Shown one piece after another: positions 1-64,000 of a stretch of 64,000 bases of DNA. Positions within the stretch are counted from its first letter, which is position 1, and each line of letters starts with the position of its first letter. The position numbers were made by a program, and so were the translations under genes. Location: the NCBI GenBank assembly GCA_001599975.1, contig BCIO01000004.1, positions 189,828-253,827 of the forward strand. Direction: 5' to 3'. Source of the DNA: Cystobasidiopsis lactophilus (lineage: Eukaryota; Basidiomycota; Agaricostilbomycetes; Agaricostilbales; Chionosphaeraceae). Below the pieces are notes generated by a model. It saw nothing but the letters and a program-made list of their open reading frames with translations. It made no database searches and was not told the DNA's origin.

Positions 1-1136
1 AGTCGACGTCCCAGTCGTGCAGTTTCAGCGGCACGTTGCCAATAGCATGGGCCAGATCGAACCCAACCACGCAGCCCTTATCTTCCGGTCAGGATAGACC
101 GATTATGAAGTCAAGGTCGAAGCCCACCTGCGCTCGAGCGGCCTTTGTGATTTGCTCCATCTCGAAGCACTGGCCCGAGTAGTACTGCACGCCACTGAAC
201 AGGACGACTGCAATCTCCTCGCCCTGATTTTTGATGCAGTCAATGATGTCCGACGTTCGAAGGGTGAACTCGCCCGGTCGCGGGCTTAGTGGAATGAGAG
301 CTTGACTGGGGTCGAGGCCATGAAGTTGCGCTTGCGAGGCAAAGGCATACTGGCAACGCCATCAACCTAAAGCATGACCATTGAAGGGATAGGAGGGATA
401 AACGTACGATGTCCGACGGGAAAGCTTTCTCTTCAAACAGGATCTTAAACCGCGTTTTGGTCGGCTTGTAAAAAGAAGACAGCAATGCGTGAATGTTGGC
501 GGTCAAAGTGCCCATACATGCCACTTCGGCTTGTTTTGAACCTATGTAGTGCCGATGAGCTACAATCAAGCGAGAAAGTCGGAAAGCGATCGCCTCACCG
601 ACCAAAGCTGCAAACGTTCTGAGCACGATGTCTCCAATCGACTTCCACGGTCTGGCATGTGGATGGTCAAAGTGCCCTAAAACACCTCTGATAGCCAGCT
701 TGAGAGGGAGGACTGTTAGAACCAGGGAGAGCATGCCCACTTTTCGGCCCATACAGCTAGCTCTTGGTTGACAAGACCGGGAGTACGCAGCGGCATTAGT
801 CCTAGCGAGTTACCAGAGAGATAGATGCACGGCTGTTCGGCTGTCAAAGGTGCCAGTCGGCGAGCATTGGCGAGGGTTCAAGCAAATAAACATCGAAAAG
901 CCGCCCTCACCTCCTTCGACGGCCGAGAATCCAACTGCTTTCCGAGAAGGGATGCTAAACTGATGTCGAAAGTTGGCCAACCCGTCCGCCTTGTCGAGGT
1001 AGGCTGAGAATCGAGCGTCAAAGATGGAAGGCGCATTGGAAGCCGTGAGGGCCTTCGCAAAGCTCGCTGGGCCACGGCGTCAGGCTCAGCACCTTGTCCG
1101 CAGCATGTCTAGCCTACGATCAAGCTGTTTGGCCAT
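1..1136 (-). CDS. BNA5: Kynureninase, partial (C-terminus lies outside the window)
   Basis: PLP-dependent hydrolase of the kynurenine pathway, cleaving kynurenine or 3-hydroxykynurenine to (hydroxy)anthranilate and alanine for NAD synthesis. Reading leftwards, the spliced protein shows [44 protein letters not shown] and [18 protein letters not shown], all diagnostic kynureninase blocks. The window ends before the PLP-lysine region. At least five short introns are needed. The start was chosen by splicing MAKQLDP at 1136 across a roughly 50 bp intron (GTAGGC to CCCAG) into [16 protein letters not shown], because the unspliced frame has a stop just upstream and no ATG. The gene is head-to-head with CFT2. 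Family assignment is firm; the first intron is inferred. Confidence 0.93.
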
Positions 1137-1202
1137 AGTGCGCTCGTCAACTCGAGAAAAGAGGTGGTTTACCTCTTTTCCTGCGTCTGCCACGAGCGCG
1201 CC
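1137..1202. promoter_or_regulatory. Shared bidirectional promoter, kynureninase/CFT2
   Basis: Only 66 bp separate the two inferred start codons, so both 5' leaders and the core promoters must lie in this interval or overlap the opposite gene. No TATA box is visible. The interval depends on the inferred first exon of kynureninase. Confidence 0.5.
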
Positions 1203-4200
1203 ATGTCGACCACTTTCAGGCCGCTTTTTGGTAGCGACGAGGCCACAACAGAGCCCTTTGCATTCCTGCTTGAAATAGGCGAGGCGAAAATCCTTTTGGA
1301 TTGCGGCTGCTTCGAAGGCGGCGCCAAAGCGACGGGTTCGTCAACAGACGTCTCCCCGCTTCAGGATGCCTACCTTGAGACTTTGAAAGAGTAAGACACA
1401 TCTGCGTGATCATTCCAAGTGGACCAGCAGGCTGAAAGCGGCACACAGACTCGCGCCGACGCTCACCCTGGTTTTACTGTCTGCGCCCCTCCCATCCTTC
1501 CTCGGCCTTTTGCCCTTCCTGGTCACCCACGCCAAGCTTTCTCCGACCTGTTCGATCTTTGCAACACCTCCGACCATCGCGTTGGGCACGCTCGCCCTCA
1601 AAGAATGGGCTGCGACCATGTGCATGGAAAAAGACCCGGGCTTCTCCTCAGCAACAGCAAGAGGCGGGCCAGAAGAGCTGGAAAGGGCCAAAGCTCCCGC
1701 ACCGTGGAAGTTCTCCCCAGCCATGCTGCAGCGGAGTCTGACAAGAGTGTCGAGCATTCGCTTCTCCTCGCCCATTCTCCTCACCGGCCGCAACGCACCT
1801 CTCACCCTCATCGCCAACCGCGCCGGCTTCACGTTAGGTGGCACTGTTTGGTCCATTCGTACGCCCACCAACGACGAGATCGTTTATGCGCCTGCGTGGA
1901 ATCACGTCCGTGAGCGCACTTTGGACGGCGCGACTCTGACCAACATCGGCATCACCGCCAAAACTAAAAAGGGCACCATCATCATGAACGCCGAAAACTC
2001 CTCTTATGTCGCTCCCAAGCTGTCCTCTCGGAAGGCAGCCCTCGTGGAGGCCATCACCTCAACTCTCAAGTCCGGCCACTCTGTCCTGCTGCCGTGCGAT
2101 GCCTCGGCGCGCGTGATCGAGCTCCTGGTCCTCCTGGATCAGCACTGGTCCTTCTCTGCCTTGGCTCAATTTCCTCTCTGCTTCGTTTCCCGGACGGCGG
2201 AAGAGCTCAAGCTGGCGCTGAAAAATGTGTACGAATTCTTTGGCACCAACATGCAGGCGAGCACCCGGCCTGGCCAAGAGCCCTCCTTCCACCTCAATCA
2301 TTTCCGCTTCTTTCCCACCGTCAACGACTTCAACGCTGCCTTCCCTTCTTTCGACAAGCCGAAGTGCGTGATCAGCGTGCCCTCCACGCTGAACTACGGC
2401 TACAGCCGTACCATTTTCAACGAATTCGCGGTCGACTCGGGCAACCTTCTGATACTCACACAGCCGTTGCAAAGCGGAACTCTGGCAGAAGTGTTGGGGA
2501 AGAAGTGGGCGGACGCGCAGCCGGATCGCACAGGCGCAACGACGGATGCCGGCAAGATTGGCGCACCCGTGCCACTCAACGGCGAGCAGGTCTTCCTCGA
2601 GGTGTGTGGCCTCTACCAGGGCCCGACGTTCGTGCCCTTCTGACGCTTCGGCTCCAGATGAACGGCAAGCAGAATCTTGAGGGCGAAGAGTTGGAGGCGT
2701 TTCAAGCCCAGCAGCTGGAGGAGTCGCAGCAAAAAGCGAAAGAGAAAGCCTTGCAGGATCGCACGCGGCGACTGGCAGCTGCGGCCGATGAGGGCGATTC
2801 GTCGTCTGACTCTGGGGAAGAGTCAGAAGGTGACGACCAGATGGACGTGGACTTTGCGGAGCCACGAGCAAAGCGATCAGCGCTTGCAGACGCAGAGACC
2901 GGCACTGGTGGCATCCCGGAGCCCTCCTTTGGCGGATATGGCTATTCCGACGAGTTCGTCGACACAGGCGCTGCCCAGCAAGGCGACTTTGACTTTTACG
3001 TTCGCGGTCAAGTGGCGAAACGACCCGAGTTCACTCTATCCATGACCAGAGAAGATGGCACCGTCTACATTCCCAGTCTCAGAGAACAAGCGCGGCTGCG
3101 TCTTTTCCCGTTCGTCGAGAAGAGGCGTAAAGTCGATGCTTACGGAGAGATCATTGATGTGGCTGGGTGGCTTTCAAGAGGCAAGGCGGAAGAGACGAAT
3201 CGGGCACTTGCAGCAGAGAGCGCGTTGGGCAAGCGAAAGCGAGATGATGCGCCGGCAAAGGTGAGCCCATTCCCCCCATCGCGATATCGACTCCCTGAGA
3301 CAGTTTGCAGGAACGCGAAATGCCACACAAATATGTTACCAAATCTGTGGAAGTCATCCTCAACTGTTCTTGCTTCTGCGTCGATCTCTCTGGCAAGACC
3401 GACGGACAGGCCATCAAGCAGCTTTTGCCGCATTTGAATCCCAAAAAGCTGGTTAGTTCTTTCGATGCGTGTGCAGTCTATTTCCACTTACATCAACTTC
3501 AGGTCTTGGTGGGAGGCGATGCGCCAAATCGGGAAGACCTCAAGCAAGCGTGCCTCACCAGCGAAAACATGACAAAGGACATCTTCACTCCCGTCAACGA
3601 CGAATTAGCTACCGTCGGCGACGAGATCGACAGCTTCTCGCTTCGTTTGGACGACGAGTCGATGCCGTCCCTCCGCATGCGGCGCATCGAAAATTACGAT
3701 ATTGTCCGCTTGGAAGGCGCCATCAGTGTTCCAGATGTGTCTTCCATTCCTGTCGTCTCGGCAAGGCCAAGTGCAACCTCAACATTGCTAGTCGACCGGT
3801 CTCGGCTGCTGTCGGCCTTCAAGTCGCTTTCGCCGTCGCCGCCGCCCGATGCGAAGCCGACCAAGCTGCCCCCGCTCGCTCCCACTCTCTTCATCGGCGA
3901 TATCAGACTGGCCCTTCTCAAAGCTCGTTTGCTGGCGCTCAACATCCCATCCAGTTATGCCGGCGAAGGCATCTTGGTTTGTGGACCCGCACCCTCCAGC
4001 AAGGCCGCTGCCAGCAAGGCGTCAAAAGACCCCAAGGCTCGACTAACAAGCAAGAGCCGGACTTCTTCGACACCGGATTTGGGTGATGCGGATACCAGCG
4101 GTGGCAAAGTCGCCGTTCGGAAGGACGCGAGCGGGACATTGCTGCTGGAAGGCCAGCCGGGCGAGACGTTTTTGGCGGTCAGGAGTCTTGTCTACGCTAT

Positions 4201-4219
4201 GCACGCTTCTGCCGAGTGA
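1203..4219 (+). CDS. CFT2: Cleavage and polyadenylation specificity factor subunit 2 (CPSF100/Cft2)
   Basis: Pre-mRNA 3'-end processing factor of the metallo-beta-lactamase/beta-CASP family; it is the inactive partner of the CPSF73 nuclease. The N-terminus (MSTTFRPLFGSDE, then ILLDCG) matches the family start. After the first intron come LLPFLVTHAKLSPTC, the beta-CASP region (TLGGTVWSI, VLLPCDASARVIELL, KCVISVPSTLNYGYS), MNGKQNLEGEELEAF, an acidic Ser/Asp linker and KRSALADA. The C-terminal domain holds KYVTKSVEVILNCSC, LTSENMTKDIFTP and the final SLVYAMHASAE. About five small introns: 5' sites near 1391, 2604, 3258 and 3450 restore family continuity. The active-site HxHxDH motif of CPSF73 is absent, as expected for CPSF100. 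Length is about 900 residues, normal for fungi. Confidence 0.93.
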
Positions 4220-4354
4220 AATGTGCCACTGCTTCCAACGACATCATGGCACCCAAATGCGGCGATCATTTGGCAGGAGCTTATTTGCTTCTTTTATGGA
4301 CGATGAACTGGCCTCCTCGGCCCCTTAGAGCTGCTGTTGACTACTGGTATATTG

Positions 4355-6510
4355 ATGTCTTCTTCTAAATATCGCCACATCACGCCGGCCGACCTGCCTC
4401 CTGGTGCTGACTGGGGAGCCTTCCTGTCAGCTTGTTTCGCTGAGCTGGGCGAACACGGCACTATCTTTCTGGAGCCTGGGCACTACCCTCTCACTGCTGG
4501 CCCAGTCCAGCTCTCAAATCATTTCCAAGAGCTCGCGACATGCGGATATCCGAAAGATGAGGGTCAAGCCACCCTGCTCACTGTTGGAGCTCGCGCAGAC
4601 GCTCTGGTGGCCACTTTTCTCAGTGGCATCCGTATCCGCAACCTGACTTTTGATGGTCGAGAGCAAGAGTATGGGCGTTCCACGCATTCGGAGCCGATGG
4701 TGATGCTGGGAGGAACTGGCTCGGAGAATGCCTGCGTTCAGGACTGCGTCTTCAGAGACACTCGGGGCTGGGTCAGTAATACGTCCATTGCCTTCAGCAA
4801 CTGTGTCTGAATGCATACGCCAGACATCGTGCCATGTGTTCGACCACGCCGTGGGCACCAGAATCATCTCCAACAAGATCTTCAGATCCGGCCGTCCAGC
4901 ACCGGCAGGCCCTTGGGCAGATGGCTTCTCGATTGCATGCCGAGACGGATTTGTGGCTGGAAACTACATTGAAGATGCCACGGATGGGGCCATTGTTTTG
5001 TTTTGCGCACCGGGAACTGTGGTGGCCGGCAACACGATTGTGGCTCGCACGCGGAATCTATTGGGCGCCATCAACCTTGTTGACTCTGGTCCGTTCGACG
5101 GTGACTACGGCAAGACGCGAGTCATTGGCAATTCGATCACATCGGACGGCGCGTACATCAAGCTGGGCATAGGGTCAGCCCGAGTTCGTTTCGCATGATT
5201 CCGAACCCAATCTGATGCACATATCAGCATCGGACCGTTGTGTTGGGGTGACATTGCCGAGATTGGAGCGCGCGGGGGCTCTGTTGAAAACAAGTCGGTG
5301 GCGGTTTCGTCTGACGCCCGAAATTCGTAGCCGCTGAGCCCTTCCGCCTGCAGTCATTTGGTTTCTGGCCAGTTTGGCTATGGCTTTGCGATTGCTGGAG
5401 CGGCTTCTTTCACAGTGTGTGATCTCTCCTTGAACACGTACTTACGGCAACTTACTCAGGGCACATTGCAGGTCAAGGACAACTACATCTCGGACAAAGT
5501 CTCATTTGAAGGCACTACTGCTGCCTTTCCATGGAACCCGGCCCCCAATCCTTTCCTCCGACACGCCAATCCGGCTTTTGTGTTGTCCTCGTCTCTGCAA
5601 GCGGAGTTCACGACTGCCCCATTTGCCTGTCTGATTGGAATCGAGCCTGGACAATCACCGCAGTACTCTTACTTCCCTGACGGCTTCGATCTCGATTCAA
5701 AGGGCCGAAGTGAAATTGCGCTGTTGGGCGTCAGCCTCAAGCTGCTCTCCGACGGCAGCCTCGTCATCGCCAATGACAAAGGCAAGACTCTTTGGTCTAC
5801 TCCATCTGCGTCAGCTGGGTGCAAGCACGCGAGCGCTACCTTCTCGTCGGGCGGCCATCTTCGAATTGTCGACAGGTCAACCAATTCTCTCATTTGGGAC
5901 CCGCTCAAGTTGCTCCCCAAGCTCGATCTGAAGCTACCGCTATCCAATTTCAGGCTGCCTCGCATGATCTTACAGAACCAGCAACCCTTTCTGTCCATCT
6001 ACACCGACACCGACTGCCTGCTCTACTCCACCTCGTACACTTTCAAGCTGGACTGGAATTTGGAAGCCGGCCGCTTCATCTGTATTCCTCCAAGTCCCAC
6101 TCCGCAAGCACCAGGGGCTCCCGTTGTCGACTGGGCCTCGAGGCCTGGCGCTTCCATCTGCACCTTCCTATATCTCGACCCCAACTCCTCCGAGCTTATC
6201 CTGCACACCTCGTCCCACCCAAACATCATCGAGCACGAGATTTGGCGCTCCCCAAATTGGCAGCTCTTGAGTGGTTCGGCAGCCAAAGCTGTGCTGCAAG
6301 GGTAAGCTCCATTTTTGCCACCTGCCTCGGCCGGTCTTTTGCTCAAATAGACGTTGCCGCAGCGATGGAAATCTAGTCATCTACTCAGACGGACAGGCGA
6401 CCTGGGCCAGCGGGACAGTAGGCCAAGGCGCCACCCAGCTGAAGATCGACACCAGCGGGCTCCAGCTGCTCGACGCTGCCTCAAAGGTCGTCTGGGGCAC
6501 CTCGGGATGA
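4355..6510 (+). CDS. Parallel beta-helix protein with C-terminal bulb-type lectin repeats
   Basis: Not assigned to a named gene. The first half reads like a right-handed beta-helix (pectate-lyase fold): FLEPGHYPL, IRIRNLTFDG, NACVQDCVFRDT, NKIFRSG, GNYIEDATDGAIVLF, GNTIVA, VIGNSIT, VKDNYISD, spaced at about 22-25 residues. The second half has bulb (D-mannose) lectin-type strands: LLSDGSLVIANDKGKTLWS and, after an intron near 6303, SDGNLVIYSDGQATW and LQLLDAASKVVWG. ATG 4355 (MSSSKYRHITPADL) is preferred over upstream non-ATG codons. No signal peptide is visible, which is odd for a presumed polysaccharide-binding protein. Exon joins around 4790, 5175-5230 and 5325-5460 are not fully resolved. 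Role inferred as carbohydrate binding or modification. Confidence 0.7.
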
Positions 6511-6870
6511 GGAAGAGGGAGAGGACTGCAAAAGGTGGCTTTTACAACATGGCAAAGAAGATTGGGATTCTAAAGAGAAGAGAGGCTTTTGTTGGTTTTG
6601 AAAAGAGGAGACAAGACACCCTTGAGAGAGAAGCACTTCCCATAGCTACGAGGAGAACAGACGAGCAATTATTACAACTTTGGTCGAGTAGGAAAGAGAG
6701 GAAGACCGTCGAGGAAGAGGGGAGGTGTCCATCGTGTCTCTTGCCACTGGCCAAATGAGAGCTGAGTTTGGAGGAGATAAGACCCCGCTGCCGGAAAACG
6801 ATCTATTTCGCTTTGCTGCTTTGCTTGGTTGGAAAGAAAGGGATTGGGGAGGGAGGGGGTTTGAGGTTGC

Positions 6871-8502
6871 TTAGGTCGACTTGCGAGTCTTGCGGGTCGA
6901 CGCAGGAACCGAGCGGTCCTTCGGGGCGGCGCGGGCGGCCTTCTTGGGCTCGGCAGCCTTCTTGGGGGTGGTGGTCTTTTTGGCCGCTGGGGCTTTGGTG
7001 GCCTGTGATGGGAAGACGGAGGAAGTCAGCAGCTGCCTCGAAGGACACTTCCATCATCGACCTCACCTTCTTGGCGGGCTCCTTCTATCAGGCGAGATGT
7101 GCATCAGTGACAGCAGCTGTGCAGAGTGGGCAAGACTCTCACCTTGGCAGCTGGGGCCTTCTTGGCAGGGGCAGCCTTCTGTTGATGGCGATGGATATCA
7201 GCAAAGCGCCTCAGCAGTAAGACATCGCATCACGGACCTTAGGAGCAGCAGCCTGTGCGACAGACAGCATATGAACAAGAGAAAGGGCACGAGAGAGGCA
7301 AGCAAGGCTAACCTTCTTGGCGGGAGCCTCCTTTGCGGCGGCGGCGGGCTTCTTGGCGGGAGCCTTCTGCTGCGACCCGTCAAGGTTCACATCCCTCTCC
7401 GATGACAGTGGCACATATCACATACCTTGGCAGCAGTCTGCGAAAAAAGCAATGCAAGAATGAGAACGTGGCGCCTGATTTAGACGGGAACGCGGTCCTC
7501 ACCTTCTTCAAAGGTGCCTTCTTGACGGCCTTCTCAGCCTTGGCAGCGTTAGCAGAAGCGCGAGCGGTGGTGGGCTTCGGCTTCTTCTCGGGCTCGTTCT
7601 GGGTAGTGGAGGAGGTGGTGAGCAAGTTTTGCCAAATTGGGAAGGCGCGCGAAAAACGGCCTCACCTCCTTGTTGGCCTTGGCGAGCTTGACGCGGCCGG
7701 AAGCGCCCTTGGGCAGCTCGAACTTGCCGCTCTCGACGCCCTTCTTGATGGCGGCAGAGATGGCCGCGCTCGACTTGGTGTCACTGAGACACCACGAAAG
7801 TCAGTCTCCACAACGGCGACGACGACGAAAGCGGGCGACTCACTCGGCGATCTTGAAGTTGATTTGCAAGTACCTGGTAGTGACAGAGTGCAAAGCAGCA
7901 GTCAGCGAGGTGTCCGAGAGCAGGGGGGTTGGGCATGGAAGTCGAGAATTCCAGAAAAGCGGGACCGACGCCACCCAACTTCGAGCTGTCAGAGGCGTCG
8001 TCTTGTGCGTTGGCGACCGGGCTTGCCAATGGCGCGGTCAAGGTGCATCCTGGCATGCGGGCACACCGGTCGGGAGAGCGAGCGAGGGGGAGGGGCAGGC
8101 AGCAGAGGGGCGGGAAGGCAGGAGGAACAAAGTCCGGACGCGGGAAGGGTCAAACGAGCTCGGCGGACTCACTTCTTGATGTGGGGGCGGCTGGAGCCAG
8201 TCTTGAGGCCATCCTCGTCGTTGATGATGGCTTGCTGATCGATGGCAAGCGCAGGGGGAGGAGCGAGGGCAGGTCAGATGCGCATGAGTGACAGCTGTCA
8301 AACGGCCGCTCACCTCGATCATGTCCGCGTAAGTGCCATGGGCAGACTTGGCGCTGGCCTTCTTGGGAGCAGCTTTGGGCTTGTCCTCGGCGGGCTTGTC
8401 AGCCTTGACGGGGGCCGCCTTCTTGGAAGCGGGCGCCTTTGCCTTGGACGCGGGTTTGGCGCTCTTGGACGCGGGCTTCGACTTGGAGTTGGGGGCGGAC
8501 AT
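6871..8502 (-). CDS. Linker histone H1
   Basis: Nucleosome-linker histone. The protein starts MSAPNSKSKPASKSAKPASK, a Lys/Ala/Pro/Ser tail, then the winged-helix H1/H5 globular domain assembled over several exons: GTYADMIE, AIINDEDGLKTGSSRPHIKK, YLQINFKIAE, SAAISAAIKKGVESGKFELP and KGASGRVKLAK. A long basic C-terminal tail follows with repeated PAKK, APKK and TPKK blocks, ending RKTRKST. The body is cut by about seven small introns, several inside the low-complexity tail, so the exact tail length is uncertain. The start at 8502 is the first ATG in frame. Single H1 genes with intron-split tails are usual in basidiomycetes. Confidence 0.9.
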
Positions 8503-8661
8503 GGTGTGCTAAGCTGTTGGCGTGCTGGCGAGGGTAAAGGGCAGGGCAGGCGAGGGCGAGAAGAACGTCGTGGAAGCGGAAAACAACAAGCTGAGCGCGC
8601 TCCCTCAGTGCGCTTCTGGGCTTCGCCGGCAAAGTGATGGGATTTGAGAGCAAATTAGATT

Positions 8662-11600
8662 TCAAAGCGACCGCTTGACGGCCTCAATCTGTTCTATGGC
8701 ATGCTTGTTGACGTAGGCTGGCAGGGAGAGCAACATCAGAAGGCCGTTCGTCGAGACCGCAAAGGTAAACACAGCTTACTGAGCCAGTATGGGTTCTGAG
8801 TCTGGCCCGTGGTGTCTTGGAAAACCTCCGAAGCAGGTATATCAGTGACCTGTGCAGGCATTGGGCGCCAATCAGACCGGGGATCGAGAGCTAATGGAGG
8901 CACACACGCACCTGCTGGTCGTTGAACTTGAGCCACCGGTCAGCCTGGTGCGGCAGCGCCCGTTGGTGCAGCCAATAATGTCCAAAGTTAGCCTCTCCTG
9001 TAGGAGGGATGTCAGCTCCAGACCCGAGGACAAAGGTCAAACTTCCCGCACCTCGATGCATAAACACGCTGACCAGCTCGTACTCGGCCAAGCTCGAATC
9101 CTCCCAAATCTGCTCCATCGACAGACGCAGCTGGTCAATCTTGGCTTTGACCAGTGCCCTTTCGTCCTCCACATGCTTGGCTTCGAAGGCCAATTCGGAC
9201 TTCATGGAATAGGTCTCGTCATTCCGGTCTTTGGCCAGCACCTCGGTGAACGCGCCGATGTCCTGCATCACGCTCGCAATGTTCTTGGTCTGTGTGTGAC
9301 GAAAGGGACTTGAGAAAGAGTGCAGGCTTTTGTTGGGAATTCCGAAAACACACCTCAGGATCGTGAAGTTGGTCAAACCGCTCGCGCGCCTCCTTGAGCT
9401 GCTGCCTGCACTCTTCCGTGTCCGCTAGTCGTTTCTTGCCTGCCTCATCGTCGTCCGGTACCGAAAAATAGCGGTCCATTTTGAGCTGCTGTTGGAAAGC
9501 CATGAAGGCGTTCGACTTGAACACGCGCGACGTCTTTCGGTCGAATTGGACCCGCTGTCCATCAAGCAGCCTGGTCAGACAAAATAAAAGTCTAGCGGAA
9601 GACCGCATTGCGCACCTGGAGTTGGATCTGAAGGATGGGCGGCGCGTGTTGGAGCACCAATTTCCGCCGCGCCTTGAGGCCGCCGATCTCGACCTCCTGC
9701 CCTTCAAACGCCGCGTCCAGCCCGTCGTACAGGTCCCGCCCTTCCTCGGCCACGTCCACGAGTAGGTAAGAGAACGACTCTTCCTTGACTCGCTCCGTCT
9801 TATCCTCGAAGGAGAGCGCTTGCGACGTCCGCCCGTAGAACAAGCTGTGCGGGCACTCGATGAGTTCGCTACTTCCTGAGTTGGACTTCAACCGGTACGC
9901 ACTCTTGGACAACGCTGGCGGTGTGGTATTGCTCCTGCATCTTGTGTGGGTCGAGCGCGGCCTCGATTTGGAACATGACATTGTCCATGCACTCGGACAC
10001 GTCGTGCTGCCGACCAAACATCATCTCTCCACCGCTACCAAGGGACACGCTTTGAGCTCGGGCGCTGCCGTGACGCTTTCGGGGCGGCAAGGCGGGCGGC
10101 CCGATTGCTGGCGCTGGGCCAATTACGGTGACGCCGTCCGGAAGCTCCATGGCGATCAGATCGGACTTAGGTGAGGTAACTGTCGAAGGAACAGGTACGA
10201 CTGAGCACTGCACGTCGTCCATGGCCTCGGGCGAGGGCATGGCGGGGACCATAACGTAGTCCGCGTCCGCTACTGGGGCAGACTCAGCATGCTCGATCTG
10301 AATGTCTGCGGCCTGGTCGAGGTGGTCGTTAGTGCGCTTGCCCAAGATGGAGGAAGCAGAAGCTGGCGAGTCAGCCTGAAAAACGAGTGGCGGTGGGCTT
10401 GTGGCATCGATTGGCGGCAGAGGGGTGTCGATGTCCATGTCGGTGGCCGCGACCTCACCCGCTTCTTTGGCCTCGGCTTTGGGGTCTTCTGGGATGGTTG
10501 ATTCTTTGGCCGCCGCCTTCTTCGCTTTGTCTTCATCCTCGTCTTGCGAGGTAACGAGAGCCAGATAGGCCAGCTGGCGCTCAGGCGCAATGGACGCCGA
10601 GTCGGCGTGGATGAGATTGTTGAAAAGCGTGGCAAGCAGTCCGACGACTGTACATCAGATCCGGTCAAAGGGTGCAGCGCGTTCCAGTCGAGGAAGACCC
10701 ACATTCACGGGACCGCTTGACTTCGTGGCCACTGACGAGGCGTCCACCAACACGCTTTTCATCCACTGAAGAATCATCGGCTTCAATGAGGGAGCTCGAT
10801 TGAAGGATGACGTCGCGAAGGGCCCGGATGGTAAAAAAGTACTGCAAACATGACTCGGACACATGCTTCGAGGCGGTCGCGGAGCGGGCAGCTTACCTGC
10901 AGCAAGGAGTTGAGGTAGCAAGTGTTGCCGATGCTGCACGGATGAGATCACAGAATGAGACAGGAACTTCATTTGAACAGACGAAGTCCTACTTTTGTAA
11001 TCCCACTGGCCGGTCCGCAGAGACAGGCTGTATTTCCTGGCCCCATCCTTCTGCATTGGATACTGATAGATAAAACAGTGAGCTAGTGTACACCACAGAC
11101 TCGTAGTGGTGCAGGGGACGAACCGATTTCGCCCGTGTCATTGAACAGTCGAATCTGCTTAGAGTGCCGTTCGTCCGCGATCACAGTCAGCGCCTCCTTA
11201 AACTCGCTCTTCCGGAGCGGTGCGTCTGCCATCTGTGAGACATCGTCACCACGTATTCTCCTGGAAAGCATGCACACAAGAGTTACTCACGTAAACGCTG
11301 GCAGTGCCACAAATCAAGTCGTCCGGCGAATCCTTAGTGGCGTCAAACAGCCTGTACGCCTTTTCGAGTGTCATCTTCGGCTTGTCGATGATCATGATGT
11401 CGCTGTTGTTGTCTTCGGCTGATTGAGCGATGGCCTTGAGGAAGTCGGATTTGCGAGCGTAAGCGATGAGCTTGAGGGCCTGCTTCGCCGTAGCCCGGTC
11501 GGAAGACTGGACGAGCGAGTCCAATTTGCGGGTGAAGGCCTCGCTGATCATCTCTTCTGGCATCTCCGCCATAGGGACAGAAGACCGTCCTTCCACCGAC

Positions 11601-13349
11601 AGCGGGTCCAAGCCAACGGTGGCGTAGGCCGCGTTGAGCTCGTCCGAGGAGTACGCATTGAGCGATCGGTAGACGGCGAGTTCCGTCCCTAGATCTTGAG
11701 AGCCAGAATCTTCGGCAATGTGCGACAGAGCCGAAAGGTATTCCGGTTGTAGGTCCGGATCTTTCGCCGCTTGCTGCTGGTAGGCAAAGTTGACGAGCGA
11801 GTCTGGGTCGACGGGCGTGCATCCAAGCTTCTTGTAGTCGTCGTCGAGCTCTACGACACGCAGGTCAATAGGCCATCGTCATCGATTGGGTTCGGTGCAA
11901 CTCACTGGAGCTCTGCTTGCCGCCGACTTGGGTCCATGTCGACTGTCGCTGCGTCCGAGGAGCTGCACAAGTGAATGCGCGCAGGATGTCAGGTTCTCTC
12001 GCTGACTTCAAAGCGCACGAGCTCTCCGCACCTTCGAGGCCGCCAAGGAGTGGAGCCAAAGCCTCTCGAGCTGGCTTGATCGACAGGCATTCGGCTAGCC
12101 GGGAATAGTTTTTATGAGATGAGGAGGTGTCAGTCGACGGTCGGTTAGAGGTGGAAGCTGTGTTCGGGTGGCGAGCACCACCTCAGCTTGGAGCGGGCCT
12201 CGCTTTGGATCGAGACACCCACGACACTGTTGTTTCCAGTACAGCGCAATCTGGCCAATCTCAAGCCAGGCTCTAGTGAGGACCATTTTAAGCGGGCTTG
12301 GGCCAGTCTCTTCGTCCAGGGTGGGCATGAGCAGCTGGTTGTTTTGCATGTCCAGCGGGAAGCCGAGCTGGGCGAAAAGCTCCGCACTGTGCAAGGACGT
12401 TAATGACGACTTGTTCAACCTGGACTGGAAGGGAGGCCGCCGACGCACACTGACTCGTCCCACCCAATCCGCTGCATGATCTGCGGCGTCGTGAAAGACA
12501 GCGATCTAGTTTCGCCTTTAGACAAGACATTGTCGACAATCCTGTGTGTCGCAAATGACGGAGCATGAGCCAGGTCATGAAGCCACAGAGGGCAAGGTCA
12601 GAGGCAACGCACTTCCAGACCAGATCCCACGCCCCAAACAGCAGCTCCGCCTTCGACTTGCTTGGCCCGGACATCAGCGGTGGATGCGCCACCCTGTGCA
12701 TCTCAAACGCCTGCCCCACGTCCTTCCTGAACACGCAGTCCACGTAAGCCTCTGGGCTGGCGGCCAAGCCCAAGCCGTCGTGTGCGCAAATGTGAAGGGT
12801 GAAGAAGTCGGAGTGCGGTGCCGGCTCGTCTATTGAGGGCTTCCAAGTCGGGTAGAGCTTGTCGCCAGGTTGCCAGAGCTTGGTGGTGGGCTGGCCGAGT
12901 TCAGGTCGATGGGGAGCTGACCCTGGTTTAAGCAGCATTCTAGGGTCGACGACGCCTGGCTGGGTAACAAAGTGGTGAGCTGGACGGTCATCCGTGCCGT
13001 TGCTGCACTGGCCGCGGCGGGAGACGACGAGCGGCAGAGGCTGGCCGTCTGCAGAAGGCGGAAAGAGGGCAGCGATGTTCCAGCCAAAGCATTCCGGGCT
13101 GAACAGCGCTTGCGGGTGCGGCTTGGCGAGGTCGAGATCAATCTGGGTCAACGGCAGAAACGAAGCAGAGCAGGAGGACGATTTGGGCGGGTTCAAGGCG
13201 GCGTCGAGGATGGTCGAGGCAAAGGCTGGGTGCTTCCATCCGCCAACCGTGCCCAGCTCGAACCCGGGGCAGTCCTTGACGCCGAGCAAGCGAGACGCGA
13301 GAACGCCAGACTTGGCAGCGACGGTCGACGCCGCCACGATCTCATGCAT
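8662..13349 (-). CDS. UBP2: Ubiquitin carboxyl-terminal hydrolase, Ubp2-type
   Basis: Large cysteine deubiquitinase of the USP family; yeast Ubp2 trims K63-linked chains with Rsp5. The start MHEIVAASTVAAK at 13349 directly follows an in-frame stop. The N-terminal third has the Ubp2-like region (LLFGAWDLVWKC, AELFAQLGFPLD, ALKLIAYARKSDFLKAI). The catalytic Cys box IGNTCYLNSLLQ sits near 10905-10940, the second box FGRQHDVSECMDN near 9980-10015, and the His box EANFGHYWLH near 8960-8990, followed by PYWLSK and the stop at 8662. The split USP domain has a long acidic and Ser/Pro insertion (about 10060-10480), typical of Ubp2. At least ten small introns; total about 1,250 residues. The assignment to USP is sure; the subfamily is inferred from architecture. 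Confidence 0.88.
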
Positions 13350-13471
13350 TCACAGGCCACGCAACTGGATCCGCTCGTTCAAGCGCAAGATGCGACTCTT
13401 GCTCCCGGTCCGCCAGCCTTGCCTTGCTGCTTGCTGCTTTTGGTTCATTCAACAGCTTTTGTCACGCTTTG

Positions 13472-13479
13472 TATATAAG
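13472..13479 (+). promoter_or_regulatory. TATA-box-like element
   Basis: TATATAAG lies about 80 bp upstream of the ATG of the F-box relic at 13559. It is one of the few clean TATA boxes in the window and suggests the relic could still be transcribed. Confidence 0.4.
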
Positions 13480-13558
13480 TGCAAGCTACGGCCCGGCTGC
13501 CGCTTGCCGCTCGACGAAACCAAAGGCACCGGCAGCTCCTCAAAATCTGCGCAAGACA

Positions 13559-13760
13559 ATGGCCCCGCTGCTTCCTGTCGAGGTCTGGGAGCTAATCATC
13601 AGCTACTTTCGATCTGGAATGATGGTGCGCACACAACGCGCCCACCACTGTGTACCAGTCCACGTTCTCGTTCAAATGCTCGACGTCTAGGAGCCCAAAG
13701 CTGTCGCGACGTTCTGCACGACCCACTTCTTCGCGAGGGGCCGACAGTCTGGTTGCGCCT
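13559..13760 (+). pseudogene. F-box protein relic
   Basis: The first exon reads MAPLLPVEVWELIISYFRS, a good F-box opening (LP.EVWE.I..Y). A plausible intron (GTGCGC, ending TCTAG near 13690) leads to EPKAVATFCTTHF. The natural continuation, LLREGPTVWLRL, lies in another frame and is followed at once by a stop. No leucine-rich or other substrate-binding region follows before the hydrolase gene. This looks like the broken start of an F-box gene, perhaps related to the intact one at 32-33.5 kb (LPQEILDLIMDF). A short real peptide cannot be excluded. Confidence 0.45.
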
Positions 13761-14043
13761 GTAAACAATGTGGTCTCATGCAAGAGCAAGGACAAATGCA
13801 AGCGAAGGACAAGATGGGCTGGGTTTGAATTCTCAAAGTAATGAACCTGATTAGGTACAAAAGAAGCGCGAAAAAGCGCATGTGTTGATATTAGACGCCG
13901 TGCGAGAATTATGAAAAAGCTATAGGGACTGTCCACGGAGGAAGGTTAGGGAAACCTGAGTTCAGGTGCGGACGGTGCGAGAGCAGGTGGAATGGTTGAG
14001 GGTTAGAGTGGCTCTGGCTTAAGCTGCCGCGTTGGAAGCTCTT

Positions 14044-15597
14044 CTATGGCAGAGTCTTGGAAACCCAGTCGAAAATCCTCTGGTAGGCCATAGAGGCGGT
14101 GGGATCTGCGCAGCGACTTAGTGTCGCCCAAAGTTGTCAGACCGGACCACTCACGGTAGTTGATGCCATGGCCCGTTTCTGGGACGATGTAGTAGGAGAA
14201 TCGCTCGTTGGGCAGACTGGGGAAGTAAGACTGGGTAGCGGCAACTTGATCGGCGTAGGGGTAGCCACCAGCAGAGCAATTTGCCAAACCTGGCGAGAAG
14301 GACGAAGACAAATTAGTGCCCGTGAAACTAATAGACAGATAAATAGAGACTCACACGCAGGGGCATCGAATTCGCCGGTCACGACAAAGGTCGGCTTGCT
14401 GTAGCCCGTTCTGTTGCCCAAGAACGGTACACCACCAGGCCTGATCTGGCCGATAGAGTTCTCGCCGACATTGTCGGTAAAGGATTGTAAGGCCGCTTGA
14501 GTGTAGTTGGGATAGTGGAAGAAGCCTTGCTGGTCAAGGTAGTGATTAGCAGAGACCATGTAGTCGTTTGATAGGCCAGAGAAGCGATGAGGGTAGACGG
14601 TCGAAGCGATCAAGACTTGGGAGCCACCAACGCCCAGAATGGCATCGTAATCTTGCTCCGCGAGTTTACCTCCTGCTCCAGTAAAGACGATGGCGTCAAA
14701 GGTCTCGGGAGCAAGGGCGGTGGATCCGACAAGAATGAGAGATCCGAAGCTATGGCCGACAGCAACGACCTTCTTGAATGCTGGAACGCCGTTTCCGAGT
14801 CCGCCAGACCGAACCAATTTGCCGATCTCGACGGCCTGAGCGGTTTCGAACCCGACTTGAACGACATTGATGCCATCAGGATGGTCGGTCCGGCCAACAC
14901 CCAAGCGGTCGTACATCAACGTAGCTGGAGCATACGCATCAGTAACGTTCCATGTCGCAGGGATCGAGTAGACTCACACCAGCCAAAGCCAGCCGCAGCA
15001 TCGGCGAAGGAGTACTCATTCTCGTCGTTTTCGGCCTGCACGTTCCAGTAGATGGACGAGGCGGCATTGCCGTGAGTGGTCGAGAAGACGCCCTTGGAAG
15101 TGCCGCTCTTGGGTTGACAGAACGTCATGTGAAAGTTGTAGGTGCCCTGGACTTCCACCTGAGGCGCCCTGCGCGCGCACTCTCATATGAGCCTTTTGAA
15201 ACCACTCAGTCAAAGACCTTACCTCAATGCTTGGATAGACCGGGTCGAGTTCTTCTCGTTTTGGAGGATCTGCATCTGTTAAAAGCGCATTTCTTAGTCA
15301 AGGTGTTGCTGTGGCCTCCGTCCCAACTAACCTGGGTCCAATCTTGATTGTCTTTTGGACTGCTCTTTCTCGTTAACACCCTTCATAGACTAAAGCAATA
15401 TAAGGAAACTTCACCACTTACGTTGCAGCGAGGCCAGAGGTGGAAAGGTCCTGATTCATTGCCGAGGCTGTGACAGGAGCGTCGAAGGACCAGCAGGTGG
15501 CATGCTTCAAGCGTCCACCATCATCAGCTTTGAGAGGAGCGGCATGGGAGGGGCTGATTGCGAAGAAAGGGAGCAGAGCGAGAAGGGCAGCCAACAT
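14044..15597 (-). CDS. Secreted alpha/beta hydrolase
   Basis: The protein starts MLAALLALLPFFAISPSHA, a clear signal peptide with likely cleavage after SHA. The hydrolase core follows: MYDRLGVGRTDHP, the nucleophile elbow VAVGHSFGSLIL (GxSxG, Ser), an acidic residue region VVTGEFDAPA, and the catalytic His in ETGHGINY. The last exon was placed by splicing GINY to HPTASMAYQRIFDWVSKTLP over an intron at about 14100-14146; the unspliced frame runs on without similarity. About six introns. Fungal homologues are secreted esterase or lipase-like proteins of unknown substrate. Function beyond hydrolase is not inferred. Confidence 0.85.
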
Positions 15598-15863
15598 ATT
15601 TGGGCGGGATAGCGCAATGAAGAGATGGGATAAAAGAGAGAAAGAGAGCTCTGAGATGAAAGGGATCTGAAGGTCATCATGGTGGTTCCGCACGAATCCG
15701 CACCCGAACGGCTACCGCGCCCTATGCTTCATTATCCGATGCACTGAATCCAAGTTTAGAACGCGTACTGTTCGGAATACGAGGACGAGAAGCGCGATAG
15801 ATGTGAGCATGTGAAGTCATGGCGAGGTCAAGGCTCCATCTTCGCGACTGAAGGTTTGGCCCG

Positions 15864-17390
15864 CTAGCCTCGCCGCAGCGACTCCTGCAGTAAAAAGCAC
15901 AGGAAGCCCAGTCCAGTTCCTGACAGGATCCCCAAGATGAGTGCAGTGCCCAGCTGACTCAAGGACAGTTCCTTGAGAGTCTCGACGCTGCGATGTAGTG
16001 ATGACGACAGAGAACTGATAAAAGACGAGGAGCTTGACCAAGATATGAGCGTATGCGAGGGAACTAGTCGTGTTTCAATGACTGAAGTGGATGTCTGCAG
16101 AGTGATCAGCTGCCAACTGAGAGATGCGTGCGCTCGAGGACTCACCGACGACGAGAACGAGCGCGACTGCCGGTCTGTCTTGCTTTTGGTACTGCACTTG
16201 CTGACCTCTTCAATCATTTCGACCAGCTCGGTAGGACATTGGAACTGGGGAGGGAAGCGTATGGGTTGCTGGTGCTGTTTGCCCTTCACCATCCCTCGCA
16301 GCTCCAGCAAGCGCCGAGCACGCTGCTGAAGGGATAGAAGGTCGTTCAAAGACAGGCACTCTCGCTTCATGGCAGCTAATGCCAAGAGGAACTGATCGAT
16401 CTGGGCCGATTGTTTGTGGAAAGGCCGGGAGAGCGAGAAAACTTCGAGGGAGAGGAAGTGCGTGGTCCAAATCTGCAACATGTTGGCGTCGGTATCGCCC
16501 TGGATTGCTTGTGTGAAGGGTTCAAAAATGCGCTGAAGAAGGTCGTCCGCCTCCTCAGCGCTCAAGGAGGCGATGTTGGTTGAAACCCGGGTGAGCTGGT
16601 TAGGCGCCGCTGTGTCCTCGTGCATTCGCACCAGCTCTTGCTCTGTCAGCTCTTGAATGGATGCTCGTCTCTGCAAAGGTCGATGATGGCGCTCTGCAGG
16701 CCGTGGACCCCTGGGCAGTCTCCCTTTCGACCAATGGAACACAACCTTTGCTTCAACAGCTGCGAGGCGTTTCGCTTCAGCTAGGTGTACAAAGACGCCA
16801 GATGAATGCCTTACGATAGTTGAGTGGATCTCGGGAGGAAGCTCTCGAGTGGGGCGAGCCGAAGCAGATACGATCCTCGTGCCAGATTTGAATCGGTTGG
16901 CCAGGGACCACGAGCAAAACGTCAACAAAGTCAGGAGGAGGCGGTATGCCTAATGGGCGCTGGCAGTAGATTCGTGTCCCTGTGCTCTCCGCCGAGTCGA
17001 CCTGTGTAGATGTCCCTTCATCCACTGGGATCGGTCGCCGGGTAAAGACTCACTCACAAGGAAGACTTTTCCGTCCTCGTAGAAGTCTAGGCGAGCATGA
17101 TGCTTGGCCATCTGTCGTCCAAGAGCATTAAGACGGTTAGCGCCACAAAGATGAGAAGGGGGAAAGGCATTCACATTTCGACTCCAAAATACGCCATTGC
17201 TTGAGTCTTCGACAAGGCCCTCTTGCCACCGTCCTATTGGGACACTTGAGCCAGCTGGTTACCCGAAATATCAGAACCTCGAGCCGAGGCCAACTAGAGC
17301 TAATCTCGCCGCACGGTGGGCAGGCCAATTCTTGAAATGAGCAGGCCAGGATAACTCCAGACTAACAAACTGAAGCTGAGCGGTCTCCAT
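15864..17390 (-). CDS. FHA-domain protein with C-terminal membrane anchor
   Basis: Reassembled over five or six small exons. The N-terminal 120 residues read as a forkhead-associated domain: PRLEVLIFR, MAYFGVEMAKHHARLDFYED, GKVFLVDSAESTGTRIYCQ, then DRICFGS (the usual HGD.I.FG strand). KHHARL and STGT match the phosphopeptide-binding loops (consensus SR.HA and S.NGT), though the usual Ser-Arg before HA is Ala-Lys. The middle is charged and helical (LTEQELVRMHEDT, LLSLQQRARRLLELRG). The end has a Ser-rich stretch and a hydrophobic segment LGTALILGILSGTGLGFLCF followed by LLQESLRRG, a tail-anchor arrangement. This layout recalls Far9/Far10/SLMAP-type STRIPAK subunits, but the coiled coil is short, so that identity is only a suggestion. 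The first intron uses an uncommon GTTTGT donor. Confidence 0.65.
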
Positions 17391-18104
17391 GCTGGTCGTA
17401 CGCATGCAAAAGGAGCTAGGAACGGGAAGACTCGTTGCAATGATAGCCTTCCTGAGAGGCTTTACGCAAGTGGCCTTCCTTTTGGTGCTCCGTGATTGCT
17501 TCTGATGCTATCGATCGATTCGCCACCACCGCATGTGAGGAGGCACACAGCGAGTTTACAGAGCTTGCCAGACTGCGTACTCCTGCGGCCTAGAAGCACA
17601 GTCCATAGACCTGAAAGCCTCAGGAGCTTCAAAATCCGTGCCCGTAAAACGTCGCGAAATCAAGACAACGACGAAGACCGTCTCAAGCACTGTTGGTAGC
17701 AGTATGAAGGTCATGGGGAGGGCATTAGGCAAGCCAATGTGAACGGTCGCAATGCAAAGAACTCGACGTTCGTTGAAGTTGCCAGTGGCACCACCACCCG
17801 CCGGGCGCGCCCAACTTGTCGACACGGACTCATGGGTCGGTCGCAAGCGCTTTAGTCGAATGCAATGGGTCATAAAATTTGCAAGCACAATGTGCAACTA
17901 GGAGTCCCCAAGCAGGATTCAAAAGAAAGCTCGAAGGTCCCTTTCCCTCTCTTGGTCTAATGCGCTTGCGGAATGGAACCTTTTGAAATCTTTGAGGGTC
18001 GGGCGAAAATGAAGGGTGTAAAACGAGGTTGTAACAGCGATGCCGGGTTTGCAAAAAAAAAAAGATGAAAGACGAAAAAAAGCGGTGGCTGATGAAGTGC
18101 GGAT
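17391..18104. other. Intergenic stretch, no gene recognised
   Basis: About 0.7 kb between the FHA gene (5' side) and the secreted Thr-rich gene (3' side). Open frames of 60-125 codons exist on both strands but show no family motif or splice-supported continuity. An A-rich run near 18053-18080 lies just past the stop of the next gene and may mark its 3' end. Confidence 0.4.
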
Positions 18105-19254
18105 TTAGCAGCCGGGCTCTTGCTGCACGGTACCGTACGCCGACTTGACGGTGACCTTGAGCTTCAAGATCTCTGCCGAGGTGAAGTCGGTCTGTGGCGC
18201 AATTCACCGATTAAGCTGGGGGTCAGCTTAAGGGTCAAGGTGGCAACGCACCCTCGGGCCGACGGCGCAAGTCTTGGAGTACGGGTCTTTGGCGCTGTAG
18301 AAGCCCTGCGTCTTGGCGTTCTTGGGCACGCCCCAGCAGTAGACCCAGGCCTGGTAGTTGCCAATGTCGGTGACCTTGATCTGATGATGATAGCCTTTGG
18401 GGCCGACGATGTCGATGCACTTCTTGCGCCTGTGCGTTGCCAAGAGAGAGTCAGCTTTAGAAAATGAATCTCTAGCTGATCGATAAAGGCCTCAACGCAC
18501 CAGAGAGAGTAGAAGCTGGTGGCGTTCGAGGCCAAGTCTGCGAATTGGTAGTTCGGGCCGTACTGGATGGCCAAACGCGACCTCAGCTTTCAAAGTGGCA
18601 TAAGCAGGAGGGAGAGAGGACATACGCTGACGAGGGTTTGAGTCTGAGTCTTGACTGAAGGAGGCGGCGCGGCCGTCTTGGTCGACACCTTTGTGACCGT
18701 CTTGGTGGCCTTCTTGGTGCGCGTCACGGTCGCATGCTTAGTAACGGTGGCCAGCCTGACTTCATGAGAGCAAGCCTGCATCACCCCAAAAAAATATCAG
18801 CATGGACCGGGGTTGCGAACAAAGAACAGGGGGAGACCAAAGGACGCACGGCAGAGATGGACTTGGGCGAGTACTTCTTGAGCTTGGGCGGGATGGCCAC
18901 CCCTCGCTTTTGCAAGAGCCGGTGGGCGTCCAGGTCCTCGACCAAGGCGCGCTTGGTGATGGTGTGCACGACCTGCTTGGTCTTGGTGGCGACGACGACG
19001 GTGCGGGTCTTGTAGGTCGTTGAGGTGACGGTGGGCTTGGCCACGTATTTAGAGCAGAACCCGTGTCTGTTCACGTTGTCCAAGTGATCAGAATGAGCGC
19101 GGGAAGCTGAGGAAAACGCGCTAGGCAAAGTGCGAGCTCACAGTTTGTCGTCTTTGATGATCTTCTCGATGGTGGCCAGCTGCTTGGCGTTGGCGGCCGA
19201 AGCAGGGGCGGCGAGCAAAGCTAAGAGGCCAATGAACACGGCGGAGGAGCGCAT
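18105..19254 (-). CDS. Secreted Thr/Val-rich protein, function unknown
   Basis: Starts MRSSAVFIGLLALLAAPASA, a strong signal peptide. Short exons give a central region rich in TVT, TKT and VVVATKTK repeats (for example TKHATVTRTKKATKTVTKV, APPPSVKTQTQT), as in fungal wall or extracellular proteins with O-mannosylated linkers. The C-terminal part is ordered and cysteine-bearing: YGPNYQFADLASNATSFYSL, KKCIDIVGPKGYHHQIKV, GNYQAWVYCWGVPKNAK, then DFTSAEILKLKVTVKSAYG and QQEPGC at the stop. No GPI signal is visible. I do not recognise the ordered domain. About five introns, all small. The likely location is the cell wall or medium. Confidence 0.75.
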
Positions 19255-19734
19255 TATTATTTGGAGCGAGCGGGATGATTGGAAAGGAGTGGACTGGGGC
19301 GCGTCGGTTCACGAGCGCTGGGCTATTGGGCTAGGATTGGCGAATGAGGGACAAGGAGCACACAAAGTCACAAGAGAAATATAAAGGCCGTGGGTCGTTG
19401 GAGGACAAACAGCTGCGAGGCCAAAGGAGCGGCTCGGCAAAGTGCGTGCTGCGTCCGCTCCGCCCACGAGCTTGAACTCGTGTTTCATCCAGATGCCTTG
19501 CGTCAAGTAAACTCTTCCCTAGAGGAGGTTCCATTTCGTGGTGTTCGTAAATAGCCCTTCGCGCTTTGGGCATTTGTAAACACGGCCAACCAGGAAAGCA
19601 CCTCCTCTTGGACGCGCTCTGCACTCCCAAGTCTTCCTCCCTTGGCCACCCGTCCTTCCATGTATGAGCCCAACACAACGCCCAAGCGCGTCCATGGAGT
19701 CACCTTTCGTGTAACCCGGCGCTTCCAGGCCCGA

Positions 19735-20678
19735 TCAGAACAGCCTTGTCGTCGTCTTTTTCGTCTCGAAGAATCTGTTCCATTTCGCCTGCGTCAGCCA
19801 ATATCTATGGCAAAAGTGAAGGCGCAACGGACCTCCTCAGGTAGTACACTTGCCAGCCGCAGACGAGGACGAGCAGGATGGTCTGGGCGATGGACCACCA
19901 CTTTACGCGGTCGTTGGTGCTCTCCGCCGCTGCACGAGTGTTCCCATTTGAGCAACTTGCATAGAAGCAGCTAATGAGAGAGAGCAAGAACGCACTGTCT
20001 CGGTGTAGCCGCTCCCTGGTGACGATGTACTCCTGCTCGTCCTTGACCGCCTCCAGGGCCGAGGAGAGCGCCCGGATCTCGCGCTCGATGGGCGCCACAT
20101 GTCCTTCGTCCTCGACGTACATGACCCCGTGCACGTTAAAGCTGATCGTCTTGCCCGTCACGGTCGAGAACTCGTTCGAGAAGCAGTACGTGTACCGCCC
20201 GCTGTTCACATCACCAGAACGCATGAGCCCAAATGAGCCCAAGTAAGAGCTAGGAGGGATAGGGAGGCAACGAACTCGAGGTCGGCGGTGAATTCATAGG
20301 TGCCCGTGTCCTTCTTGGATTGCTGGTACAGCGGCTCGTTCTTCGGGTTGGTGATCCAAAAGTCGACGTCCAAATGCCCACCGCCGGCCACTTGATAAGT
20401 CACCGTCATCTGTGGACCACGTCAGCCTGAACTCAGAGCTCTACCAAACGGGCGGGCTATTAGGGCAGGAGCGAGAGCGCACCTTGTCCTCCTTGTGCAG
20501 GTCCTCGAAGAAGCATTCCCGCGTCGAAGCTGGCAAATCAATCGTGTGCGCTTGCGTCAACGTCCACAGCGAGGCTGCGAGGAGCGTGGGCGGGTGTGAG
20601 CAGGAGGGCTAAGGCAGGCGGGAAGCGAGGGCACGCACCCAGCACGCAGAGCCAGCACGAGCCCGGCAGTAGCCTCAT
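19735..20678 (-). CDS. p24 family cargo receptor (emp24/gp25L/GOLD)
   Basis: Type I membrane protein of COPII/COPI vesicles that sorts secretory cargo. Signal peptide MRLLPGSCWLCVLG is continued in the next exon. The GOLD domain shows TIDLPASTRECFFEDLHKED, VTYQVAGGGHLDVDFWI, GTYEFTADLE and GRYTYCFSNEFS; the paired cysteines (ECFFED and YCFSNEF) are the conserved disulfide. A coiled-coil stem (IEREIRALSSALEAV) precedes one membrane helix (IAQTILLVLVCGWQVYYL). The tail was recovered by splicing at about 19830: YYLRRFFETKKTTTRLF. It carries the FF motif for COPII binding and a dibasic KK. The unspliced frame ends in an unrelated sequence, so the last intron is well supported. Five or six introns. 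Confidence 0.9.
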
Positions 20679-21020
20679 CTCGCTCAGACACTCGTCAAAA
20701 GGAAGGTCGTAAAGCAGCAGCGCCGCGTCTAGGGAAGCTTGGCGGTCGAGGGAAGAGCTGGCGGAGTCCGGCTCACGCGCGCCAAAAAGTTTGGAGGATC
20801 GACAAGTGGCAAAATGGCAGGGGGCAAATGCTATGGGATGCTTTACAGGTGAATACACACAACTCAGAGTGGCGGAGAAACGAGCGAGAGAAGTAAAACT
20901 GCGTGGATCATATTGAAGGATCTTGAGCCGCGACCAAAGATCCCAAGGCAGGGCTACATACGGGTAAAGGAAGGCTAAGAATGAACAGTGAGAAAAGTGC
21001 GTCCTGGTCAGCGTGGCAGG
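20679..21020. other. Intergenic stretch, no gene recognised
   Basis: 342 bp upstream of the p24 gene and downstream of the first GNAT-fold gene. Nothing beyond short unsupported frames is visible. Confidence 0.4.
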
Positions 21021-22037
21021 CTAAGTCCCTTGGGCGCCTCCTGCAGCAGCACCAAATGCCGCCAGCTTGCTGCGCAGTCTGTCGTCCTTCTTCTTTCGTT
21101 CACGCGTTAGCATGAGCGCCACCGCAAATGGAAGGGAGCAAATGGTGATGCTTTCGACCTCGCCGCTCGCCGATTGCTGGCTTTCGAACGTCCCTTTCGA
21201 AACTGTGCCGAAGCCCAAGCTAGGGAAGACACCCATGCCTCCGTCCCCTTGCTTAGTTTGGCAAGTGGGGGCAAAAACATAGATGGCAGGCTGTGCATAC
21301 TGGCAGCAGTCGTCGAAATTGACGCAGATGGCGTACAGTACGTGCGCGAGAGCGTCAGCCCAACGGAGCCGGCGGTGGGCTTTGTCCGTGGTCAGTATCT
21401 TGAGCTCTAGCAAGGTATCCCAAGGCCATCAGATAACTTAACAAAGAGGGCTTCAGCGGATTTAGTGCTCACCACAAACGCTGCGGGGGTTTGTACTTTG
21501 AGGGTACTCTTCATTCCAATGCTGAAGAGCCCTAGCGCGCGCCCAATCGCCCAAACTGACTTCTTGGATGCGGCCTTCGTGCTTCAACTCCAGGAATCTG
21601 TTGTAGCTTTCCCACCATTCTTCCGGTACATGCGAAAAAATGGCCAGCGCCATGCCAGTGACAATGGTTTGGGCGTTCTTCTGGTTGTCCGCCAAGCTTT
21701 CAACGGCTAGAAGAAGTACGGCGCCTTTGTCGTTCCGCAAGTGGTTGACTAGTATGTTTGCAGCTTTTTGGAACGCGTTCGCAGACGCAATGGAGCCAGC
21801 TGCGACTGCGGCGCGGATGTCTGGCTCTTCAATGCCCGCCAAGCAGTCCTGTCTGAAGTTGCTATCAGATTCAAAAAGCACATTGCCGACCATGCGGGCA
21901 GACTGTTTGAACAGCTCTTCAGGGACCGTCTGGCCATGACGCCACTGCAGAATACGGGCGTCGATGCGAGAGACCCCGTCAGGGCGGGGGCGCAGATGAT
22001 GGGCCTCCAGGGCGTGTTGGGCGAATGGCTCATTCAT
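21021..22037 (-). CDS. GNAT-fold paralogue A (probable pseudo-acetyltransferase)
   Basis: Member of the divergent family found five times in this window. Exon 1 starts MNEPFAQHALEAHHLRPRPD (an in-frame ATG at 22094 is an alternative) and contains the signature WRHGQTVPEELFKQSARMVG. A GT-AG intron at about 21416-21473 joins SVC to ELKILTTDKAHRRLRW. The second exon matches the region after the acetyl-CoA loop in the other copies (ALAHVLYAICVN, AIYVFAPTC). The Q/R-x-x-G-x-G/A loop is replaced by KAHRRLRWAD, so acetyl-CoA binding is doubtful. The tail is basic and Ala/Gly-rich (RERKKKDDRLRSKLAAF). Closest by N-terminal signature to the gene at 52.5 kb. Coding is supported by an open frame and clean splice; function is unknown. 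Confidence 0.65.
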
Positions 22038-22733
22038 CGAAGGCTGAATACAGAGCAAAGGTCGTGGTTCAAGAACGAGAAGCCCTCCAAGCATGAAACA
22101 CTGTCATCCTCACGGAAGGACAAAGGGCACCTTCCAGTCGTCAAGTTGAAACGTATATACGACTCTATGAAGGCCCAGAGCATCTCAGAGCAGCGTTGCC
22201 ACTGCGCCAGCCAGGCGTGGAATAAGGAGGTCAAGGCTCGCGCAGGCGCCAATGTTGAGTGGCGAAATCTCTCGCAGGGGCGGTGCCTTTGTGTTGAGAC
22301 CTGGGTCGGACCTACACCTCGTTCCGCAGCCGGATGAGAGGCAGTTGTGCAATCCGCTGGTATTGTTCACGGCACGAAGTCAAGCAACAGGCTAGCAAGC
22401 TTTCCCACAGCACAGGGGTAATTATGCGTTCTATGAGCTCCAGCGTCAAGTCGAATCCAGTCACTGAGATAGCGAGGAGGTCGAGAAGCAAAGCAGGTAG
22501 AGAGCACGCTCTGTGCGTCAACGCGAGACAGCATCTTGCGAAGGATATCGTCCACAGCCCAGCTCGAACAGACTCAGTCGAGCAGACGGCCACGGCACGC
22601 GACCAAGATGTACATCATTGCAGCAACAGTGTCAAAAGGACGCCATCGAAGCCAGCGTTGAGTCGGTGGCGCGAGTGCAAGCTTGCTCTGCACCGACCGC
22701 CTGAGTTCGACGTGGCGCCGCGAGCTGCACACC
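22038..22733. other. Divergent intergenic region between GNAT-fold A and DLIC
   Basis: About 0.7 kb separating two divergent starts. Minus-strand frames of 60-95 codons (22312-22846) have no recognised motif and partly shadow DLIC exon 1. I see no supported gene. Confidence 0.4.
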
Positions 22734-24857
22734 ATGGCGCAAGAGGCCGAGGGCAGCAGTTTGTGGAACTCGATCCTAGAAGAGGCCTCGTCCACCCAAG
22801 AAGCGACCAAGAATGTCATCGTCTTGGGCGAGCCGAGCGCGGGCAAGTCGACCTTGCTGTCCTGGCTGCAAATGACCTCTGCTGCCTCCGCCTCGGCCTC
22901 TGACGCCGGCCACTCGGACCTGGGCCTGAGCTACGACTATGCGGACGTCAAAGATGCGGCCGACGAAGGTGCTTTGGATGCTCCACTGCTCATGCTCATG
23001 CGCCAGTGTTTGATGTTTGGGTGCGCTCTGCAGACTTGCTCGCCCGCGTTGGCGTCTACCAAATGGCCTCCTCCGCACCGCCTACATCACATTTACTAGA
23101 CCTGGCGCTCACGCCGTCCAGCTTGGCCGATTCGCTCGTGCTCATCCTGCTCGACTGGGAGCGGCCGTGGACTTTTGTCTCCCAGCTCGCCAACTGGTTC
23201 ACGCTCTTGCACAAGCGCATAGACAGCATCGAACGGTCGCAGGGTGGCGGGCTACATGATGGTGGAGGCAGAGGGGACTACTTGCTGCAGGTGGCGAGGG
23301 ATCGGATCCAACTGTTCGTCAAGACCTATGCGGAGCCAGTGCTCAAGGATGATGGCACACTGGCGACGCCGTCAAATGCGGCGACGAGAGACATGGCCGA
23401 ACTGGAATCCATGCCGCTCGCTCAGGGCACGCTCATCGCCAACTTGGGCTTGCCAATAGCTGTTGTTTGCACAAAGGTGTGTCGACGTCTCCCTCAAATC
23501 TTGCTGTTAGTTTCTTGTCGCTCAAACAGCCACACAGTCGGACACAATAGACGAGCTGGAGAAGGCCAGCGGCATCACAGACGACCAGATTGACTTTATG
23601 CAGCAGATCCTGCGCACCATTTGCCTCCAGTGTTCGTCTTGGCTCTTCTTTGCATTTTGTCGGGGTCATGCTTACTTAACCCGAACAGACGGCGCCGCTC
23701 TGTTCTTCACCTCGCGGCAGCAACCTCAAACAGCCCAGCGCCTAAAATCCTACGTCCTCCACCGGCTCTTTCAGCGGCCAGCAGTGTCCACACAGGAAGG
23801 TCCCGACTCGACCGCCGCCTCAAGTAGCCTCCGATCGTTCCCGTTTAGCGTGAAAGCCAACGCTGTCGACCGCGAGACGATCCTCATCCCGGCCGGGTGG
23901 GACTCGTTCGGCAAGATCCGCATCCTCAAGGAGGGCTTCGACGCTGCCGGCTTCAGCCTGGGGTGGCAGTCCCTGTTGAACCGGAAAGAGCCTACCATAC
24001 ACCCGGAAGTCACTGAAGAAGAGGACGACAAGCTCATCGACCTAGAGAGTACCTGGGCCAATCTGATCGAGGACCCAACGGACTACAAGGCGAGCGACGT
24101 TTCACCCTTAATCGGTGATACGGCATTCTGATAGTATGTCGATTTCCTTGCAGGCCCTCAACGCCAAGCCGGCGGTGACCAAAAGCCACGACGAGCAAGA
24201 GTTCCTCGCCGCCCAGTTCGCCCTACTACAAAAGGAGCAGGCCAAAGACCCACGCGCGCACTTCCAGACCTCCCGCTCGTCCGTCTCCTCCGGCATGTCG
24301 CCCTCGCCGCAGATCGCCAACTCGGACTTGGGCCTCGCCCCCGCGCCCAGCTTCGTTGGGCCGATGAGCTCCACCTCGATGGCCGTCTCTGCGCCCTTGT
24401 CGAATGGCACCGACGAGGAGCAGTATGCCAAGCGGAGGGTGCGTGTTCGCTCTTTATGCTCGCCATGCTGTCAAGTCTCACACGAAAAGGTCGCGCAGGA
24501 CTCGGCGAGCTCGCCACAGGTCCGCACGACGCCTCTTTCGCCCTTATCATCTTCTACCAGCCCGTCTATGCCTTTCTCCCAACCCATCTCTGCCTCTCAA
24601 TCCGCAAATGGCGTTCCTCCGTCTTCTTCATCGCAGCCGAATTCTGGCGCCCAGCAGAATGAAGTGCAAGTTCTCACTCCTTCCGTCCAAATTTGCTTGG
24701 TGCTGACTGGGAGAGATTCCACAGACTGGCCAACTTTTTCCAAAGCTTGTTGTCGGCGCGGAAGGACCCGAATGCGCCTCGGCTATCAAGCGCTTTGCTG
24801 GCTGGGAGTCGGTCTCAGTCGCAGGACAAGCCGCCGCCTGCGTCTTCAGCTTCATGA
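22734..24857 (+). CDS. Cytoplasmic dynein light intermediate chain (DLIC), intact copy
   Basis: Ras-like subunit linking the dynein heavy chain to cargo adaptors. The start MAQEAEGSSLWNSILEEA is followed by the P-loop VLGEPSAGKSTLLSWLQ (GxxxxGKST). Then come DLGLSYDYADV, a 38 bp intron, VFDVWVRSADLLARVGVYQM, LLDLALTPSSLADSLVLILL, DWERPWTFVSQLANWF, GLPIAVVCTK, ALFFTSRQQ, IPAGWDSFGKIRILKEGF and Ser/Pro-rich C-terminal half. The last junction is a GC-AG intron (24666-24724) giving VLANFFQSLLS, the helix-1 motif that binds Hook/BICD-type adaptors in animals. The stop follows PPPASSAS. About six introns. An inverted partial copy lies at 54.7-56.5 kb. Length and motifs are complete, so this is taken as the working gene. 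Confidence 0.92.
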
Positions 24858-25148
24858 AGCTGGTTTGTAGGCTAACACGGGACCTCAAGGAGGTTGCATG
24901 ATCACACCTTTTTTGCGCATTTCTGTGTGGTTCCGCGAATTCGCCCAATATGGCAGCTGTGCATGTACTTGAGCAAAGCCGCGGCGTTTGAACAGACTAG
25001 CTCCAAGTTGGCGACACTATCTCACACCGTCTGAACAAATCGAACATTGGGAGACGAGCTCTTGATGCGGTAAGAAGGCAACAGATGATAGTGTCAATCC
25101 AAGGGCTAGGCCAGCGAGCTCCAAGGTTGCACAAAGAAAAGAAACATT

Positions 25149-25995
25149 TTAGGCGTGAGAATGCCAATAGGAGCGCAAGTGAGCGCTGTCCTCCAAAGCC
25201 TCCTCCACTTCCAGCATACAGTGACGCTGCAATATGTCCTTATATTGATAGAAAATGACATGCATTGCCCCGCCCGATTGAGGACAGTTGGCAACCGTGC
25301 GGACTGTGCAACGCGCTAACCTCGCGCAAGCAGCCACCTTCCACTGGTCGGCAAACACGAAAATACAGCAAGACGTCTTTGGCGAACGAACACATTGCTT
25401 GAAGAGATGATTCATCATCGCAACCAGTACGAGTTTCGAGCACTCGGGTCCCCGAGCAATCGCAGGCAAGTCGACGGCTGCCAGCGGTATGTCAAAACCC
25501 CTCCAGAGAGACGCAATCGCTTAATTGCAACACTCCCTCACCGAGAAGATGGGCGGACTCGTCAGTTCGCGCCATTTGTTTTGCTGCTTCAATGGCCAAT
25601 TCGTCGGGGCCTTTGGGAAGGCTGGAGGGGGAGCGACTGGCCAGCGCAGGCTCTCGCCAGAGGTCCACGATGGCAAATCTAGCGACCCCAAGACATTCAT
25701 AATGCTGGTCGTTGGCGGCGACCATCAAATAAGGGGAAATGTCGTCGGCCCGGTCCGTCTGAATGTGCAGCTTGGCCCATTGCTCGGCCTTCTTTTGTAC
25801 TTCATGAGGGTCCGGGTTGATTCCCTTCTTAAGATCATCGGAGCAGATAGAGCGAAATCCTGGCACGAATTCGAGCGTTTCCGCCGCCACCAGCTTGACG
25901 GCCTGGCGGAAAAGGCGAGCATCAATGGGAGAGCCACGGGGAAACACTAGGACCTCAGAGCCGTGTACACTGGACGTAAGGATCAAGAGCTGCAT
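25149..25995 (-). pseudogene. GNAT-fold paralogue B, apparently frameshifted
   Basis: Opens MQLLILTSSVHGSEVLVFPR, with the family signature FPRGSPIDARLFRQAVKLVA. It runs through LMVAANDQHYECLGVARFAI (the beta4-like strands) to LLGEGVLQLSDCVSLEG near 25497. The expected continuation, FDIPLAAVDLPAIARGPECS then KLVLVAMMNHLFKQC and SCCIFVFADQW, is in another frame with no GT-AG pair between them. The two halves align to paralogue C without a gap, so a one-base frameshift, a sequencing error or a very unusual intron is needed. The acetyl-CoA loop (canonical Q/R-x-x-G-x-G) is ARGPEC here. The second frame ends at 25149. Called a pseudogene with caution. Confidence 0.5.
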
Positions 25996-26617
25996 GATGG
26001 CGGTAGAGGGGCAACGGCCGCAGGGGTGTTAGGAGCTGGGCCTCAATGCGGCGGTGTCCTCGTAATTAAGCTAGCACAAAGGGACACTGTACACTTATGG
26101 TTTTGGGTCGTGGCAACATGCAGTCCTTGAAAGCCACCTGATGTTCTGTTAGCTGACTTAGAAACGAGACAGCGCGCGAGAAAGTTCAGTGGCAGGTCCA
26201 AGGAGAGCAAGGTCGAAGCAGGCAGCCAGCTGAAACTATCCTTGGTCCGCCGGTGGCCCGCGTTTGCACTTACAGTAAAGGACATAAAGTTGGGAGGGAT
26301 CTGTGGGACGCTGGCAGTTTATTCGCAATGCGGATCATTTTGGCGTCCGTTCCAACAAAACTGAGTCAACGCCAGCGGGCCGGACTGCAAACGGGACTCT
26401 CCGGCCACATGCAAGCAATCAGAGGTTAAGCAGGCATCGAATGAGAGCAATAGCACAAGTCCTGAGTAGAGCACACCGCGGTCTAGTTCCAACCTGCCTT
26501 CTTGCTGCTGCCGACCAACTTTCTCGCCCTAAACATTTTCTGGCTCCAGTTTACTCCTTTTTACCTGCTTAATGCCTTCTTCGAACGTCTGCTTGTCTAA
26601 AAGGCAGGGGACCGCTG

Positions 26618-26944
26618 TCAATCGTCTTGGGAGAGCAGTGGCAACTTTTTTCTGCACGCAGCTGGCCAGGCGAAGAGAAAGGCCTCGGAGTGCTTCCTTG
26701 GTTGGCCGAAGCTTTCCCTGCATTCCATCTTGGAAAAGAGTCTGTCCGCTGCCACAGTTCCCAACCAAAGATGCGGCGCTGCACTCCCTTCATCAGAAAT
26801 GGTCGCCACTGCAGTTTGCAAACCCTGCTCCTCGCCACTTGCACCTACTACTGCCCGATCTCTGCTCATCCGAAACCTATCTGCAAAGTTTATCGGTCCA
26901 GGCGGCCTGCCCTGCGTGGCGAGGCTCGAGTGATTAGCATACAA
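26618..26944 (-). pseudogene. Possible GNAT-fold fragment
   Basis: A 108-codon minus-strand frame contains PHLWLGTVAADRLFSKMECR, resembling the end of a GNAT domain (beta5 plus the A..LYeK.GF helix), followed by a strand-like SEAFLFAWP. No N-terminal signature or splice-linked exon was found nearby. It sits between paralogue B and paralogue C. The call rests on a short resemblance and could be chance. Confidence 0.25.
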
Positions 26945-27063
26945 AAGCCGGCGATCACTTTCATTTGGGCCCTAAAAAATGGACCCATCCAATTTTAGTT
27001 GCCTGCCTTCTGTCCTTCTTGCTCTTGTCCACGAGCGCTCTTCGGCCACTCGATCTATCTGGA

Positions 27064-27519
27064 ATGGCGACGGCGTCACCCACAGCCGCCCTGCTCTCCG
27101 GTGCGCCAACCATCTCCAACAATGCGCTTTACACTTCGTCCCCTCGTCCCTCTAAGCACACCTCAGCACATCATACCTCCACTTCCGATACGGTCTACGT
27201 TGTGATTTCTTGCATCGCCGTGAGCTCTTGCCTCTTGCTCTGTAGGCCGGCTTTGCCTGAACGGCCCACGCAGCTGTTCTTCATGCTCCTCGGCTTGACG
27301 TTGCGCATCAAAGCTCTATGCCGGCGTCGTCGTTTGCTAAAGAAGAAAGCCAAGGCGGCTTTGCTGTTGCCGGTGCAGGCCGCTGACGACTTGGATTGGT
27401 CAGGGGCGGTGGAGGAGGAGGAGAAGGTTGGCCTGGCTGGGCCATCGCTTCCTGGACGTCCCACAACTGGAGAAGAGGATCATGGGCGAGTGTCTCATGA
27501 GAGCGTGGGTCGAGCTTGA
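27064..27519 (+). CDS. Small membrane protein, unknown
   Basis: About 151 residues in one open frame starting MATASPTAALLSGAPTISNN. A Ser/Thr-rich N-terminal 45 residues (SSPRPSKHTSAHHTSTSD) is followed by a hydrophobic stretch (TVYVVISCIAVSSCLLLC), a second weaker one (LFFMLLGLTLRI) and a very basic patch (CRRRRLLKKKAKAALL), then an acidic tail. This is the layout of a small type I or hairpin membrane protein with a cytosolic basic stop. The first residues resemble those of the small protein at 29675 (MATTSP), which also has Ser/Thr-rich, membrane and poly-Arg segments. The upstream in-frame extension has no ATG. No function is inferred. Confidence 0.45.
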   Translation: MATASPTAALLSGAPTISNNALYTSSPRPSKHTSAHHTSTSDTVYVVISCIAVSSCLLLCRPALPERPTQLFFMLLGLTLRIKALCRRRRLLKKKAKAALLLPVQAADDLDWSGAVEEEEKVGLAGPSLPGRPTTGEEDHGRVSHESVGRA

Positions 27520-27568
27520 AGCCGAGACGCAGGCTGTGGCCACAGGCAATTCGGGGTTGGATAGTGAA

Positions 27569-27650
27569 TAGCTTAGGACAGTGTGTATGAAAGAAGTCTT
27601 AAAATGCATTAGCTTAGGACAGTGTGTATGAAAGAAGTCTCAAAATGCAT
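27569..27650. repeat. Two-copy 41 bp tandem duplication
   Basis: Units 27569-27609 and 27610-27650 begin TAGCTTAGGACAGTGTGTAT and differ at one position (T at 27600, C at 27641). They lie between the small membrane protein and the stop of GNAT-fold paralogue C, so probably in overlapping 3' UTRs. Near identity implies a recent event. Confidence 0.9.
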
Positions 27651-27676
27651 AAGAAAGGGAAGGAAATGATGCCAAG

Positions 27677-28567
27677 TCAATGTCGTATGCCATGGCTATC
27701 CTCCAAGAACTGCTCCATCGCCACCATCCTTTCACGCGCCTTTGCTTCCGCTTTCTGGCGATATTCGGCGGCCTTCAGCGTCTCGTGGACTGTCGAGCAG
27801 CTGAACAGCAGCAAAAAGTCCCGCCGCTCTGATAGACCATACGAACACACTTCACCCCAGCACTTCGCGAAGTTGGAGCAAAACTTTCGGGTCCATTCGT
27901 CGTCAGCAATGAACAGGCAACACCCTGTCCAAAATGGCTTTCGCTTGTCACATGCCTCAAAGATCTGCCACATAAGTGCCGAGAGGAGCCTTGTGCCGTA
28001 GGTTTTCCGGGAAGTGGCAAGCAAGGTGACAGCTACGGAGATGAAGGTGGGACTCAGAGCACTATTTGACGACAGGAGTGTATGGAAGTCCTGACCATAC
28101 AAGGGAAGAGCCCGGTGGGTGCTCGCTATACGATCAGCCTCGTGTCGTGCGAGAGCCATGGGGGGCAGATCTCGTCGAGAGCGTTCTGGGAGGTCACGAA
28201 TGCGCCAATCTGAGGTGTACTCCCGATATTGGAGGCTAGCCACGCCAACTACAGTGCCGTTGTCTTTGTCGCCACTAACGGCGATCAGAAGCCGGCTCGT
28301 CGCTCCTCGTCGGCTTCGCTCCAGCGTCACCCGAGAATCCTGTAAAGCGAAGGCTGCCGGAGTCATGTGACTCATGTCTTTGATGTGGGCGGCTAACTTG
28401 GAGTGTGCATAGAGGAAGCCTTTGGCGTGCAATAGAGACTCCTTTGCGACCAGCTTAACCGCCTGCTCTAGGAGGACATCGGGGACCATCGAGTCCTGAT
28501 CCCAGGTCACGAAGCAGAATCCGTTGGCATAGGTGACGGCATCTTCGTCCATGGGGTTCTCAGCCAT
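27677..28567 (-). CDS. GNAT-fold paralogue C
   Basis: A single open frame of 296 residues, the only intronless copy. It starts MAENPMDEDAVTYANGFCFV, with the family signature WDQDSMVPDVLLEQAVKLVA at about 22-41. Strand-like RLLIAVSGDKDNGTVVGVAS is followed by a long helical insert and LPLYGQDFHTLL, then the GNAT core FISVAVTLLATSRKTYGTRL. The loop SRKTYGT approximates Q/R-x-x-G-x-G/A but is not canonical. FWTGCCLFIADDEWTRKFCS and WGEVCSYGLSERRDFLLLFS follow; the tail is a charged helix (QKAEAKARERMVAMEQFLED). Convergent with the small membrane protein at 27064. Coding status is supported by length and family similarity; substrate unknown. Confidence 0.7.
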   Translation of the reverse strand: MAENPMDEDAVTYANGFCFVTWDQDSMVPDVLLEQAVKLVAKESLLHAKGFLYAHSKLAAHIKDMSHMTPAAFALQDSRVTLERSRRGATSRLLIAVSGDKDNGTVVGVASLQYREYTSDWRIRDLPERSRRDLPPMALARHEADRIASTHRALPLYGQDFHTLLSSNSALSPTFISVAVTLLATSRKTYGTRLLSALMWQIFEACDKRKPFWTGCCLFIADDEWTRKFCSNFAKCWGEVCSYGLSERRDFLLLFSCSTVHETLKAAEYRQKAEAKARERMVAMEQFLEDSHGIRH

Positions 28568-29674
28568 CGCGCCTTGACGGTGGTCGGTAGAAGGGCGGTC
28601 GGAGACGGAGAGTCGACCGATGGCAGTGCCTTCGCCATCCCCCAGTCTTGGACAAAGGGAATCCTAGAGTGATGGTCCCTGTCACCTTGTCGCGACACCT
28701 CCTTGTACTTCAAATAGGCTCTGTAGACCTGGAGGAAGACAGACACCAAATCACGGGCCGGGCCACAAGGGAGAGCGACACTTTCGAAGTTCACGCGGCG
28801 GGCCTTCGGAACCATCTGAGCTTGGTGTAAAGAGTCGACCATCATCTTTCGAGCAGTGGGAGTCTAAGAAAGCAATCGGGTTGAGGGCGGTGGCGTCCCG
28901 CGAGGTCCAATGCTCGACTCCCGAAAAAGTGACCAACAGCAAGCCGGAATCGTCGCATTCGCTTCGAGCACCACTTTAGCGCAGAGAGCACGCATCCAAG
29001 CATCATTTCAGAGTAAAAGCACAAGCTCCGAACCGAATCCTCGGCGGTCCATCTCCAACCTTTGCCTCTCTTCCGCTGTCGACCGTCTTCACTCCGTCGC
29101 TTCAGGTCCAGCTTTTATCCTTTCTAGCCAGATTTGAATCGTTCTAGATCGCTGGACCGCGTCAGAGGCTGTGGCATGTCGGATTGCTCTCGGACATCTA
29201 GTCGCCTGTGTGCACTTGCGCTCTCCTCATCTGTCGCTATTCCCTCAAACGGTTTGCGACTCCTTAGATACTTCTCAGACAAGCGTGCTCCGGCTCTGGG
29301 TTTCTGCGCGCTACCTTCCCGTGCCCTCCAGCCAGCAAATTCCGAGTTGCAAAGCTCATCCCCCATTTTCTGGCCGGAACCGCGTCTCTGGGAGCGTAGT
29401 CCACCCTGCTGGTCCCCAAGCTTGAGCTTTATCTAAAGATCGCCGTCCGGTATTCTCGGCCTGTCCGGCTCACCTTCCTTCGTACAAAAAAGCCCGCCGA
29501 TCCCTTCGATTGGGCAGAACCTCGCCTCTCTTTCAATTGTCTCTGATCAATCCTCTTTTGAAGCCCATCGCCCTATCCTTGCTCCCCTACTCTTCAACAT
29601 CTCGAACACCACTCCATCTTATCCCCTTCCGAACTTCGCCAGCTCTGAACCCCAGAGACTTGAGAAGTGGCAGT
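28568..29674. other. Intergenic stretch, no gene recognised
   Basis: About 1.1 kb of divergent upstream sequence between GNAT-fold C (-) and the single-pass protein at 29675 (+). Frames up to about 110 codons on both strands have no recognisable motif. The last 200 bp before 29675 are pyrimidine-rich, as expected for a fungal 5' leader. Confidence 0.4.
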
Positions 29675-30064
29675 ATGGCGACTACTTCCCCTGCCCTTAC
29701 CACCCCCAACGCCCTCAGCACCACTGTTGTATCATACACCACCCCCATCTCCCATTTCCCCCACCCTCATCGTTCAAACCCGAATGTGATAGCTGGCGGT
29801 GCACTGGGCGGTTTCCTCGTTAGCGTTTCCCCTTCCCCCTACTTCGACCCTCTCAACCTCGAAGTCTGATGTCCTTTGGAACACTGACAGGCGCTGGTGT
29901 TGATCTTTTCTGGCGCATACTACCTCCACCACCACCGCCGTCGTCGTCGACAAGCTCGGGAGAGGGAGCTTGGGATAGCAGATGAGAAATCTCAGTCAAC
30001 GGATACGCTACCGCTTTACACCCCTTCGACTCTAATGAAGCAAGAGCCTGTTGGAACGGAGTGA
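29675..30064 (+). CDS. Small single-pass membrane protein (Mid2-like layout)
   Basis: Starts MATTSPALTTPNALSTTVVS with a Ser/Thr/Pro-rich exoplasmic part. One GT-AG intron (about 29818-29891) joins VIAGGALGGFL to ALVLIFSGAYYLHHHRRRRR. The result is a Gly-rich transmembrane helix of the IAGG..GG type, a poly-His/Arg stop-transfer block and a short tail ending KQEPVGTE. The spliced product is about 106 residues. The unspliced frame stops 16 codons later without a membrane helix, so the intron is well supported. The layout resembles fungal Mid2/Wsc-type or adhesin-type stalk proteins lacking a cysteine domain. No cleavable signal peptide is visible. Confidence 0.65.
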
Positions 30065-30326
30065 TCTGAGGGGGGTGGTCGTGTGACTGTGCGCGATAGC
30101 GGGTGGCGTTCAAGGTGCATGACGTTCACACCAGCGCTTCGTCCCCGTTTTGTCAAAGCGAGCTGTACTCTTGTAATTCCACACTGTTAGCTCGCGCTTC
30201 CTCAAGCTTACAAGCTTACTCCCGCCACAACCCACCACTGAGTCAGCCCGGCCTTCCGCGCTAAACCCGTTCGCCCATCCTTGGCCTTTAAAATTCTTTC
30301 TTGTCCTCCAACCAACAAGCCAAGCC

Positions 30327-31257
30327 ATGTCTACATTAATCATCGGTTCACCATCGACTTCAGCGTCCTACCAATCCGCCATCTCCTCGCTCGCTGCAGG
30401 CTCCAACTTCCGGGCTGAGATGGTAGATCGCATCCTCGATTCCGGTTCGTGTCTCTGCCTTCACTTAGGCAACTTATAGGCTGATAAGAGGTGAAGCAAC
30501 GGTGTTAGAGACAGATGCGTATTCAAAGGCGATCGTGACTGTGTCCGAGGCGGAATTGTCGGTGGAGTTGTTGAAGCTGCTCGAGCCGGCTTTGACTTCG
30601 ACTGGTTCATTGACTTTACTCAATGGCTTGGGTTACAAGAGCGAGGTTGAACAAGCTGGTTTCTCCCAAATCACCGTCTCAGGACAATCCGTGAGTTCCT
30701 CGCGATTCAATAGATCCGGCATTCATTACTAATGCATTAAATGGCGCGTAGTTATCAGCTCTCAAATCACCCTCCAAAGTCCCTCTCAAGCTCCGGCCTC
30801 GTTCGTCAACTAAGAAAGCTTCACTTTGGGCTTTGCAACCAGCCGAACCAGGCACCCCTACAATCGACCAATCCACCCTCTTAACGCCCCAAGACTTGAA
30901 GCGGAGGGAGACGATCCAGCGCCCGGACTGCGACGTCAAGCGGACCCGCAAAGCGTGCAAGGACTGCTCGTGCGGCTTGAGGGAGTTGCTCTTGGCTGAA
31001 GGCGATGATTTGCCCGCGACTCTGGGGGACAAGGCAGGGAAGAAGGTTGGAGCTGGGGAGGCTACTTCTAGTTGCGGGTCCTGCTATTTGGGGGACGCGT
31101 TTAGGTGTGCGTCTTGCCCTTATCTAGGTTCGTCTCGGTCCCCTTTATCTCTGTTGATGTGGGATTGCGACTGATCGAGAGTGGAACAGGTTTGCCAGCG
31201 TTCGAACCGGGCCAGAAGGTGTCCCTCACTGCTGGAGGGTTCGGGGATGACATCTGA
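30327..31257 (+). CDS. DRE2: Anamorsin/Dre2, cytosolic iron-sulfur cluster assembly protein
   Basis: Electron carrier from Tah18 to the cytosolic Fe-S scaffold. The N-terminus [20 protein letters not shown] gives the degenerate methyltransferase-like domain ([20 protein letters not shown]). A linker ([14 protein letters not shown]) leads to the two cluster motifs: C-x8-C-x2-C-x-C in [18 protein letters not shown], and the twin Cx2C in [18 protein letters not shown], followed by [12 protein letters not shown]. All eight ligand cysteines are present. Four exons; introns at about 30446, 30690 and 31125 restore continuity, the last falling inside the cluster domain just after CPYLG. The stop follows GGFGDDI. 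Length is normal for fungi. Confidence 0.95.
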
Positions 31258-32178
31258 CCCTCCACCATGCTCGTCGTCGTCGTCGAGGCTCGACCTTTTC
31301 CCCACAACATCTGTTTTTCAATTTAGATTCAACTCGTCGTCTTTTTCTGCGCGCGCTCTCGCCTTGCTCTCTTTCTTTAGGTCCATTTGTAAATAAGCCT
31401 TGTCTGTCTCCACACTGTCCTAAGAGCGTGGAAAGAAGGCGGTGTTCGTGTTGTCGTGGACTAGATCTTTTTCGTTCCCTTTTGCAAAATTGTTTTCCTT
31501 TTTGACTCCCAACTACTATGCTTTGCCCCCTCGAGTCCTAGGCCAGGACATGGTGGACCTAAGACCGACGGAAAGAAGACTGCTCCACCTCTTGAGCGTC
31601 ATGGTGGTGGTGGCGGAGAAAATGGCTTGGGTGGTGGAAGGCTTTGGAAAGGCGGCTTGGGCTCGGCGGATCTTGGAAAGTTGTCGAAAGGTGGCGAGCG
31701 CAGAGCATAGCCCAGAAAAAAGGAGGTGACTTGGTAAGGAAAGGTGAAGCGAGGAAAAGAGGTATTGTGGTGGCGTCAGGCAGAAAGTGCGGTTTGGGAC
31801 AGCGGTGGAGCTTGAAGGATTTTGAACTGGTTTTGTCGCTGCTGCTGAAAGAGGAAAGAGGGAGGTTGGCAAGTGGGAAGCTGGGCACAAGGACAAGAAG
31901 GCGAGGAGCCCGAGCGGTTGGGCCTGCGAAGAACTCTGGCCCAATGGGAAGGCCGCCAGTCATTGAAAGTCTTGTATTACGATTCTGAAGAAGAGATGAT
32001 CTTGAAACGAGTCGGGCGAGCAAGGTGAGAAGGGAGGAAAGGCCATAGTCGGAAGGGCATATTTTGGCAGTCGGCAGCTACGCACAAGAGGAATCAAAAT
32101 CTTGCTGTAATCGGAGATGACACAGCTGAACTTACGGAAAACTGAAAGTAGTGCTCGTGATTGAAAAGCGGAGAGGGA
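31258..32178. other. Convergent intergenic stretch, no gene recognised
   Basis: About 0.9 kb between the stops of DRE2 (+) and the F-box gene (-). Unusually long for a convergent gap here. Minus-strand frames of about 140-150 codons (31516-32023) are low in complexity and lack an ATG at their upstream end. I could not support a gene. Confidence 0.35.
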
Positions 32179-33549
32179 CTAGCACCAGATGCCGCAGTCG
32201 GGGCAAGTTTTCAGTGGCGCGGCGTCCTCGGTGGCCATGACGATGAGCCTCTTTCGGTCCCGCCATAACAGGTCGGTTCGGTCTGGGAATATCATTCCTC
32301 GCTCTTGAACAGCCTCCTCCAAGCGGTCCCGGTGAGACTTCTTCCAAGTCAACAGGTAGTGATCACGGTCGTCGTTGTGTGGGCCGTATGGGACGTATTC
32401 GACGTTGGCGAACTCCTTCCAGTCTTCGTTCAAATGATCGCACCTCTCCTCGTCCACCAGATAGGTGGCGAGGTCATGCACCCCCAGCTTTTCAAGATTT
32501 GGCAGCCAGGAGTCGTCCTCCAGCAGCTCCATTAGCTTGTCGAACTGTTCGAGCTCAGACCAGTCGTCGCTCCAGGTGCTGGAATACCTGTGGCGGTGCA
32601 GAACGGCGTCGAGCACCAAAACCTCCAATTGGTCAAGCGCGCGCAAAGCCTCGAGCAGCTCTCCCGTCCAGTCTTGCAGAGTGAGATGGGTCAAAGAAGT
32701 GAAAGCTGAAAGGTCGGTTGCCGCATCGCTCTCCGCGTCTCCGCCGTGCAGCTCAGCAGCAACGATGCTGGGTGCGAGGCTCGCCAGGATGTCTTCTATC
32801 CAGTCCCATGGGCGCGTGTGGAGGTGCTGCATTGAAGTGCCGAAATTCAGCTGCATGGTACTGGCCTCCGGGTAGATACTGAGATAGCGGCAAAAGAAAG
32901 ACACGCATCGCGCGTGGCCAAAATCCATCGTCACATCCTCAAGCTCTTCACAAACGCTGCTTGCAACGCCGCTTGACCACGTGCCGGACTCGTCATCCCT
33001 ATGATTTCCGAATTGCACGAAATTGAGGCCAGGCCAAGTCGGGAGCGCGCCGCAAAAAAATCGCAACGCCTTGAAACGGACGAAGTCGCCGCTGCCAGAT
33101 GTCACTGTGAAAGTAACGAGGTCCAAATCGGACAAGCAGTCCTCCATCTCTGATACGGTGACACCTGACGCCATTTCCGAGAGGTGGAGAGACTGGAGAT
33201 GTGGTAAGAATTTGAGGAGGGCGATCAAGTCGGGCGCGGTCGCTGACTTATCGAAGCCGTACAGCTTGAGGCAGCGAACAAGCGAGCCAGCTCGCCAACT
33301 GGGCTGGGTGGTGCGGATCAATTGTCTAAAGAGCGTCTTCCCCGAGCCGTAAAAGACGTCGGCGTTGGAGAAAGCGAGTCGGCGAGAAAAATGCACCAGG
33401 GATCTCGACAGGTACACGATTGGACAAGCGAAAAACCGTCGTCTGTGATATGCAGTAGACGACCAGTCGGTAGCTCCCACTGTGGCAAAGTCCATGATGA
33501 GATCGAGGATCTCCTGAGGGAGGCGTTGGAATGGGCTGAGCTGCGCCAT
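32179..33549 (-). CDS. F-box protein with leucine-rich tail
   Basis: Single exon of 456 residues from MAQLSPFQRLPQEIL, a typical F-box start (LPQEILDLIMDFA at 10-22); a longer in-frame N-terminus to 33846 has no F-box context and is less likely. Downstream are irregular LRR-like strands (FLPHLQSLHLSEMA, TSLTHLTLQDWTGELLEALR, QLEVLVLDAVL, LPNLEKLGVHDLA). The C-terminus ends in TCPDCGIWC, a CxxC..C cluster that could bind zinc. F-box proteins are substrate receptors of SCF ubiquitin ligases; the leucine-rich part usually binds the target. This type is expanded in basidiomycetes, and no specific orthologue is proposed. Confidence 0.8.
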   Translation of the reverse strand: MAQLSPFQRLPQEILDLIMDFATVGATDWSSTAYHRRRFFACPIVYLSRSLVHFSRRLAFSNADVFYGSGKTLFRQLIRTTQPSWRAGSLVRCLKLYGFDKSATAPDLIALLKFLPHLQSLHLSEMASGVTVSEMEDCLSDLDLVTFTVTSGSGDFVRFKALRFFCGALPTWPGLNFVQFGNHRDDESGTWSSGVASSVCEELEDVTMDFGHARCVSFFCRYLSIYPEASTMQLNFGTSMQHLHTRPWDWIEDILASLAPSIVAAELHGGDAESDAATDLSAFTSLTHLTLQDWTGELLEALRALDQLEVLVLDAVLHRHRYSSTWSDDWSELEQFDKLMELLEDDSWLPNLEKLGVHDLATYLVDEERCDHLNEDWKEFANVEYVPYGPHNDDRDHYLLTWKKSHRDRLEEAVQERGMIFPDRTDLLWRDRKRLIVMATEDAAPLKTCPDCGIWC

Positions 33550-33941
33550 GGCCCTGGGCCAGCTTGGCTTCTTGTATGAATAATGAGCTGCTGTGTCTGA
33601 GTCAGCGAAGACGAGGATTGGAGGCTGTGCGCTGCCTACGAAGCTAGGCACCGAGCGGCAAAGTCGTCCCGATGCCACTGGCAGTCTGCGTGATGACCTC
33701 CCGCCGCGCTTCGTCAGGCCCTCTTCCACCAGTAGCGTTGTGCAGACCACTTTCTGGTTGGACTGAAGTGACTCTGGGAGGGCGAAAGTCAGCCCAAAGC
33801 GGCCGCACGCGGAGAAGAACCCTGCCACCGCAGTTGGTCTCGCCATTGCATGACGATGCCAAAGTTGGTTCTACAGCCAATGCCCTTGCAAATCTACGGA
33901 TATCTATAAAGAGTGCAACAATCTGATAGGGCGGAGTGGCT
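33550..33941. other. Intergenic stretch, no gene recognised
   Basis: About 390 bp upstream of the F-box gene and downstream of the DUF2786 gene, both on the minus strand. Only the doubtful N-terminal extension of the F-box frame crosses it. Confidence 0.4.
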
Positions 33942-35582
33942 CTACTCGACCCTCTTGCGCTTCAGATCTATCTTTTTCGCATCCCGCACTCCGGCGTCCC
34001 ATGCCTGACCGGTGAACGTCAGGTGTGTATGGCCGACAGTAGAGGACAGGGAGACGCACAAAATGTCATATTGCCGTTTCGAGGGTAAGAACTTCCCTGG
34101 ATTGATCTTGATGTTCAGCTTGTTTTTCAGGTAGTCGTCGCCGATCCATTTGGCATTCTGCCGAAAGAGGACGAGTTGAGCCGTCGAATTCCAAGCGACA
34201 TCATCGTCCTCCTCTTCGCTTTTGATGAAAGGCGGCACTTCAGGCTCTTCCGATTTGGCCTTGCGCAAAGGCGACTTGCTTCTGACTGCGAAGGGACGGC
34301 TGCCTTCTTCCTTCTTGATCTTGGCCTTGACCTTGGACTTCTCCAGCTCTTCGTCCAAGTCCAGGTCGGGCAGGGCGACATCGGCATCGAAGTCGGCCGC
34401 GAAGCCCTCGCCGCCATCGTCTTCGGCAGCCGGGCGGCGAGCGCGAGCGCGCAAGCTTTCGAGGCAGGACTTGTGCTGGTCGTCCTCCTCCAACTTGGGC
34501 TTCTTCTCGTCGTCTGACACGTCCTCCACCGTGGTCGTCAAGCGGTCAAGTTGAGCCTTCCGCTCCTTTTCCTCGGCAGCAATTTTGGCTGCCCTCGCCC
34601 TTTTCTCCGCTCTCGCAGCGGCCTTCTCTTCAGCCTGCATAGATTAAGGTCAGCAATAAAGTCTTGGCGGAAGGGCGAGACCTACTTTTTTCGCCTCTTG
34701 CGCCGCCTGCAGCAGAGCATCGGACACGCCTTCTTTGTAGGAATTGGAGGCGATGGCGCCCTGGAAGTGTTTGGCCGCCAGCTTCTGCGCGCACCATGCC
34801 AGGATTTGATTATAGGCCATCTCAAAGGCGATTGCCGCGGCTGACGTGTTTGCGATCAGGCCATAAAAAGTGAAGGTCAGAATATTCTTCTCCCGAGTCG
34901 TGAAGTACTGGACGTCAAAGAAAGCGTCGATAGCGTAGCCGAGCTGAGCAGCCCAATCGGAGACCACTGGCGGAGTGGCTTTCTGCGCTGAGTTGTAGAC
35001 GCCGACTACGCTGATCCCTCCTCGGGTTCGCTGCTTTTCCATCGATTCTTCGGCAATGAGGTCAGCCTGGGTAACGTTGAGCTGTGCCATCAGCCGCTGA
35101 GCCATGCTGAGAGCACGTTTGGCCTCGGCCTGCCTCGACTTGAGCGGACGCTTCTCTCGGGAACAGGGGAAACTGGAGCCCACCTCGCCAGTGCCTTCGT
35201 GATTGGCCAGGTTCAACGCCTTCTTTGCTTTTACGAGCAAGGCTTGGTCGACGCTGTTGAGGTGGTCCACTTCCGAAGCAACTTCTTCGCCAGCGAGACT
35301 CTGGATCTTGGCATAGGTGGCAGCTTTGTTCGCGGGCTGCTTGGCTTGGGTGGCAGCTTTGTTGGTCGGTTGCTTGGTCTTGGCCTTGCTTTTGGCTTTG
35401 CCCTTGGAAGGCTTCGCAGGGCTGGAGGTCTTGCAGCCGGCGCGCAAGACGAGCACGTCCGACTTTGGCCGTGGAAAATTCTGAGCGGCATTGCCTCTCT
35501 CGCTGGAGTCGCTAGCATAGTCATTGCTGCTGCTGGCGTCGGAGCTAGCAGAGTCCACAACCTCGTTGTCTTCCCGAGGCAT
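33942..35582 (-). CDS. DUF2786-domain protein
   Basis: Starts MPREDNEVVDSASSDASSSN, acidic and Ser-rich, then a Lys/Ala/Pro basic stretch (SKGKAKSKAKTKQPTNKAAT). The DUF2786 helical pair follows: AKIQSLAGEE, KKALNLANHEGTGE, EAKRALSMAQRLMAQLNVTQ, and after it a domain of the type usually paired with it in fungi (AQLGYAIDAFFDVQYFTT, FYGLIANTSAAAIAFEMAYN). One intron near 34640-34685 joins a coiled, charged tail (AEEKAAARAEKRARAAKIAA) and acidic segments. The C-terminal 60 residues (VLFRQNAKWIGDDYLKNKLN) may fold separately, ending DLKRKRVE, possibly a nuclear localisation signal. Function unknown in the family. Confidence 0.75.
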
Positions 35583-36561
35583 TCTGGCTGTGCAGGAGGT
35601 GGCTGCTCATTCGGCTCACATCGGTCCCGCCACCATCTGTGGGTGTGCGCTTCCTGGGCTGCATGTTGCTATTAGGAGACTCTCATCATGCGTGACGCGT
35701 CAAAAGCTCATTTGCGGCTTGTCTTTGCATTTTGCCACCGTCCCGCCAACTCGAAGGACGCGCTTGAAATGAAGTGGCTGCATTTGTGACTTTTTAAGGG
35801 CTTTCCGTTCTGTTCTCGCGTCTTTGAAGAAAGTAGAAGGCTGGGCGGCACTGCGGAAGCAAGAAGCATAGATCCACCGAAGAGTCACTGCGACATGCCG
35901 CCTTGATCAATTGCAACTTCGAGACTCGCACCTTCATCTCGAACGCTGTTCGCCGTGATGTTCTTGCCCAGTGCTCTTCTGCTGTACTGCTCATGGTGCT
36001 GTGCGACGACTTTGACGCCGGTTAACTACAGCTTCTGTTGAACAAAGCGTCCCAAAAATGTTGCCGGGCGCGCTGGTCTTGTTTGGTTCTGCCCTCACAG
36101 TGCCACACGTCTCACAAGCGGGGCGTCTGCCGAAGCTTTGGGACCGGCGGTCGATCTCATCCCAAGCCACGCCTCTGCCCGCCCCCTTCGTTAGGGCAGT
36201 CATCGGCGCCTTCAGGTCAGCATGACGTGTATCGTATTTTGGTCTGGCCACACGAAAAATCCTGGGGAAAAGCCTGTTTAGACTCTCTCTTTGCTTCTAC
36301 GAGGGCTACTCTTGCTCTCATAGTCCCTGCTCTTCTGAAAGACGAAGCAACAAATGGGTGGCGGATTCGGAGGATCATCAAGCGCCAATGAAAGTGGACC
36401 CTTCACGCTAAAGCATCATAAATGGGCTCTCATTTACTGGTGAGAGTCACCATTCTGGCATATTGAAAGGCAATAAGCTGAAAAAAGCAAACGCATTGCG
36501 CCACCCAGTTCATTCTTTGTCGTCCGTCGCCCTTTTTCCCCTCTCCCCAGTCTCCTTGAAT
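35583..36561. other. Divergent intergenic region
   Basis: About 1 kb between the DUF2786 gene (-) and the sugar transporter (+). No coding frame longer than about 115 codons and no motif recognised. It is long enough to hold regulated promoter elements for the transporter; none is identified. Confidence 0.4.
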
Positions 36562-38797
36562 ATGCAGCTGACGCTTGCAACTCCCCGACGTACAGCTTGG
36601 AGTGAGTCCTTTCTTGAGTTTAGAATGCAAATGTTGGGCTCATTCGCATTTGCAGGCCGTCCTCTATGGTGAGCCTTGATGTCGTGTGCCCTGTGCTACC
36701 TATCGAACCTCAATCTCGGCCGCTCCAGGTTATGGTTAGTGGCCCTCTCATGTGTTTGTAGACCTGCACAAAGCCTTGAGTGATGAACAGATGGCACCTA
36801 TTTGTGAGCCCACGCGTTTCGGAGGTTCTTCGGGAAGGTCAACGTCGACTAGCACTAACGCACCCATGTTCGCAGCACCGGCATTGTGGCTATGAAACCT
36901 TTCCTACAAGAGTTTGGAGACGGCCCACCGAGCGCCGATGGCACGCCGAGCTTGAAGTCTGGGACGCTCTCACTTTTGAGCTCCATCGTCCAGGTCGGCG
37001 AGCTGGTCGGCTCCCTTTCTGCCACCTTCATCGGCTCTCTCACGGGGCGGCGCGGAGGGTTGCTGGCTGCAACACTCTTTGTCACCCTCGGCGCCATTGT
37101 GCAACTTTCAGCTCATGGCGATGTCAACACGATCACTGGCGGCCGCTTTCTCCTGGGAATGGGCATCGGTGTCATTTCGAACGTGAGTGCTCCTACGCAC
37201 TCCTGCCCACAACTGGGGCTCACATGCGCCCACAGGCCGTCCCGCTCTATCTCAGCGAAACATCGCCGACGGCCATTCGCGGGATCGTCGTCGGCTCGTG
37301 GCAGCTGTTGCTGGCGATTGGCCAAGTCATAGGTGCCTGCGTTGATCAGGGCACCAAAGACATCAATAGTACCGCCTCGTGGAGAATCCCGATCGGCCTG
37401 AACATACTGATCCCGGTGATTGTGTGGTCGTTCATTTGGTTCGTCCCCGAAAGCTCGAGGTGGCTGGTCAGCAAAGGGCGAGATGAGAAGGCACGGGAGA
37501 ACTTGCTCAAGGTCAACCGAAGCAACCCAAACTACGACGCAGACTCGGCTATGGTCGAGCTCAAAGACGACCACGATAAGAACATGGCCATCCACAGCAC
37601 TTGGACAAGCATCTTCACCGACCCGATCGAACGTCGCAAGCTGATTTGCACCTTCGGAATTCTGGCCGGCCAACAAATCGGCGGTGTCCAATTCATTTTC
37701 TCGTACGCTTCCGGTGCTTCTCCAGACCGTGCCAGACTGACGGGTCCGATGATTAGCTACGCCACTGTTATTGCGACGGACCTTCAGCTAGCAGCTCCCT
37801 TCTTGATCACTATCAGTGCGTCGCTTTACGGCTCTCAGAGAGATCTTGGCTGATGAAGGCCATCAGTTATCGACATCATCGAGGTATTGGGTGTTATTGC
37901 AGGCTTCTTCGTGGGTCGTTTCTCTAGGTCACGGAGTCCTCTCAGTAATACGGGCCAAAGATCATCGAGCGTGTTGGGCGCAAACCTTTGATCCTCTGGT
38001 GCTCTTTGGTCGAAATCATCTCCATGATGATCATCGGTGGACTCGCAAGTGGCCCAGAGATTGCGCCAACAGTGCCACCTAAGCCTTACGGAACGGCCGC
38101 CATCGCTTTCATCTGCGTCTATGTGAGTTTGACATTTTAGATCGCAGATCTCTAGTTTATGAAACATCATTGACGACCTTGGAACCCTGCAGGTCTTTGC
38201 TTTCAACATGTCCTGGGGCCCTCTGGCATGGTCTCTTGCTACTGAACATTGTGTTGGAAGAAATAGAAGCAAAATCATGGGCGTAGGCACTGGCGCCTTT
38301 TGGATAGTTGCATGGGCAGTGACGTTCAGTTTACCATACTTATGTAAGGCAATCGTTTCCTTGAGTTTGACGCTCTGACGAGTCGTTGGGCTTCACAGAT
38401 AACCCGGTTGGCGGCGCCGGACTGGGACTCAAAATCGGATACATCTACTCTGGAGGCTGCATTCTTTCCGCCCTTTTTGTCTACTTTTACATTGGTGAGA
38501 CATCGCAATATGTAGCTGTGATGCGATGAACTGATCACCGTGTCTTTCAGGCGAGACGAGGTCAGGCCGAATCCCGCTTGGACCTAAACACAAGACTGAC
38601 GCGTACAATTCAGGGGCCGGACACTCGAGGAGATCAACGAGATGTTCGCAAAGCGGATATCCGCAAGAAAGTGGAGCGGATATCAGACGGAGACTGCGGA
38701 GCTGTCGCGGAAGCTCACCAACGAGGGCGTTTCCGAAAGCGAGAAGAAGAAGATCATCAGCCGCATCTCTGACGAGCATATTGAAACCACAGCATAG
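36562..38797 (+). CDS. Sugar transporter, major facilitator superfamily
   Basis: Hexose-type permease of the plasma membrane. Visible family motifs: GSLTGRRGG (loop 2 signature), GGRFLLGMGIGV, VPLYLSETSPTAIRG (PESP-like), WRIPIGLNILIP, FVPESSRWLVSKGR (PESPR-type), GQQIGGVQFIFSY, VGRKPLILW, FNMSWGPLAWSLATEHC and, after the last intron, GETRGRTLEEINEMFAKRIS. The C-terminal tail is charged (SRKLTNEGVSESEKKKIISR). At least eight introns. The N-terminus MQLTLATPRRTAW plus the very short exons AVLYG and GYD.. (36562-36900) are only partly resolved; a clean join into the membrane domain was not found. Substrate not predicted. Confidence 0.85.
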
Positions 38798-38862
38798 ATT
38801 TTGGTAGTACATCGCATCTGCATTAACGAGTTGGCATTCTCCCGACCTTTCCCCAACCCGAT

Positions 38863-40499
38863 CTAAGGCAAGAAGAAGACCACTCTCTCGGCCATCTCGG
38901 CGCCTAAGGAAGAATACGCCTCTTTCACCTGATTGACAGACTCTGGAATCCTTCGCAGCCGAGAATTCTGCCTCGTCCGGGAGTTGGTCTGGTATTCGGG
39001 ATTTAAGGAGAGCAAAGAACGCACGGGAAAGAGCTTCAAGCGCATGCTTTCTAATATCTTGGTGTTGCAGAGCGTGGTAGTGGTGATCTGGTCTAGCGGG
39101 AGACACCCGGGCGGCGGCGGGTTCGGAAAGCCAACCTCCTCATCAACATCTTCCTCCTCGTCCGAATCGCTGTCCTGGGTGGGTTCTGTCATTTCGACAT
39201 CCATTTTCGTGTCTTGTGGATTCGTGATGGACAAGGTGGGAGCGGAGAAGACGGCGTGCTTGTTCTTGTTCAGCAGCGAGAGGCAAGTTGCCAACGGGTA
39301 AAATTGTTTGTCGACCTTGTGAGAGGCAACGATCATTAGCTTTGGCCAACCATAAGAGTTTAACACCATTAGTTTACCGGGTCGAGCAGGAATGAAGGAC
39401 TATAGTCTCCCTTATACGCCATCTTTGTGCAAGAGTGGATCTGTCGCGTACACCTATTAGATGCAAATCTGGGCCGCCAAGCGCAAGTCTCACGTAGAAC
39501 CCTGTTGACGAGTTCCCAGTCAACAATCGACTCGACTACTGGAAGGCAAACCTACCCATCATGTAATTTTGCAACGTCGAGATGCCACTCTGGCACAGAA
39601 AGCGCGCCAATCCAATCTCAATCAAAGCGCTGACCTGTTTCAAGTCATGTTTGTGAACCAGAGGAGGCCGAACAGGAGTGAAGGCGCACTTTGCCAAGCG
39701 ACAGGGACGCCCAGTCAGGGTGCCAAAACAAGTACACGCTGCTGACGCTTTCGGGCAAGATGTCCACCACCCCGACAGCTACGAGTTGCCCATCCAAACG
39801 ATACAGCTGATGAAATTGACCAAAAGGCTGCTGGTCGAAGCCGCTCGGCTCTTGCCGCATGGGCCCATCGCACAGGAAGCGCTCGAAGCCGGACGGTTTC
39901 ACTTTCGATTCTGGGTCGTGGTGTATGTCCATTTGGTAGAGCTTGTAGAGCTGGAACTTTTCCTCCGAGAAAGTAGCCGGTTCGATGGAAAGCTCGAACT
40001 GGTGGGTGCCGCTCACGCGGCCAGAAAGGCAGTCTTGGAAGAAAGTGTCAATGTCGAAGGGAGAGCTGACTGTCTTTGGAGGCTTGGGTTGAGATGGCCC
40101 GGCCTCTGGCGGCGAACTCGCACCGTAACCCGTGCTGCCAGCCGGTGCACCACCACGCAAGAATTGGCGGAAGCGATTGGCCGTCTGCCGCTGCGACTTT
40201 GATGCCTTGAAGTTGTTCGATTCGAGGCGGATGGTGTACTGCGGACAGCATGTTCGCCCCATGTCGGGAGCGTAGCAGTAGCTGCCAGATCTCCTCCAGC
40301 CCCTATTGATCATTCGTTGATAGTCCTCCGCAGTGAGGGAGTGCGCCCAGACGCCATAGCTCTTGGATGATTTTGAAGACGAGCGTTGGCCTATCGACGA
40401 GATCTTAAGCTCAGACGATCTGCGGCACCAAGGAAGGGACGCACCGGGGGAAGAACAGTAGCCGCAAGTCGAGGCCGAATACGCGTACGGCTGCGCCAT
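38863..40499 (-). CDS. ATE1: Arginyl-tRNA--protein transferase (ATE1)
   Basis: Transfers arginine to N-terminal Asp, Glu or oxidised Cys, marking proteins for the Arg/N-degron pathway. Exon 1 starts MAQPYAYSASTCGYC; splicing at about 40390-40455 gives CGYCSSPG then QRSSSKSSKSYGVWAHSLTA, as in the family. GWRRSGSY, TCCPQYTIRL and FKASKSQR follow, all conserved, with the regulatory CGYC and CC cysteines present. The second half has GTHQFELSIEPATF, SVSSVYLFWHPDW, then spliced ALIEIGLARF and GFYIHSCTKMAYKGDYSPS, diagnostic of ATE1. The C-terminus is an acidic linker plus a basic end finishing VVFFLP. Five or six introns. Head-to-head with RRF1. Confidence 0.94.
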
Positions 40500-40621
40500 G
40501 CATTAGAATAGCTTCGTGGACGAACACCAAAAGCGCACCTGGATGATCGAGACACTGGAAGACATGCCTGCTCCCTGGGGCCGGGTGTGGCCTTCACCGA
40601 CCAGCTCTTACGCAGCCCAAG
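40500..40621. promoter_or_regulatory. Shared promoter, ATE1/RRF1
   Basis: 122 bp separate the divergent ATGs. No TATA box is visible. A single intergenic element must serve both genes. Confidence 0.45.
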
Positions 40622-41580
40622 ATGCAGCGAGCCCTCCGTTCGGCCTCGTTCCAGCTCAGAACCGTTTCCACGCCCAGAACGTACGCCACAAAGGCCAAGA
40701 AGCAGCGGACAGGCGATGAAAAGCGAACCGTCTTGAAGTCGGGCAAAGGCAAAGCGAAAGCTGACCTGGTGGACAACAAGCAGCCGGCTGGGGAGGCGTT
40801 CGACTCGAAAAACCTTGAAGAAAATATGCAGAAGTCGATAGAGCGGCTCAGAGTCAGCCTCAACAGCGTGGTGGGCCGAGTGGGAAGGGTTTCGACAGGT
40901 GCTTGGATTTTCTGAGAAGCGCAGGTTGGAAGTGGTTCGAGGCTGACTCGCGATACAGCTGTCCTGGACCCTCTCAGAGTCGAGATTGATGGCGTCAAGT
41001 CGAGGATACAGGACTACGCAAGTGTGTCCGTCAAGGACGCTTCCACCATGCTGCTCAATGTTTTCGATCCATCCGTGAGCCCTCTGATGCTTCCGTGCAT
41101 CCTGTTGTAAGCTCAACTCGATGACCCTAGCATCTCCCACACATCGAAAAGGCGCTCAATGCGTCCAAAATCAACCTCAACCCACACCGCATGACCGATT
41201 CTACGCTGCGTGTCAAGATTTCAAAGCAAGTTTCTGCCTGCTTTCTGGTTCTAGGCAGCAGACGACCTAATAGTACCTTCCAGACCGGACTTGAAAGTGA
41301 GAGAGACGTTAGCGCGGGAGGCATCAACGCTGTGCGAGAACGCAAGGACAAGCATTCGAGCGGCTCGCCACCAAGGCCAGAAGGAAATCAAGAAGGACGA
41401 AAAGGACATCAACTTGTCAATAGAAGAAGCGCGAGCGGAGATGTCCAAGGTCGGTCAACGTTTGCTGATCGATGGTGGCGGAGCTCAAGCCACGAGCAGC
41501 TCGATGAACTGGCTAAGAAGCACAGCGCCACCGTGGACGGCATCTACAACGAAGTCAGAAAGGTGTTATTGGATCAGTGA
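40622..41580 (+). CDS. RRF1: Mitochondrial ribosome recycling factor
   Basis: Releases the mitochondrial ribosome from mRNA after termination. The start MQRALRSASFQLRTVSTPRT is a good mitochondrial presequence (basic, Ser/Arg-rich, no acids), followed by a Lys-rich linker. The RRF core is split over five exons: NLEENMQKSIERLRVSLNSV, LDPLRVEIDGVKSRIQDYAS, SVKDASTMLLNVFDPS, HIEKALNASKINLNPHRM, then TLCENARTSIRAARHQGQKE, and after the last intron LDELAKKHSATVDGIYNEVR ending KVLLDQ. The triple-helix bundle and the hinge to the small domain are both represented. The last exon was chosen because it restores family sequence; the unspliced frame does not. Confidence 0.92.
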
Positions 41581-41901
41581 TGGAACCTGTCAAGGATTCT
41601 TGAGAAGCAGCAGCCTTTTGCAAACGAATTTCGACGGCCCGAACAAATACAATTTCTGGGATGCTTGATGAGACACGACCTTTGCGATATGTACGAAGTG
41701 CGATGAGAGATTTCTGCGAGGATAAAGAAGCCTTTGAAAACCTTTGTCTAATGAATAACCGTGTCCTTTGTGCGTGCGAGTCTACCTTTTGCTGTCACCC
41801 TTCACCCAACCTTTGGAAGTGGGGGTTGAAGTGACGAATGAATGAGCTAGAGGCTGGATTAGTGGCGTGGCGTGAGATGAGAGAAGAGGCGAAGTGAGAA
41901 T
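41581..41901. other. Convergent 3' region
   Basis: About 320 bp between the stops of RRF1 (+) and the zinc-finger gene (-). No gene seen. Confidence 0.4.
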
Positions 41902-43754
41902 TTATGCGGAGAGAAGAGGCCGTTTGACTGGTGCCTCGACCGTGTAGTGACCGTACTCTTGGTGAGAGCTCTTGAGCGGGCTCGAGTGAGCGGGCGACCC
42001 AGGAGGCATGTAGCCAGTATACGACGTGTGAGGAAAGTGCATGACGGAAGGAGGCTGCGGCGAAACAGCCGGCGAGTGGACGAAGCTGTTCTGGCTGGGC
42101 ATCCGGACTGGCGTGAAGGACTGCACTTGCCGAACCGAAGGCGAGGCTGGTGTGGACTGCTGGCTGTGGCTCTGAGCCATCAGGGTCTGGGGGAAATAGA
42201 AGTCGGGTCCCATCAGGTCGTCAAGCCCCTTGACCGGCATCGGCGTCGACGGATGTGGCAGATGCGCGGAGGTAGGTGACGGAGTGGTAGGCGAAGGGTA
42301 GCCGGACGACGTCTCGTGAGCGTAAAAGAGCCCAGGGACGTCGACGGCGCGATGGTTGGAGTCGTCCGACGACGCGGTGCTAAAGGAGCGGCCATTCTCG
42401 ACGGTGGGAGTGTGAGTGAAAGTGCCGTTGTTGACCGCAGGGGACTGATACGCGGCCATAGATTGGTGGCTGTGGCTGTAGCTGAGCGCTGGCGAGTGCA
42501 TGACGCCGGAGTCGTAGTCGCTGGGGTAAGGTGCCAGGACAGAAGGCTGGACGGCGCCGGGAAAAGGCGACATGGCCATGGCAGGAGATCCCATATATGA
42601 GCCAGGTTTGGGGGTGTAGCCAGCCACCGAGCGGGGAGTGCTGGAGCTGTTGGTCATGTCGTAGACCGGCTGGTTTGGCATAGGCGAAGGCATGAGCGAG
42701 TTGCTGCTGGCTTGCTGACCACGAGGGACGATGGAAGAGATCGAAGGCAAGGTAGGTCGGCCATTGGCATCGAACTCGGTGGCGGAGTACAGGATGTAGC
42801 CACCTTGGCTGACATACGGGCTGTTTGCCGGAGCCGGAGAAGCAGCGGCAGTTGGATGGGGGTGCATTGATGGGTGCTCGCCGTACCCAGAGTAGTAGGA
42901 TTCGGAGGGCATCGGGGAGCGACCGCCCATGTAGACGCTCGGTGTGGGCGACGAGTAGTCGCCATGGAGGACGACAGGCCCGGCCGAAGGCAAGGTGTTA
43001 TAGCCTTGAGGGCCTCGAACGCGGACAGAAGGATTAGGCGACGAGGTTCTGGCAATCTTGCTGCCGGGAGGGGACGACGAGTTGGCCTTTCGCTTGCGGG
43101 TGGAGGTGGACGCCGACAGCGCATTGTGGACCTCCATGAGCCGAGCCATCATGGCAGCATTGGCATCGGTTTGGTCGGCGTGTACGGTCTGGGCCTGTAG
43201 TCGGACGAACGTGGCAAGTTAGCAATGCCGGTCGACCAAGAGCAAGAGAGCGAGGGAGGGTGGCAACGCACATGCTGCCGCAGGTTGTCCAACCTGGAGA
43301 AATCCCTGCCACAATGGCACCTGAAAGGCCTCTCGCCAGTGTGCTTCCTGTAGACAGCCAACCGGCGAATAAAGTTGAGTCGACGAAAATGCACCTGAAA
43401 ATGGGAAGCGAATGCGAACCTTATGTGTCTCGCGAGGTGCTCCGAGCGAGAGAAAGCCATGGTGCAGTTCCCATATCCTGTGCAGACGAACATCTTCTTG
43501 CCCTCCTTTTGCGAGTCCGAGTCAAGCGCTGCGCAGTCGGAGGCGGCGGGCGGGTCTGACGACGGTGGGCTGGCCGGGTGCGGGTGCTGTGGCTCCTTGC
43601 CTTTGAGGGATGGCTCGAATGGGCTGGTGAGCCTTGCTGGGGATGCCGATGCTGAAACGGGTGGAGATTGACCTAAGGGAGAGGGTGTCCTGGAAGGCGA
43701 TTGTCGAACCTGAAAGGCGGCGGACCTAGAGCACGAGGGTTTGGGAGAAGCCAT
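41902..43754 (-). CDS. C2H2 zinc-finger transcription factor
   Basis: Starts [20 protein letters not shown], Ser/Pro-rich. Two C2H2 fingers lie in residues about 88-150: [20 protein letters not shown] with ARHIR, and after a GT-AG intron [20 protein letters not shown] with NLRQH, an Adr1/Klf1-type pair (first finger with a CxGxxxC spacing, second with CxC). After a further intron a long disordered region follows (about 420 residues), rich in Ser, Pro, Tyr and Gly ([25 protein letters not shown]), ending [22 protein letters not shown] near the fingers looks like a nuclear localisation signal. No DNA-binding specificity or orthologue is claimed. Confidence 0.88.
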
Positions 43755-44414
43755 TGGATGCCGGTCTATAGTCGCTTAAATAGTGTTCCTAGGGTCTAAG
43801 AGAGTGCAACGAGGCAGGCGAGAAAAAATTGCCAAGTGCGGAAGGTCCGTCGCTGCAATGGGGCGATGAGGGAGCAGGTGCTCTGCTGCTTTTGGCAACT
43901 GCGGCAAAGCGTGCGGTTGCTGAACAAGAGTGCGTGGTGCAGCCTCGGTGGGCGCTGCCGGCCTGGTCAAAGCCAGTCTCTCTATTGATTGTCGCCCAAA
44001 CTCTGACAAGCGGCTGGCGGCGGGCGGAGGAGAGAGGCGAAATTAAAATTTGGGCGCTGGCGGGCTGCGCTGCGGTTTCGAGGGTTGGTTTCTCTTTATG
44101 CTTTGCCTCCGTGTTTGCATATACAAGACAAGGGATGTCTTTGGCGTAGCAATAGAGGATGGGGAATTTTAGAAACAGCTAATCTCTGGCTGCGTCGGAT
44201 CTCGTCTTCACCACGATCACCTTTTGCCACGTTGGCGTCATGATCTGCAAGCCCCGGAATGATTTGGGTGCTACGAATTAGCAGCCAGCCAGCCCCCTGG
44301 GACTATGGCGATGCTTGAAAGATGAGCCCTGCAGAGAGGCATGTGCTATGCGCGAATGGCCAAGAGATGGGGCCAAATCTCGTTCCTGGCCAACACGGTG
44401 GATTCGGCGGAGAG
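43755..44414. other. Upstream region of the zinc-finger gene
   Basis: About 660 bp between the zinc-finger gene start and the MED7 stop, both minus strand. Short frames only. Likely a long promoter or 5' leader; no element was identified. Confidence 0.4.
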
Positions 44415-45444
44415 TCATAGGTCCGGCAGGAGATCCACGGCCGCCAGCATGCGCTCGAGTCGCGGCCCACTGTTGGGCTCCTCTTGCTGCGGATTGGCGA
44501 CTGAAGGGCCTTGTGGCATTTCCACATCGCCGCCATCGGCGTCTGTCATCGAGGTGGCGTATTTGGCCTTGAGCGCTTCAAGCTTCTGCCTCGTCGCCTG
44601 AGTTTTCCTGCGATGGAGCCATGACATCTTAGCATCGAATGGCTTGGCAGTCCGAAGGAACAGAGGCCCACTCTTGCAGCTGTTGGATGCGCAGCCGCTT
44701 TTCGTCCACCGTCTGCCGCTGAATCCCGAGCAGCGTTTCCCGCGCCTGCACTGGCCGAAGCTCGTTCAAGAGATGGTGCATGTTCACCGCCACCAGTCGA
44801 AGGTTCTCCGAGAAGCGAAGCAGGTCGTTGGGAAGGTTGTTCTGCATAGCCAGCTTGGATGGCGGCGGCTTCAAAAGGGTGTCGACAATGGCCAGGTAAA
44901 TCCGGACCAGGGCTTGCAGCAACGCGTGAAGAGACGTTCGGCGGTCTGTGCCTAGCCGGTGAGCTTTCTCAGCGAGGGGGAAAAGCGCGACCTCACCCTT
45001 GTCGTCGAGATAGAGCTGTTTGAGGCCCAGATCTTGCAATGTTGGCAATTGTTCGTCAATCTTTGGTCCCAGAGCGTGAGAAACGACCAGAGTGCATCAG
45101 ATGAGTAGCCTCACGGGCCAAGTTTCGCCATAGACCACCCAGCATCCATCTTGTCGAATCCAATCCAAGTTCGGCGGCTCGAGGAGCTCCAACAGCTCCG
45201 ACTCCTTCAGGCTCGGCTCTTCTGTCCCCTCTGGCAGTTTCCCTTGAGCTTTAAGACTCCTCGCCAGCTCCAAGTTCTTCGTGGTGAAGCGCGAATAGAG
45301 CTCCTTTGGAGGGGCCGGGAAAAGCGAGCCGGCGTTGTCGACGGCGCCCTGCTCTTCTGCCTGCGCGGGAGGCGAGTCTACCGCCGCGGCCGCACTTTGG
45401 CCTTGAAAATGGCTAGGCGGCGAGGGTGACGGGGAAACTGACAT
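44415..45444 (-). CDS. MED7: Mediator complex subunit 7
   Basis: Middle-module subunit of the RNA polymerase II Mediator. ATG 45444 (MSVSPSPSPPSHF) is chosen over an upstream in-frame ATG because the family starts near the motif FPAPPKELYSRFT at about residue 40. Next come LSLKESELLELLEPPNLDWI-type residues, then after an intron QLPTLQDLGLKQLYLD, SLHALLQALVRIYLAIVDTL, MHHLLNELRPVQARETL and the coiled coil VDEKRLRIQQLQE. A second intron leads to TRQKLEALKAKYATS and an acidic tail with PQQEEPNSGPRLERML. The RPxQARETL motif is the best fingerprint of the family. Divergent from the small gene at 45491. Confidence 0.92.
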
Positions 45445-45490
45445 CGCGAACGCGGTCAGAAAGTCGACTCTTCGACGAGAGCGGCCGAGC
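45445..45490. promoter_or_regulatory. Very short shared promoter, MED7/roadblock-like gene
   Basis: Only 46 bp lie between the two chosen ATGs, so at least one transcript must start inside the opposite gene's leader or coding exon. Its size depends on the MED7 start choice. Confidence 0.4.
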
Positions 45491-45983
45491 ATGTCGATTC
45501 GACCCTTCTTGAAAGACCTCAAGACAGCTCTGCCAGCTTCATGTCAAGGCTACATGCTACTTGACAGGGCTTCAAGGGTTCTTTTAGCGGAGAATTTGCC
45601 GCACGAGGCCGCTGCCTGCATTTTGGCTGCCGCCCTCTCTGCTCCTCCACAAGCTCCCAGCGCTGTGCCCAACGGCTCAGGGCAAGGAGAGACCATTGTG
45701 ATTGCATACGACGGGTGCGGAGCCAAGATTTCCAGATTCGAACTTGCTCAAGGAGGGCTCAGAAAGCGGCTGCTCATCTCACGCAACGAGAGCGAAGGGT
45801 TGACTCTGGGTGTCCTGATGCCGCCATGAACGTTTTTTTCGGTGTCTCAAAGTGAACGGGCTGGCCGGAACACTTGCACGGGCGCAGAAGGAACGCTATG
45901 GGCAAGAACCGGTAAGCGGACCGAAGTTTTGAAGGGGAGCACAGGGTGATTATACAGCACAGAACGACGTCAATGGCAGCTAG
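45491..45983 (+). CDS. Small protein, possible roadblock/LC7 fold (LAMTOR/Ego-like)
   Basis: Exon 1 encodes MSIRPFLKDLKTALPASCQG, YMLLDRASRVLLAENLPHEA and AACILAAALSA, then TIVIAYDGCGAKISRFELAQ. Splicing at about 45811-45854 gives LTLVNGLAGTLARAQKERYG. A further GTAAGC donor (45912) can be spliced to end QEPNDVNGS at 45983; without it the frame stops at 45932. Helix, strand (hydrophobic with Asp/Arg turn), helix, strand, strand, helix is the order of roadblock/LC7 proteins, and the size (about 135-140 residues) fits the small Ragulator/EGO subunits. This is fold-level inference from pattern, without a diagnostic motif. The 3' end meets the ferric reductase on the other strand. Confidence 0.5.
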
Positions 45984-48171
45984 AAATGAAAGTGATACCG
46001 CCGACGGAAACAGAGTCGGCCAACGGAACCGTCGCCACGGCTGCTCGAGCGCTTTTTACCAGATCTTTTGGCCCGCAACAAACGACAGCCAACCCGCCTC
46101 TTGCAGTGGACATCGTCAAGTTGGATAAAACGAATGGAAGGTCTGGGCGGGAGAATTGCATGTCCAAGCCGGACGCCAGCAAGGGGCCGTCGTATGCCTG
46201 GGTGCCTGTTTGGAAGCCGTCAGCTTGAAGGCCTTGTTCAGCAACCTGTTATAGAACACTTGCAGTGCAGATGAATTTCCACTTTGAGGCCGCGATCAGC
46301 CGCCCTAGCGAGCGCATTTTGGAGCACCGCCTGTGCACTCGTCAGTCATATATTGCCCCGTTGAGATGTGGCCTCACAAAGTACCACGCAACCGGCGAAC
46401 GAAATGTCCAGAGTAAAACGATTTGTCGGGTGTAGCTATCGGGTCTGTGGATGATCTCGTCGAAGAGTCCCAGCACATAGGTGATGCCGCTGCCACCAGC
46501 GCATAGGAGCAGGGTTTTGTGCTCGCCCAGCTGCACCCATGACGATCCGCCATAAGGACCTGATGTCGTTTCAATTGACGTTGTAGACCGAGGTAGAACG
46601 AAAAGGAAAAGCTCACCTTCGAGTTCGACCCGCACCAGCCTCGACGAAAGCCCGTTCGCCTCTTCAAGTGTGCTCTCAGCCTCTTCCAAAGTTTTCTCCA
46701 GTATTTGTTCCACGTCAACTTGAAGCCTTGCATGTAACGACCGAGACCAGTCGCCTGCGGACTTTGCCACCAAGACCAACTCGCCAGAGTCGGACGCGCT
46801 GGACACAGTGAACGGGTGTTGCTCGATCTACATGGTTTACGAATGAGCATTTAAATCACGGTAATGAACCTGGCTTACAGTTCGCAGACCGGCAAACACT
46901 CGAAGATAGAAATGTTGGCCGGGCACTGGAAGACGTTAGCCAGCGATAGAACAAATAAGGCGAAGACTCACCCCATTTCCCTACACTCTTCGTGCGAATC
47001 ACGGTGTATCCTTCTGGAAGGGCTGAGACCGTAGCGATCCGGTGTCGCAGGGACAGCCACCGCAAGAGTTGGTCCACCACATAAGGAGCGACAGCAGCGG
47101 CGACAAAGTACTTGGCGATTTTGACATGGTACGAAAGAGCGAACAGGAGGGTCGAAATTCCCAGATGGTGGCAGACCAAAAAGACTTGATAGCAGTACAC
47201 CCGCACTGGCGGGATTGCCGTGATGAAGATGAAAACGACAGCGCTCCCCGAGATGGTGCCAAAGATCACGGTCGAGTCGTCCAGCTTGAACCCTTTCATG
47301 GTGTAGATGTAAAGGCTGACGTGGACAACAACGCAGAGCACCGTCATGCGGCCCGCCACTCGGTGCAAGAATTTGAGCTGGAAGCGGCTTTCCTTAAGCT
47401 TGACTCCGCAACGAGATTAGACAACGAACCTTTTCGTGCCCTTTGCCAGTGATGCCCATGATCGAGTTTCGCGACGCGAACCAGAATACGGGCGGTAGCT
47501 GACCCAATGCTAGGTGGCCAAAGCGGTGGAAATTCGTGGAGAAGCCGCTGTCGGTGTTTCTCCAGAACGCCCAAAAGACGACCGCCCCTTGATACAACAC
47601 GGCCGCCAAGAACGAGCCAACGGTGAGATCGCTTCCAGGGGCATTCGACAACAGCAGCCGGTTGTAGAGGAAGCTTGTTCTGTTGACCATCGGCATTTGA
47701 GCCGATTTTTATATCAGGGAGCATCATACACAAGACCTACTTGGCAAGGAAGACGCTGCGGGCCGTGCGGCGCTTGATGACGCCTCCTCTCAGCCAGCGG
47801 GAGGTTGCGATGAATCTGACGACCAAAGGAGTAGCAAAGAGCAGGTATAGGACGAGACCTGCGACCAGAGTGGCCTCAAAGAGCAAGGGCGCCAGGAAGT
47901 TGATACGCTCTATGGCAATGGCCGCTTGAATTTGAGCAGGGGAAGGCAGAGGACCTCCAGGGGCCCCGAGCGCCGCCGATGCCAGACATGGTGCTTCCTC
48001 AATACAAACAGGACCAGCCCGCTGGACGAGAGATGGTGGTTCCAAAGCAACAGGCAGCGCATGAAGGGAGTCGGCGGGCTGCTGCGACTTGTCCGCCTGG
48101 CCCCCCAATGGCCCGTTGTGCAGCACGATGCTTTTAGGCTTCAAACACATGAACTGCGATAGTAACGCCAT
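45970..48171 (-). CDS. Ferric reductase-like transmembrane protein
   Basis: Membrane flavocytochrome of the FRE/NOX family that reduces extracellular Fe(III) or Cu(II) using NADPH. The start MALLSQFMCLKPKSIVLHNG is followed by an Ala/Pro-rich lumenal part and the first helix (LLFEATLVAGLVLYLLFATP). The heme domain carries FHRFGHLALGQLPPVFWFAS, LKFLHRVAGRM, VVVHVSLYIYT and VFLVCHHLG..LSYHV, supplying the heme-ligand histidines. The FAD domain shows VPGQHFYLRVF and HPFTVSSA; the NADPH domain shows LLLCAGGSGITYVLGLFDEI and, at the end, GGLAVVCCGPKDLVKSARAA. About seven introns. The C-terminus, VGGITFISSCH, lacks the usual E.F.W ending. The 3' end overlaps or abuts the roadblock-like gene. Confidence 0.88.
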
Positions 48172-48884
48172 ACTGCCGCTGGTTAGATTGGCGGGTCAAA
48201 TGCAGAGGGGTTGCCATTTGAACCGTGCACGTTTCGTCGGGAGGCGAGAACTCTCGACGTTTAGCAGTGGCAGACGGGCACAGAGAGACCGGAGCATTGG
48301 TTTCACAGTCTCGTCGATAGCAGACACGACATGTGGAGGACAAAGGTACGAGGCACGGGACATCGTCGCGCTCCAAGAAGCCCAAAATTTGCCACCTCGC
48401 TCGACTCCATCTCGACGCGCGAGGGTGGTTTCCTCGTCTCTCAACTCAGCGCTTTGAGCAACTCGGTACACAGCATGACATCGCCGCTTGTAAGAAGGGA
48501 CGAAGGAAGCCAGCATTAATTGCACATCTGAAGAACGCGAAGCAAGTGGGAGAGGGTATAGCAAGTGCAAGTATCGAAGAAGAAAGAGAAAAGGCAAGCC
48601 CGCGCCTTTCATTCGAAAGAAGAGATGAACAAGATGAGAGAGATGGAGGCGGAGGAGCCAATGGCCGAAAGAGAGGCAAGGCTGGGGGAAGGTCGATCGT
48701 CGCCTGTATGCTCCAGACATCAACGATGAGAATGAGAACCAAAAGGGAACTCATAAAGGGGAGAGCCAGGGCATACCGTATGCGCTTTCGCCCGGTGACA
48801 GCTGTTCTTCGAATCCCTCGGTCAGCTCGCGTCGAGCAGAGGTAAAGAGGACCGACGAACCGACCGCTAGTGCCGGTCCCACAG
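48172..48884. other. Upstream region of the ferric reductase, no gene recognised
   Basis: About 0.7 kb between the ferric reductase start and the oxysterol-binding gene stop, both minus strand. Frames of about 170-180 codons exist on both strands here but are arginine- or leucine-rich shadows without motif or splice support. Iron-responsive GATA-type sites may exist, but none was demonstrated. Confidence 0.4.
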
Positions 48885-50686
48885 TCAGACATTCTTCTTG
48901 CGGTGGTAAGCATCGCTGGATGCCGGCTGGACGTTGCAAAAGGCTCTCGATGAGAAACCATTCTCATCACGCAAAGGGGAGAGCAACGCACCGTCCCTCC
49001 AAACTTGCCCGCCAGCGCCGCATCTGTTCACATGCCACCTGTTTAGCCATATCACAGGCAGAAGAAGAGGGAAGCCAGCGAACAGTCCTCGTCCTGGTCC
49101 ACGTGCACAAAGTACTCGTTCAGCCACCCTTGGCCGGCCGCGGTCTCCTCCTTGCGCTTGTTGCGCTGCTCGTTCTCCAGCTTGGCCTTGGCCACGCCGG
49201 CCGCTTCGAAATCGCCCTTTCGAATGCCGTCCGCCACATCGAACCACTGTTCGCATGGAAAGGTCCCCAATAAGCCGTCCAGAATAGCTTGGCAGAATGG
49301 GGAAGCAAACGAACCACACGGCGGGACTCCATGGGCCCTTGCTCGGAAACCGGCTTGACAGTGATCGGCAGCCAAGTCTTGCTGGCCGTCGCCACGTCCA
49401 AGAACACCTCGCCCTCCTTGAACAGCGAGCCCTTGCTGCCTTTGGAGATGGTGGACGTGCCCGTCCACTGCCCCTCGATGATGTACAGCGGGTGGTTGGA
49501 GATCAAGTGCGGGTTGGAGGCGATGGTGGCCTTGAACGAGTGCGCTTTGCCCGAGATCCAGCCCGCGGCCTTCCAGGAGATGGACGAGTGGTAGCCGGTC
49601 GAGGACTGGATGTAGGTCGACTCGGCCAGCTCGATGTACGGGGAGCCCATCCAGAGGCCGTCGATGCGCAGCCGGGGCAAAGTCATCAGGTAGGTTTCTT
49701 GGACGCCGCCCGGTAAAGTCAGGGTCAGCTTGGAGAAGCCGACTTGCTTGACGTGGATAGCTTTGCCGCTGAAGGAGGTCTGTTCGACCAGAGCCCTTGA
49801 TGAGATACTCGAGATTGGTATTTAGGGTGAGAGCGGCACGAACCTTTTGAGCGTTGTGGCCTTGCAAAGCGAGCCCGGCTTGCGCGTTCTCGATGTAGTC
49901 TGTTGCGTGACAAATACAGTGTCAGTTCAGCAATCGCTTTGAACTCAAAGGGGGACATGGCACGAACAAGCAGTCAGGGGTGGGTGGTGGGAGACCTGCT
50001 CGGAGATGCACGTCGTCGGGCCCTTCGGGGTGTCCCATTGGCCCAAGAACAGTTCGCCTGTGCATCTCAAAGAACAGTTAGACACTCTCAGAGCATCTAG
50101 AGTGCAAAAGCCAACGCACCCAGGATCGGGTTGAGAGGCTTCTTCTCGGAGCCCGTCTCGGTCTCCCTGGCCGTGTACTGCGCCTTCAAAGTGGCCAAGA
50201 ACCACTTCAAGACTCTGTGCGTTAATGACGGTGCGTTATAGCGGTCAATGCTATAAGGGTTGGGCGACGACGCACTTGGCCATCCGCTCCTCTGGCGTCT
50301 TGCCATTCGCAATGTCCAGGAACTCGGGTTGGCACTCGCCCCAGTCTGTTTGTAACCTATCATGTAAGCTACAGAGCAGCTGGTGTAAAGACAAGGCTAC
50401 GAACAGGACGAGAATTCACTGTGTCCGCCTCAAAGACAATCAGCCAGCATTCCGCGGGCAGCAATTGTCAAGCAGCGAACGCACGTCAACGAGGTCGGGC
50501 TGAGGATGAAGCTGGGGGCGGTCATCGAGCTCAAGTCGCTGGTTGAAGCCATGATGCTCTGCCCAACTCCATCTGAGGTCACTCCAACAACACGCCCAAA
50601 GAAGGCCAAGCGAAACGCACCTTCAAGAAGCTGCTCCAACTCGCCTTCTGCGCGGTCGGCACGGCGTCGCCCACTGAATCTCCCAT
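48885..50686 (-). CDS. KES1: Oxysterol-binding protein, Kes1/Osh4 type
   Basis: Short lipid-exchange protein moving sterol against PI4P. The first exon, [20 protein letters not shown], splices (about 50567-50624) to [19 protein letters not shown], matching the Kes1 N-terminal lid. Two more small introns yield [20 protein letters not shown]. The OSBP signature is complete: [16 protein letters not shown] and [53 protein letters not shown] and [20 protein letters not shown] follow, then [17 protein letters not shown] and [14 protein letters not shown]. The last two exons ([12 protein letters not shown], then [13 protein letters not shown]) were placed by splice sites. No PH or ankyrin domain precedes the ORD, so it is the short class. 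About nine introns. Confidence 0.92.
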
Positions 50687-50830
50687 TTGTTTTGTCTATT
50701 CTAACTGGCTTGTCTTCAAAGGTCTAAGGATGGTTGGACGAGCGGGATCAAGCGTCTTGGATTCCAAAGGGGGAGGTTCAGGGTTCATTATGTCATCCTC
50801 CCTCTCCGCCACTTCCGGGTGGCAAAACAC

Positions 50831-51743
50831 TTAGGCCAGCTTGGACTTGGCGTACTCCTGCCACTCTTGAGCGCCGAACGAGGAGGACACGGACGGGTCG
50901 ATCAAGCCCTGTGTGAAACCTTGGAAATGAGCACAGTTCGAGAGTGAAGGGGTCAAAGACGTACGTTCAGAGCGACGGTAGGGGTGACGTGCACGCCTTG
51001 CTGCCTTCCATCTGTGCATTCGAGAGAGGAATAAGCCTGTATTTAGGCTGATGGACGCGGCCGAACGCACACTTGACAGCCAGTTTCAAGTCCGTCGTCG
51101 TCTTGTTGCCCGAGTTGCCTTTGCCAATCTCCAACCTAGACGCCCTGCGCTTCAGCAATGTTCGTTTCCAAGTGAGCCTGGGCGAAACTCACTCTTTGAG
51201 GAACGCCGTTCGGTCGACCCCGGCACTTTGAAACGCCAGCTCGGCGAGTCTCTTCCTAGTCTCCAACGGCGATTCCCCCACCGTAGGCTCGTCGTAGTAC
51301 TCAGCCTGCTTCTCGAACAGCGCATAGCTGAAGTCCCAGAACCGATCGGGCGAAAGACGAGCGACGGCCAGGCCGGCTTCGTGCACTAGAGTAGAGGAGG
51401 AGTGCCACGGCTGGACCACCGGGCGGAAGATGATCGAGCATTGCTGCTCTTTCAAAAGAGGCAGCAGGTGGTCTCGGATGCCTGGTTCGAGCAACAAAGC
51501 CGAAATCAGCTCCGCCCCGTCGGTGAAGGGGCAAGGGCACGAACCGAAGAGTTGCTTGGACGAGAAGGGGCAGACGTAATCCAAGAACAGCTCCAAGGTG
51601 TGCTCTGCAAGACGTCAAGCCCGTGAATCAGAAAAGAACACGACTGATTTGGAAGAAAGCGACTCGCTGGAAGTGGCAGCTCCCAAGCGATAAGGCACGA
51701 AAGCGGGCGAGAGAGTGCTTTTCAGACCGCATGATTTGAGCAT
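50831..51743 (-). CDS. DsbA-like thioredoxin-fold protein
   Basis: Starts MLKSCGLKSTLSPAFVPYRL; a first intron (ending near 51610) joins SSEHTLELFLDYVCPFSSKQ. CPFS is the active-site position of the DsbA/FrnE-like family, with the resolving cysteine replaced by Ser. Further exons give GIRDHLLPLLKEQQCSIIFR, VVQPWHSSSTLVHEAGLAVA, FWDFSYALFEKQAEYYDEPT, then LKLAVK and VHVTPTVALN with the cis-Pro (TP) opposite the active site, and GLIDPSVSSSFGAQEW at the end. The missing second Cys argues for a transferase or isomerase-like role instead of a dithiol oxidase. Similar uncharacterised proteins are common in fungi. Five or six introns. Confidence 0.78.
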
Positions 51744-52525
51744 TTGAATCGGCTAAGAGAGGATGGGAGGACCTCACGCCATGTCTTGAGATAGCAAGTC
51801 GGTCGACAGCAGAAGAGAGGCAGGTTGCGCTCAGACGGCGGTGCGGATGGCTTCGGACTTGCGCTATTGCGATTTTTCAATGCTTTATGATGTGCTGCGA
51901 GTGATGAGAGGCTGCTCGAGCTTGCCGTTTCGGATTCCGAGGTGCTGGCAGCGATTTTGCGACATGACGCCCGCCACCGAACTGGCTCGGAAGTGGCCTT
52001 TCTGCCTTGTATTGGTTGCTCTGAGAGATGTGGATGTCGTCGGTGACAGAGAACCCGACGGATATCGCGAATGAGACCTCAGCTTGGATCATGGCTTGCG
52101 AGCCGGATGCTTGCTTCATTCGTTGCTGCTGAGCGTTCGCCTTGAAGCCGAGAGTACATTATAGAGCTTAAATTGCATTGTCCCTACTTGACGAACCATA
52201 GGTGGACTTTGGGTTTACCTGCCCAAAGATGGTGGCGCCGAGGCGATGCCCGTCTCAATGCGTCGGCGCTTGCCAGGTCTCTCTCGCTCTCTACCACCAA
52301 GCCTTCAGAGCTTTCTTGACTAGGCAAGTACCTCTTTCAGCAAGCCGTCACTGACGTCTGATTGGTCTACGCCTGGGCAGTTGAGGCTTCTTTTGCCAAC
52401 GCCGTGCGGTTAAACGTTTGCCGTTTGCCACCCTCTACTAGGTTCTTCAGACCTTTACCGACATTCCTCAGCAAAGCGCTACTACTGCCCTTCTATTCTG
52501 AACCAAGCCTCCTTGTCTTCCTCTA
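51744..52525. other. Divergent intergenic region, no gene recognised
   Basis: About 0.8 kb between the DsbA-like gene (-) and GNAT-fold paralogue D (+). Two frames of about 80 codons are unsupported. Confidence 0.4.
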
Positions 52526-53430
52526 ATGGCTGGCCGAGCCGATGCTGTCCATCCGACCAACAAACCCCAAGATAGCGCTCCCCACGCTATCCACAAGCTT
52601 ACAATCGGGAAAAATGCTGCTCCTTCCGCCGCGGGAAGAAATCCGCGCATTTTGGAATGGCGCCATGGACAGCGAGTCCCGGATGATCTGTTGAAGAGAG
52701 CCGCTGCAGTAGCCGGCGATGTGTACTTGAAGACCTCGGCGAACACTCAGCATATGGTTCGACTCATATTGGAAACAGAGGCCAAAGCAAGCGCGAAGAG
52801 CCGCTCAGTTGCGCAAGGCTTGTTTTTGGACCTCTTTCGAGGTGTTCTCAGCAAAGAAAACAGAGTTCTCTTTATTGGGGTCGAAAACGGGGACAACGTG
52901 ATTGGTGTTGTGGTCGGCAATCTATGGCTGAAGGCTGAAAGCTGGATCAAAGAGCAAGGGCCCAACCCGTCTGCGGAACATCAGATTGTCGCGAATGATT
53001 GCGGCACAACCTCAAAGCTGCAGGATCCTATTTGCTGTCAGTCTGTACACTTACCTTCACTGCGGAGGAGAAACTCAAAGCAAAGGAGCCCGTGCCCTCA
53101 GTTGTCTCCGACCTGGCCGTTCATGCCGACCACCAGCGCCAGGGGTGGGGGCGGGCTCTGGTGTCTTGCGTTTTCGCGATCTTTTATCGCACCTTCAAGT
53201 CTCCCCTCGCTTGGAAGACCCAGATTTATCTCTTCTGTGGTGGCGCAAACGAAGGCGCTCGCGAACTTTACGAGAAATTGGACTTCCGCGTTGTCGGAAT
53301 TGTCCCTGGCAAGCACCGCCCAGACAAGTCCTACGAACCAGAGGAATATGTGCTCGCGATTGATCATGATGGGATGAAGAAGGTCCTCGAGAGCCAAGCC
53401 CAGACCAAGCTCATTGTACCCATGTCTTGA
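52526..53430 (+). CDS. GNAT-fold paralogue D, with canonical acetyl-CoA loop
   Basis: Starts MAGRADAVHPTNKPQDSAPH; the family signature WRHGQRVPDDLLKRAAAVAG lies near residues 47-66. VLFIGVENGDNVIGVVVGNL is the beta4-like segment. Exon 2 has TLTFTAEE, VVSDLAVHADHQRQGWGRAL (motif A, Q-R-Q-G-W-G fits Q/R-x-x-G-x-G/A) and GANEGARELYEKLDFRVVGI (motif B), the best GNAT domain of the five. It is therefore the reference for identifying the others. The junction between exon 1 (frame ends about 52985) and exon 2 (about 53010) could not be joined with standard sites, so a small rearrangement, an unusual intron or a frameshift remains possible. The tail ends KLIVPMS. Likely an N-acetyltransferase of unknown substrate. 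Confidence 0.68.
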
Positions 53431-53837
53431 GACAGGCTTTCGCGCGCATGCTCTCAAGGGGCAAGTTCCCTGTTTCTCGCTCTGTTGCTCGTAGTTCTTT
53501 TTCTTTCAAACTCGCTGGACGAGACCTGTGCAATTTCAAAGCTTCCTCTTCGTTTGCCACCGCTCAATAGTGACTCCTCTGAACTGGTTTGGCTTCCATA
53601 GCTCTACTTGAACCATTTCAGATCTCTAAAAAGAGAGGGTGACAGATCAACAAGGACCTCAGGCCATCTTTCATGAAGCAAGCTTGGTGGCCTGCTCAAC
53701 AGCGGAAGAGGCGCCGGTTGCTCCGTGCCTCCAAGTGCTCCTGCTCGCGGCGATCTTGGTTAGGGCTATCCTATACTCAACAACATTGGTGTCAAGCTTT
53801 ACTGCGGACTGCTTTTAGGCTCACAAACACCCTCTGA
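53431..53837. other. Intergenic stretch carrying the left direct repeat
   Basis: About 400 bp between paralogue D and the orphan gene at 53838. It contains the direct repeat at 53694-53740; nothing else was recognised. Confidence 0.4.
53694..53740 (+). repeat. Direct repeat, left copy (about 48 bp)
   Basis: The core TCAACAGCGGAAGAGG and the end CAAGTGCTC recur at 56512-56559 in the same orientation, with a few mismatches and one or two gaps. The two copies bracket the orphan gene and the inverted DLIC copy. Confidence 0.6.
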
Positions 53838-54721
53838 ATGCTGGGCTTGTTCGCTTCCTCGCCGCGCCTCCAATTGCTTCCCGGCCCATCGCAAACGCAG
53901 GTTCTTGCCCAAGTGCGCTTCCTGGCGACGGTATCGAACGAGCCAGGCAAGCGCCGCAAGCAAGAGTCGGAAGAGCTGGAGGCCAGGCTTCGCGCCCTGG
54001 AGCGCTATGTCCTGAAAATCGGAGAGCGCACCCTCAGCCCGATATACTTGAAGGCAGCCACCGCCACCTTCAGCCTCGCGGCTCTCCTGCACGCCTGCAA
54101 GGGAGACGTGCCGCTGACCAACTCAGTCCTCGCCCACCTGAAGGCTTCCAGGTTGTTGCCACCAACCCTGCCATCTCTTACCGCTACCGCCTTCGATGCT
54201 TCCCACCAGCCCCACGCAATCTCGGTTGCGGCTTATCTCCTCAAAACGATTCATCGAAGCCGGTCCGCCGCGAAGATCCCACAAAATTGTAAAGCGGACC
54301 CGGCAGTCCGCCAGACGCTTGCGAGCGGCATGGCGCCGTTGGCCATTGAGGGCCTCCACTCCGTGACTCAATTCTCCCTTATTTTTTTCTCGTGGGAGAC
54401 TGAGGAAGTCACTTTAGGCCTTCGCTGTTGATGGGGACCTGCGCGCGAGCCGCAACCTGGCTGTGGACACTGTGTCTCTCGTCGACTTTGCCGAGCATGC
54501 CCACCTGACGAGTTCGCTTCGCTTGTCGGAATCCTCTGCTGCTTGGCTTCGCGTTTCGATGCTCTGGAAGAGCTTGACCGGTCTCGACTTTGATGAATGC
54601 GACGATGTCCCACCAGCCATCCAACATGTCATTCTGCACAAGCGTGCGTATTTTTTCCCCTTGGGACTATCATAAGCTGACAACAAATACAGCGTCCATG
54701 GCCGATGGTTCATTCTGCTGA
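53838..54721 (+). CDS. Orphan gene truncated at the DLIC-copy junction
   Basis: Starts MLGLFASSPRLQLLPGPSQT and continues AQVRFLATVSNEPGKRRKQE, a plausible mitochondrial presequence. A helical, Ala/Leu-rich body follows (YLKAATATFSLAALLHACKG, HAISVAAYLLKTIHRSRSAA). An intron at about 54374-54416 joins EGLHS to AFAVDGDLRASRNLAVDTVS. A second short intron (54651-54691) leads to PSMADGSFC and a stop at 54719-54721. That stop and the last codons lie in antisense DLIC sequence beginning at 54711, so the original 3' end is probably lost. I recognise no domain. About 260 residues. It may be a working short protein or a truncated relic. Confidence 0.5.
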
Positions 54722-56471
54722 GCGCCCGAATTCGACTGCGAGGAGGAAGACGGAGCAACGCCGTTCGCGAAGTAAGAGGCAGAGATGGGTTGGGAGAAAG
54801 GCATAGACGGGCTGGTAGAGGATGACAAGGGCGAAAGAGGCGTGGTGCGGACCGGTGGCGAGCTCGCCGAGTCCTGCGCGACCTTTTCGCATGAGACTTG
54901 ATGGCACGGTGTACACAAAGAGCGATCACGCACCCTCCGCTTGGCATCCTGCTCCTCGTCAGTGCCATTCGACAAGGGCGCAGAGACGGCCATCGAGGTC
55001 GAGCTCATCGGCCCGACGAAGCTGGGCGCGGGGGCGAGGCCCAAGTCCGAATTGGCGATCTGCGGCGAGGCGACATGCCGGAGGAGACGGACGAGCGGGA
55101 GGTTTGAAAGTGCGCGCGTGGGTCCTTGGCCTGCTCCTTTTGTAGTAGGCCGAACTGGGCGGCGAGGAACTCTTGCTCGTCGTGGCTTTTGGTCACCGCC
55201 GGCTTGGCGTTGAGTGCCTGCGATGTGATCATCATGCTATCAGAATGCAATGTCACCGATTAAGGGAGAAACGTCGCTCGCCTTGTAGTCCATCGGGTCC
55301 TCGACCAGGTTGGCCGAAGTGCTCTCTAGGTCGATGAGCTTGTCATCCTCCTCTTTGGTGACGTCCGCGTGAATGGTAGACTCCTTCCGGTTCAACAGGG
55401 ACTGCCACCCCAGGCTGAAGCCGGCAGCGTCGAAGCCCTCCTTGAGAATGCGGATCTTGCCAAACGAGTCCCACCCAGCCGGGATGAGTATCGTCTCGCG
55501 GTCAACAGCGTTGGCTTTCGCGCTGAAAGGGAAAGACCTGAGGCTACTTGAGGCAGCGGTCGAGTCGGCGCCTTCCTGTGCGGACACTGCTGGCTGCTGG
55601 CCGCTGAAAGAGCCGGTGGAGGACGTAGGATTTTAGGCGTTGGGCTGTCTGAGTTTGTTGCCGCGAGGTGAAGAACAGTGCGGCGCCGTCTGCTCAGCTT
55701 AAGTGAGCATAATTCCAGCGAAATGCAAGCAAAAGCCCAGACGAACATTGGAGCAGATGGTGCGCAGGATCTGCTGCATAGTGTCGATCTGGTCGTCTGT
55801 GATGCCGCTGGCCTTCTCCAGCTCGTCTATTGTGTCCGACTATGTGATGAAGTGAGCGACATGAAACCAAAGACGAAGATTTGAGGGAGACCGCAACACA
55901 CCTTTGTGCAAACAACAGCTATTGGCAAGCCCAAGTTGGCGGTGAGCGTGCCCTGGGCGAGCGGCATGGACTCCAGTTCGGCCATATCTCTCGTCGCCAC
56001 ATTTGACGGCGTCGCCAGTGTGCCATCGTCTTTGAGCACCGGCTCGGCATAGGTCTTGACGAATAGCTGGATCCGGTCCCTCGCCACCTGCAGCAAGTAG
56101 TCCCCTCTGCCTCCACCGTCGTGTAGCCCACCACCCTGTGACCGTTCGATGCTGTCTATGCGCTTGTGCAGGAGCGTGAACCAGTTGGCCAGCTGGGAGA
56201 CAAAAGTCCACGGCCGCTCCCAGTCGAGCAGGATGAGGACGAGCGAATCAGCCAAGCTGGACGGCGTGAGAGCCAGGTCTAGTAGATGTGATGTAGGCGG
56301 TGCGGAGGAGGCCATTTGGTAGACGCCAACGCGGGCAAGCAAGTCTGTTGAGTGCACCCAAACATCAAACACTGGCGCAGGAGCATGAGCAGTGGAGCAT
56401 CCAAAGCACCTTCGTCGGCCGCATCCTTGACGTTCGCGTAGTCGTAGGTCAAACCCAGGTCTGAGTGGCTC
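54711..56471 (-). pseudogene. Inverted partial copy of the DLIC gene
   Basis: Matches 22909-24663 of the intact DLIC gene in opposite orientation, about 94% identical over a 370 bp sample by hand count, introns included. It begins inside exon 1 at GHSDLGL and stops exactly at QQNE, the last codon before the GC-AG intron. It therefore lacks the start, the P-loop (GEPSAGKST) and the adaptor-binding helix (VLANFFQSLLS). Retained parts: VFDVWVHSTDLLARVGVYQM, LLDLALTPSSLADSLVLILL, GLPIAVVCTK, IPAGWDSFGKIRILKEGF. The sampled exon is open in frame and has almost only synonymous differences (about 19 of 21). No replacement start was found. It could be silent, a transcribed relic, or a source of antisense or double-stranded RNA. 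Confidence 0.85.
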
Positions 56472-56511
56472 GTCGTAAAAGGCCCAGAAGCGGTAGGTTT
56501 CAAGCTGAGCT

Positions 56512-56559
56512 GGTCAACAGCGGAAGAGGAGCAGGCTGCTCTCGTGCCTTCAAGTGCTC
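56512..56559 (+). repeat. Direct repeat, right copy (about 48 bp)
   Basis: Second copy of the repeat at 53694-53740, lying about 40 bp beyond the upstream end of the DLIC copy. Confidence 0.6.
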
Positions 56560-57161
56560 TTGGCCTCTGACTTGTGCTGTGGTTTTGACTTAATGCTCGA
56601 TGGCTTCAGTTGATGCACAGCGCCCCGACCGCAAGCTGCTCCCGTTGCTTCCCTTCGGTTTGGCCGCAGCGAATTGGTGGCGAGCGAGAATCTCTCGAAG
56701 TTTGGTCTGCTCTCGAAGTGTTTGCCCATCTATGCTGCCCACTACTGCAGCTGATAGCATCGAGCATTGAACCTGCTTCAGTACCGAAGAGTGAGTAGGT
56801 CAGCTGGTCCGTGTTCGCGCTTCGAATGGCTTGCTTTCCTTCCCTTCCTTGGCCCTTCGCTCTCTCTGTCCCTCATTCACTTGGATTGCATTAAGTCCAA
56901 CCATCAATTTCCCCGTGCTTGTGGAAACAAGGCAGTCGTTCCACTCCAATGGCAGCTTTCGAGGCCTTAGGTCGGGTGACCTTGCTGTTTCAAAGGTCGG
57001 CGAGAGCAATACTGCTTCTCTTGCTTTGCTACAGCTACCATCTCCCTACCGGCTACTTCAGATATCCTATTTTTGCTGAAGACTACCTCACCGCTCGCCA
57101 GGATCTGCTTTCTGTCTACTTCCTATCCACTGTTTGCCACCGCTTGCCTTGACAAATACCG
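56560..57161. other. Upstream region of GNAT-fold paralogue E
   Basis: About 600 bp with frames of 60-80 codons and no motif. The last 150 bp are pyrimidine-rich, consistent with a 5' leader. Confidence 0.4.
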
Positions 57162-58143
57162 ATGGCGCGGAATCAGCCCAAGATTGCTCCTGACCCCTCC
57201 ACTCCACCAATTCGATTGCAAGAATGGCACCACATGCAAATGGACGAAGACATGTTCAAAGATTCAACGCTCTTCAAGCAAGCTGTCACCCTGATAGCGC
57301 AAGAGCGCTGGATCAACGAAATTGGCTTCTCCGCTTATTGCAAAGCCAGCGCTGACCATAACAACAGTCATCCCTTGCCACGGGATGTCGCCAAAGCTCA
57401 AGCCCGCAAGACACTCCTGAAAGCCCGCAACGATGACACATTCCTTCTCTTCGTCGCTGTACAAGAGACGGCCATCTTCGGGCTTATTGTAGTGGGTGTT
57501 GCTACAGCTCAGCGGCGTAACCGGGAGTGTTGGAACGACGCTAGCCTCGCTGCTCGCATCGAGGAAAAGGATCCCAACGTCAAAGCTTGGGAAGCGCAAG
57601 CACACGAGGCGTTCAAAATGTGGTCAGCGTCTGGTAAAGGGCCACTATATGGTACGGATTGCCTTCTAGCCTCCGCTGGGAATTCCAAGCCTCACAAAAT
57701 TGTCGCGTTTAGGTGTCGAACTGCATGCCACTTCTCGCCGAATGTCTGTTGTGACTGCCCTCATCACTGGGATCTTCGACGTCTGCGTACGCAGCAAGTA
57801 TGAAACGAAGCAGTCCGCCTGCTGCATATCCATCAATGACGACAAGAGGAAGGTTAAAGCTTGCTGCAGCATCGGTTCTGGGGACGTCAAAACAGTTTCC
57901 AGTGGCAACCCGAAGGAAACCATGTCGATCGTCTACTTTAAGCGAGATACGATTCGGGATGTGGTGAACCATCTTGCCGCACAGGCGAAAGAGCATCGCC
58001 AGCAAGTGCAGGACCATCGCGAAGATGCAGCTGCCGTTCACCGAGACCTTAAGGCGCTGGATATGCACAGAAAGAAGTGGATGCACGTTGGCGAAGACAA
58101 CTTGGAGGCGTGCATGCAGGCGTTTTCTGGCTGGGCAGCTTGA
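57162..58143 (+). CDS. GNAT-fold paralogue E (probable pseudo-acetyltransferase)
   Basis: Starts MARNQPKIAPDPSTPPIRLQ, followed by the signature as EWHHMQMDEDMFKDSTLFKQ with AVTLIAQERW. FLLFVAVQETAIFGLIVVGV corresponds to the beta strands before motif A. A 61 bp intron (57652-57712, GTACGG to TTTAG) joins GPLYG to VELHATSRRMSVVTALITGI; without it the frame is lost. The acetyl-CoA loop position reads SRRMSVV, without the glycines. CCISINDDKRKVKACC and a tail with IRDVVNHLAAQAKEHRQQVQ (coiled coil) follow, ending AFSGWAA. Aligns best with paralogue C downstream of LYG. About 306 residues. Function unknown; acetyl-CoA binding is doubtful. Confidence 0.68.
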
Positions 58144-58269
58144 TGATTGTCAGATTATGCATTGTTGCAACAAGAACGCCCTTTGTTTTTCTCTCGCAGA
58201 ATGAAAAGTTTGTACTACTTGCGTCAGTTTCGACAGAGACTGCTTCAAGTTTGAACGTGGTCACTACCT

Positions 58270-59334
58270 CTAAGCATACGGATTCGACAAAGCCCGCTCC
58301 ACCGCCCTCGCGGTTGCCTCATCCAAGTCCTCCTTCGGCAGGCCCAACAGTTCATTGTGAGACCCAAGCCGCTTCTCGTAGTTGCCCAAGTCGTCCTGGT
58401 AAAACACGCGCGAGTACATGGCTTTGGCCATCTCGTTGCGGTCCCGGCCCGCCTTCAACTTTTCGGTAGCTGTGGTGAAGCGGTCAATAGAGGGCTCGTA
58501 GTCGATCTTCCAGTCGGCGGCTTTGGTGTCGGTGACGCGCAAGAGGGAGCCGAACATGTCCTTCTGGCTCAAAGTGAAACTTGAGATGCGGACCTGCTGG
58601 TTCTTGAAGTCGTCGAGGCAGGGTTTCCCGTCGTCGGTCGATCGCTGAGGAAGAGAGAGAAGGGAGGCCACGGCGCAGCCGACTTGCGACCAGGTCGAGG
58701 TGTTGGTGAGGGTCTTGCCGTCGTCGAAGAAGGTGACTTGCCGATTCGGAATGTCGAAGCCATAAGCCAAGGGGATCCCGAGAGACCACTCATACAACAT
58801 GCCAGTGGTCATGCTGATGAAGCTGCTCTTGCCAATCTTGCTGTGCCGACAAAGTCAACAAATAGGCCTGCTCGCGGCGAAAGGCAAGACTCACGCAATC
58901 TCGTCTCTGGCTGCAGCAATCTTGCCGAAGAGAGGAACGTCTCTTCTCAATCCCGCATCAAAGCTATCGGGACACCACTCGTTGTTGAAGATGTATTCGA
59001 CGTTGGCGTCGGCCGCCGCTTGAAACAGGAGGGACTGCGTGTTGGGCGCGGCCATGACGTTCATGGTGACGATGAGCGCTTGTTGGCCTTTGAGAGCCTC
59101 GACAAGCGTCTCGGGCTTGCTGTAATCGACTTTTGCCACCTTGACGCCTTCGGGCAACTGGTTGGCGCTGTCGATCCGAGAGATAGCAGTCACCGTCTGG
59201 CCTGGGCATGAGATACGAAGTGAAGCACATTAAATAGAGCATTTTACATGACGGCCAGTCTTCAAGAGCGCTTTGGCCAGGTAGGATCCACTTCGGCCAC
59301 CGGCACCGACGATGGCAACATTTCGAACAGACAT
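58270..59334 (-). CDS. NmrA-like NAD(P)-binding protein
   Basis: Starts MSVRNVAIVGAGGRSGSYLA, with the Rossmann motif GAGGRSG near residue 10. The first intron is at about 59208-59255; then TAISRIDSANQLPEGVKVAK, DYSKPETLVEALKGQQALIV, NTQSLLFQAAADANVEYIFN and NEWCPDSFDAGL follow. After a second intron the substrate domain has SFISMTTGMLYEWSLGIPLA, RQVTFFDDGKTLTNTSTWSQ and FTLSQKDMFGSLLRVTDTKA. The end is AVERALSNPYA. The short-chain Tyr-x-x-x-Lys catalytic pair is not present, so it may be a redox sensor or an isoflavone-reductase-like enzyme. Three exons. It is convergent with GNAT-fold paralogue E, 126 bp apart. Confidence 0.85.
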
Positions 59335-60033
59335 GGTTTGGAGCGGCAGCCAAACAATTGAGTTGAAAGTTGACGGAGAAGTCAAGGCACTAGATCAAGC
59401 TATTGTAGTGGCACTCAATGGTTTGGGGATCGGGCGACTCGTCACCTTTGCGGCAAGCCTGCCGAAGTCGGTGTCGGTCGTCAAAACCTGACCGAGTCGT
59501 CAAAACCTGACCGAGCCCGCGTCGTTGCGTGGGCATCATATTTCAAGCGCGGATGAAAGAGCCAGGCCGTGAGCAAGGAGACGTTTGGGCAGGGCCAACG
59601 TCGTCGGCGACGATCTTCAGGGCAAAAGTCCATGAAGAAACACGACTTTTGACTTGGATCAGGTGGCAAATCAGCAGCTTCGGCCAGGCTGAACATAGGT
59701 GGCAGGGAAGAGGTAGCTGCATCGTCACATCTAGCGCTGCGTATAAAGTATCAGAGGCAAAGCATCCAGATCAAGGTCGACGTCTGCGGACAAGATCGCG
59801 AAATTGTCCGCAAGGCAGCTCAAAGTGGCGAGCCTCGAGGGTTGTGGGCTGGCTTGCTAGTTCAAAAGCATTTCAAACGAGTTCTTGTGGTGTTCTTGGT
59901 GTAGGAAAAGGGCAGGGGAAAGCAACTAAAGAAAAAAATGCGAGGGGGGTGGAAAGCCGTCTCCGTCTTTTGTTATCCAAACTCTTGCTGTAGTGTCGTC
60001 GATTCGTAGGTACTTTTTGGTAGGTGTTTGGGT
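59335..60033. other. Intergenic stretch, no gene recognised
   Basis: About 0.7 kb between the NmrA-like start and the RanBP1 stop. It holds a 19 bp tandem duplication at 59479-59516 and a short AT-rich, A-run segment near 59920-59940. Confidence 0.4.
59479..59516. repeat. Two-copy 19 bp tandem duplication
   Basis: CGTCAAAACCTGACCGAGT is followed directly by a second copy (differing at the last base). It lies about 150 bp upstream of the NmrA-like ATG and could duplicate a promoter element. Confidence 0.85.
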
Positions 60034-61309
60034 CTAGTACGAAGGTGGCTAATGACATCGCGGTCAGATGGGGCCGGGAGTGGGTGGCAGACGAGAAACT
60101 CACGGCCTCCTCGTCAGCAGCGGCGGGCTTGCCGTCCGCCTCTTCCTTGGCCAACTTTGCCTTTTCCTCCTCGGCGGTCAAAGGCGCCTCCTCCTTCGCT
60201 TCGCCAGCGGAAGACGAAGCCTCAGCGGCGGGCGGGGCGTCATAAGTAGGTGGCTCCGCCGCAGCTGGCTTCTCCTCAGCAGCGGCGGCGGGTGCAGCGT
60301 CTTCCTCCTTCTTCTCTTCGGGCTCGGCGGCAGGGGCAGCGGGGGCGCCGTCGGTGGCGGGCTTGGAGGCGGTCAAAGCCTGGGCGGCCTCGAACTTGTC
60401 TTTGAAGATGCCGGCGTTCTCAGAGTTGGCGAAGCGCACGGCCAACGTCTCCGCCGACGGCTCGCCGTCCGACACGTCCGCCAGCACGCTGTTCATTTCG
60501 GTTCACATATTAAGCACAAGCCTCGACAGAGCTTGAGTGGTGGCCCTGAACGAACCTCCACACCCAAGAGCGGTCGCTGCCAATGTTGGGGGCCAGCTTC
60601 ATGTCGCTGGTGACTGTTCGTTGGGCCTGGATGCATCAGACTGGGGCCTGATAGTGTGAGGGCCACAGCCACGAACCGTAGTGGTTGGCGCAGATCTTGT
60701 GGGTCTGTAGGGGATATCGCAAGTAAGAGACAGCTTCTCGTAAAAGTGCAAACGTCAACCGTACCTTGTCTCTGCGCATGATCAACCTGACCTTGCCAGT
60801 CTCCTTGTGTTCTGCGTGCGCTCACACGCTGATGAGCCACAGCAAGCAAAAAGCGGGCTACGGCAAGGGAGGTCAGCACGCACTGAGCAGCTTCAAGTCG
60901 CCCACGCCGCGCTCCTTCCACTCGTTGCCGACCCTGTCGAATCTAAACAGCTTGGCTCGCCTGTGACGCCAGGGCAGAAATTGAAGCTGTCAGCCAGAAG
61001 ACGACGGCTTCGGAAGGTTCGCGAGCGCACATTTTGAACAGCTCCTCCTCGTCCTCCTCGCCCGTCTTGACATCCACTCGATCTTGCTCGCTGTGCAGCC
61101 ACAAAGAGTCTCTAAGCCTAGGAACAGGCTGTGAGGGCAGAGGGCGACGCACGTCAACAGGTGAACAGGAGTGAAATGGGGCTCTTCGACTGGTGCGCCG
61201 AAATCTGTCGCTCGACCCCGGTGTGAGTCCTGCGCCACGGCGAGCTGCTGGCCACGCAGAGCAGCGCGAGGAGCAACGCACCAGCAGAGGCAGGTTCTTC
61301 GGAAGCCAT
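60034..61309 (-). CDS. YRB1: Ran-binding protein 1 (Yrb1/RanBP1)
   Basis: Cofactor that releases Ran-GTP from transport receptors. Exon 1 is MASEEPASAG; DFGAPVEEPHFTPVHLLT and EQDRVDVKTGEEDEEELFKM follow after splicing, then AKLFRFDRVGNEWKERGVGD, RLIMRRDKTHKICANHY, VTSDMKLAPNIGSDRSWVW and DGEPSAETLAVRFANSENAG: the complete Ran-binding domain, including the EEDEEELFKMRAKL start. A long Ala/Glu/Pro-rich tail follows (EEKKEEDAAPAAAAEE, LTAEEEKAKLAKEEADG). The last intron (about 60046-60105) gives the end EEAPPSY at 60034; the unspliced frame would be much longer and unlike the family. About eight introns. The tail is longer than in yeast Yrb1. Confidence 0.9.
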
Positions 61310-61379
61310 TTTTGTGCAATGAACGACTTCGCTGTCCCTCTCCAGCCCTCCAAGTTTGAAGCTGGAGAGGGCCACGCGT

Positions 61380-61520
61380 CAGCTAATCTCGCCGGAGCAG
61401 CTCTTGGTCTGCGTTGGCCACTCTTTCATGACTTTGATGATGTTCTGAATGCTATGCGAGCCTGCCTGGGGCTCCGTGTCCTCTCGCTGACCCATTTGGG
61501 CTTTTGGCATCTGACGCCAC
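61380..61520 (+). pseudogene. Possible F-box/leucine-rich-repeat relic
   Basis: A frame reads LRWPLFHDFDDVLNAM then RACLGLRVLSLTHLGFW, like the leucine-rich part of fungal F-box proteins (L..L..L.L..L). No F-box or flanking exons were found. Short resemblance only. Confidence 0.25.
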
Positions 61521-62467
61521 CGTGCTCAAACGCAGACGCTTGCTCTCGGGCGCCGACCGACCCCCACATACCCTGTCGCTGGACGTCTGCATGCCTTCTT
61601 ACTTATGTCTAGTTGCTTTGCGTGCTCGCCGACCTGCCGAAATATGGGCGGTAGGCTAGGATTGCCATCAACCTCGCCGGGCGGCCTCTCGTCGGGCGAA
61701 GGTGCGTTTCCTTATCATCGGATTGCACTTTAATGACCCAACAGGTTTGCAGCACTGTTACTTAGTAGCTAAGCTGTTTTGGACCCGGGCGACCTTGCCT
61801 GGAGAACGGTGGATGCGGATGGGGATCGTTGTCTGCTAGGGCCAAGGATAGGCGTTTCAATCTCTTCCGGACCTGTTACCTCCGGCGAACGCAAAGGAGG
61901 ACCTTCTTCCTCTTCGTTCCCTTCGGAGATACTGGGCTGTCAAAACGGCAATGTTCGTCGGCTCAAACTCTTGTCAAGCAGGAGTAGGCTGCAACGTACA
62001 CCATGACGAATTCGCTCGCCGCCTTTGAAGTACCGAGCGACAATCCTGTGAGTACTGAACCTGAGGGCCCCGTAAATGGTGCAGTATTGGTCATCGGCGT
62101 GGGCCGCAAGGAAGCGCGTGATGATTTTTGCCACTTTGGCACGGCGAGCGCTCTCTGATATTTTGAAGTAGTGATGATTCGGATGGAACCACCTGTGTCT
62201 GCACTTTAGCAAAGACCGCCTACGTGGGCAAGGAAGGTGGACACGGACTCTGCGATATAAAGAACACCAACGAGAAGCTCGCGCTTGAAACTTTCATCAT
62301 CTCCAAAATCCCCCAACCGAACGTCTGGGAGACCAGGATCGCGATGAACGGAAATGCCCAACCAGAATGGAAGTGCGGTGTGCGGGGGACGGAGGATATC
62401 TGGTTGGCGGCGGCGTCGTGATTGGCCAGTGGCAGAAGGCTCAAGTGGCTCTTGGCCCTGCGCTGGA

Positions 62468-63151
62468 TCATGGCTCTGGTTTCCAAGTAGGCTCATGATT
62501 GTTCAGGGAAGAGAAGCAAGTTACGTTGGACCATTTCGTAGGCACAGACAAAGAGTGGAAACATCGACGGCCTCGATACACAGGGCACAGACTATTGGTA
62601 CAAATAACCTCATGCTGCTGAGACAACAAGAAGGCTGATGCATCCATACGATCAAGCCTCACTTCCACCATGGCCGCTCGGTTTCCTCTATATCGGGGTC
62701 TTCGATTGGCGAAAAGTCGCGGGAATTTGCCCCCCGGGGTCGAGAGCTTCGAACCGAGAGCAAGGCTCGCGAGACGACGTCCGCAACAGATCAGTTGGCC
62801 GAGTAGCGACCTAGACTCAAGCACAACAAAGCAGACCATATCACTGTGAGACGGCGGACCGCTGACTATACCCTCCTGCTTGCCATCGTTTCGTTTATTC
62901 ACCCAACTGAGTCCATGTAGATCACAAAAGTACGGTAAAGGGAAGAGCACTGCTTGGTGGCTAAGGACGAGTCGAAGCGAGCAATGTGCGAGCACTGCGA
63001 GCCAGCTGAGCCAGCTGGTTAAGTAACAGTGCCGTTGCAGCAGGCGATGGTGAACTAAGCCTCCCAGTCTTCGACATTGGGTCACAAACAAGATCCAAGC
63101 AAGGCATGGGGCAGGCAAGGAGGCAAGCCAGAAGTCATGGTCCCTCTCCAA
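62468..63151 (-). CDS. Orphan open frame of 227 codons, doubtful
   Basis: Starts MERDHDFWLASLPAPCLAWI; the first half is hydrophobic (LTSWLSWLAVLAHCSLRLVL), which could form one or two membrane helices. The second half is Arg/Ser/Cys-rich without pattern. No family motif, no splice support and no homology cue. It is listed because it is the longest open frame in an otherwise empty 2 kb, but it may be chance. Confidence 0.2.
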   Translation of the reverse strand: MERDHDFWLASLPAPCLAWILFVTQCRRLGGLVHHRLLQRHCYLTSWLSWLAVLAHCSLRLVLSHQAVLFPLPYFCDLHGLSWVNKRNDGKQEGIVSGPPSHSDMVCFVVLESRSLLGQLICCGRRLASLALGSKLSTPGGKFPRLFANRRPRYRGNRAAMVEVRLDRMDASAFLLSQQHEVICTNSLCPVYRGRRCFHSLSVPTKWSNVTCFSSLNNHEPTWKPEP

Positions 63152-63342
63152 GCAGAGCGGCGTCTCGTGAAATGCAAGTCTGTGCTGGGCCAGCCGACCT
63201 GGGATTGACGCTTTGCTCTGTTTGCTGCTTCGAGGATTTATTCAGACCAAACCAGGCTGGACCAGGCCATTCGCAGCTCGCATCCGCAGAAGTCAAGGGC
63301 CACCAGGAAGCGGCCGACTAAAATTTGTTTGGAGCGCCAACA

Positions 63343-64000
63343 ATGTCGCTCTCCGAGGCCTTCTTGATCGCCACCCAGCCTTTGCTGCCGCAGATCCACG
63401 TCGCAGAAGGCAGCCGCACCGTCGCTGTGCTCACGCCGAGATGCCTGGCGCTGGTCGGCCTCAACGACACTTCGGTCCTGGCCACCGTCGACCTGCCCGA
63501 GCCTGCCTGCCACGCCTGCACCCGGTTGGTCGCCCACAAGCGTTGGATGGCGGCGGGCGTCAAGGGCAAGAACAAGCTGTGGCATTGGAGCACGCCGGTG
63601 AACAAGGACGGCACTTTTGCAGAGACGCCGGCCAGGCAGGAGCTGTCGGTGCGTTTTTCGGGCCTCTCCCTCAAGATCTCGCGCATGCTGATCTATGGAT
63701 GATCTCGTCTGCACAGACGGAGGCGCCGGTCATGGCCATCGCTTCCACCGACTCGCTGGCGGCCTACCTTGACGCCCAGGCCAAACTTTGCCTCACTGAC
63801 TTGGCCTGCTCTCCGCTTGCGTCGATCGACTTGAACCTCTCCAACACCACCAGAGCCCACCTCAGCATCTTCTCCCCTTCCACCTCTCCCTTCCAACCTC
63901 ACTCAGCAGCCACCACCGTTGTTTGCCTCACCCTTCACTCTTCGCCTTCTTCCTCGGTCCCTTCTTCGCCCAAAAAGAAGTCGAAAAAGACCACTAAAGG
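63343..64000 (+). CDS. Unidentified gene, 5' part only; possible WD-type nucleolar protein
   Basis: Starts MSLSEAFLIATQPLLPQIHV with a beta-strand-like pattern (RTVAVLTPRCLALVGLNDTS, VLATVDLPEP, LVAHKRWMAAGVKGKNKLWH). A GT-AG intron at about 63653-63716 joins ARQELS to TEAPVMAIASTDSLAAYLDA. The last residues in the window are SPKKKSKKTTKG, a basic patch like a nucleolar localisation segment. Alternating strands of about 10 residues with small turns suggest a beta-propeller, and the basic patch would suit a ribosome-biogenesis WD protein of the Utp17/WDR75 class. This is a weak guess. The 3' part is outside the window. Confidence 0.5.

Follow-up and report, generated by a model that had tools for sequence, protein, structure and literature searches.

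A probable N-acetyltransferase gene and four putative pseudo-acetyltransferase paralogues clustered in a fungal genome

We analysed a 64-kb stretch of the Cystobasidiopsis lactophilus genome (C4:189828-253827, hereafter the window; the genome comprises 22.1 Mb in 8 contigs) and describe a cluster of five genes, A to E, which we propose, at a probability of about one half, to be one probable acetyltransferase (gene D) and four pseudo-GNAT paralogues derived from one locally multiplied gene. Sequence comparison supports common descent, a single locus, a common intron position, a conserved upstream block, loss of the GNAT loop motif and protein-level constraint. Under the proposed scheme, a single intron-bearing gene of the GNAT fold would have been multiplied locally to give A to E; D would have stayed a probable acetyl-CoA-dependent N-acetyltransferase, and A, B, C and E would have kept the GNAT scaffold but not the pyrophosphate-binding loop's glycines. 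We infer that these four may no longer bind acetyl-CoA; they would then be pseudo-acetyltransferases, binding a ligand or a partner but not carrying out the standard acetyl transfer, and could serve a D-like activity as its partner subunits, regulators or decoys.

Table 1 Positions of the five genes and four upstream blocks in the window.
Feature	Position	Strand	Description
Gene A	21021..22037	-	316-aa GNAT-like protein; exons 21473-22037 and 21021-21406; 66-nt intron
Gene B	25149..25995	-	260-aa family member; exons 25542-25995 and 25149-25477; 64-nt intron; without GNAT loop motif
Gene C	27677..28567	-	275-aa family member; exons 28096-28567 and 27677-28032; 63-nt intron; without GNAT loop motif; GNAT-like predicted structure
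Gene D	52526..53430	+	279-aa probable N-acetyltransferase; exons 52526-53036 and 53102-53430; 65-nt intron; QRQGWG in the loop, plus the NEGARELYEKLDF segment
Gene E	57162..58143	+	306-aa family member; exons 57162-57651 and 57713-58143; 61-nt intron; shortened loop, without GNAT motif
Upstream block of B	26366..26585	-	core 26493-26516, starting 521 nt before the ATG
Upstream block of C	28948..29147	-	core 29061-29084, starting 517 nt before the ATG
Upstream block of D	51766..51975	+	core 51801-51824, starting 725 nt before the ATG
Upstream block of E	56452..56641	+	core 56512-56535, starting 650 nt before the ATG

Gene structure and relationships within the cluster

Each of the five gene models contains one intron of 61-66 nt, and their open frames span 260-316 codons. 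The intron is required in B, D and E because the homologous halves of these genes lie in different frames, and in A because stops separate the homologous halves; the 63-nt intron of C is also open in frame. For D a single candidate from the splice-site scan gave a frame of more than 270 codons, for B three candidates left the first 200 codons open, and for A the donor was fixed and the frame is open with two acceptors; the introns of C and E were picked by eye. In the protein alignment, all five models have the intron at column 211 and in phase 1, an agreement that is not wholly independent given that splice sites were partly picked by homology.

Alignment makes two sub-groups, B/C/E and A/D, each clear. 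In a database of the five sequences, pairs within B/C/E gave BLAST E-values of 4e-12 to 1e-18 and the A/D pair 3e-10, and none of 300 shuffles reached any of the four within-group scores. The tie between the sub-groups is weak by sequence: out of 300 shuffles, six reached the score of A-B, five that of A-E, five that of C-D and three that of D-E, and for A-C and B-D the counts were 71 and 52, which is chance level. In six-frame searches of the window, a B/C/E profile matched exon 1 of A at E=5.8e-5 and gave D only 0.18, and an A/D profile gave 0.036 for E and 0.65 for C; in hhalign, 93 columns of the N-terminal part linked B/C/E with A/D at 85%.

The chance-level similarity of A-C and B-D, together with the value of only 0.18 for D, would fit separate origins for A/D and B/C/E, as two families without kinship that occupy the same region by chance. 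We regard this as highly improbable, given the B/C/E profile match to A, the identical intron column and phase in 5/5 models (at splice sites partly chosen by homology), an upstream block that B, C and E have in common with D, across the groups, and GNAT-like models predicted for one member of each group from the same seven alignment rows. The tie of A/D to B/C/E is strengthened by the common intron position and by the upstream block of B, C, D and E. The original prediction that the five genes form one family is thus upheld by alignment, profiles, intron and upstream block, more weakly across the sub-groups than within them. It had also assigned two sequence signatures to all five genes. The N-terminal one is strict in B and C and not in A, D and E, and the C-terminal "CC" strand occurs in B, C and E and not in A and D; since neither signature holds in all five genes, that earlier observation is only partly confirmed.

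Copy number in the genome

A genome-wide search with the family consensus returned nine matches, all in the five window loci (best E per locus 8.6e-46 to 5.9e-14), and nothing outside these loci at E<=10; this search scores first-look candidates only (7/7 were scored), so that remote copies could escape it. Single-protein genome searches returned the window loci and two weak outside matches. One, at C4:2699711, resembles gene A (E of 0.0037 in the genome and 3.8e-6 in a small local set, with 0.0024 for the A/D profile), and the other, at C2:918224, resembles gene E (0.127 in the genome and 5e-4 in the local set). In the sequences fetched for these loci, the weak similarity to genes A and E lies at L035 3640-3966 (-) and L034 3198-3719 (+), outside the window. 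Neither contains a continuous gene and both were missed by the consensus search; as further copies they are unproven, and the similarities may be chance or old remnants. The earlier suggestion of local multiplication is therefore sustained by a consensus search that returned the five window loci only, with the two weak outside matches (E of 0.127 and 0.0037) counting against it.

Six-frame profile searches of the window found no further copy better than E=0.6. Of the 20 other GNAT-domain loci of the genome, 8 were searched for matches to the five proteins and to three profiles, and nothing scored better than E=0.4. Searches of a protein database of uncontrolled fungal content returned no homologue.

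GNAT motifs and predicted structures

The motif A loop of GNAT proteins has the form (Q/R)-x-x-G-x-(G/A). That only the copy at 52.5 kb would be an obvious acetyltransferase, as originally predicted, is borne out: D alone matches Pfam GNAT models, exceeding the curated cut-offs of Acetyltransf_7, Acetyltransf_1 and FR47, and carries a QxxGxG loop (QRQGWG) that satisfies motif A, with the NEGARELYEKLDF segment also present. A, B, C and E matched no Pfam GNAT model at E<=10. Gene A has RRLRWA at the position of D's loop; across the four genes the first loop glycine is replaced by R (A and C) or S (B and E), and the second by A (gene A), V (B and E) or L (C). Relative to D, the loop is three residues shorter in E and one longer in B, and no stops interrupt the varied loop sequences. 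Because they have neither a GNAT profile match nor a motif A loop, we do not class A, B, C and E as standard acetyltransferases. In B, C and E a CC pair occupies the beta-5 position. Against the sequences of solved structures, the best match of gene D was a GNAT (E 0.21), and a profile of the five proteins retrieved just two unrelated matches, at E 0.1 and 0.76.

The predicted models of C and A, of moderate to modest confidence, find their closest matches among GNAT structures, the top ones being the polyamine acetyltransferase DpA (8a9n/8a9o) and VipF (7wx6); the model of gene C had no Foldseek match at E<=0.001. Both models were built from the same seven rows (alignments A4 and A7), from which exon 2 of D was left out because it did not align. 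A GNAT fold had been predicted for all five genes, and this holds for D by sequence; A and C would have it judging by their moderate-confidence models, and B and E by homology to C. If this reading is right, the cluster would also show that neighbouring genes can help to assign a gene to a fold family when the gene itself matches nothing in databases. The cluster thus resembles the GNAT superfamily in D's Pfam matches, QRQGWG loop and NEGARELYEKLDF segment and in the best structural matches of C and A, whereas A, B, C and E differ from it in having no Pfam GNAT match and no loop glycines, and B, C and E in their CC pair.

A different interpretation of the same loops is that all five proteins are active acyl-CoA transferases with diversified substrates, the degenerate loop still serving, in unusual form, as a functional CoA site. 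In keeping with this, the four pairs tested show constraint at the protein level, C and A have GNAT-like models, the loops vary yet contain no stops, and A begins the motif with R and ends it with alanine. However, both loop glycines are missing from A, B, C and E, loop length departs from that of D in both E and B, and the four have no Pfam GNAT match even at E<=10; we therefore consider general activity possible but doubtful.

The proposal of one enzyme with four pseudo-acetyltransferases has a counterpart in Naa50, which is a single gene and a partner of the NatA complex. One report (PMC7790372) describes yeast Naa50 as a catalytically inactive GNAT without an Ac-CoA binding motif; the likeness to the present cluster lies in a fungal GNAT-fold protein from which that motif is absent, whereas here four degenerate paralogues stand near one intact copy. 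Taking a pseudo-GNAT to be a GNAT fold without the Ac-CoA motif, we found a GNAT-like model together with motif loss for A and C, and motif loss with homology to C only for B and E. Among the papers listed in literature searches, titles and abstract openings yielded no description of the A-E family. If the proposal is true, one intact and four degenerate copies would form a compact natural series on the loss of catalysis in a useful enzyme fold, its members having in common an intron position and, in 4/5, an upstream element.

Selection and age of the copies

In the pairs B-C, B-E, C-E and A-D, identity at codon positions 1, 2 and 3 was 0.42-0.45, 0.49-0.54 and 0.32-0.36, respectively, compared with a shuffled null of 0.25-0.28 (third positions lie at z 1.8-3.3 above the null); a protein-based alignment favours codon positions 1 and 2, and the pattern is therefore supportive rather than decisive. 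Nearly saturated third positions combined with conserved first and second positions speak against both a recent burst and simple decay, and do not give a rate. The copies appear to be old or fast-evolving, with proteins apparently constrained since duplication, and the codon-position data are as compatible with long-diverged paralogues under purifying selection as with fast change.

These data also bear on whether A, B, C and E are decaying remnants of a D-like gene, on their way to becoming pseudogenes and without selected function. Such decay would account for the lost catalytic signature, and the region does carry decaying duplicates, as seen from a truncated dynein light intermediate chain copy between D and E. 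We nevertheless judge it very unlikely, as frames remain open over the full span of all five models, codon positions 1 and 2 are conserved over position 3 in four pairs, the intron position is retained, and so is the upstream block in B, C, D and E.

A conserved block upstream of four genes

BLAST comparison of the flanks, oriented with the genes and on the sense strand, aligned B with D at 65% identity over 170 columns, C with D at 72% over 76 and B with C at 66% over 137, and an opposite-strand control gave no similarity. When the B, C and D blocks were combined into a profile and the 64-kb window was searched with it, the block of E was recovered at E=2.3e-7; no upstream block was found for gene A. 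Two flank matches were dropped from the comparison, one of 347 nt between A and E that is the dynein-gene copy and one of 119 nt between B and C that is an overlap of the same DNA. Genome-wide, the core pattern occurs with 0-1 mismatch at four places only, the blocks of B, C, D and E, whose own recovery follows by construction from a pattern built from these four blocks; five more matches have two mismatches, compared with one for a reversed-pattern control. An earlier version of the core pattern found the D block only. A DNA search with the D block returned itself only and missed even the B and C blocks, and is hence uninformative.

Several identities for the block were considered and set aside. 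A dispersed repeat is unlikely in view of the four matches at 0-1 mismatch, five at two mismatches and one in the control. For a structured RNA there was no Rfam match, and the consensus fold of the four blocks is weak (-8.9 kcal/mol, with double changes in 3/20 pairs). For a coding exon, inspection by eye of the B, C and D block translations revealed no common open frame. Third codon positions of the paralogues tested exceed random identity only a little. The non-coding block, with 65-72% identity, a figure for which local alignment selects the best stretch, is therefore probably under constraint. It may serve B, C, D and E as a shared regulatory element, in which case these genes would be co-regulated. 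The broader picture, in which an acetyltransferase was multiplied into co-regulated pseudo-acetyltransferases that gave up standard cofactor binding but retained the fold and a common upstream control element, with the fold re-used as a binding or recognition module and several variants co-expressed, seems to us unlikely as a whole.

Genomic neighbourhood

A role in self/non-self recognition, raised in the original prediction, gained no support from the location of STE3 mating receptors, the sole test made. The window occupies C4:0.19-0.25 Mb, and STE3 was matched at C4:1.99 Mb and C1:2.33 Mb, so a link to a mating locus was rejected, the matches being some 1.7 Mb away on the same contig or on another contig. 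Elsewhere in the window, 5334-6299 shows a weak match, below the curated cut-off, to B_lectin (D-mannose binding lectin), and arginyl-tRNA-protein transferase (ATE) domains at 39660-40418 lie inside the span of the family, probably by coincidence.

A dynein light intermediate chain gene (22892-24663, +) lies between A and B, and an inverted copy (54709-56487, -) that is 91% identical to it lies between D and E, with about 30 kb between the inverted arms. The dynein gene, the STE3 receptor matches and the presence of spliced genes agree with a fungal origin of the DNA. The inverted copy is truncated, without the first part (P-loop) and without the sequence after 24663. Relative to the two dynein copies, A and E lie on the upstream side and B and D on the downstream side; duplication as a block predicts the pairs A-E and B-D, but the pairs by sequence are A-D and B-E. 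The adjoining family members resemble each other far less than the dynein copies do, so the family in its present form does not stem from the dynein duplication.

Between D and the truncated dynein copy there is an open frame of just under 200 codons (53838-54431), of which 53838-54410 had no Pfam match at E<=0.001. The segment containing the truncated copy is bordered on both sides by a 53-bp direct repeat (53692-53743 and 56510-56562, 87% identical); this repeat constitutes the D-E flank match, and its second copy overlaps the core of E's upstream block.
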